A stretch of 64,000 bases of DNA from Amphibalanus amphitrite (lineage: Eukaryota; Arthropoda; Thecostraca; Balanomorpha; Balanidae): positions 620,001 to 684,000 of the forward strand of contig NW_024881618.1 in the NCBI RefSeq assembly GCF_019059575.1, read 5' to 3'. The notes under the pieces are model-generated. The model did not search any database. It saw only the letters and a program-made list of their open reading frames with translations, and was not told where the DNA came from. Positions 1 to 64,000 of the stretch are shown one piece after another (the first letter of the stretch is position 1; the number at the start of each line of letters is the position of its first letter). The position numbers and the translations under genes were made by a program.

Positions 1-2229
1 CCGATCCAGTCCATATGGTCTCGCAGCGTGTCGCCGTGCTGGTGGTTGATGACGCTCTGCAGACAGAGCGCAGCCTGCGCCACCAGGTCGCTGTGGTCGC
101 TCAGCGAGACGTGACGCAGCGCGCGCGCCGCCGCGCTCCGTTTGGCGCGCTCCAGACGGCGCACGTGGCCCGACACCAGATAGTTCTGCATGTAGCGGAA
201 GTTGCCGTCCAGCTGGGCTGTAGAACGTATGTCAGGGAGGTTGAGGTCAATGGTGGGCGAGAGTTGAGGAAATCACGGGTATGGCTTGGTGTGAATTGAA
301 CAGGTTGTTGTCAAATATTTGCGTTGCATGCGCGTTGTACCTACGAATCGGAAACGCAACTGGTAGTTGGAGTCGACTGGAACCTAGCACAATTCAGTGC
401 TAGGCAACAAGTGTCATTCACCAACAGAATGAAGACACTATGCCGACCGCGGGTTTGTCTATCGTCACTACATAGCATTATACACCGACATTCATAGAGA
501 GCGGATACTGTCCTTTCCTATCATGACCGTGTCTTTCTGTTTTAATAGCAGAGGTTACCGAAGCAATGGGTAAAAATAAGTTTGTTCAAAGAAGTTAAGA
601 TCAAATAAGTTTAAATAACTCAGATGCATAGACCGACGACCGTAGACACTGACATAATAGGTTGGGGCTCACTTTCAAAGGCGTCATGAAGCTGGTCGAT
701 CTGCTGAATTCCCAGTTTCAGGCACTTTATCTTCTCTCGTTTCTCCAGGTTCTGGTTGAAGGGGTAGTTCTTCCAGAAGTCGACCTGCTCCTGTTTGTCG
801 GTCGCCTCCATCATGACCTCTCGCAGCTCCTCCGACAGCTCTGAGGGGAAGGTGAGGGCAGAGGTGCGGTGATAGGGAGAGGCCTCCTCCGACAGCTCTA
901 GAGGGCACCGGAGTAATGTGAGAGTTGAACTTCTGACAGCAGCTCTGAGAGGCGGAGGCACAATATAAGGGACATAAGCTTCGACAGCTCTGAGGGACAG
1001 ACGTGCGGTATGGGAGACAAGCCTCCCACAACAGTTGAGGGCCAGAGGCCAGAGGCCGGTGATAGGGACATGTCTACTCCGACAGCTCTGAGGGCAGAGA
1101 CGCGGTTTTACGAACGGGCGGAGAGTCTCGCTAGCTTACCAGCCACGACACATGCACGGCTCCAGCCGGCCTCCACCTATCAACCCGTTTAGCCCTCTTG
1201 GCTCTTAGGGATCCACCCTCTCAGTTCTTTTTCTAGCACTCTAATGAATGAGCAATTTACGTTTATCGTTGAGAAGGGAAACAATCATTTTTTTCATTCA
1301 TATGCACTCCATGGGGTGTTTTCGAGCAGCGCGGTGTCCCGGTCCCTCCCCACGGACCTCTCTGCCCCGCCCCACGCGCGGCCGGCCGGCGTCTCACCGA
1401 ACTCTGCGCGCTCGTGGCGGCGCTGCTCGGCGCGCAGCTGCGCCTCCGCCTCTCCGATCTCGCCGTCTCGCGCGGCCACGTCCTCGTCACAGGCGCGCCG
1501 CTCGGAGCCCTCCTGACGGCGCAGGAACGCGATGGTAGCGTCCAGCTCCGAGCGCTGGCCGCCCACCTGAAGCACAGTGCGACACGAGATAATTAGGGGT
1601 GGGTGTGAGGCTGTGGGCGGTATTCCAAGACAAGACAAGACAAGGCTGTTAGGGCGGTGAATCAGTCACATCCAGTCACCCAGGCAGCAGTCAACAGAGC
1701 AAGATGGAGTCACAGGCTGATGTCAATTCTGTTCGAGAAGAGGTCATGGGTTGATGTGAGTTCTGTTAATTTTGAATGTCAGGTTATGGACACAGCGGGA
1801 TCGTAATTACCTAGGTACCTGGGTCTTAAGCTCGCGGTTTTCATCCTCCCATTCCTTGGCGTTCTCCATCAGACGAAGCTTCTTCTGCGTCCCGCAGTCC
1901 AGCCTGCCAGAGGAAATCACGTCATATGAGGCGTGGAGGAGTGACACTGTGGCAGACACTAAATTAGGCAACCTTAGACACCGTTGGCTGATGGCTGAAT
2001 AAGAACTATCTGTGGACGTTAAAGGATCTCGCTATCTGAAACATATGGCCTAAATCAGCTCAACTCAATCAGCAACGTTACAAAGTGTGCGTATGTGTGT
2101 GTGTGTGTGTGTGTAGGGGGGGGGGCTACAGAAGCAATATACTCACAGGTATTCGGCGATGGTGATTTTCGGATCTTTACTCGGCTCTTTGGCCTTCTTC
2201 TTCTTCCCCTTTCCTTTCTTCTTGCCCAT
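1..2229 (-). CDS. Coiled-coil protein with Lys-rich N-terminus (partial, 5 exons seen)
   Basis: Five exons join in phase on the minus strand: 2229 down to about 2150 (start Met, then a Lys/Gly-rich stretch beginning MGKKKGKGKKKK), 1903-1819, 1566-1398, 840-673 and 217 to beyond position 1. Donors and acceptors are GT-AG; the first donor reads CT/GTGAGT. The protein is charged and heptad-like (ENAKEWEDENRELKTQ, AFLRRQEGSERR) and so probably a coiled coil. Later exons contain EQVDFWKNYPFNQNLEKRE and a helical segment ending LRDHMDWI at the window edge. A Lys-rich start followed by coiled coil resembles ciliary proteins such as BBOF1 or CFAP157, but I found no diagnostic motif, so the family is a guess. 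The exon at 673-840 has a row of degenerate copies of its acceptor edge upstream (to about 1100). The C-terminus lies outside the window. Confidence 0.7.
837..1100 (-). repeat. Degenerate tandem copies of an exon acceptor edge
   Basis: The 3' splice site and first bases of the coiled-coil gene exon ending at 840 read, on the plus strand, CTCCGACAGCTCTGAGGG. Related blocks recur near 885, 985 and 1078, separated by similar filler (GCAGAG-TGCGGTGATAGGGA). The copies are diverged, so this is an old example of the exon-edge duplications seen elsewhere in the window. Confidence 0.7.
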
Positions 2230-3362
2230 TGCTGCTCTCTTGGTGCAAAATCAAGGAAATCCACAAAGGTCTACGCCAGTACGTGAAAGAAACATATGGA
2301 GGTGACAGGCTTGTGGCTCGTAGTGCCCTTCAACAGCATCATCATCATCATGATGTGTAGGCAGAGGATCCGTAGTTTCGCAACGAAAACAATTTGATGA
2401 AACCAGAGATGATCGCAATCACATTATCGACATAAACACTGCGGTGCAGGCACCAATTTGTAAGAACTTTAGGACGTCAGTGCATTAGTCGAAGTAAAAT
2501 TCGCAGGAAGTGTAACAACAGGGTCACAAAAGGAAGACTCGTTAGACTGAAAACGTGTCGACGCTTCATGTCCTCGATTTAGACCCCAAAAACGTGCTGA
2601 CTTTGGTAATGAGCCGCTATCGGAAACAGTGGATAAGAAATGGTCCGATACTTTGGACAGGATAAATAGCACAGTCTCAACAAATTTATTTACAGAATAT
2701 GTCATAGCTGAACAAGTTCATGTTCACGAAGATAATAAAGATGGCCCAATGCATCCGGATTACACCCAGTGACGTGTCTGATTCGACATAGGCGTCACGA
2801 ATTATGCAAAAAAAAAAAAAACACACACACACACAATTTCAATTTCAGAATAAATGAATCAGCAGAAATTAGAGAAGTTCGTAATCTCCAGAATATAAAT
2901 GGCCACACAGAAGTTCAAAACAAAATAATAACGAATGATAATGGCAGCGCCAAGCTTCAAACCGCTGTACCTTTCGCGTATAAAAATGCCACCATACATC
3001 ATTCGCGTTTACGATACGTTTAAAGACGTGCACCTTCAATGTGAGATGTCGCCGAGCTATGCCCTCACCTCATCCTGTGAAAACGTATGGGACAAACGTA
3101 CAAAAGAGCGCTAGACAACCCCCATTCCCACCCCCCCCCCCCCCCACACATCCAACATGTCTCTCAACACAACACAGCAGCGTCTTTCCAGCGCACGGCA
3201 AGTTCCTCGTCCACTGCACTTTGCGCCTTCCAGCGGTGAGCACCGCCCCTCGCTGACCATGTCCGGGCGGTAGGGATGCCGTCAAAGAAGTCCCACCCCG
3301 TCACTCCCACTGGCGTCCGTTCGCCGCGGACCCACCGTTGTGCACTCGCGCTCGCAGTCCTC
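2230..3362. other. Intergenic spacer between the coiled-coil gene and MED21
   Basis: No coding pattern seen. It holds a short GT run (about 2094-2115, in the adjoining intron), an A-run followed by a CA run near 2808-2835, and homopolymer C near 3130-3146. A candidate minus-strand poly(A) signal (TTTATT on the plus strand, near 2683) is far downstream of the MED21 stop. Confidence 0.5.
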
Positions 3363-4217
3363 TCACGGCTCGGGCCGATGCCCGGCCAGCAGCAGCTGCG
3401 TGTCCAGCTGGCTCTGCGCGATATCGTGCAGCGCCTCCTGGATCCGCTGCAGCAGCTGCTCGCCGCGGGACACCACCTCCCGCAGCCGCTGGCCGGCCGC
3501 CTCGTTCTCACGCTCGAGCAGCTCCAGTGCCGACAGCTGCCGGCAGAGGTGGCCCTGTTAGCGGTGGGCTCGGGGTCGAATATGTATGTATGTATGTATG
3601 TATGGATGTATGTATGCATGTATGTATGTATGTATTGACATCAAAAGCCTTCCACATATGGCGTGGCGATTACGGGGCGAATACAGGGCCAGCGAGGTGC
3701 CATACGGCAGCAGTCGCTCCCACTTCTTAATGCGAGGTGTTGAGTCCTCACAGGGTCGTCAGTGATAGTGGGATCTCCCTTACAGTTCGGCGGAAAAGTT
3801 GCAGTTTGGTGGAGGACTTCCCATTCACCCGTAGTTTGTAGAGCTCTGAGAGCAGAGTGACTTACCTGCAGTTCGGTGGAGGAGTCCTTACCTGCAGCTC
3901 GGTGGGGGTGGGGTCCATTTACCTGCAGCTCGGTGTGGGGAAGGGGGTTCATTTACCTGCAGCTCAGTGGAGGAGTCCTCGCTGGGTAGCGAGTCGATCA
4001 GCGTGTCAATGTCCTTGGCCTTGCGTCCGATGAGCGTGGCGAACAGCTGGGCGTAGTCCTCTGCGGGCTGCACGTGCTGCGGCGTGCGGCCGCCGGCGCG
4101 GTCGAAGCCGGGGAAGTGGCCGGGCGCCGCCTGCTGTTGCAGGATGCCCACACTGTTACAGAACAGCTCGGCCAGCTCGTTGACGGCGTCCTGCAGCTGC
4201 GTCAGCCGGTCGGCCAT
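3363..4217 (-). CDS. MED21: Mediator complex subunit 21 (SRB7 homologue), complete, 2 exons
   Basis: Exon 1 is 4217-3957 (87 codons) and exon 2 is 3536-3363 (57 codons plus TGA), giving 144 aa, the length of human MED21. The start [20 protein letters not shown] matches the conserved N-terminus almost residue for residue. It is followed by [28 protein letters not shown], and exon 2 contains [20 protein letters not shown]21 is a small helical subunit that pairs with MED7 in the Mediator middle module, bridging transcription factors and RNA polymerase II in the nucleus. The donor is CAG/GTAAAT and the acceptor GGCAG/CTGTCG, both phase 0. The intron next to exon 1 carries several tandem copies of the exon 1 donor edge (about 3780-3956). 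Confidence 0.96.
3575..3690 (-). mobile_element. LINE/SINE-like 3' end with (TATG)n tail
   Basis: A (TATG)n microsatellite at 3581-3635 abuts a stretch of about 43 bp beginning ATTGACATCAAAAGCCTTCC (3635-3679). The same stretch occurs at 45894-45937, there followed by different sequence. Read on the minus strand the order is conserved body then (CATA)n tail, the usual arrangement of a non-LTR retroposon 3' end. Only the tail is recognisable here. Confidence 0.6.
3780..3980 (-). repeat. Tandem copies of the MED21 exon 1 donor edge
   Basis: The true exon 1 end is, on the plus strand, TTACCTGCAGCTCAGTGG (donor rc at 3951-3956). The block TTACCTGCAGYTCGGTGG recurs near 3924, 3890 and 3862, with more diverged copies to about 3780. 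Each copy carries a potential GTAA donor plus about 15 nt of exon sequence. Confidence 0.85.
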
Positions 4218-4689
4218 GGCGGCGCAGCGCTGCCGGGCCGCGTCCCAGGCGCGGGGAGAGCAGAGACCCCAGCCGGTCGGTGTCAGCAGGGGTAGGCAGC
4301 TTCTGACAGTGAAACGGCGCTACCTACCAGTTTCTGAGAAAGGCCCCAATACTTGTCAGTGATTATCCACCTGTACAGTGCTAAGGAAATAGTCAAACAG
4401 TTACATTACAATACAAAAAAATGAAACGGGGTAACACAATCCAATTTATAAAAAAAAATGAAACCACGCCCAACGTAACAGAGAAACTTCCAATACAAGC
4501 TCAGAATCCCTCGAAATCCATTTTGTATCGGAGCTTTGGAGTGGAAGTCAGTTGAAGTCATGGCAACAACCCAAGAGTCAGAGTCGGGACTGTCCACTCC
4601 AAGCTGCCTTGACTCTAGAAAATGATAGAACAGTCACGGAACTGAATGCTCAGACTACTCCAGAACATGTATTCGAACCTGGGGTAGCA

Positions 4690-5120
4690 TTCACTGATGC
4701 ACGGCTAAAAATAAGATTTGCATAGAGCTGCTCGGCGTGAAGTACGTGGTGCTGGACAGGACCCCGGGGCTCGGCCCGCACTGCCGCAACCTTCGCCGCC
4801 GTGTCCGCCCCCACATCGCCCAGCTTCGACACATCACTGGCCGCAGCTGGGGCCTGGAGAAGCGGCAGCCCCGAGCTGTCGCCAACGGCCACGTCAGATA
4901 GGCCATCGAACACACAACGGCCGCCTGGCTGCCAGCGACGGCCAGGACTGACATGGAGGTGCTGGGGCGTGAGATGCGCGCCGCAGTTCGTCACCAACTG
5001 CATCGGATCGGTCCCCCCACCGTGGGGTCACGGCCGAGGCAGACATGGTACCAGTTGCGGCTTGCCGCACGGCGCTGGAAGCGCAGATGCTAATCAAGGT
5101 CGCAGCTCCGCCCACTGAGG
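4690..5120 (+). mobile_element. Decayed non-LTR retrotransposon fragment (RT C-terminal region)
   Basis: A plus-strand reading contains ELLGVKYVVLDRTPGLGPHC, then LRRRVRPHIAQLRHITGRSWG, matching the layout after the RT core in Jockey-like LINEs (LGV-x-LDR-x-L-x-x-x-H ... R-x-x-x-L-x-x-L-x-G-x-x-WG). A stop interrupts it near 4897. Another short stretch (MEVLGREMRAAVRHQLHRIG) follows in the same frame to about 5095. No EN or RT core is left. It is a 5'- and 3'-truncated fossil. Confidence 0.55.
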
Positions 5121-5199
5121 ACCTTCTGCACTAGCTGGCAAATGCAGACCTAGCGCGGCACCTCAATTCATAGAAATTGGCTTAACCTTGGCCCGCATT

Positions 5200-6060
5200 G
5201 GTGTTTTGCCAGCCTCGAACGTATGGGGGGGGGGGGGGGTCCGTCGTCCGTTGGACCCCTCTCGCCGTTTGGCTCCTGATCGAGCTAGAGCTTTGCGAAA
5301 AAAGCGTGTTGCCCGTGACGAAAGGAAGCCGATGATACCCAATTTTAAGGTTCTAGGTCATTGGTTGACCAGGTTAGGTCAATGACCCGGCCAAAAGTCG
5401 GGAAAATCGGGACCTGTTAGAGCATCGTAAAGTGCGGCTGCTATAGGGGTTTTCGGGGTGCTGATAACGAATATCATGTTAGTTTTGATCACAGATGATG
5501 TCTTCATGCATTTAGGCCAGGTCAGGTCAACTATCGAGCATTCGTAGTACGTCGCGTATTCGTAGTACCTACGTGCCAACCGCCTCTGACAGCTTCGTGT
5601 CACATTACGAAGGCACCAAACTTCTTCGTAAATGTTCAAATGGTTGCTAAATTCAAATTCAGCTAAAAAAAACTAGCCTAGAAACATGTACAACTCGAAA
5701 AAGTGAACCGAGGTCATCAAAGGTCAATGACCTGATCCGAGCTCCAAATGACCTTGAGGCTTGACACCAACCCTTATGCATGGGACCAACATCATAACAC
5801 ATGTTTGAACGCTTGAAACCACGAAAAGACTGCAAACGCGCAGCTAATGTGAGCCGACACGCCGAATGGCGATGCCGGCCAAACATGGTCTAAAAAAGTA
5901 CCTAGGTCACAACTCACAGGTCAAAGGTCATAAATTGGGCCAGGGTCATGAAATTTTCAGGGTAGGTGTAAAATTGATTAATGCGAGGGCACTGAAAGTT
6001 TTGTGGCAATCGGCAGCTTTTAACATGAGTCCGCCATCAGAGGTCAAGGTTCACGTTTAG
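5200..6060. repeat. AGGTCA-rich interspersed repeat, copy A
   Basis: The stretch begins with a G-run (5223-5240) followed by CTCTCGCCGTTTGGCTCCTGAT and a body with many AGGTCA/TGACCT hexamers (near 5355, 5380, 5520, 5712, 5722, 5750, 5905, 5920). The same order (CTCGCCGTTTCGCC, GAGCTAGAGC, GAAAAAAAGCTTGTG, CCCGATTTTAAGGT, TAGGTCA) recurs at 46160-46300, so it is a repeat family rather than a single regulatory region. No coding capacity is visible. Confidence 0.65.
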
Positions 6061-6082
6061 AGGATACCTATGTAGTGGCTAG

Positions 6083-6132
6083 AACACTAATGGTCACCAT
6101 TAGTGTTAGTAACACCATTAAATGGTGTTACT
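6083..6132. repeat. Two back-to-back perfect palindromes
   Basis: 6083-6107 has 11-bp arms (AACACTAATGG / CCATTAGTGTT) around TCA. 6108-6132 has 12-bp arms (AGTAACACCATT / AATGGTGTTACT) around a single A. The two hairpins are directly adjacent and share the ACCATTA core. Confidence 0.9.
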
Positions 6133-9100
6133 TCAATTCAGAGTACATTCACAGACTCAATCGAAACCAGAGCACGCAAATTGAAATAAAATGTAAAAAC
6201 AAGAACCCACCCCCAAAGCAAGGCGTCAGTATCATACTATCAGTAACAGTAAAGTTGGTCGAAAGTCAAAGTTGCATAGGTATTTACCTACCTACAACCT
6301 CAACCTGATACAAGCTAGGAAACTCTTAGAACCAAGATTCCTATCTCAACCTGATTTCCCGCCCGACTTTTACACACTTATATATCTTGATCTCGAACCA
6401 ATCGAACCAAAAAGCCTACTTAATCCCATAACATTTGATCAGTGGGGCCCTTTTATGGGCTCTCTCTATCGTCTGGAGGTTTCGAAAGATGCTCTCCAGA
6501 GATGGCGCTAGTAAATTTGGCTGACATGACGTCATGCTAAAAAGTGATGGGTTTTGTGAGAGCAAATGTAATAATAGTTGAAAATTTTGTACTTTTGCTT
6601 AATTAAGAAAAAATAAATATACAATTGTTCAAAACAGCGTTTTCCTCATTCATCCTTCATTGTTTTAAGAGGAATATAGACAGTTTAAATATTTTTTCTT
6701 GACCGCAATTCGCACACGCACTAAATTAAAAGCTGGAGTTTTGTGCGTTCGTAGATCGTGATTTGAGAAAATAAGTTGACAATAATCCTTTGCACTTTTG
6801 CTTTACAATCATTTTTCAATGCAGATAAATGCATTAATTATTCGAAAATAGGCATATCTTTGAAATATTATGATTTTCCACAAGCAACTTTTCCCAAAAA
6901 CTTGAACTACTTACAACTGACGAACGCATCCAATAATCTAGATGTCTTAGGATGAGTTCGTCATTTTTTTCCAAGGAAATACGATACAGTTCAAGCTACT
7001 TTACCGATTTATTAGGGTACTTTTGCCAATGAATTAATAAATAAATGACAACAATCAATCTCATCATCAACCATACTCGGAAAAATTTTCTTCGCATAAG
7101 CGCGAACACATCCGCGCTTTCATGAAAAGTCACGCCCGTAGATGTCAGGACTGCTGCTTTATGTTTCGCAAGGTGGCGCAGCGCGCAGGGTACCGACTAC
7201 CGAGGCTGAGGTCTCCAGACTCTCCACCACGATTTAACTTGGAAATGGCCGATGGGGAAGGTCTCACCCAAAAACGGACGCCCTTTTACACAACTGCATA
7301 AAGAGAATGAATTATTGGCATAGCTGACCACACGTCCCCTCCCCCTCTCCGCCCCAGCTCAATAGGAAATATCGCCTATTTTCCTTAGTCAGTTATATTC
7401 TGACTAATTTCTCACTCTTCCCAGTAAACCTTAACATGCATGATGCAGATGTCCACTGCGTAAGTCGTGTGCTTCCGTAAGTGTGCCAACTATATAGTGT
7501 TGCCTACACTCTACAGTGCCTACTGCTTCCCCATTGTCGTTATAATTGGTGATTCTCAGGTCAAAAGTTACACAGTGGTCTCAGAGAACAATCGTTTCAA
7601 CAAATTAACGATTCAAACCGTTGCATTCTACTGATATTCCGGTCAGTTCTGCTACTAAACGATTCCGGCAAAACACTCTTTAGGTTATGTATTAGCGAAC
7701 CACCACACAAAATTCGCCCAATCAATGGTCAGTTATTACTGCTGGGCTGAACCGTCATACGCTATATAGCCTATTGCAGTCAACATTTTCAGAACGATAC
7801 TGACTGACGAAACACAACGTATTCGCGGATTCGCACATACGTTGGCACCCAGGTGGCCTGTCAGCAGCCGCACAAATCCGCACAGCGCAGCCGGGATTTG
7901 ACATTGAGATGGTACACCGTAAAGCATGCCTTTCCACACAGGCACAAGCACAGGGACACAAATTCTCAAAATCCAAACTTATTCCAATACTGGTCAATTA
8001 CGAATAGGCATAAAGTTTTGAGGTTTTCTCATGTTCATTCTTCTTTCAACACACGCGGCAGGCTGCAGCAGCTGCAGAACATCTCACAGAGCTGCGCTGG
8101 ATGCAGTCATGAGCTGGGACACGGTCTGTGACCAATGACCGATCGGGGGTGCCAGCCTCCTCCCGGCACGCGATGCACTGGCCGCCGCGCAGTCGATGTC
8201 GGGGCACCGCCGGCATTCGCCGACAGGGTTCCATCCGATTCGGTGTATTGGTGGCAGCCCGAACAGTGACCCACGCGAAGCTGGTGGACGTCGATGGCCG
8301 ATGAGCGATGCCCTTCCGCGACCGGCGGTGGCAGTCGGTCCCACATCAAGAACAGATACCAGTCATGCGGTCAGTCGGCGACGGCGCTGTCGCGAGCCGA
8401 TCTGATGGTCGCGCGGTGGGCGTTGCCGACGTCCACCGGGACCGTCGACTGGGGGAGCGCGGCCGCCTCTTGGCCGCCGCCTCTGGTCGGCGAGCTCGTT
8501 GCGCTGTGGGACGGCATCCACTGCAAGTCGTTCACTGTGAAGCGGTCGTTTGACCGGACCTGGCAGGCGGGGAAAGGGGGCCTCAGATGAAGTAAAACCA
8601 TCCCTCAGGCCAGCTTGAACTGGCTCTCCACCTCACCATGTTAGATAAGCAGACACCCTCGTGATCATCGCAGCGATGATTGCCAATTGGTGTGTCATTA
8701 TGGGAGAGGATGCCAGCCTCCTTTGCAAGATAGTCTGCCTTTAATATAGTGCAGCCCGACCCATTGCCTGTGGCGCAGACTGGGCTTGATAATGCAGTGC
8801 AGGACACACCAAACGTAAGCGGCCATCTGTACCCCCTGTGCAGTAGGGCTGACTCAAGAGCCCAGAGTTGCCCTCCCCCCACCATTCTGTGCACGTGATA
8901 ACTGGATGGGACATGCCATGGTCAGCATCTGTTCAAAAGCTGCCCTAAGCATGTAAAGCTCCACTGGCATGCTCAAGCATGGTCACAGTCAGTTCTCACT
9001 TCTCAGTTGAACCTCCAATGGAAACCCATCACAAAGTAGAGATCAGGGCACCTCTCACACTGCAGCACACTCAACGACTGAGGCACCATCTCATCACTTG

Positions 9101-11092
9101 CAGGTGGTTCTTGCCAGGAGCAATGCCAGCCACGCACATCAGGTGATAACAGCAGTGTACAACTGCAATCTACAAGCAGCCATGTTCTTTCTGGTTTTCT
9201 CCTGTTGAGATCCACTGCCATGCATGAACTTGATGGGCTTTTGTTGCGCTCCTCCCATGTGCAGACAAGTTTCTGCTGAAACAAAGCAAAGCAAATGTGA
9301 TTAATAATGGCCCTGTTTCACCATCCAGACACTGTGTGCACTGGTAGCTACGGCATACCATAGCATCACTCAAATGACGTTGCATGTGATCTCTTAGTTT
9401 ATGATCAATCACGTTTGGAACAGAGTGAGAGGTTCTGAAAAACCGTACCAAGAACAGAGGTTTGAGTTCAAATACTGCTAGCATGCTGCTGGTGCTGGTA
9501 CCGCAGCGTGCAGCGTTCTGGGATGCTGTCATAGCTTAGCGTCACAGTGAAGTTTGTTGACACTGCCATGGAAACCCAATTGCAATGCTCTGACACACGC
9601 AGCGCACTGCAGTGCTCAAGTGCGTGCTCTGCCGTGAAACACCACCCATGAACGTTGGTTGCATGACCAGGATGGAGCAGTGTGGCAGACAGTGATTTTA
9701 ATCTTAATTGCACTTCCTAGAGATTAAAATGTTGTTGGTGAAATTGCTATTCATTATTCCTATTACCATTGTCTAAATTTCACATTTCAAGACAGCATCA
9801 GCATTGACATGTTATATAAAATAAGGTTTAGACTTCAGGTGCTTCAGGTGGTCCCGGGTTCAGCTATTAAGTAAAACAAGGGCAAAAAATTGTCAAAATT
9901 AAAAAAAAAAATACCTGCCTTCATCAACACCTCATCTAATCTAACCTCATCCTCATCTAACAAGGCCCTAAAAGCAAAAACCGTTTGAATAACAATGTAA
10001 TATTTTGCAACCGCTGCACCATTACTGTCACGTACGCCACAGTGTATATAAATAACGTACGCTATCCCTAGATTGGTTGCTGGTAAGTAGTGGTTGTCGT
10101 CATCAACTCGTCATGCAGCAGCTGATTGGGATGGGCGGGGCCTATTTTTATCCAGGCGATAGAGAGAGCCCTTTTATGCTTATTAATTATGCATACTCTG
10201 TTTTTAAGGTTTATATAGCCTTGCTCTGTTCGACTTCTCCGCTATCGAGCGAGAGTTGGCTGATGAAGTGCTCGTTGCCTAGCAATTAGCGATTTAATTT
10301 TCCAGTTGCCTGGGAACGGCTGCCTGCCGATAATAAAATTTGTGCTATTGAACATATATCTTAATTCGTTTTGGAGGCAGTTATTGCGCATATTTTCTCA
10401 TTTATTATCAATAAATTTATTTGATGACGTCAATAAGATAGGCCAATCATTTTGTAGTTTGATGTAATTAATGAAATGAAAACCAATTGGTATCGCAGAT
10501 TGGCTTTGATTCTATGACGTAGGTAATCACCTTCAAATAGGTGATAAGTGTTACAAGGCCGGGCATGTGGAAAAGATCTGTGAGGGGAGATGAAGATTGG
10601 ATTGGATGTAGAGTGGATGGGGTGTAGTGGTCTATTTATCCACAATTTTCCATATTCGTGAATTAGATTGCTAGATCCTGTTTATTCTGCGAATTCGTAA
10701 GTTTTGATTGAATTTTGAGTAACGTGACTAATTGCACCTTTGACGGCTCAAGCTGGTCATACAAATGATGCGTTTTATTTTGGCTGATGAAATTTGAGGG
10801 ACAGGTAAATCATAGGTACATGATGCCTGCTACTACAGTAACCGTGGTTCCTCATGCTGCTTTCATTGCTGCAATATGCTTTTATCAGCTTACTGACTTT
10901 GGGTTAAGTTGTTTCATAAATATTTAACTTCTAGCCTATTGGTAGGTAAGTTGCGTAAAATGGGGCTACCACTATGATTTAAAATTTTGGGTTGTAACCC
11001 TTTGATGTTTGAAGATGCCCAGATGAAGTTTTAACCAAATACTATTGTCAATAGACTTAAAAGTTAAAATGAAGGCATGTATTGATTGTTGT
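6133..11092. other. Long stretch with no recognisable gene
   Basis: 6133-8040 and 9720-11092 are AT-rich. 8040-8600 is a GC-rich island with overlapping short open frames on both strands and no motif I recognise. 8600-9720 has short minus-strand frames without recognisable domains. It may include distal WARS regulatory sequence or untranslated exons, but nothing in the sequence shows this. Confidence 0.4.
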
Positions 11093-11096
11093 ATCT

Positions 11097-12617
11097 CAGT
11101 AGGCGGAACTATGGTCATGAGTACCCAAATATAGGAACGTTCCCATTTTTGGGAACGGAGTTCCCAAATATGGGAACGGGCGTTCCCATTTATGAGAACG
11201 GAAGGCAATTTTTCGGCCGTTCGCCCACTAAAACTCAAAAGTGCATCACGTCTCAAAAAAGTGCACGCTGATTTAAGTATCTACTAAATCTCCATAAAGT
11301 TATCTTTAATCTGACCGTGGAACAAGGAAATTGACCGTGGAATGATATTTTTAATGATTTTTTAAAAATGACAGAATGGTGGAAATATGGGTTATACGAC
11401 ATTTAACATGCAATTTTAAGGAAAATGAAGCATTTTTTACATTTTGAGGTCAAGTATAATAATTTTCGCCTGGTTATGAAGTTTCATTCTAGCGACACCA
11501 GATGCTGACATATGCAAGCGAACACGCGGACAGTCCCGAGGTAATATTGTTGACTTTTGGTGTCGGGGCGATTGACCGCGTGAAACGTCAGTGATTTTAC
11601 CGAACTACTGTTGTAAACTCAGTTTCAGTGGTTTAAAATCATTCAGCTGTATTTTATCAGCCCTGAAAGACATATTTTATTTGGATGCTAGCTGTTTAGC
11701 GTTGTTTTATAAGCAGCGTCATGAGCGTGGTTTTTGTCTTCGGCGTTTCTAAGCATGATCGTTTGGGGGGAATTTCTCTGATATAGGTCGCTCTGTGTGG
11801 CTTAATTATAATTTTTATGCTGATTTCGATCATTCCTCGTGCCCATCCTACCAGGCCTTTTGCCACTTACACTCATTAAGAAAGGAAAAAACTAGATTTT
11901 CATTGGGACTAGGTGTTTTGAGGGTGTAACATATTCAGCGTTCCCATTTTTGGATACTTCTTGTGCTCGTCAACTCTCGGTGATTAGCAGACAGGTGCTT
12001 GACATGTCTCCACCCTCGGCGCGGACGGTGGATATAGGTATGGAAGACCTTGTTGAACATCGCTGAGCGTTGTGGATTACGTAATCCTGCAGAGGGGGGC
12101 GTGCCCGCTGCGAGATCGACGGGAATAAAAGCGCAGAAGACCGGGCGAAACATGCAACGGTCTTGCCGGAAAGGTCATCTGATGATTGTTGCGTTAACAA
12201 TAATTTGCGGCGTTGGACGTGATGCTTGTTAATGAAAAGAGCCCCTGAAAGGCGTCGGTGAAATCGTTCCCAATTTTGGGTACGCCGTTCCCATAATAAG
12301 GAACGCTTGCAGCGCCAGTGTACGAGAGCGTTCCCAAATTTGGGCTCGCGGCCCGGGTGATGGACTGCTTTAGAAATAGGGGAACGATTTGAAACTACGA
12401 TGGGCCTTACAATATCAAACTCTTTCCCAACAATATTGAGACAACTATCAGGCGGTTCACGATCGTTTTATATTTTTTGGACGTCATTTAACGGTTCTTT
12501 TTCTTGTTTTAAATAATGCCTACATGGCGTTCCCATATTTGGGTTTATCGTTCCCAATTATGGGAACGAAAATGCGTTCCCGAAAATGGGTACGCTTGAC
12601 CATAGTTCCGCCTACTG
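11097..12617. mobile_element. 1.5-kb inverted-repeat DNA transposon packed with CArG-like palindromes
   Basis: The left end (11097) reads CAGTAGGCGGAACTATGGTCA. The right end is its exact reverse complement (12597-12617), about 21 bp. Direct copies of ATCT flank it (11093-11096 and 12618-12621), a 4-bp target duplication. Both subterminal regions, and points in between, carry palindromes of the form CGTTCCC-W5-6-GGGAACG. Seven contain an exact CC(A/T)6GG, starting at 11143, 11164, 11944, 12270, 12334, 12533 and 12554. No transposase frame is visible, so this is a non-autonomous copy. The superfamily is not clear from TIR plus 4-bp TSD alone. It ends about 260 bp before the WARS start codon. 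Confidence 0.9.
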
Positions 12618-12880
12618 ATCTGCAATTTTATGGGAACAAGTACTCATAAGAAAATCACGTTTGCCATGAATACCTAGAATTTATGTGCAATAGCTCGTTA
12701 ATATACATCTATGTTTGTACCCTTCTTTCTTTGGAAAAAGGCTGTGATTTGTTAGCTTAGTCACTATTTCTGTTTTACAGAAATTCTGTTTCTTGTTTTC
12801 TGATTCTGATTGTTACATATGCCAATTCTGATTGTACCTACCTACCTATGCATTTACAGGTTTTGACACTTTTAGGAACA

Positions 12881-15539
12881 ATGACTGATAGTAACTGTGT
12901 CAGTGAGAAGATGGAAAACACTACCATTGAAGACCAGCCTCCTGCTACAGCAGATGCAGCAGAGGATTTTGTAGATCCATGGAATGTGACCAGTCAGTCA
13001 CAGACTGGTATAGACTATAACAAACTTATCAGTAAGTTTTGCAGAAACCAGTTTGGATTGGCTGACCATTTTCGTGGTGGAAAATCTTATCATGATAATG
13101 CACATTTGGCTGGGCTTTTGAGGGCTTAAGAATTGTAAAAATGTTTGATGCCTTTGTAGAGGTGTGTATACCTTCCATTGATTCCACATTTATAATGTAA
13201 ACACATTATAAATGTTGGCATGAACCAAGCTCATTAAGATAAATCTGTAGTTAAAACTTCAGAAAGTGGTGTTTCTTACTCCAATCACCATTAATCAATA
13301 ACCAGACATGGGGCACGCCTTATTCAGGTTTCATCATGAATATCCCAACAAGCCCTGGGATCCACTCTCTCTCCTCGGACGGCCGAGTGACGTCATCGGC
13401 TGCGGTGACGTCACTCGCGCACGAGGTCGGGTACCGACTGTCACAGTAGTAACAACAGCGGCGTGCTGCCCCGGTGGAGCCCAGTGCGGTCTCCGGCGCC
13501 ACTCCGCGGCTGATCTGACCGCCGCCTTGTCTGTGCGCCGTCCCCAGGCCGGTTCGGCTCGTCCAAGATCGACGAGACGCTGCTGGCGCGCATTGAGAAG
13601 GTGACCGGGAAGCCGGTGCACCACTTCCTGCGGCGCGGCATCTTTTTCTCGCACCGCGACCTACACACGATCCTGTCGCTGTACGAGCAGAAGAAGCCGT
13701 TCTTTTTGTACACGGGCCGCGGGCCGTCCTCGGAAGCGCTCCACCTGGGCCACCTGGTGCCCTTCATCATGACCAAGTGAGGCGCGCAGCGGAGCTCCTC
13801 CGAGATACATCTCATACTGTGCGTGATGCTGCTATAGGCCCTCTCTCGACTATCAGTGGCTTTGTCGTGTTTCCCGGCAATCGGTTCGCATGTTTTTTTT
13901 TTTATTTCTTCAATTTATTCTGATAGACGGACACGGCAGCCTAGTAACTTTGCAAGTTGTCTGTTGCTCGGGTCTCGATGAGCACATTTGTCTCGATTAA
14001 CGTCAAGCCCGAACCTCTCTTTGAGCCATGTGTCTTACTCATACGTAGTACGTACAGGTCTCGCGGGTTTTAGCGGTAGGTTTTGCACCTAGAAAAATTA
14101 GTGTACTTTAGGCTATATCTTCGTTGTCTTAAGCTTTTAAGTGTTGAAGAGACGATAGACTTGTTGGTTCACAAGCCGGCCATGATCGTGTAAAATGACT
14201 TCATCGTAGATCAATTAGTTTCTGAGATATAATCGGAAATGTAAAAGTGCAAAACCCACCGCTTAATCTCGCGAGAGCCGTACGTCTCAGTGAGCCTGAT
14301 GTAGTTTCCGCACCCGTCTTTTATCTGAGGGCGTGTCTTACCCACATATGCTTTTAAACCCAGTATCGAACCTTTCAGCCCAGCTATGTCTACACGTCCT
14401 GGCTACGAACCGACCCTTGTTTCGTATCGTACTCCTGTCCCGTGGCCGTCTCTAAGCCTCGTGCCGCCCCCGCCAGGTGGCTGCAGGACACGTTCGACGC
14501 GCCGCTGGTGATCCAGCTCACCGACGACGAAAAGTTCCTCTGGAAGGACCTCACTCTGGAGGAGGCGAACCGACTGGCACACGAGAACGCCAAGGACATC
14601 ATCGCATGTGGCTTCAACCCGGACAAGACGTTCATCTTCTCCGACCTAGACTACATCGGGTAAGCTCATCCACGTGTTGGACACTGACGAGGACGCTTGG
14701 ATGGTTTGATGGTTAACACGTGATTTGATTTCGACTATGGTGAATCGGTGATTTATTCAATCAGTTTCATTTTAAGTTTGTAGTTTTATTTGTATCGGTG
14801 TTTACATTTGAGATTGGTTAAATATCATTTGACGCTTATTCATTCGATGTGTTTCAGGCAATGTCCCCAGTTCTACCACAACATGATGCGCATCCAGCGG
14901 AGCGTCACCTACAACCAAATCAAGGGCATCTTCGGCTTCGGCGACAGCGACCACATCGGCAAGATCGCCTTTCCGGCGGTGCAGGCGGCGCCCAGTTTCA
15001 GCTCGTCGTTCCCGGTGCTGTTTGGCGGCCGCGCCGACCTGCCCTGTCTGATACCCTGCGCCATCGACCAGGACCCCTACTTCCGTATGACGCGCGACGT
15101 GGCGCCGCGGCTCGGCTACCAGAAGCCGGCGCTGCTGCACTCGTCCTTCTTCCCGGCGCTACAGGGCGCCATGACCAAGATGTCCGCCAGCGACCCCAAC
15201 TCGTCCATCTTCGTCACCGACACCGCCAAGCAGATCAAGACCAAGATCAACAAGCACGCCTTCTCGGGCGGCCGGGACACGGTGGAGGAGCACCGGCGGC
15301 TGGGCGGCGACTGCAGCGTCGACATCAGCTACCAGTACCTGACCTTCTTCCTGGAGGACGACGCGCGCCTGGAGAAGGTCCGCGCCGACTACTCGTCGGG
15401 TGAGCTGCTCACCGGCTTCCTCAAGAAGGAGCTCATCGAGCTGCTCCAGAAGCTGATGGCCGAACAGCAGGAGCGCCGCAAAGCTGTCACCGACGAGGTG
15501 CTCAAACACTTCATGACGCCGCGGCCGATGCTCTCGTGA
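12881..15539 (+). CDS. WARS1: Cytoplasmic tryptophanyl-tRNA synthetase, complete, 4 coding exons
   Basis: Exons 12881-13031, 13548-13776, 14477-14659 and 14858-15539 (TGA) join in phase to 414 aa. The enzyme charges tRNA-Trp with tryptophan in the cytosol (class I synthetase, Rossmann fold). Visible landmarks are EDFVDPW in exon 1, [14 protein letters not shown], the HIGH-type signature in [29 protein letters not shown], the [20 protein letters not shown] block and the KMSAS loop [11 protein letters not shown]. The C-terminus [14 protein letters not shown] matches the eukaryotic family. No WHEP domain precedes EDFVDPW in this model, so it resembles the short vertebrate form; a WHEP exon further upstream cannot be excluded. 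An acceptor-like TTTACAG at 12853-12859 suggests a 5' UTR intron. A CArG-rich transposon lies immediately upstream. Confidence 0.96.
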
Positions 15540-16296
15540 CGGTCGGGTCGACGATAGGGTAATTTTACACGGACTGGGAACTGAACTGGCTGGGACCGAC
15601 CACCGCAGCCGGAGGTTGTGCTTTACGGGGATGTGGGGATGGGGAGGGGTGATCGGTGAGCGGGGAGTGGGAGGTGAATTTCCTCTGCTCGTCAGGGCCC
15701 GTCAATTTGTTACGGTATCGTAGCGGCCCGCTGGTGGATAGCGGGGAAAGTCACAGACAGATTTTACCGGTTTGTGCTTTTTGACTGTTTTTGTTTTCTT
15801 TGTTGAGGCGTTTTCCAAGCATAAATACAGCACACGCTCGCTCGGACCCGATCCATGTGCTTTGTTACCTTTATTCACCCTATGATGGATTTAAACGCGA
15901 GATTATTTCCGAACTTCAATATATTACAGTGCAGCCGCTTTTGCAGCGTCCCGTGTTACTCGCGTCTTCCCCCAACGGTTAGTTCGTACTTCTGATGAGT
16001 TTCATACCCTCATCTATCCCGTCTCCGAGCCCCGATGTTACTCCCGAACGTTCTTCCCATCAGTCACACACGTCTGTTGGACGGGCGATGTATTCTGCTG
16101 AGGAGGTCGCCGCGTTCTCGTCCAGACGCTCCTCGCACCACGCCCGGTACACATACCCAGGTACCCAGTTCGTACAGCGCCACAACACTCCGCCGTGACA
16201 CGCGACACCGGCGCCCGAAAACGGCAGCACCCGACATCGCCCTGTATTTACAACATGTTCTAGTGATTCACACCGCCCTGTAGCGAGGCGCGCCGC
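15540..16296. other. Convergent 3' region between WARS1 and NDUFS7
   Basis: Holds the 3' UTRs of two convergent genes. A minus-strand AATAAA (TTTATT at 15870-15875 on the plus strand) lies about 420 nt beyond the NDUFS7 stop and is its likely poly(A) signal. No clear plus-strand signal for WARS1 was found. No further gene seen. Confidence 0.5.
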
Positions 16297-18926
<2,630 letters not shown>

Positions 18927-19250
18927 CTGTGGGCATAGGCAACAGGCGGGTTAGACAGTGCTATCGACACGGAAACAGGCGGCTTAGACAGTACTGTAGG
19001 CACAGACAATGAGCGGTAGGACAGAACAGTCGGAAAGGACACGGGTCAGACGGAACTGTCAGCACGGGCGGAGGACGGTTCAGATAGAGCAGCTGTCAAC
19101 ACAGACGAAAGACGAGTCAGACAGAACTGCCGACACAGGCAGCAGACGGGCTAGACAACTGTCGACACGGAACAGGGTAGGTACAGCTGTCAGCATGGGC
19201 AGCAGGCGGATAATACAAAACAGTGGGAGCACACACGGGATGAGTCATAA
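18927..19250 (-). repeat. Diverged minisatellite next to the NDUFS7 leader-exon acceptor
   Basis: Blocks resembling AACTGTGGGCATAGGCAACAGGCGG recur about every 40-45 bp (ACAGACAGGCGG, TAGACAG-ACTGT and similar). The first unit overlaps the acceptor of the exon ending at 18926. The copies are too diverged to count precisely. Confidence 0.6.
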
Positions 19251-20020
19251 CTCAGAAACCAGGGCGGACTGACGGACAAAAACAAAATCCGGTCCGGTAA
19301 AAACTGCAGTGGTGATAAAGGCGGTAACTGTTGACGGTAGCTGTCTTGTAACTTTTCGAAATATGAGTACCAATCATATGAATGTTGAAAAAGAGTCAGG
19401 ACCGTAGCCGTAAAACGGAAATTGAGGTACTGGATCCATTGGATGGATATGTTGAATATCCGCAGACATACATACTGTCCCTAAAACTGAACTACCTAAT
19501 GCGTCCATTACACATATTAAAGCGCGTACAGCCACCTAGATTTGTCGAGCCTAAAAACTGCCAACCTGAGACTATAATAGGTATATGTATGTAGTGTATC
19601 CATCGGGCGTGGTCCGCTCAAATAAGTCGTCGCTTTCGGCAATATCTCTAACGACTGGAGCACATTGCCGGTCCACACTGGTGCCCTACATTAACGATCG
19701 CTGCCCGAACGCTGAACAAACAAGTCACCATCGTCGCTGGTCGCTGCCGTCGCGGCCCAGTGCGCTGGGTCAACAGGGCACGCGCAGGTGGGCACACACA
19801 GGTCGCCACTCGTTGACGGTGCAGGTCAAACAGAACACACGGCTGAACGGGAGGCAAACACCGGGCTTGTCGCGTCTATTGAAGGCGAGCCGACCGAGGA
19901 GAGGTCAGCCCCAGCGACGGCCCGCGGCAGCGCCATCAGTGAGGGCGAATACGGCCACCGCGGGGGTGTCCGTATAGAATAGTCACTCATCGGCCGTGGC
20001 TGTCCACTCTGTGGCGGACA

Positions 20021-21391
20021 GTGCAGCCGGGGACGGTCTCCGACGTCCCCTCACCTCTGCGCTTGCACCTGCCGCTGCCGCTGACGACGGATATGTCGTG
20101 GACGGGTCATCCGAGTTCCCCTGTAAACGCCAACACCCCAGGCACTCTGCCGGACGGAGACACCCCAGGCACTCTGCCGGACGGAGAGAAGCCAGCGGTC
20201 GAGCCGGCGCCGGCCGGCCCGCTGCCCCGGTCGGTCGGCGCTCTGCTGCGCCTGCTGGAGCTGACGGGCGCGGCCGGCCCGCCCGGCTGGCGCCGCCTCC
20301 TGTACGCCTGTCTGCTGCACGCGCTGCAGACGGCAGCCGCCTACCAGACCACCGCCTGGTCACTGCGCTACGGCCTGCAGAAGCTGGCCGCCGGAGTGCC
20401 GGCCGTGCGCGTCGTGGCCGACACCGCCTTCTTCGGGGTGGCGTTCGTACTGCGGTGGCTGACCCTGAGCGCCGTCCTGCTCCGCGGCCGGCGGCACTTC
20501 TCCGCCGAGCTGGACAGGGTGCGCGCCTGCCTGGACCAGCTCTCCGACCTGCCGGGCTGGGCCGCGCCGCGCCGCCGCACCGCCCGCATCGCCGCCGCCC
20601 TGCTGGCCGTGATGCTGGCGCTGACAGTCGGTATCGGCTGGACCACCGAGGGCTTCATCTCTCCAGAGATCTGCCGCTCGCAGCACTGGTCCAAGTGCCT
20701 CCTGGCGTGGACGCGGCGGGTCGGCTACGTCGGCCTGGTGGTCTCCTTCCAGCTGGTTCCGGTGAAGTTCCTGCTGGTCGGCCTGCTCATCTCGGACGGC
20801 CTGGAGACCGTGAACGCCGAGCTGAGGGCGATGGTGAACGGCGAGCGGCCGGCCGGCGCCTGGCAGCTGCAGCGGCTGGCGCGGCTGCGCGCCCGGCTGA
20901 CCGACTCGTTCGTCCGACTGACCGGAGATAGTGCCGCAGAGCTGGTGCTGGCCATGGCCAACGGGATGCTGCTGCAGGTCACCCTCTTCATGAGCGTGCT
21001 GGAAACGCTGCGGTCCGCCTTCACCGCGCAGGACGTGGCCGGTTTCGCTGTGTACCTGATGTCCACCGGTCTGACGCTGTCCGGTCCGTGCGAGGCGGGC
21101 CAGCGGGCGCTGCAGCTGTCGGCCGACAGCCGCCGGCTGCTGCTGCAGCTGGAGGGCCGCCGTCCCGAGCTGGCCAGTCAGGCGGCCCTGCTGCGGGAGG
21201 CGGCCGCCCAGGACCTGGACACGCTCGGCGACCTGGGCCTGTTCCGACTGCGGCGCTCCACCATCGTCAGCGCCTCCTCCACCATCCTGACCTACGTCAT
21301 CATCATGGTGCAGTTCAGCGAGGCCGGCGGCGGCGGTCGGGACGCCGCCGCCGCCGGTAGCGTCAGCGTCACCACCGCCGCGCTACCGTAA
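20021..21391 (+). CDS. Gustatory receptor-like 7TM protein, single exon
   Basis: An uninterrupted 456-aa frame. The signature is the C-terminal TYVIIMVQF (about residues 424-432), the TYxxxxxQF motif of insect and crustacean gustatory receptors, preceded by LGLFRLRRSTIVSASSTIL. Hydrophobic helices are visible around AFFGVAFVLRWLTLSAVLL, AAALLAVMLALTVGIGW, VGYVGLVVSFQLVPVKFLLV, ELVLAMANGMLLQVTLFMSV and VAGFAVYLMSTGLTLSG, giving seven with the last motif. The family forms ligand-gated cation channels with an intracellular N-terminus in chemosensory neurons; the ligand cannot be inferred. I use Met 20021; Met 20093 would drop a Pro-rich leader containing a tandem duplication (TPGTLPDG twice). 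A Gly/Ala-rich 24-aa tail follows QF. Very high GC and no introns set it apart from its neighbours. AATAAA lies at 21648. Confidence 0.85.
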   Translation: MQPGTVSDVPSPLRLHLPLPLTTDMSWTGHPSSPVNANTPGTLPDGDTPGTLPDGEKPAVEPAPAGPLPRSVGALLRLLELTGAAGPPGWRRLLYACLLHALQTAAAYQTTAWSLRYGLQKLAAGVPAVRVVADTAFFGVAFVLRWLTLSAVLLRGRRHFSAELDRVRACLDQLSDLPGWAAPRRRTARIAAALLAVMLALTVGIGWTTEGFISPEICRSQHWSKCLLAWTRRVGYVGLVVSFQLVPVKFLLVGLLISDGLETVNAELRAMVNGERPAGAWQLQRLARLRARLTDSFVRLTGDSAAELVLAMANGMLLQVTLFMSVLETLRSAFTAQDVAGFAVYLMSTGLTLSGPCEAGQRALQLSADSRRLLLQLEGRRPELASQAALLREAAAQDLDTLGDLGLFRLRRSTIVSASSTILTYVIIMVQFSEAGGGGRDAAAAGSVSVTTAALP

Positions 21392-21647
21392 ATATTGGGC
21401 CTCGGAGGTGCGAGCCAATGTCACCGAAGGACTGAATTCTGACATGGTGGTGCCAGGACAGCACTGGCGGTTGAGCACTGATGGCATACTCTTCAACTTG
21501 ACTGTTCCCTTTATGTGGTGCCTTTATTGCTGTTTCACTGGAATTCAGAAAATGTCTGTATTCTCTGAATGATTTTAAGCAGCTGGATTACATCTTAGCC
21601 CAACCCAACCTAGGCAACTATCTGCAGAATTATGTAATATGTACTCA

Positions 21648-21653
21648 AATAAA
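21648..21653 (+). terminator. Candidate poly(A) signal AATAAA of the gustatory receptor gene
   Basis: Canonical hexamer 257 nt after the stop codon on the same strand, in otherwise gene-free sequence. Confidence 0.5.
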
Positions 21654-21659
21654 GACAAC

Positions 21660-24568
21660 AATGTGAAATGAAATGGTTCCATGAGTTGATTAACCTAATG
21701 AATCAAGAAAACAGACCAATGGGACAACTAAGCATACATGTATGTTTTGGAAGGCAGCTTGTCACATGGGGAGGGGAAAAGTGAAAGGTGACATGATCAG
21801 CAAAGCTGGTGGCAAAATGAAATGGCTGAGAAGTTGAAAATGGATACAGTAGGCTGCAATTATGTCAACAATCCATATCTTTCTATTAAAACTAATAAAA
21901 ACGTCGAAAATCACCTTGAATCAAAGCAAAAACAACATTGCAAGTATTTCTTTCATATTCTTTTAAAAGAATTTAAAAAAAATGCTGCTCACCTGACAAG
22001 GCCATGGTTATACTACAGAAGCTCTGCTACAGGTTTTGCTTCTGCTGCTGGGTTTTGGAGGTCCTGAAATGAAACACAACAATTTTTCACACACAAAAAA
22101 CAGACACATTTGACTTCAGTGCCCCTGTGTTCCTACTTCTTCATACACTGTGCATCATCACTTACAGCTATAATTGGCTATCTCTAAAATCTGAAGGACT
22201 AAAACATTACATAATAGGCTTGGTTGGCAATAATAAAAATGGAATGGAGTGGGTCACCACTCACCACTCACCAGTCAAGTATTGCTACTTATTTTGCTAT
22301 ATTTTAACTGTAATTGTCAAAGTACAACAATGCACTCAATTGATGTTATGGTCATACTACTGACTACTGAGTTTATACCTCCTAATAGATATAGAACTCA
22401 ACATGAACAAAGTGCCTAAAAACACTCCTCAGGATGTTAGACATGCCTGCCTGCGTTACCTCCAAATGAATCAAATCAATTCAGTGAGTGGCAATCAGTT
22501 ATTTGAATGGTAGAAATAGACAACATAGGTAGATATAGACTTCAGGGTACAGAAATAACATTTTTGATGTTGCATGAATATTGGATAGTGAAAACTAAAA
22601 TACACCCTATAATTTGCAGATATTTCACAAAATGCTTGACTTTCAACTACAAATATATTGACATGACAGAAAACATAAACGTTGCAAATGTTATGTAACC
22701 AAGAAGCCAATGCACTTCCACCTGCAAGATCCAGCACGGAACTAAAAAAAATGAGCCTATATTATTTACAGAAGCTTATGAATTAGTCAAATTAGGAAGA
22801 ATAGTCAATTTTTATGCAGTCATGCTCCTATTGACGAAGTAGGCACTAATTATCATGAATGACTTGATCTCGAGAAGGCCCCTTCGGAAGTAAAATTCAG
22901 CAGGAATACCTAGTGATTCAGCATAGCACTTTCTGAGGAGTTAAAGTGACATGCTTCAAGAGTTTTCCTGAATAAATGAAAATAAACATTTGTAATCCAC
23001 TCTACCTGATTAAATTCACGCATAAATTACTCATAAAACATCTATAACACCCACCAACAGATCAAGATGAAAAAAATAAAGTTACCAGCGAAAACCATAT
23101 AGCCAGTATTGTCTCTAGCGCGCCTTCCTCGTCTCAAAGATTTGCTCTAAGAAACCACTGCTAATTTGTTTGTCGGGAACACGCGTCCATGTTCTTTACG
23201 CTCCTTACGGGCCTTACGGCGCCAAAAATCGTGGTCAAGACCACGTCAAGACCATCTAAAGAGTGACGGTTATCTATAATTCACATCGGTAGGCATTAAT
23301 CCATGGTTTTGCCATGCGATTGGACGTCAAACCCGCCAAGCAGTAGGATGTTCTTCAGTAGCGGCGGAACACCTTCAATTAAGGGGGGGGGGGGCACCGC
23401 CGACTTTTGGTCCCATTCTTTCCATGCAACGCCCATAGGGCTAATGTTAAAATTCCAAAAATCAAAGGGGGCACGGTGCCCCGGTGCCCTCCCCGTTCCG
23501 CCGCCTATGATGTTCGTCAAGAACAGGGAAACTTCCCAACCAGTACATATTGATTGAGACATCCCACCTACGTCACGATCAGAAGCCCACGAGTTTACCA
23601 TTCACAATAAATTGATATAATTGAAAAAATCCACACACATATTTGCGTGTTTTACACCAGCGGGGCCAAATGTCACAAAAGAACAAAGCAACGGTGAAAA
23701 GAAAAGTAGATCTCCGACACAAATCAAAGCCTCAAGTCCAAAGATCCGGACGGCGGACAGACATTCGTTTATTTTGTCATGATAAATGTGCTTCCACCAA
23801 CATGGTAACATTATAAAAATAGTAATAACTATTCCTGTACATGCTCGCTTGTTTTCCGCACAGTCCCAAGGTCCATCCGATCACCTAGAGTGCCGGAGGG
23901 ATGGCTTCGGTGGCCGGCGCTGTCCCGTCCCACCATCCCGACATATAAGGCCAGACTGTCATTGGCGGAACTCATGGACGACCCATACATGAGGCCTTGT
24001 CCAGTCCACCGGAAACATAAGGGGATGCGGTACAGAAACATAACAAGGATATATTATAGATCGGCAAGCACCGTAACAACTAGTCTGGAAACAACCGTGT
24101 AGCTCAGAAGTCCCATCTAGTAGAGCTGTCTTATTCTCCGCAGATCGCTCACACATTCATTATGTGGACCAGACAGATAATAACGAGACACATCATACGT
24201 CCGCACGCTCCCGGCGAGCAGCAAGAAATAAATATAGCAATAGCTTTTAGCTAATAAAATCAACACAACAGCAGTCAAAGGCATTTGTACGGAAATAGAG
24301 CATACAGCACAGTACGAGTATCTCACCATAATACAGCCATACTCAGAATATAGCCATTCCGCCTATAACAGAAAATATACATATTTGATGATAGATTCTC
24401 TCAAAGTATTTACTCAGGACGTTCCTCGCACAAGTTACGGCGTGGAAGCCCACTGTAATTATCGTCACCGGAGCCTCGTTGATCCAGTCTTACCCTCCAC
24501 CGGCGCGGGTCCACTCACACCAGCCGAGCCCGGCCTGTCGGTCGCGTGGTCGGCAGTGGGGTATCGCC
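21660..24568. other. Gene-free convergent interval GR / TRAPPC10
   Basis: AT-rich to about 23300, then a small MITE (23358-23508) and unremarkable sequence. It should include the TRAPPC10 3' UTR. I saw no coding exon and no RNA gene. Confidence 0.45.
23358..23508. mobile_element. 151-bp MITE
   Basis: The ends GTAGCGGCGGAAC and GTTCCGCCGCCTAT are inverted with a 10-bp identical core (GCGGCGGAAC). Near-identical 11-bp direct repeats flank it: GATGTTCTTCA (23347-23357) and GATGTTCGTCA (23509-23519), plausible as an 8-bp or longer target duplication. A G-run and GGGGGCACGGTGCCCC lie inside. Confidence 0.65.
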
Positions 24569-27500
24569 TTACGAGAGCGACACGTCGGCGGATCGGTCGG
24601 CCAGTCCGGGCGCGCTGGTGGCCAGCACGTGCACCTGCTGACCCCGCGAGGCGCTGTACACCTGGCCGGCGGCGAACGGCTCCAGGCGCGGCAGGCTGGA
24701 GCCCGTGACCAGCGCGCGGCCCTCGGTGCTCTCTGAGGGGGGAGGGCGAACGTGGTCAGCGCACGGCCCTCCCTCCCCACTCTGCATGGGGAGGGAGGGA
24801 GGGGTGATCGGCCCTCGACAAATTGAGGAGGAAGGGAGAGTGTGGGCGCACGGTCCTCCACACATTCTGAGGGAGGGAGAGGGGATGGGTCAGCGAGGTC
24901 CTCGAGCAGTAATCGAGCACCTCGAGTCCCATATTGCGCCTGGCGTAGGCCTCACTCATGTTGTTCGGGATGCAAGTCGACCGTGGGTGGTCTATATCAC
25001 GCCCTTTACCCCTGTTGATCGGGATGCAGGACCATGGGCAGTCCATATCACGCGCCTTACCCTTGTTGGCCGGGATGTAGCGGCTGAGTCGGACAGTGAC
25101 TGGTCCATGATGCCCCTTAGTCCCTTACCCTTGTTGGCCGGGATGTAGCGACTGAGTCGGACAGTGACTGGTCCATGATGCCCCTTAGTCCCTTACCTTA
25201 ATTGTTGGCGGGGATGTAGCGACTGGGTCGGACAGTGACTGGTCCATGCCCCTTAGTTCCTTACCTTTGTTGGCGGGGATGTAGCGACTGAGTCGGACAG
25301 TGACTGGTCCTTGCCCCTTAGTCCCTTACCTTTGTTGGCCGGGATGTAGCGACTGAGTCGGACAGTGAGTGGTCCTTGCCCCTTCCCTTACCTTTGTTGG
25401 CCGGGATGTAGCGGCTGAGTCGGACAGTGACTGGTCCTTGCCCCTTAGTCCCTTACCCTTGTTGGCGGGGATGTAACGACTGAGTCGGACAGTGACTGGT
25501 CCATGCCCATTAGTCCCCTACCTTTGTTGGCCGGGATGTAGCGGCTGAGTCGGACGGTGGGCAGCGGCAGGAATCCGCCCGTCAGAGGCATCACCTCCAG
25601 CTGCAGCACGTGACGCGTGTCCGGACCCATGTCCAGCACTCCTGCCGATACAGGGCGCACCGCAACGCGCCGGTGAGTACACAGGGCACGCCGGAAAGTC
25701 GGACACCAACTCACCAGAACATACGTCATAAAGTTATCAGCGCAAAATGCCAAGAAAGTAAAGCACTTTAGCAACCTGCAAGAAACTTTCCAGTGCTAAT
25801 GACATGGTACCTAGTCTACCTACCATTATCATCACCACTAATATATGTTTCTGCCTCTGAAGAGAAAGAGAAACACATTTCCCTCTCCGTTACCCCAGTT
25901 ACCCCTCTATATTATACACTCTGCTAGCGGCTGGCTCAGACGGTTCCCCTCTCATTACCCCCGTTACCCCACCATCCACTGACCTGAGCTCCGTCCGCAG
26001 ACGGCCCACTTGTTACCCCGTTACCCCATCCTGACTGACCTGAGCTGCGTCCGCAGATGGCCCACCTGTTACCCCGTTACCCCATCCTGACTGACCTGAG
26101 CTGCGTCCGCAGACGGCCCACATGTTACCCCGTTACCCACTGACCTGAGCTGCGTCCGCAGACGGCCCACATGTTACCCCGTTACCCACTGACCTGAGCT
26201 CCGTCCGCAGACGGCCCGCATGTTACCCCGTTACCCCGTTACCCACTGACCTGAGCTGCGTCCGCAGACGGCCCACACGTTACCCCGTTACCCCTATCAC
26301 CTACTGACCTGAGCTGCGTCCGCAGATGGCCCACATGTTCTGGTCGGCCAGCACCTCGTACATGACGGCTCGCAGCTCGGCGGTGCCGTCCTCCTGCGCC
26401 ACCGTCACGTGCAGCTGGCAGATGGAGCCGGAGCGGCAGAACTCGGCGCCCTTCAGCGGCTCCATCCGACACGTCACACTCAGCAGAGTCTGTGCCAGGG
26501 AGATAAACACGTATGTACTGTAATTTACTGCGAAGGGAAAGGTAGATAGTACGGGCATAAGTGCGAAAAATGACGCGACCACATGAAGTTAGCAGCTCAC
26601 ATAAAAACAATATAAACATCAACTCAGAACAAAACGCTATATTTAGTGAGCCAAACAATGTCAGTCACACCGTCAAATCTGATCCAGAATTCAGCGCCGC
26701 AAAGTGTCTACAATGTTTGTCTCAGTAGCCCGGCCCTCACCCGGTAGTCGGAGACGGTGAAGTCGAACTTGAAGCGCTGCCTGGTCTCGGCGTCAACGGC
26801 GCGGTACTCGACGCTGAACTGACTGCGGACCGGCGGCGTCTCCTTGGACAGCACCATCTCCCACATGTACGAGACGCTCGTCTCGCTGGACACCACCTGT
26901 CGTGGGGTCGAGGTCAGATCAACAGCACCATCTCACACATGTACGAGACGCTCGTCTCGCTGGACACCACCTGTCGTGGGGAGCAGCGTCACATCGGCTC
27001 CCACATGGACGACACGATCGTCTCGGTGAACACTGGACACCACCTGTCATTGGGAACCAGCATTGCATCATCTCCCAAAGTAACGATAGTCTCATTTCAC
27101 GCTGTTTTGGGGGGCAAGGTTGGGCTAATATCACGTCTACAATGACGTAATAGCTGATTCTCTTTGACATTGGATATTCGACACACCCCCGACAAGCAAA
27201 CGCTAAGACATGCATCGCTATTGTCCTTTTTCTCAGTCATGCTTCATAAGTGTCTCTCCTGGTGGGACATGAATCATCAACGTAACTTGTCGGGGTCATG
27301 ACTAACCATCGCCTGTAACATGCCCGTCCCACAATGTTTTTTATGATAGTCAGTCCCGTTTCGCCAATGTCTCTCCCTGACAGTGATGCTTCACCAGTGT
27401 CTCTTCCCGTCAGTCCTGCCTCACCAGTGCCCCTTCTCCAGCTGACTCATGTCTCACCACACTGCCCGTCGGTCATGTCCCACCAATGTCCCGGCCCCCC

Positions 27501-30500
27501 CCCCCCCCCCCAGACTCATGTCTCGCCTGTGTCTCACCATTGCCTCTTCCCCAACTGATGTCTCACCAATGTTTCTCGGCCCTGACTCATGTCTCACCAG
27601 TGTCTCGGCCGTCTCGTTGAGCGGCGTCAGCTCTACGGGCGCGTCGTTTACGACGGTGAGCGCCGGCCGGGTCAGCTCGAACTCGGCCGTGTTTAGTCCG
27701 TGCATCACCACCTGCACGGGCACGGATTATCAGTCAGACACACAGAGACCGTACATTGTCACCAGGGAGCCACATGCCGCGGCACGGACAGTCAAGACAG
27801 TCAGGCGGGCGGACGACAAGGAATCAGACTGGGGAAAGGGGACGGGATGGAGGCAGACAAGACACACAAATACACGTCGGACAGTCAAGGCAGCTAGGTG
27901 GGCGGACGTAAGTAGTAAGGTGGGGACAGGATTCACATAGACAGTCACACAGTCAGATGGACCATAGACCACTATATACCTGGTCTATAGTGGTCTATGG
28001 ATGGACGGACGGGAGGACGAACGGGCAGACGGTCAGACAGACGGATTGACAACAGAAGTACGGTCAGTCAAAAGAACGGCATTCGCGGGCCAGGAAAGTC
28101 AGCACTTCAAGCATTCCGTAGCAACACTCACTATAAGCTGACTTTATAGCAAAGCTGACTTTGTGTTTATTTAATAATACTCCGACATTCGACACGACAC
28201 GACATTCGACCTTCGACATTTTTGCCATTTTTCGGGCGCATTCGGTGACTGTACGCTTCAATAACGGTGTAATGACAACTTTGGCGTAATATCCGAAATT
28301 CATCACCGATGTCCAGGTAAAACACGTGTCCCACACCTGGTGATGCCGGCAGACGTTACCTGTAGGAATTTCCTAACGTTGGACGTGTGCACCTTGAAGG
28401 CGGCAGAGAACGGCAAGAGGAAGTGCAGCTCGGCCTCGACCGGCGCCGCGCTCCACGGACAGATAATGTCCACCTGAAATCAAGGATGGTCAAAAATTCA
28501 CATTTCACACAACAGCTTAGCTGACCTCAAGACACTGATAAGTTACACAATGTTTTCTAAAAGAGAAATATATACCATAATAAAACAAGCACACCATGGA
28601 AATGGCAAAAGCTATAAAACTTGCCCTAAAATGAATCTATCTCAACTTATTTTCCCAATACAGGATTATGCACGGATTCCCGTTACTCACGTTAGAGTGC
28701 TGCCGGAGCGACATAAGCAAGTCCCTTATCAATCAGCAGCCGCCCCGGTCGAGTGTGACTCACCTTGTGTACCACGCTGACGCCGTCCTTGACGTGCGCC
28801 AGCTGCGACAGCATCGAGACGGGCAGCCGGGCGCTTTGGAACGCCTCCAGCGGCGGCACGTGCAGCTGCAGCTCGTCGCTCCAGGGCGCCGCCGGGTCAC
28901 CGTCAGCGGCGCGCACCGACAGGCCACGCGAGCACTGCAGGCGAACCGCCGAGGGGCCCGGCAGCGGCTCGCTGCCGCACACGATCTGCAGCGTCATCGG
29001 CTGCACGGTGCCGGCCAGCAGGTCACCGGCTGACTTGTTCAGCGACACCTGGTGCGGAGACGACTTGACGGCGAAGCGCAGCGGCCGGGCCAGGTCGAGC
29101 GTCAGGTCGAGCGCCGGGCAGCTGAGCTGCAGGTGGCGCACCACGTACGTGCCCGGCTGCTGGACGCGCGCAGACAGCACCAGCTCGGTGGCGCCCGGCT
29201 GCAGCGTCACATCCGCCGCCTCCAGACTCTGCTGGAAGGCGGCGGCCGGCAGGTGGCTGGGCCGCGCCAGCGCCGCCGGCTGACCGCTGTCCTTGCGCCG
29301 CAGCACCTTGAACATGTTGCGGCAGACGAGCGTGGCGGCGCTCAGACTGCGGTCCTGTTTGTACTCGAGCGCCGGCTCCAGGCAGAGCTCGCCGCCGCCG
29401 GCCGCCGGCCCGTCCGCGGCTGCCGGCGAGCTGGGCCGGCGCGCCACGCCGCCGCGCCGCACCGAGCCGGCGCTCGAGGTGCTGGCCGAGCTGGTGCTGC
29501 GGCTCACCTGCTCGGCGGCCAGCGCCGGCTGCAGGTCGGCGCGCGCGCGGCTCAGCGCCACCGGCGCCGGCAGGCGGCTCTCGACCGTCACGCGCACCTC
29601 GAGCCGCGCGCCCGGGTAGGGCTCCGAGTCGGGCGCCGCCAGCCGCGTCTCGCGCACCGACACCACCTCCTCGGCGGCCAGCGTGAGCCGCGGCTCGGCG
29701 CCGGCCGCCGGCGCGCGCAGCCGCTCCGTGAACTCGAGCCGCGTCTGGTGCGGCACGTGCTCGCTGGCGGCCACCAGGGCGCAGGTCTGCGTGTACCGCT
29801 GCCGGTCGCCCATCAGCTGGTAGCAGTGCGCCAGCTGGAGCAGCAGCTGGGCGGCCAGCCGGCCCCAGCCCTCCTCCTGGTAGGTTTTCAGCGCGTCCGT
29901 CAGCAGCGAGGCGGCGTGCGCGGCCTGGCCGAGCCGCAGGTGGAACGTGGCCAGCTGACGGCCGACCAGCCGCGCCAGCCGCAGACGACCCATGTGCTTG
30001 TAGGTACCCATCGCCAGCTCGGAGAGTTCCTAGGGGCGGGGAGGACGGGGGGGGGGCAGGTCAGCGACGCCGGTACTATACCACAAGCGACCAGCAGACC
30101 ATTGTGTGTCTACTGTTCGCTTAACATCATTGACCGAAAGAGACGTTTTATTGATGCGCAATTAGAATGAATTCGTGACGAACCAATTCGTGATGAATCA
30201 GAATATTTCACATGCGCCGTGCGCACCCATCAATGGTAGCCTAACTCCAACATCATTGGATAGCTCGTCTGGCTCACCAGGTAGCACTTTTGGAAGGCGT
30301 CGTGTCCGGCCAGGGCGTCCTTGAGTTTCTCGACGGCCGGCGAGTTGTCTCCCATGCCGGCTGACAGGGTGACGGTCAGGTGCAGCTGGGAGGAAGTGGG
30401 CTCGTCGCCCGGCAGCAGCCCGCAGAGTTCTCCGAGACTGTACAGCTGCCAGCCGAACAGGGACGGTTGGAAACGCACCACAAGCGAGAATCAGGACACA

Positions 30501-33500
30501 CACTTCAGCAGCCAACACAGCTCTAAGAAAATGCCTAACTGCTGCTACTGGCAGTTTAGAGACGGGCCTTATAGCACACGAGCTTCCAGGCTATATGTGG
30601 GTAGAAATATCGGCACAATAAACCAAATCTGTGAGACAGCTCATCCAGTACGATGCTAGAGTGAGGTTAACTGTAGGCAATAAAACCAGTGACCCGAGAG
30701 TAAATACAGATCAGTCACTCACCGAGAGCACCTACCCCTGACAAACAGCTCATTTGGTGTGAGGTCCATATCCCCCAAGCCAATAACCGCGTTTCGTTCC
30801 AAGTGGCCCGTCATAAAATACTTGCTTTACAATCACGGGCAGTCAATTGTGTAACTGAAACTTGTCAGGGACCTACCACGCATGAAAATGACGTCCTAGC
30901 TGGAATGCTAAGAGCCGCAGATGCACCTACCATCAACACCAGTCTACTCGAGTCTAAGTGCACGTGCATTGTGCAAATTCTCCCCCCCCCCCCCCGGCGG
31001 GGCATCCCCACCGTCCTTTGAGTTCTCAAGGTCACCAACGAACGGACCTTGAGTCGCGCCTGGTCGTACAGACTGGCCGTGTGCACCCCTCCCCCCCCCC
31101 CGGACGGACCTTGAGTCGCGCCTGGTCGTACCGGGTGGCAGTGTGCATCCCCCCCCCCCCTGCAGCGCCCCCCCCCCCGGACGGACCTTGAGTCGTGCCT
31201 GGTTGTATAGGCTTGCCGTGTACCTCCCCCCCCCCCTGCAGCGCCCCCCCCCCCCCGCGAACGGACCTTGAGTCGCGCCTGGTCGTACAGACTGGCCGTG
31301 TGGACGCCGATGCCCTGCTGGGCAGCCGTGTCGGCTGGAATCTCGGCACACATGTCCAGCACGTTGATACAGGTGACGAACGCCCAGCAGGCCACACCGC
31401 CTGCGAGACACGAGGTGAGTGGGTGAGAGGTGGACAATGATCTGCTGACGGATGGCCAGCAGGCCACGCCGCCATCGAGACACAGGGTGCAGGGGTGAGA
31501 GGTGGATACTGAGATAGGCTGACGAATGCCCATCACGCCATGCCGCCTGCAAGACACGAGGTGAGTGGGTGAGAGGTGGGACAATGATCGACCGATGAAC
31601 GCCCAGCAGGCCACACCGCCTGCGAGCGCAAAGATCAAATAACGAACGGGGGGATGTCCCAACGAACCAGTATGGCACTATCTAAGCTGTATAAATCGAG
31701 TCCTAAATAAAAGAACTAAACATCATTTCCAGTGAGACGAAAATATAAATCAGTGTCGTCTCTCGTTCTTATGAGGTTAGCTGTTAGTTAGCAATGCTTC
31801 ATTATCAAATGACATTAGTATTTTTTCCGATGCTGGTTATGCAATTATGCATTACCTTGCTGGATCTCGAGTCCCATGAGGCCGAGCTCGTTGATGGTAT
31901 TGAAAAGGAAGGTGATGGTGCGCTGGGCGATCTCCGGGGTCCGGTCCAGCTTCTTCAGCAAAACACACTGACGCGCATACAGGTAGTTCCTGAGACAGAG
32001 AACGGATGGGGTTATCAGGCTAAAACGACGAGCTGTACACACGGCAGCCGCATTGCATGTAGATAAAACCAGTAAAACGCCTTTTGGGGCGACTAACGGA
32101 GCGAGCGAGTGTGGGCCTTGCACGTGCGAAATTGCGAGGGGGTACCTCCAACTGACTTGTGCACGGCACCCTACTAACTGGTCTCTAGCGATGTGCCAAA
32201 TTTGGGCACAATCGGCCCAGCCGTTCTCGAGATCTGGAAGCGGCACCCTGCACGTGCGCACGTGCAAAATGGGTCCTAACGGACTTGTGCACGGCACCCT
32301 ACTAACCGGTCCCTAACCGTGTACCAAATTTGAGCGCAATCGGTCCAGCCGTTCTCGAGATCTGGAAACGACCCCTGCACGTGCGCACGTGCAGCAGCAC
32401 CCCAACTCTGGCACATGTATATGCAGTGCCTAGTGGGTGCCTACCTACATGCCAACTTTCAGCGCAATCGGCCAAGTAGTTACCGAGATATTGCAACAAT
32501 TACAAAAGTGACACCTCTTCGTTTTGCACGTGGCACGTGCATAAGGGGTCACCCACATGCATCGGGAATAGTCCAATACTTGGTAGAAGGAATGAAGCTA
32601 CCCTACAAAAATTACCGCGTGTAAATCGGTCAAGTGGTTGCTGAGATATAAGCCTCGCAAAAGCGTGACCACGGCCGGCCGGCCGGCCGGCCGGCCGCTC
32701 ATACTCAGAAATTTCCGTTAATCTAAGGAAAGACTACGCTCGCTTCGCTCGCTCCGTAAACAGCAAATCAATTACCTCCAGTGATGTTCCAAAATATAAA
32801 GTCAAAACACTCCCGAGTCCCGAGATCAATCAGCTGTTCACCATTGCTGTCCCGCATTTCCAACCTTACACCCACGCACCATTATACTGATCAGCCTCCC
32901 TTACGAGTAATCCTAAATAATCCTAAACATAAATCATAAATCCTACATCAACATAAATCCTAAATAATCCGCCGCCGCCGTGTACGATGTAGTCACTTAC
33001 GAACACATTCAGCTAGACTGCGCGTCGTACCTGAAGGCGAGCAGGGACATCTCTCGATTGCAGAGGGCGTTCCGCATCTCCTCCGAGCAGCTGGCAGGAA
33101 CAGCCAATCCCTGCCAGCCCTGGACCGGCTGCGAGAACGTCTCCAGCCAGCGCGGCGTGTCTGTTATACACAGAGGGGAGACATTGGTCACTGTGGGTAC
33201 CACTACGGCCAGTCCCTGCCAGCCCTGGACCGGCTGGGAGAACGTCTCCAGCCAGCGCGGTGTGTCTGTTATACACAGAGGGGAGACATTGGTCACTGTG
33301 GGTACCACTACGGCCAGTCCCTGCCAGCCCTGGACCGGCTGGGAGAACGTCTCCAGCCAGCGCGGAGTGTCTGTTATACACAGAGGGGAGACATTGGTCA
33401 CTGTGGGTACCACTACGGCCAGTCCCTGCCAGCCCTGGACAGGCTGGGAGAACGTCTCCAGCCAGCGCGGAGTGTCTGTTATACACAGAGGGGAGACATT

Positions 33501-36500
33501 GGTCACTGTGGGTACCACAGCAGCCAGTCCCTGCCAGCCCTGGACAGGCTGGGAGAACGTCTCCAGCCAGCGCGGCGTGTCTGTTATACACAGAGAGGGA
33601 GATATTGGTCAGAGGGTAACACTACGGCCAGTCCCTGCCAGCCCTGGACCGGCTGGGAGAACGTCTCCAGCCAGCGCGGAGTGTCTGTTATAAATACACA
33701 GAGGGGGAGACACACAGGATCTTGAGCAATGCAGCTGTCGTTTAGGGAAGGCGGTTCGAGAAGAATGTATACCTCGGAAATAATATTCATATTCGATTCA
33801 TGAATTTACAACTTGTGGATGCATTGGTTGGCCAATAATCAAGGACCAAATAGTGGCAGTGCCCAAATTAAAGTTCCTCCTTATCCTCGCCACAAACAAA
33901 ACCAAATTACAATAAGCTAACTCGAATCATATTACCTACTGCAAAACGTGAACAGCATCACGGATGCCGGGTGTTCTGGCAAACCAGTGAGTGTTCAACT
34001 GACCTCCAGCGCACGAGTTGAGTATGAACTGCGTAAAGAGGGCATCCAGCTCATCATACTGCACGAGCGCTTCGTCACAGAGGCCCAGCTGTCCGAACAC
34101 AAACGCCAGCTCCTCCTGCAGCGGAAAGTACCGGCAGAAACTCCAGTCGCTCGAAGTGCGCTTCTCGCCTGCGGAGAGGGAAACAAGAGGTGAGGAAAAA
34201 CGACGATTGAGGGCAAGTTTGTAGGTGCTCATATCAGTGAATCGTATAAGGACTATCCAAGACAGTCAGAAATCGAAACGACTTTAAAGGCAAACGATTT
34301 ACTGTAAGTTTCAAATTTTTGCACGAGTCAATAATTGTATAACTGATAAGCTGACTGACTGATGAAATCTGAACATCTGGCAGTTATAGAGCAGCCACGG
34401 TCCCCCGCCACCACCGCTCGCCGGCCACTCACGCTGGCTGCGCATGGAATCCTCAAACCGCACCAACACCCGGTTAAAGCCGATCAGCAGGAAGTGCCGC
34501 AGCTTGGTCAGCAGGCTGTGCAGGGAGCCGGCCGAGCGGGAGTCCGATTTGGAGGGGTCCAGCAGCGTGATACACCTGCAGAACAACGACCTCAGAGAGG
34601 GAACACGTGAGACACCGGGGAACTAACCGTCCTAGTTACATGAGGTTAGCCCGTAGGGGAGCGGAGGGGGCCGTGAGAGAAATAGGTAGAGAGAACGTTA
34701 AAATTGGTCCTTATTCACTGGTTTCTCGATTATATCTCGGCATCACGGTCAACCCGCTCATCAGTCAAGTCACTTTCGACCATGATACAGATTCACGAAC
34801 GTTTACTGATTCCGCGGCTGCACGCCACTGACCGGTCTCCGTGTTTGCTGTTGATGTCGGCCTTGACCTTGTCGAGGACCGAGGAGCGCGGCAGCAGCTT
34901 GTTGGTCTTGCTGCGCGCCTCTGCCGACTCGACCACCACCACCAGCCAGTCGACCACATTGTGCTGCCGCAGCTGGGCCAGCCACGACTGTAGCGACTCG
35001 CGCGTGCTGGACTTGTACGTCTCAATGTCCTGACGAGGGCGGGGAGACAGTTGACGTATTGTTGCAAATATCCGCCGCGAAAGGTGCTGCGGGATTTTCT
35101 CTCGCGACGGACGCATAATTTATTAATTGTAAATCGACGCGACGGAAAAAGGGGGATTTTTGGGGAAGCGAAAAAGAAAGGGAACCAGCTACGTACTAGT
35201 TTATGTGTGGTTATCTTGCTGCTATGAGTCTTCGATGTGAAAGCAATAAATGCTAACCTGTTTTTTTGTAACAGTATTATGTACGATGAGCGAGCATCGG
35301 GTACAAAAGTTAAAAATTGGCCACTGAGCATGATATGAAATACAAAAGGAAACGATTAATGAACTATAAATTAATGAATAAAAAGCAGAATGGAAGAATG
35401 CAAAAATCAAGTAACAACAAGTGAGGTAAGATGCAACAAAAAGTGCATTTGTTAGCCGCAAAATATTCAGAGGAAAACTAGCTGACTCGAGCGTGGGAGA
35501 GTGTCACGGAAACGAAAAGCGGCACATTTTCTTGTCTGCGATCGACGTCCCAGCACAATGACAACCCGGATGACGTTTATCATCGGTTCCCAAATGTTGA
35601 CTGCCACAGTCCATCAGCCATAACTCACCGTGCGATGGTCCCTTTTGGGGGGCAGTCAGAACTGCTTATCAGACAGTCAGACCCCGTTCACCGGACATCC
35701 GGTCTCAGCTCACCGGAAGTTCATTCCATACTCAACGGACATTCAGTCCCCTCTCACCGCACAGTTTCTCCCCTCTCACCGTACAGTTGGCCTCCTCTAA
35801 TCGACTATCGAACGACCCGTCTTATCTCTCACAGAACATTCAGTTATCAGTCCCCTCTCCCAGGACAGCCGATACTCGTTAGCAGGAAATTTACGAGTCA
35901 CCGCCGCTCACCGTAAAATCGACCCCTGCTCACAGATCAGTGTCCGCTCTCACCAAACATTCAGTCCCCGCTTACCGGACAGTCGGTCCAGAAGGTGTGC
36001 AGGCACGGCCGCCGCACCAGCGTGCTCATGTCGTCCACCAGCGTGGCCTCCGAGAACGGCTCGAAGCTGGCCTCCAGGGTGACGTGGCGCGGCGCGCGGC
36101 CGTAGCTGCGGCGCCACTCGACCGACTCCTGTGGCAGGCCATGCACCAGGCCGTTCTGCAACTGCTGGAACACCGCCGGCTCCCCGGCGTCTGCGGGGGA
36201 CAGGGGAGGCGTCAGGGGCCGTTCTGCAGCTGCTGGAACACTGCCGGCTCCCCGGCGTCTGTGGGGGACAGGGGAGGCGTCAGGGACACTGCTGTACTGC
36301 AGCAGCTGGAACACCGCCGGCTCCCCGGCGTCTGTGGGGGACAGGGGAGGCGTCAGGGGCCGTTCTGCAACTGCTGGAACACTCTCAGCTTGCCGGCGTC
36401 TGCGGCAGACAGGAGGGAGTCAGGAAACGAGGATGTGCTGCACCTCTGGGGCATTCAGTTATTTTAAAACAATTCCTGGCTGAGTGCACACAAAGACCAT

Positions 36501-36670
36501 TCAGATTGATATCTACCTAGAACATGACAATTCTCTAATCAATTTGATATGCGAACATGCTTCATTTTTTGTTTTGGCAGTAGAATGCTGATATGTTATT
36601 GCCAGGATGGGCTCTTGATCGTGTAGGGATCATACTTACATGTTATGACTGGTTTTCTTTCTGTTTCCAT
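24569..36670 (-). CDS. TRAPPC10: Trafficking protein particle complex subunit 10, complete, 16 exons
   Basis: Exons (minus): 36670-36640, 36190-35976, 35029-34833, 34575-34433, 34168-34004, 33160-33031, 31989-31856, 31400-31267, 30445-30278, 30029-28764, 28473-28360, 27711-27598, 26896-26741, 26489-26309, 25641-25522, 24732-24569 (TAA). They total 3432 nt, 1143 aa, with every phase consistent. TRAPPC10 (yeast Trs130) is a TRAPPII-specific subunit of the Golgi Rab-GEF/tethering complex. Conserved blocks: VEWRRSYGRAP, HTFWTDC, VDWLVVVVES, KTNKLLPRSSVLDK, WSFCRYFPLQEELAFVFGQL, EALVQYDELDALF, YLYARQC, SLGELCGL and C-terminal PRLEPFAAGQVY. Exon 10 is unusually long (1266 nt). Exon 1 encodes METERKPVIT with an in-frame stop upstream. 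At least eight splice junctions have tandem copies in the adjacent intron. Confidence 0.96.
24950..25560 (-). repeat. Seven-plus tandem copies of the TRAPPC10 exon 15 donor edge
   Basis: The real exon 15 end (plus strand CCTACCTTTGTTGGCCGGGATGTAGCGGCTGAGTCGGAC, starting 25517) recurs near 25451, 25385, 25325, 25260, 25192, 25122 and 25054, with two weaker copies near 25005 and 24957. Units are about 60-70 bp and each contains a GTAAGG-type donor plus roughly 35 nt of exon. Copies are 90% or more alike by eye, so the expansion is recent or homogenised. Confidence 0.92.
25940..26330 (-). repeat. Six tandem copies of the TRAPPC10 exon 14 donor edge
   Basis: ACTGACCTGAGCTGCGTCCGCAGACGGCCCAC, the donor plus the last about 28 nt of exon 14 (real copy at 26303), is repeated near 25979, 26034, 26090, 26137, 26189 and 26246. 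The copies are separated by GTTACCCC runs of differing length. Confidence 0.92.
26840..27070 (-). repeat. Tandem copies of the TRAPPC10 exon 13 acceptor edge
   Basis: The exon start and acceptor (ACATGTACGAGACGCTCGTCTCGCTGGACACCACCTGTCGTGGGG across 26865-26907) is repeated almost exactly at 26937-26980 and again, diverged, at about 27001-27052. The copies keep a CGACAG acceptor and about 45-50 nt of exon. Confidence 0.9.
27340..27615 (-). repeat. Tandem copies of the TRAPPC10 exon 12 donor edge
   Basis: The real junction reads CTCATGTCTCACCAGTGTCTCGGCC at 27586-27610. Similar GTCTCACCA-TGTCTC blocks recur at about 27560, 27527, 27470, 27448, 27410 and 27380, interrupted by a C-run near 27495. 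Confidence 0.75.
31030..31280 (-). repeat. Three extra copies of the TRAPPC10 exon 8 donor edge
   Basis: The block CGGACCTTGAGTCGCGCCTGGTCGTACAGACTGGCCGTGTG (real copy from 31262) recurs at about 31043, 31102 and 31183, separated by C-runs of varied length. Each copy holds the GTCCGT donor and about 40 nt of exon end. Confidence 0.92.
31390..31640 (-). repeat. Three extra copies of the TRAPPC10 exon 8 acceptor edge
   Basis: GCCCAGCAGGCCACACCGCCTGCGAG (real at 31382-31407) recurs near 31450, 31525 and 31600 with about 45 nt of matched intron (ACACGAGGTGAGTGGGTGAGAGGTGG). The opposite edge of the same exon is independently expanded. Confidence 0.92.
32080..32760. repeat. Interspersed repeat with about 127-bp internal units and CACGTG palindromes, in TRAPPC10 intron 6
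   Basis: Units carry TTGTGCACGGCACCCTACTAAC, CCAAATTTGAGCGCAATCGG, CAGCCGTTCTCGAGATCTGG and a perfect 18-bp palindrome TGCACGTGCGCACGTGCA (32249-32266 and 32376-32393, 127 bp apart). It grades into weaker units, a CCGG run (32671-32698) and ends near ACTACGCTCGCTTCGCTCGC. No coding potential; the class is unknown. Confidence 0.7.
33105..33715 (-). repeat. 105-bp tandem array built from the TRAPPC10 exon 6 acceptor edge
   Basis: After the real exon start at 33160, five more copies of (about 54 nt of exon plus about 51 nt of intron) follow. The repeat AGTCCCTGCC starts at 33211, 33316, 33421, 33526 and 33630, so the period is exactly 105 bp except the last. Each contains an ATAACAG acceptor. 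Because 105 is a multiple of 3, the minus-strand frame stays open from 33518 into the true exon. Confidence 0.95.
36165..36425 (-). repeat. Three extra copies of the TRAPPC10 exon 2 acceptor edge
   Basis: CTGCAACTGCTGGAACACCGCCGGCTCCCCGGCGTCTGCGGGGGACAGG (real acceptor at 36191) recurs near 36225, 36300 and 36366 with about 70-bp spacing. Each copy keeps CCCCGCAG- or CCCCACAG-type acceptors and about 40 nt of exon. Confidence 0.92.
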
Positions 36671-38305
36671 TTCAGTTGGGGATAGACAATAGGGAACTTT
36701 CCTGTCTATTTTTATTGCATCTACAACTCCTCACCAGGACCAGACCAACAAACATCAGAGTAAAGAATCTGAAATAAAAATACACATGAGCTAGTCAGAT
36801 ATAGGTATGTGATGACTGATGAGCTAAATTTCGGAATTTTTCATGGGAAGTGAAAGCCTTGCCAACGTTCAGACTATCGACCGTTTCAAAAGGGAAACGG
36901 CGCGGGTAAATTGCTATATAGATAACCAATTAACAGCGAAAAATGACTGATCTGAAAATTAACATAAACCACACAAACTGAGATAATATCAACACAAGCC
37001 GTATCCCTTGCCATATCCTAACACCGTTACTACACGTCATTCCCCGTTGTTTATGCGCACATCGCCATGCAAGATTACTTCAACTTGCCATGGGCAGGAA
37101 ATATGGAAGCAAATTATATGGTAGCTCTTTTTCAATCAAAAACTGCGCAGTTGTAACGTTTAATTTTGTTCTAAATCTCATTTTTTCGGGTCACAAACCT
37201 TTTTAAGCACCTATTAACCAATGGTCAGCGAAGTTTGCGTTTTCACAGCTATTCGCAAAAATTAAAAACGGCTCTCCATGCAAACCGCTGTTTACGGTGA
37301 CTTGCATTGCTAGGGAGTCAACGTGGTTAGACACGACGCAGTGACCGCCCAAAACCAGAGTGGAAAGAGTTGCGCAGTGAATGATGTGACAGAGCCTTGG
37401 GTATGGAATTTTGATATAATCCCACTTGTTGGTATCTGTGTGAGTTTTCTAAAGAGCTGCAACTGCTGGCTTAATATGAAGTAACAACTTAATTGGAGCA
37501 GTACTAGGCTACACACCATAACAAACAATTAGTGATAAGCATCGCAATCAAGGACTTACCTACTTGCAGTTACAGTTATGACTGGATGGACTGGAATAAC
37601 TAAAGGCTGCATAGTAACATTACGAATGGCACGATGGACTGTGTTATTATTGATATCCGATGTTCATTTTTCAAGTTTCTTATAGTAAATGCTACAGTAG
37701 AAAATAAGGATAACAATAACAAAAACCTCACTCACCTGGTCAACTCACCAGGTAGGTTTCCTGCTTCACCTATATGAATTGGACAGGTAGATTGATGGGA
37801 GTGAAAGGGAAACCCATTTTGGATAGTGACGCTCCGGCTTAATAAATAAATAGATGTAGCTGACCTGACCCCAGGTCACCAAAACTTTAAGTTCCCCCTA
37901 TCTCTATTCAAAGTCTGCTATGCTGCACAACCATGTAACATGTTTCCAAACTGCTGTTTTCAGTAGCTGTTTGAATAACATGCAAAATTAGCCTTGCAAG
38001 TCTAGAAAGGTTTGTGATGTCATGAGGTTACACGTTTTGTCTCAGAATATGTCAAAGTTCTAGGGCAAAAAACCTGAGTCCCCCAGGCTCACACATACTA
38101 ATGCATACAGTATACACTCTGCAGTCTACCACACTTCTAGTTGGGCAGATATTAGGTAAGGTCTTTCAGTTTCAGTGTTTATGCAACATTTCCACTGTCA
38201 TCTGGACACTGACCAAGATGAAGTGAAAGGCCAATAAGCATCCAAATGTTGACTCATTTTTTGTTGCAGGGAGATTTGCCTGTCAGCAACTGATTTGCTT
38301 CCAGA
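36671..38305. promoter_or_regulatory. Divergent interval between TRAPPC10 and MSTO1
   Basis: About 1.6 kb between two start codons pointing away from each other; it must contain the promoters or 5' UTRs of both. AT-rich, not a GC island, and no TATA box or initiator can be assigned with confidence. Confidence 0.4.
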
Positions 38306-48589
<10,284 letters not shown>

Positions 48590-49120
48590 TAGGAGAGGGT
48601 TCGCTGTGACCGGTCAGTGACCCAGCTGTGACCGGTCAGCGACCTGGCCGCCTGCTACCGGCCCGACACCGACGCGCTGTGATAGGAGAGGGACGGTTAG
48701 TGAGGTGCTGTGACCAGCCATGGAGGCGTTGTGACCGGTCAGTAACCGCCTGTGACCAGTTGGTGGTCAGTGACCCGGTGTGACCGGCCATTGAAGTACT
48801 GTGACCGGTCAGTGACCGCTGTGACCGGTCAATGACCCGCTGTGATCGGTCTGTTAGTTACCCGCAGTGAACGGTCAGTAGCCCGCTGTAATCGGTCGGT
48901 CACTGACCCGATGTGACCGGCCAGTGACGCTTTGTGATCGGTCAGTAACCCACTGTGATGGGTCGGTGATCAGTGACCCGCTGTGACCGGTCAATGCTGC
49001 TCCGCGGCACGCTCTGGCCGGTCAGTGCCCCGCTGGGACCGTTCCTCCACCGACCGGCAGTGGGAGCGGCCCGGCCCGACACCGGGATATCGCGGCTGTG
49101 ACCGGTAAAGGGCTGGGGAG
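48590..49120 (+). repeat. Duplicated MSTO1 coding tail and CTGTGACCGGTCAGTGACC minisatellite
   Basis: Bases 48629-48681 repeat the last coding segment (AGCGACCTGGCCGCCTGCTA... to a stop) with few changes, about 92 bp downstream of the original. Around it runs an irregular array of TGTGACCGGTCAGTGACC units to about 49090. This is an exon-edge duplication at a gene end rather than at a splice site. Confidence 0.88.
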
Positions 49121-50451
49121 TCCTGGTGGAGATGTTACGGCTGCCGAGTGTGGTGTAAGGGCGTCTCAGCAGCGTAGGATCCTCGGCTCAGTAGCGGAAA
49201 GTCCTGTGATACCGAATTCGCTTGTGTGCCATGCTAACATGTAAGTTGTGGAAATATAACACGTGCTTTTTTAGAAGTAATTCGTTTGATTTCAGCTCAG
49301 TTTCAGAGCCTGATAACTAGATCAACCGTCTAATTTTGATATCGGTTCTGACGGCGTGTATTAAATGAGAGACGGAGTGGCGTGACAGCCGGGAAGACCC
49401 GATTACCGCAATAGATCAATGAAATGACGTCAAGCAGTCCAGTGCACTGGGTGGAATGTCCCGACTGTCGGGATACAAAGCCACGGTGATTGCCAGACTG
49501 GTGACAATCACTGAACAAATGTTGGTCCCGAGTTATTCCTACTGCATAACCCAGCGATCGGGTGTGATAAATGATTGTGTTGTCCGTCCATCTCTGTCAT
49601 CTTTAGTGACGGATGACTGCGGCATTGTTCTACCATTTGGACGACGTTTTCCGACAGTAAATGTTACCCTATGTCTATAACATCCATTGAGGAGGTAATT
49701 GTGGCCACAGTGTTGGAACTCGATTGTTCTTGCCAATCATTGGCATATCAATGAAAACATCGTTTCAGCGAGCAGTCATTGGCAGATAATATACGAGTAC
49801 ACCCTTTCCGACTTCCCGTCTCCTGCGGCCCAATCGGTCAGAAGATCAGCGTTTCGCGTATGGCCACTAGGATGACTACCTGCAGATGACTTGGACTGGT
49901 GCTGCGTTTTTGAATTTCTCCGAACATCTCGGCCATGTCTCGAGTGACGGGTATTGCGCCCGGATGAGTCTAGTCTGACGGCCGTCCTGCCCACTCACGC
50001 AGCCGGAGCGAGGGAGGGAGATCTCTCGGCTACGCGCGGTGCTGAGCGGGTGTCGAAGTCAGTGAAAATGCCTTGGGCGGTGACCACTGACCAGGTCAAC
50101 TCGGTCAACTTTGGTCAACTCGTCGTGTGTTAGGTATATTTTTCTCGCCGCTGACGAGGAACAGAATCAGAATCAGTGTCAGTTGAGAAGAATCAGTGTC
50201 ATCTGTAATGACCACTGTTCCCCGAAACAGGTATATCAGGTCTCGGTGTTCCGTTCAGTTTTTGGCCCCGCGTCTGCCCAGACTGCGTCCCCCGCGGCGG
50301 GCTGGTGACGCTGTGCCGAAAATGTCCAGCGCGTCTGATGTGGCTGCGGGGCCTCGTGTCGCATCCATCCTGCCGTCTCATTAGTCCTGTCTGAAACTGA
50401 CACGCCGCCGCGCGCTGAGCCGGCGTACGGGCCAGAGCGGCGTTCGCGGAA

Positions 50452-50532
<81 letters not shown>

Positions 50533-51235
50533 GCCACTGACTGAAGGGAGAGCCTCGAACTGACTGAAGGCGGGATATGGAACAGACTGAAAGCTGGTCC
50601 TCAAGCTGAATGAAGGTAGTACAATGAAGGAATGAAGGAAGGTAGTACGAGGAGCCTCGCATGCATCGACAGACGATTTCGCGCGCAGATTACGATAGTT
50701 ATCAGATATTTGCTTGTTTGCGCAGCCTGTGTGGTATAGCTAATGTTGATTTTTTTTAATGGTCGGCCATCAGACCTGGCCTGGTGAACTGACATCGTAG
50801 GGTGGCTGACCTTGGTGCTCACCTGAAAAAGGTGGTCTCAGACTAATAGTTTCACACATCTTGAAAGAAAACATGATAAAGTGAGTACAGTGTAAACAAT
50901 GTGCGCAGCAGTGCTGTTTTTACCTTATTGAAAGACCGCGAGGCGTCGCTCATTTTAGAACAGTCCCCGGCGGTACGCGGGTCATTCCGCTGCCCTGACC
51001 GCCGGATGACTCTGCCCCCCCCCCCCGTCCACCTGTCGCCGGTGTGCCGGCAGAGGGGGTTAGGGGGGGCGGTGCACCGCCGGCGGCGGCGCCGTGTACC
51101 GCCGTCCGTGTGTGCCCGTATTGATCGCTGAGCCTGTGCAGACTATAAGGCGGCCGACTGTGGCTGGACGGCCGAGTGGCCCGCCAGCCGCCGACGGGAA
51201 GGCACCGCGACCTACTGACCGCCGGCCGACACACC
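49121..51235. other. Gene-free interval
   Basis: No coding exon seen. It contains a 74-bp (GA)n microsatellite at 50455-50530 and repeated GGTCAACTC near 50093-50122. Possibly intergenic or intron of an unidentified gene. Confidence 0.4.
50455..50530. repeat. (GA)n microsatellite
   Basis: Uninterrupted GA dinucleotide run of about 37 units. Confidence 0.97.
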
Positions 51236-51611
51236 TGTCATAGGTCAGTGACACGCTGCCCGTCACAGGTCAGTGACACACCTGTCACACCTGTCACAGG
51301 TCAGTGACACATCTGTCACAGGTCAGTGACACACCTGTCACAGGTCAGTGACACGCCCGACATAGGTCAGTGACACCTGACACAGGTCAGCGATAACAAG
51401 GCCGTCATAGGTCAGTGACACACCTGTCACAGGTCAGTGACACCAGTGATACAACTGTCACAGGTCGGTAACACACCTGACACAGACCAGTGACACACCT
51501 GACACACGTCAGTGAAAGTCAGTGACACCCATCACAGGTCATTCAGTGACACACCTGTGTCACAGGTCAGTGGCAGCTGTCACAGACTAGTGAAACATTT
51601 GTCACGGGTCA

Positions 51612-53460
51612 GTTTATTTGTTTATTTGTTTATTAGGCATTGTCAGCCACAGGCAAAACCCAATGACGGCTGAGGTCAAAGTAAAATATAAACACGCACA
51701 CGCACACACGCACACACACAAGACACACACTATTTCATCACACCTGCCTACGCACATGCATATGCCTAACCCACCACAGACAAAAACCGCGGGACATCTG
51801 GAACCCAAGGCTGCGGCTAGATATTGACCCGGGGAATCGATTGCGACCCTTATTTTGGCGATCAGACGAACCCTTGAGGCACTTTTGACGCGCCCCTTCC
51901 TTTAAAGGGACCCTCCCACCTTCAAAAAAGTTTATAAATTGGCATGAAAGTGATGTCGCTCGGTTCAGAAAGAGCGGAAACGAATATCTACCAAATTTCA
52001 CCAAAAAATATTCACCGGTTTTCAAGATATTAGACTTTTACTTTTGTTTACTTTTTGGGATCTCCACTGTTCCTAGTGACTTTATTTGGAAGCAATAGTT
52101 TGGCGGCTGAAAGTGCGGCACTTATTGCGCGCAAAGCAGCATATACCACCGCGTGCTACAAAACGTTTTAGTCAAACATTTAAAGCTCGTTAGATATCTG
52201 CGCTGGCGTCACACATTCAGAGGGGTATACCTATACAATAGCCCCTCTGAATCAAAATGCTGCAATTTTGAAATTCAATATTTCCGATTTAAGGCATTTC
52301 TCGATGTTGTGAGTGCCGAAACCGGTAATTGTGAGCCAGGGACCCCATTTTGGCTATCTCAACTCAAATCTAATGTTAAGGTGGGAGGGTCCCTTTAAGG
52401 GCCGATTAAGGGGTAAGGGGTAAGAGCTAGGGCCAAATAAAGGTCATATTCTTGCTCCCCGTCCCCCAATCGCCCTGATATGAGTTTTTTAAGCGATTCT
52501 GAATCCGACGCTGTATTCGTTGCTGTTGCTGACGCTAACTAACTTCACGGACATTTCAAAGAAAAGGTGTTGTTCTATATACCCTGCGTTGAACAAGCCC
52601 GTCTGCCTAGAGTGCCGGCCAGGAACACGCAGCGAAAACATAGTCACAAGTAGCCCACAGTCCAGTCGGCCGGCAAACACAGAGCGTATGAACTTCAGGT
52701 CGGTCTGAACAAGTCTAGCTTTGATGGACATACAGTGAAAATGTTGGAGGAGAGACTCATAGTCCATCGAGCACCGGCTATGTGTCTTGGCGCCTAACCA
52801 CATCAGGTAACGGTGTTGCAGTCTCTCCAATCTCGCAAGGTGAGTAGGTGCTGCGCCACTCCAGACGACACTCGCGTATTCCACAACCGATCTGACATGG
52901 GCATTGTACGCCGCCATGACTGCCCGGTGATCGAAGTACGGCAGCCGGGTACGGTGTGAGACCTGCATGCTGCGCATAAGTAGACCTAGCATGCGGTTGG
53001 CCTTGCTCACACAGGCGTCAACATGCGCGCCAAATGTTAGCCTGGAGTCCAGGATCACACCCAGATCTCTGATCTCCGTACACCGCTCGAGTTCGTGACC
53101 ATCTAAAAAGTATGATGATGCGATGGGAGATGTACGTACGTAGAGTAAAGGTGATGGTCTTGCATTTAGCCGGATTGAGCCTAAGATGCCATGTTTTTGA
53201 CCAGTCACTAAGACGGCTTAGATCAGCCTGAAGAGAGTTGACGTCCGCTGGACATTGAATTCTGTGGAAAATTTTGACATCATCAGCATATGACAGTGAG
53301 CTGGTCTGAAGTTGAGACGGAAGGTCAGCTACATAACATGTGAAGAGAATCGGACCGAGAATGCTGCCTTCCGGAACTCCAGATTGCACTGGGATCCAGT
53401 CCGAGTGCTTGCCATCCAGAATGACCCGCTGATAGCGGTGGCTGAGGTAAGAATCAGTCA
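51612..53460 (-). mobile_element. 5'-truncated Jockey/CR1-like LINE
   Basis: Minus-strand reading: SYLSHRYQRVILDGKHSDWI, the RT motif GVPEGSILGPILF, then LSYADDVKIF (catalytic ADD). In a shifted frame comes RDLGVILDSRLTFGAHVD, and then a C-terminal region ending near 52489. So there is 5' truncation and at least one frameshift (around 53110-53210). The 3' end has a (CAAATAAA)n-type tail (51612-51635 on the plus strand). A TTAA-flanked MITE sits in the 3' UTR. The insertion split a minisatellite; TCAGT next to both ends may be the target duplication. Confidence 0.88.
51906..52394. mobile_element. 489-bp TTAA MITE (Kolobok/piggyBac-like)
   Basis: Perfect 17-bp inverted ends AGGGACCCTCCCACCTT, flanked on both sides by TTAA (51902-51905 and 52395-52398). 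No open frame. TTAA duplication is typical of piggyBac and Kolobok; the AGGG terminus favours Kolobok-like. It is inserted in the LINE's 3' region. Confidence 0.92.
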
Positions 53461-53655
53461 GTGACGCAACACCTGTCACAGGTCAGTTTCACAACTGTCA
53501 AAGGTCAGTCAGTGACACACCTGTCACATGCCAGTGATATACCTGTCACAGGTCAGTGACACAACTGACCTGTCACAGGTCAGTGGGACTTGTCACAGGT
53601 CAGTAGACAGTAATACAACTATCACAGGTCAGTAATACAACTGTCACAGGTCAGT

Positions 53656-55541
53656 TAGTGGTGAAACATGTCATTGTATTGACCAGCCGTGCGATAGGTA
53701 CGTACCCTGAATGGGGTGGCCAGCTGGTTAGCTTTTATGGTTACCCGTCACTCGTTGCACTAGTTCTGAATGGAGTGCGAGTCCATCATTCCCGGCGACC
53801 CACCGTTCGGTACGCCGGCTCTGAATGGAGGGGGGGTAGTCGGTCCGTGTTTACGGCCACCCGCCCCCTCTCAGCGGCGGCCGCAGTTTACGATACGGGA
53901 GGGGCGGACCGGGACGTTTACGATACAGAATGGGCGGGACCGGGCGGCCGGGACGCTCCCAGACGAACAATTAGCGCAGCGGGGGAGCGTCTTATCTAAT
54001 TAACTAGTAACTGCACATAACCCCGGAGCAGGTCGGCAGCGACCGCCGCCAGCAGCTGGAGTCAATTAGGTGCGGCGCCTTATCGGCCGGGGACCGGGCC
54101 CGCGGGTATCATGTTACCGATCTGCCGGCGAGGACGACCAGACACTTGGGAGGCGGGCCGGGAACGGGATGTCGAGCCGCTGATACTTTACATAAATAAA
54201 GTTATACACCTGACTAGGTGGGTGCGCACATTGTGAAGTGCCTGCACTTCATCGCCGACTTCATACACCCTCCTACATCGCCGACTCCTGCTGTGGGACG
54301 GACGTTCGCTGAAGTCCCCGCGTTACGAGCGGTGTCAGCGCAGGTGGCGAGGTGCAGCGTCGGTCGATGATGGCCCCATCCGGCCGCGAACGGCCCGCCG
54401 GAATGCATTGTAGCGCTGGGTCGGGCAGGAAAGTCAGCCATCGATCGGCGGACCAGCTACAGCAGCCGAGAGCAGCAAACTTATTAATTATGAGCAGGTG
54501 ATAATGTGCCGCGGGGACCCTGTAAGGCTCAGCTGAGCGGTGACGGGCGGTGACACGAAATTGGAGTTGGACAGACGCGCGGGTCGGAAAAAGAAGGCGA
54601 AGAAAGTTCGGAGGAAATGTTCGACGTCTGGCAGTCGTTATTGAAAGATCCTTTGCATAATTAAGTGCCTTATTGTCGCCCGTCGCTGTTTAGGTCAATA
54701 TGCTGTCTGCCCGTCTGCAGTCTGCATTTGCGATGACTGCACGCTACGAGCTGTGCCAGTGCCGACTTTGTGCTGTTTCTGACTGTCTCGCGGCTGCCGT
54801 TTGAGAGCGCCCCATTGCTGACCGGGCCGGGCCGGTGCCCGGTACCGTTCGGCGGCCGGCCGGCGCACAGTATCTCTCACCGGCTAATCCCTGCTGACCT
54901 TTTGGGCTCTGAGAATGTAGCGCCGGCCGCCGATGGCGATATCGACCAGCGAACCCGATCACAACTGTCCTGGTGACGCTGGGAAAGCGGCAGTAGAGAG
55001 CGCTGGTACTGCCGTTGGACAGTGGACTGTCTCTAAAGCTAGACATTTATATTGCACCGCTCGACCTGCCACATTTTGCAACGTTCGTCGCCTATGTAAC
55101 GCTTGATATTTGCGAGTTAACAGCGTCTACATGCACAATGTATACCTATTTGCACTGTTTATATTGCATGCTAAGGAGTTCAACAGAATAGTTAGGTAGG
55201 TACACCTACATACTACCTACTATGTTTTGCGCCACGCGCCATGCTCCCATACAACCTTCGGATATCAATGTCAACAAGTCCTTCTCCGAAAGCCTCATTC
55301 TAACTGCTGAGTGACGCTTTGTGACACTGTGTTGCAGCTGTCGGCGGAGAGAGAGGGGCGACCTGTTCTGCTGGGAGCAGAGACAAGCGGCCTGTTCTGC
55401 TGGGAGCAGAGACAAGCGGCCTGCTCTGCTCTCCGGCTGAGGGCGAGGTGACCCGGTCAGCTCCCCGACGGCAGCCTGCCCTGCTCTCCGGAGGGGCGGC
55501 GGCGGCCGTCCGCCGGCCCCGGCCCGGCCGGCCCGGCCGCC
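53656..55541. other. GC-rich gene-free interval
   Basis: Short direct repeats (TTTACGATAC-GGGGCGG, about 53885-53945) and a 31-bp tandem repeat (CTGTTCTGCTGGGAGCAGAGACAAG, 55365-55430) just before a possible first exon. No supported coding region. The density of CG dinucleotides suggests promoter or unmethylated DNA. Confidence 0.4.
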
Positions 55542-55680
55542 ATGCCGTCCTCCCTGCGCGACGAACGCTCCAGCCGCGGCTCTCGGGATACCAGTCCGGC
55601 CACCGGCTCGGCGCGCGGCTCGGCGCGCGGCTCCAGCTCCGCGGCGCCGCGCACATCGCACAGACGAAAAACGGCACGAG
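55542..55680 (+). CDS. Possible first coding exon of an unidentified gene
   Basis: An ATG in good context (GCCGCCATG) opens 46 codons beginning MPSSLRDERSSRGSRDTSP, rich in Ser, Arg and Ala (GSARGSARGSSSAA), ending at CACGAG/GTCAGT, an acceptable donor in phase 1. It lies in a GC-rich, CpG-dense patch. I do not recognise the family and see no partner exon to 64000, so the gene, if real, has a long first intron containing the LINE and the LTR element. Low-complexity sequence like this can also arise by chance in GC-rich DNA. Confidence 0.3.
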
Positions 55681-56584
55681 GTCAGTGGGAATGGGCGCTC
55701 AGGGGTGCAGACCGGGCAAATTAGAGCACAGAAGCCGTTCACGATCACACACAGGATACATAGAACTGATTTCGCAGATTGAACAGAACTCAGACACTTT
55801 ACACAGACACATGCTACTCGGGTCGGGCCCTATCAGCATGTTCCGCTCTTTCTGGACCGGGGTGCCCACCAACAACTACCGGGCCCACGGTGTGTGTATA
55901 ACCCTCGGGCGGCCAACCCGTCGCATGTCCATCGCGGCCACCCGTCATGTCACACACCGGGGCCGCCGGCACTGTGCGCCGCACGCAACGGTAATCCACT
56001 TACCGTTGTGACGTCACACAGTGACTTTGAGGCGTCGCCCACTGCCCAGTATTTGTGACGTCACCAGGAGCAAACGATGACGTAACGACGACTGTGCCGC
56101 TGACAAAGTTCATTAATGACGCTCTGAAACTCAGAATTTCATTTTCTGTGGGTGGACGTTAGAAGTTGGGCAATGCAGCATGACGTGCACTTTTATACAG
56201 TGCTGCCAGCAAGGTATCTGTAGCTATGCATAGATTAGGTATGTATATTTCAGTTCATCTAGGTAAGTTGGCGTTCCTAACTTGGCGTTCCTTTTATAAG
56301 ACCAGCGTTAACTTACTAACATCAGATTCCACTATTTCCATCATCATCACGTTTATTAAGAAACAAAAGAATACACAAAATCAAGATAAGTAAGAACTGG
56401 TGCAAAAGCACTCGAAAGTGCTTAATTCGAGGCACCAGCTCTGTTAAAGAACATACAAGCAAATAAACACATACACACATATACAAGAACTTAAAATGGA
56501 TTCAAACAAACTAAATCGCCGGTCGCCGCCACCAAACCGAACGCGTCGCGCATTAGAGGTTGTCCAGAGAGCCCCGTTGCCGAC

Positions 56585-59500
56585 GCCACCCCACCGAGAT
56601 TTGTTTGTTTTTTGTTTGTTTTGTTGGGTTAGGCCCTTTCGGTCGACAAGACCATTGCAGAGCCGGAAGGATGATAGGAATTAGGGGGAGACATTGGTCT
56701 GGGCAGGCACCCTAGTGAGTCGCCGGGGCTGAGCCCGTCCAGAGGACAGGCCATCCAGCCCCAAGGCACTCACTGCACCCGGCTACGGGGTGCGCTCCCT
56801 CAGGAGCAGCGGTGCCGCTCCAAGGGAGCAGCCCGCATGAGATAAAGTTGCCTGTCCAGCCCGGAGGGGGGTTGCGGCGTGGAGGAGAAGGATTTCTGTA
56901 TCCTGAGGATAGAAGCACGGATAGGTGACCCCACCGAGACACGCCCATCCCGCCTCGTAATTAAATAGTCAGAGTGTTGGGATTGTAAAGCGCCCAGAAT
57001 TAAGTAAGAACGTTTGGAAGTGTTGAGCCACCGCCCGGCCGCCGCCACTATTTAGGTTGGTGCCATGAAGAAGGATTTCCAATTTTTTATTAGTTTGGTA
57101 TTCATGAAAGTTAGTATGGAGTGTTTGTGATACTTTTTGGTAAAGGATGCGTCTTTGAAGTAAAAACAATGGACATGCTGTGATGAAATGACGAACGCTT
57201 TCTATGCTGTGACCACAAGGGCATGCCGGAGAATCTTGTTTTTGAATGTTAAATTGTTGTGAATTTAAATCGGACATTCCATTTCTTAGTCGCGAATGTA
57301 GGATGTTGCCTGTCTTTGACCCAAACGAGTAGTATTTTGGTGGCTGGGGGGAGCCAATATGGTGTACAATGTGTTTTTTGAATTCTACTATGGATAAGGA
57401 TTTAAATGTTGCCGGTAGTTCGTTGTACTCTTTGCTTGTGGTGATAAAGAATGATCGTTGATATGATGATGTTTTCGGACGTTGGATCGTGTGGTCATGG
57501 GCATTTCTTAAAACCAACTGTGTGTCTGTCACCCTTGTGTTTGTTATAAGTTCTTGTATGTACTTCGGTAAAATTGGTTTCGATTTAACGAGTTTGTGAT
57601 ATAGTGACAATCTGTGAATGCGTCTTCTTGTCGTTAGTCTGTCCCATCCTGTCTCGAGTCGTAATTTGTCGGAGGGTGTTCTAAAGAGTGCTCCTGTCGT
57701 CAGTCTAGCCGCTCTGTTTTGCAATGTCTCCAGTCGTGTCGTGTCCTGTACTGTGATATGTCCGTCGTAAACAGTGTCACAATAGTCAAAGTGTGGTCTT
57801 ACATAGGTAGTATATATTTGGTGAAGGATGGGTCTTGGCAAATATTGTGCAATAGGATACAATGGACTGAGGGATATGTTAACTTTTTTGCATATTTCGT
57901 TAATATGACAATGAAAGCGAAGATCGTCAGAGAAAATTAAACCGAGATGTTTGTGTGATTTTGCTAGTGGTATTGCTTTCCCTCCGAACGAAAGAGTCGG
58001 TGGCATTTTGGAGTGTTGTCTGTGAGTGAATGTTTGTTGCACTGTTTTGTCGGCGTTGAAAGTGATAGCCCAATTTCTTCCGTATTCGAAAATAGAGTCC
58101 AGGTCTTTTTGGAGCGATTGTTCTGTTTCGCGTAAGTCAGTTTCTGAGTGTGAGGCATAAAGTGATGTGTCGTCAGCGAAAAATAAAATATTGTGCTGTG
58201 TCTGCTTTGAAAGGCCGTCAAGATAGATAAGAGCTAAAAGTGGTCCGAGGACGGAGCCCTGCGGGCATCCTGCATTTATGGTCTGTGGTTCTGACAGTGT
58301 GTTGTTTATGCGTACCATTTGAATACGGTTTTTGAGATATGACTCCAACCATTCTAAAAGTTTTCCAGTTATTCCAAAATCATGTTCGCATTTGAATAAC
58401 AAGCCTTTATGCCAAATTTTGTCAAAGTACTTTGCAATGTCCAAAAAGATAGCTGTGAATTGTTTTCCTGTGTCTAACGATTTATACATGTTGTTTGTTA
58501 GATAAAGAAGTTGTTGTTCAGTGCTGTGATTTTCTCTATAACCACTTTGTTTTTCCGTGAGGAGTGAGTTTTCTGTAAAGTGAGAATACATTTTTCTGTA
58601 AACTATTTTTTCGAATACCTTTGAAAGAGCTGATAAGATACTAATTGGTCTATAACAAGTAAAATCTGAGGGGGATCCTTTATTCTTGTAGATAGGTGTT
58701 ATGTGGGCAACTTTGAATGTTGATGGAAATTTGCCTTCTGCAAGTGATTTGTTAAATAAACGAGACAAAGGTTCTGCAATTAAAAGAGCTGTCATTTTCA
58801 ATAATCTCACAGGAATTTCATCTGGGCCAGTTTATTTGTTGACGTTAAGACTGTTCAACAGTTGTAATACCTCCCTTTCACTTGTCCGGATGTTTTCGAG
58901 ATTAGGTGTGGCTATTTGTTCGGGTGTAATATCTGGAAGCTGCTGCGAGTCTGAAATGTTGAGTGTCGATTGGGCGGCAAAGTGGTTGTTAAGTATTGCT
59001 GCTTTTTCGGGGTCCGTTGTGATAATGTCGCCATTTGGTGTTTCTAGCGGTGGAATTATGTCAGTTCTGGATTTTCCCATTAGCTTACGCAATGTCTGGT
59101 GATAGGTATTTTAACGGATTGGGCTTCAACACCAGTAGTTTTTTAACTTCGTTCTGCATGTATGCATTTTTTAACCGTCTATTAAGCTGCGTTACTTTGT
59201 TTCGCTGGTATCTCCATCTGTCCCAGTGGTAGTCCAGATTTGTGTTCTTGGCTTTCTTGAATAGTCTATCCCGTTTCCTTATATTCCTCTTCAACTCAGA
59301 AGTGACCCATGATTTTTTGTTGGACTGTATTTTCACGCTTTTAGTCGGTATTGAGGCAACAGCTGCGTCGTATATTGTTTTCGTAAAATTTGTTGTCGCT
59401 GTGTCTACGTCACTGTCAAGTAAACGATCCCAGTCAGTGTCCATTAAAAGATTTGTAAGACGAGTTGTGTCCATATTTGTGTAGTCCCATATCAGTCTAG

Positions 59501-60750
59501 TGTCCGCTTGATTTTGTAAGGGCAACATGAAGTTTAACGATGCGAATATTGGGCAATGATCCAAATTAGCGAATGGAGATAATGTACCGCTCTTAGTGAT
59601 TATTTCTGTACAATTCGTGAATATCAAGTCTCTTAAATTACATGAGTTTCTTGAAAAACGCGTTGGCTCTGTTATTAGTTCGTGCAAACATAATCCATCA
59701 GCGGCGTCTTTTAGCGCATTGTCAAATGGTGTAACTCCACTGCTGCGAATTTGTAATTGTTCACTTAAGTATGCGTTTCCTGCGTTGAAATCTCCTAAAA
59801 TTAATGTGGCAGTGGGTGTATGTCTTTGCGCCTGTAGCACGGCTTCCGAGAAATTTCCAATGAAATTGTCTAATTTGTCAACTGGTTGGTTTGGTGGCAA
59901 ATATAGACAGCATATGATTAGAGTGAAAGCTTTAGTCTTTACTTTGACCCAAAGCCATTCATGGTTTCCTACTTCTAGATCTATTAACCTCTGCACAGGC
60001 AAAGACGAGTGTACATAGACTGCGACTCCCCCTCCATGTCTGGTTCTGTGTTTGGTTATTGGAGCGTGGTATCCTTCAATTGCGTACAAACTGCTTGCAA
60101 CAGTACAATCCAGTTTTGTTTCTGTTAGGGCCATGATTTTAATGTCGTTAGCGTTGATGAATTGGTGAAGCTCGTCTAACTTTTGCGTCGCTGTTATACT
60201 GTTGATATTTATATGTGAAACATTTAGAGCGTGTGTGATATTCGGTCCAGGATTTGTTTCTACGCCACCTATAACAAGCAAGCTTTGCAAATTTTTGTGC
60301 TCCCCTAGGCGTTTCCAGTGTTTGTGTGTTGTATGGATGCTAAGAGTTATGTGACATTTTCTTGTTTCTAGCGATAATAATTTAGTTCGCAGGTGATGTG
60401 GCCAGGATAGGATAAGATAGGATAGGATAGGATAGGAACTGTCTAGCGGCGACGAGCGGACGGCGGCTGCGAATTTACGAGGCAGAATAAATGTTACGAG
60501 GCAGTATAAATGTGAATGGATGTGAAAGTGCATTTTTCGTATTTTGGTATCAACGACTCGTCGACTGTATAAATGCGTTGTTATTAACAGGACGAGCTTA
60601 TCGTTTGACTCGTCTAAACGATGCTCCCGTTCAATCAACTCGAGCAATAACAGTCTCAGTCCATCCGGCTTTCTGCCGCCCACGTTTTTGTAAGGTCATC
60701 TCAATATTCATCACTGCTTATCGAGATAGTCGGCATTTTACGTGTTCCAT
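56585..60750 (-). mobile_element. Nearly full-length CR1/L2-like LINE
   Basis: The minus-strand order is 2A-like motif, apurinic endonuclease, RT, C-terminal region, 3' UTR. Frame 60683-59085 holds GGVETNPGP (residues 139-147), then EN blocks (TETKLD, GDFNAGN, LDHCPIFASL). A shifted frame (59092-58832) continues to a TAA after SLNVNK, and 58810-56969 holds the RT: FLDIAKYFDKIWH, GCPQGSVLGPLLALIY, FFADDTSLY, and a late CPCGHSIESVRHFITACP motif. So one frameshift and one stop break it. The 3' UTR ends in an (AAAC)n-like tail near 56590. The 5' end is near a (GATAG)n microsatellite; the exact start is unclear. Confidence 0.9.
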
Positions 60751-62222
60751 TGCTTTTGCATTTCTTCCCCAACGGCAGGCACCGTTGGCCGTGTACTTAT
60801 ATTACTATTCCTAGATGGCGTTAGTAGTGAGCGCCTGAATACATACTGTGCCGGAGGGCCTCCAACCCAGCATCGCGCTAGTCGGCTCAACCGGGACGCA
60901 TACATCCTACTTCGCAAACAAAGATAACAGATTTGATTTGACAAAAATAAAAGAGTAGCTTTGAATCCTCCAATCTCCCGTGAATCACCTTTTGAGACTG
61001 AGTACCCAGAACCGCCTCCGCCTGCCAATATCCGGACGAAAAACGACAACAAAACGTGCCTGCCTGATACGAGACTTGTGCAATGTGCATGTGACAATGC
61101 TCATAGTGAAGTTGTGACGGAATCGCTCGTTTTGAAGTTATTTACCGCTTTAACTGATGTCAGATCCGAATATTTTACAGCAACTGCACCATAACTGTCA
61201 TTAGTGCTCGCTACGATTGCTATCGTAGAAGCTTCAATATTTCACCAAATCTTAGCGGCTGACACGGCATGCCTCGGCATTTGGCAATGGTCGCTGCAGA
61301 ACTTTGTGCTGTAGCTCTCCGAGCAGGGAATTCACATTGTTAACCTTTTGATGTTTCTTTCAACGGATTGTGAACAAAGTTTTAGCACTATAAAGTTAGT
61401 CATCTTCGTAAACCATAAGTTTAGTGCCAGTGGCTCTGAATCATTTGAGAACGGCTTAGAATTTCAAAAAGCTCCGTTGATAAGTCGCCAGTAACGTTGT
61501 TTGGTGCCGTAGAAGTTTTTTCGGTAGGTAATAACTCCCGATCAAAGTGAGCTAGCGAGTCTGTTGAGCCATCAATTCACTCAGAAGGCACTGCCACATC
61601 GAATGATAGGCAACATGGCGTCATCCAAGCGGCTTAACCGCGTTGCTTTGACCTGACCTTGACCTGAGGTCAACATCCTAAAGTGACCGGACCCAAGCAA
61701 AAAGCATACCATTCGACGCGCCTGGCCACCACGAGCATGATGATGCCATATTCGCGGCTCTGCCATGATTTGTGGCGTTTATATCTGTATACGCAAAGCA
61801 TACATATTGGAAGCCCAATGCGAGGAGTTGTTTTTAGTAAATTGGTTACCTAACTTTTGGGGGGAGTAGGTATGCCCCCTCCTGCACAGCATCTCAAAGC
61901 ACTTGAAGAAAAGGCGGCTGCGGAAATGCGACTGTCACAAAAGGTCATGTTTTTCCATGCATATGTAAGACACCTCAGTCTTCAGATACAGCCTCCGGTC
62001 TTACTGCATGTCTCTGTATTCCTGTGTTCTCAGCTTGACCGAACACACAACACACAACCAGCCGCGCCTCCGGCCGCGCTCCACACACACACCCTCTGCC
62101 CAGCGCTCTGCTCTGCTCTGCTCGCGCGCCGACGCGCGACCGCTTCCCGCCACAGCCGGGAACACGATTTAGCCGTGCATCCTTCACGGCTCTCGGCCAC
62201 TAAATAATATTATACCTACTTA
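60751..62222. other. Gene-free interval with an AGGTCA-repeat fragment
   Basis: No exon recognised. 61645-61690 carries TTTGACCTGACCTTGACCTGAGGTCA, and flanking sequence (GAATGATAG, CATCATCG-like) resembles the inner element at 44360-44500, so this is probably a fourth fragment of that repeat family. The left part of 61850-62222 may be LTR sequence of the adjacent Gypsy element. Confidence 0.45.
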
Positions 62223-64000
62223 CACTCCTCCCCTCCTATTGAACAATATGCCAACGACAGTCACAACAAACGCTTAATCAAAAGACCAGTGAGCAGGGTC
62301 GAACCGTTTCGGGGGGCGTACCTCACGCCCGAAACGGGTGACAGTTCGCGGCCGCTGATCCACATCCCGCGGCGGCTCGGCATCGAACGGCGGCGGCGGG
62401 GACGGCGGCGGAACATGTGGTACCTCCGGCCGGTGCGGCACAGCGTCATGGAGCGGTACAGGGTCAGGTGGCGGCACACAGTCAGGTCGCATCTCGGGCA
62501 GACGCGGCATCAGCACGTGCGGCAAAACAACAGGTTGCGGTACATAGCGGCCAGCTGTGACACCTTGGGGCGGAAATACAATTGGCGCCCCACCCATACC
62601 AGGCACACTATGGGGCCGGGCAATGGGCGTTCCTGGCACATCTCGCCAGAGAGACAACCCATGCGCTCTTGTCGCGGTCCTGTGCCCCTCACTCACAGCC
62701 GGTGGGCGCTCCACTGTGTTGTCCGGCTTCAAGCGGTTGTGGTGCACCACCAGACTGCGCCGCTTTCCCTCCTCGCGCACTCGATAGTTCACTGGTCCAC
62801 ATTGTTCTATGATCTCAGCCGCACGCCAAGGCCTCACAAACTTATGATATTCACCGCGCTTCGGTACATTGCGAAACAAGAACACTTTGTCACCCGGGCG
62901 ATACGACCACTCGTTCATTCTGCGCTCATACAAAGCTTTGTTGCGGTCATGGGACAGCTGATCGCGCTTAACCACATCCTTAACAGTAAGTCGGAGTGTC
63001 TCTCTCAAATCGTCTATGTACTGGGGGAAGGTTGGGGCCCGATCCACAACCGGCCGATCACCCAGCGAGGCTTCCGCCGGCAGGCGGGGCTCTCGCCCAA
63101 ACATCAAGGCGAACGGAGAGTATCCCGTGCTGTCGTGCACCTGACTCCGGTAGGCGAGCATGAGCATCGGAAGATGCTTATCCCACTCCGTGTGCTGCTC
63201 AACAAACTTAGCCAGCATGTTCAAAATGGTGCGATTGGCTCGCTCAGTCATCCCGTTGCCCATAGGGTGATAACTGGATGTCTGAGACTGCTGAATGCCG
63301 AGCAGTTCGCTCACAGCTTTCATCACCGCACCGACAAAGTTCCGACCTTGGTCCGAGTGCACACGCTTCATGACGCCAAAGCGAGAAATAAACTCATTTA
63401 CAAGAACATTGGCAATCGTAGTAGCCTTTTCATCCGCTAGGGGATACGCTTCAACCCAGCGTGTGAAGTGATCAGTGATCACTAGCAGGTGTTTGTAGCC
63501 TCGAGCGGTTTCCGGCAGGTTGGTCACAAGGTCCATGGACACCAGCTCCATCGGCTCGGACGCAGACAACTGCCCCATACTCGCACATGGGCGGGGAGTC
63601 GGAGAGTTTCGCGAGGCACAGCGGCGGCACTGTTCGCAAAACTCAGTCACCGTACGCTCCAGGAGCGGCCACCAAAACCTGAGTCGCGCGACTTTCGCCA
63701 GCTTTGAAGCGTTGAAGTGCCCACCCGACGGACCATCATGAAGCGACCCCAGCACCACAGGCACGAGCTGGGGTGGGACTACCAGCTGCAGCTGGTCGTG
63801 CCCCCTCGGCCCAGCCCGGAACACTCTGTACAGAACATTATCAATCAAACGCAGACGTGACCACTGCCGCCAGTACGGCAGAGCGCCCTTTGACACGGAG
63901 GACTGGGAGGGCCGCTGTGTGCTCCCAGCAAGCTGCCTCTTCACCTCCGCCATGGCGGGGTCTGAGTTCTGCGCCGAACACATGAAATCAGAAGGCCACA
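62223..64000 (-). mobile_element. Ty3/Gypsy LTR retrotransposon, 3' part (integrase), runs off the right edge
   Basis: The minus-strand frame 63983-62274 shows an HHCC zinc-binding module, the DDE integrase core (MDLVTNLP, SDQGRNF, NGMTERANR) and a C-terminal GPxxY-type region followed by a Pro-rich tail. A purine-rich tract and TG at about 62224 mark the likely start of the 3' LTR; its other end was not resolved. The part inside the window is open; gag, protease, RT and the 5' LTR lie beyond the edge, so completeness and age cannot be judged. Confidence 0.9.

What the first reader, a model, noticed from the sequence alone, without database searches (positions are those of the whole stretch)
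837..48690. Exon edges are repeatedly copied into neighbouring introns across at least five genes
Eleven or more junctions show tandem copies of the splice site plus roughly 15-60 nt of exon: the coiled-coil gene (840), MED21 donor (3957), NDUFS7 acceptor (17860), TRAPPC10 acceptors (26896, 31400, 33160, 36190) and donors (25522, 26309, 27598, 31267), MSTO1 acceptor (40029), and the MSTO1 coding tail (48589). Both strands and both splice-site types are affected, and copy number ranges from 1 to 7. Ordinary intronic minisatellites would not start so consistently on exon boundaries. The pattern suggests a locus-independent process that seeds duplications at exon edges, for example repair or slippage tied to splice-site composition, R-loops or nucleosome edges.
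Basis: partly seen in the sequence, partly recalled or inferred. Interest (0 to 1): 0.92.

Follow-up and report, generated by a model that had tools for sequence, protein, structure and literature searches.

The report
Exon-edge tandem repeats in arthropod introns
In this arthropod genome, short stretches that include the end of an exon and its splice site have been copied in tandem into the neighbouring intron, in numbers that differ between what look like the animal's two chromosome copies; the same kind of repeat was described earlier in lancelets under the name 'mirages'.

Summary
All 13 named sites carry at least one copy of the exon edge. A TRAPPC10 gene model puts its eight named edges exactly on splice sites. 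A second contig, treated as the other haplotype, differs in copy number at 13 of 15 edges with copies; 7 of 15 have copies on one haplotype only, at the threshold used. One donor outside the window has 79 decoy copies, and a second contig carries a similar array. In anatomy these match the lancelet 'mirages', but the host is an arthropod.

Among 44 intronic TRF arrays in 23 gene stretches, 15 span an exon edge, against 5.5 expected under uniform seeding (p=4e-5) and 8.5 with GC matched (p=0.004). Outside the window it is 6 of 29 against 2.8, or 4.2 GC-matched (p=0.04 and 0.2). Best reading: small microhomology-linked duplications hit GC-rich gene parts generally. Those crossing an exon edge survive because the extra copy is non-coding, and arrays then expand and contract. 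A dedicated exon-edge seeding process is neither needed nor excluded.

The parts
824..1100 (-). coiled-coil gene: acceptor (exon start 840) with decoy copies near 897, 989, 1087
   Evidence: scores 22, 20, 22 of 30
3888..3975 (-). MED21 donor (3957) array, 2 decoys here, 12 in hap2
   Evidence: Pfam Med21
17849..17958 (-). NDUFS7 acceptor (17860), one decoy at 17943
   Evidence: for the gene
25055..25559 (-). TRAPPC10 donor 25522 array, 65-bp units
25959..26339 (-). TRAPPC10 donor 26309 array, 56-bp units
26844..27058 (-). TRAPPC10 acceptor 26896, copy 74 bp away
27360..27610 (-). TRAPPC10 donor 27598, about 30-bp degenerate units
31042..31301 (-). TRAPPC10 donor 31267 array; no copies found at the hap2 edge
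31374..31626 (-). TRAPPC10 acceptor 31400 array, 72-bp units; no copies found at the hap2 edge
33103..33692 (-). TRAPPC10 acceptor 33160 array, 5.6 x 105 bp; the exon's frame is open through four decoys and the functional copy
35731..35984 (-). TRAPPC10 donor 35976, 22-bp degenerate donor copies (not in the finding)
36149..36424 (-). TRAPPC10 acceptor 36190 array, 68-bp units
39878..40058 (+). MSTO1 acceptor 40029 array, 68-bp units
48540..48690 (+). MSTO1 coding tail and stop, second copy at 48633-48682
25522..36190 (-). TRAPPC10 gene model, 14 exons joined without a stop, plus a 15th exon at 24572-24732
   Evidence: Pfam (TRAPPC10_1st, E=2.4e-113)

Best explanation
These are mirage-type minisatellites. 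A small tandem duplication, roughly 20 to 150 bp, forms between short identical sequences in an exon and the adjoining intron. If it crosses one exon edge, the extra copy lies in the intron (or 3'UTR), so the coding sequence is unharmed as long as the exon-proximal splice site is used. The array then grows and shrinks by slippage or unequal exchange and decays in sequence. Duplications inside exons are removed by selection; those inside introns also occur and are more numerous in total (29 of 44 arrays). Edges receive more than uniform seeding predicts largely because exon ends are GC-rich. Shown: anatomy, copy-number differences between the two contigs, mostly intact decoy splice sites, edge excess and its GC dependence. 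Suggested by four hand-read cases: microhomology at birth. Inferred: purging in exons, slippage or unequal exchange, use of the proximal site.
For: A second, separately assembled contig treated as the other haplotype shows different copy numbers, with copies on one side only at 7 of 15 edges. Breakpoint microhomologies of 8, 7, 6 and 4 bp in the 4 events read, against a random mean of 1.44, P(>=4)=0.048 and P(>=6)=0.005 (breakpoints placed by hand). Splice dinucleotide intact in 76 of 81 decoys with the large GH47 array left out, and in 79 of 79 in that array. Edge probes have GC 0.58, intron probes 0.48, and matching on context GC lifts the expected edge hits from 4.4 to 9.2. No TRF array lies wholly inside a modelled exon in the 21 stretches. 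A stop-codon edge behaves like a splice edge.
Against: A residual excess remains after GC matching: 15 against 8.5 arrays, p=0.004, and probe ratio 2.06, gene-bootstrap 1.07-3.51. The microhomology set is only four events and hand-placed. Purging inside exons was not tested against a mutation rate. No RNA data.
Confidence: 0.66

Rival explanations
1. A dedicated mutational process (for instance linked to R-loops, nucleosome edges or splicing) seeds duplications at exon edges themselves.
For: 15 of 44 arrays span an edge against 5.5 uniform and 8.5 GC-matched. Strong local copies at 19 of 235 edges against 9.2 with context GC matched. Several edges of one gene carry copies on only one or the other haplotype.
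Against: Outside the window 6 of 29 against 4.2 GC-matched, p=0.2. The exon half of a unit is under constraint, so edge copies should stay recognisable longer (inference). The MSTO1 stop-codon copy needs no splice site.
Confidence: 0.2
2. Decoy splice sites are kept by selection because they do something, such as buffering or tuning splice choice.
For: AG or GT is intact in 76 of 81 decoys, with fewer mismatches there (0.014 and 0.043 per base) than in the exon half (0.084 and 0.117).
Against: The reference site is itself fully constrained, so a low mismatch there is expected. Seven of 15 edges lack copies on one haplotype at the threshold used.
Confidence: 0.06
3. Assembly artefact: repeated bases created by misassembly.
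For: Raw reads were not available, and tandem arrays are prone to miscounting.
Against: The second contig carries copies at 8 of the same 15 edges, at 6 of them in a different number. The 82-bp GH47 array also lies on contig C468. Copies differ from each other by substitutions.
Confidence: 0.03
4. Nothing but chance placement of ordinary intronic minisatellites, without any edge excess.
For: Naive point test: edges 29 of 233, intron points 245 of 1076. Outside-window GC-matched excess is not significant.
Against: The array-level test over all 23 stretches gives p=4e-5 uniform and 0.004 GC-matched.
Confidence: 0.05

Closest known systems
Amphioxus 'mirage' minisatellites (Adh3, globins BflGb6 and BflGb9, troponin C, PGBD5)
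   Same: Tandem units span an exon-intron boundary, donor or acceptor; many repeats carry AG/GT; copy number differs between haplotypes (6 and 3 in BflGb6). Passages of PMC3087553 and PMC3902484 seen.
   Different: Host here is an arthropod; units about 22-150 bp against 150-160 bp (globins) and 10-72 bp (Adh3); one array has 79 decoys; a stop-codon edge is also copied. In amphioxus RT-PCR suggested undisturbed splicing; not tested here.
Human internal tandem repeats at exon-intron boundaries in segmentally duplicated genes (De Grassi and Ciccarelli 2009, PMC2812944)
   Same: Minisatellites (average unit 30 bp), some at exon-intron boundaries, variable between copies; passages seen.
   Different: Recent human paralogs with altered transcripts; here arthropod genes compared between presumed haplotypes.
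Intron gain by tandem duplication around AG/GT proto-splice sites (Rogers; cited in PMC3087553)
   Same: Duplication carrying splice signals.
   Different: Here existing introns carry extra copies of their own edge; no new intron was shown.

Membership tests
Mirage minisatellites (amphioxus) | tandem unit spans an exon-intron boundary | tested here: met
   12 of 12 named splice edges have at least one decoy copy of the boundary
Mirage minisatellites (amphioxus) | both 5' and 3' boundaries affected | tested here: met
   strong copy at 9 of 117 donors and 10 of 118 acceptors
Mirage minisatellites (amphioxus) | many but not all repeats keep AG/GT | tested here: met
   76 of 81 decoys, large GH47 array left out
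Mirage minisatellites (amphioxus) | length differs between haplotypes | tested here: met
   13 of 15 edges differ between the two contigs; that the second contig is a haplotype is inferred
Mirage minisatellites (amphioxus) | regular splicing not disturbed | not testable with these tools
   no RNA data
Mirage minisatellites (amphioxus) | somatic instability (seen at Adh3) | not testable with these tools
   no reads

The most novel reading that the evidence does not exclude
Exon edges as such are hot spots of tandem duplication in this arthropod lineage, about twofold above GC-matched intron sequence. The process is coupled to the exon boundary, keeps producing polymorphic tandem splice sites, and may feed new introns and alternative exon ends.
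Probability: 0.2. Interest if true: 0.85.

Novelty: new member of a known kind. Interest (0 to 1): 0.52.

Why it matters
Arrays of near-identical splice sites, up to 79 decoys in a row, are a natural test of how the spliceosome picks one site. Haplotypes with and without copies give paired alleles. Finding mirages in an arthropod suggests the phenomenon is not a lancelet peculiarity and makes the idea of intron change through duplicated edges testable in another lineage.

Tried and rejected
Naive coverage and point tests showed no edge excess. They count every copy of a long array, so I collapsed arrays to one unit. A first collapsed test looked in only one random direction from each intron point and so overstated the edge excess. 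It was replaced by tests that look both ways: (24 of 30 or better: 19 of 235 edges, 8.1%, against 2.7% of intron points, and 4.5% at GC 50-75%, p=0.011; outside the window 9 of 182 against 3.4% at that GC, p=0.18), which also drops edge arrays from the controls. The array test was run three times as the sample grew (14 of 32, 14 of 43, 15 of 44 spanning an edge); the last is used. It leaves out periods under 20 bp, arrays wholly inside exons (none), and the L025 acceptor array, because that exon is the outermost in its stretch and has no modelled intron. L036 (presumed allele of L024) and L023 are not in it. I did not check whether some of the twelve myosin stretches are alleles of each other.

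Weak points of the models. The automatic coiled-coil model put the acceptor at 932, the true one is 840; that gene therefore counts as having no edge array and is not among the 15 edges compared between haplotypes. The automatic kinesin model L037 took in one decoy. The automatic TRAPPC10 model took in two units of the 33160 array, misplaced one donor (28378 instead of 28360), and was set by hand. MSTO1 exons and one L025 exon end were also set by hand. Low mismatch at splice dinucleotides was considered as a sign of function and rejected as not separable from constraint on the reference site. A PDB search with the TRAPPC10 model found nothing; Pfam confirmed the gene. Species: a barnacle is suspected from recall only; the papers looked at did not settle it.

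Papers: PMC3087553, PMC3902484, PMC2812944, PMC8917513, PMC11331182 and PMC8270832 were seen as passages (PMC2812944 also as outline). Others were seen only in search listings. The searches in which I saw no arthropod mirage report were made, over open-licence papers only.

Full report
Setting. The window is G000:C121:620001-684000 of an 807.55-Mb assembly in 2644 contigs. The organism is an arthropod. A scan for the cuticle domain Chitin_bind_4 gave 150 matches, 150 of 705 candidates having been scored. A muscle myosin exon matches best to chains that I recall as tarantula, water bug and fruit fly, and NDUFS7 matches the chains LD31474p, which I recall as fruit fly, above mammals. The species was not determined. 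Many kinase loci appear twice on different contigs. A largely collinear second copy of most of the window lies on C172, with some rearranged and missing parts; among pieces over 300 bp, identity runs from about 71 to 98%, mostly above 82%. I treat it as the other haplotype (hap2); a segmental duplication is not formally excluded.

Gene models. TRAPPC10 on the minus strand was rebuilt as 14 exons that join without a stop, with a 15th exon downstream. Pfam confirms TRAPPC10 (2.4e-113), Misato (4.5e-35), Med21 (1e-27), and GH47, ankyrin and mitochondrial carrier genes nearby; the coiled-coil gene has no Pfam match. All eight TRAPPC10 coordinates in the finding are exact exon ends in this model.

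Observation. All 13 named sites are confirmed. Units are about 22 to 150 bp, the exon part up to about 60 nt. The 105-bp unit at 33160 stays open in the exon's frame through four decoys and the functional copy, so an upstream acceptor could add repeats in frame; the 56-, 65- and 68-bp units would shift the frame. The MSTO1 copy is of the stop codon region, in both haplotypes. The largest case lies 27 kb outside the window, in the GH47 gene: 79 decoys of an exon end plus donor, all with GT, in an array of 6.6 kb. A similar array lies on C468.

Haplotypes. At 22 of 30 bases or better, decoys in hap1/hap2 are: 36190 acc 3/3, 35976 don 3/2, 34575 acc 0/1, 33160 acc 5/4, 31400 acc 3/0, 31267 don 3/0, 30445 acc 0/2, 27598 don 3/0, 26896 acc 1/2, 26309 don 6/3, 25522 don 5/2, 40029 acc 2/2, 42510 acc 0/2, 3957 don 2/12, 17860 acc 1/0. 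Thirteen of 15 differ and 7 of 15 are one-sided. By eye, degenerate copies below threshold remain at 27598 in hap2, so one-sided does not always mean newly born; a lost array is possible too. In a myosin gene outside the window (L024), an acceptor array with four decoys has one decoy on the matching contig, L036.

Is there an exon-edge excess? The sample is 23 gene stretches with 249 edges: nine genes on C121, twelve myosin stretches and two kinesin stretches. The last 14 were chosen from family-search rows before any repeat in them was looked at. TRF found 44 arrays of period 20 or more touching introns; 15 span an exon edge by at least 5 nt. Uniform seeding of one unit on collapsed introns predicts 5.49 (p=3.8e-5); seeding at GC-matched places predicts 8.48 (p=0.004). 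For the window alone it is 9 of 15 against 2.72 and 4.27; outside, 6 of 29 against 2.77 (p=0.04) and 4.22 (p=0.2); without TRAPPC10, 8 of 35 against 3.39 (p=0.011) and 5.13 (p=0.094). A probe test without TRF-defined edges, on 21 of the 23 stretches, gives 19 of 235 edges with a strong local copy against 4.4 raw, 7.7 probe-GC and 9.2 context-GC matched (ratio 2.06, gene-bootstrap 1.07-3.51); outside the window 9 of 182 against 5.3 (ratio 1.69, 0.65-3.27). At the looser threshold of 22 the ratios are 1.52 (0.85-2.23) and 1.18 (0.52-1.99). The window was reported because it is rich in such arrays, so the outside figures are the fairer ones. The exon half of a unit is constrained, which should let edge copies stay recognisable longer (inference). 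I conclude that edges are hit more often than uniform seeding predicts, that GC explains much of this, and that a specific edge process is not established.

Birth and fate. In four events where the flank could be read, the exon breakpoint and the intron breakpoint share 8 (GGCTGCTG), 7, 6 and 4 bp; random exon-intron pairs average 1.44, reach 4 in 4.8% and 6 in 0.5%. The breakpoints were placed by hand, so this is a lead. The 8-bp match is also present on the haplotype without the array. Decoys keep the splice dinucleotide in 76 of 81 cases; this gives no sign of selection to disable them, and does not show function.

Known or new. [quoted passage not shown]). Human internal tandem repeats at exon-intron boundaries are a second precedent. 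The four sequence-level features of mirages that could be tested are met; splicing and somatic behaviour could not be tested. In my searches I saw no report of mirages in arthropods, in a library that lacks most subscription papers. I therefore file it as a new member of a known kind, in a new lineage and with an unusually large array.

Noticed in passing
window 43221-47954: A 4.7-kb segment absent from hap2 (hap2 alignments overlap by 9 bases at 63824-63832), carrying tandem arrays of TACGTACTTTT type that read in opposite orientation near its two ends: looks like a polymorphic mobile element with terminal inverted tandem arrays and a possible 9-bp target duplication.
   Followed up: partly
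window coordinates -43821 to -35182 (C121:576179-584818): 8.6-kb array of 144-bp units in an intron of the GH47 gene, not spanning a modelled exon edge.
   Followed up: no
window 20133-20195: Tandem duplication of 27 bp (a multiple of three) inside an open 7tm_7 chemosensory receptor ORF (19943-21388).
   Followed up: no
window 56969-60692 (minus): Two adjacent ORFs with reverse transcriptase and endonuclease domains, a LINE-type element.
   Followed up: no
hap2 38755-43193 (between the TRAPPC10 exons at window 26309-26489 and 25522-25641): About 4.4 kb present only in hap2's intron, with its own small tandem arrays; probably an insertion.
   Followed up: no
L031 3672-4133: Pyrimidine-rich array that stops right at a myosin acceptor without including exon sequence: an array of the tract in front of the splice site only.
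   Followed up: no
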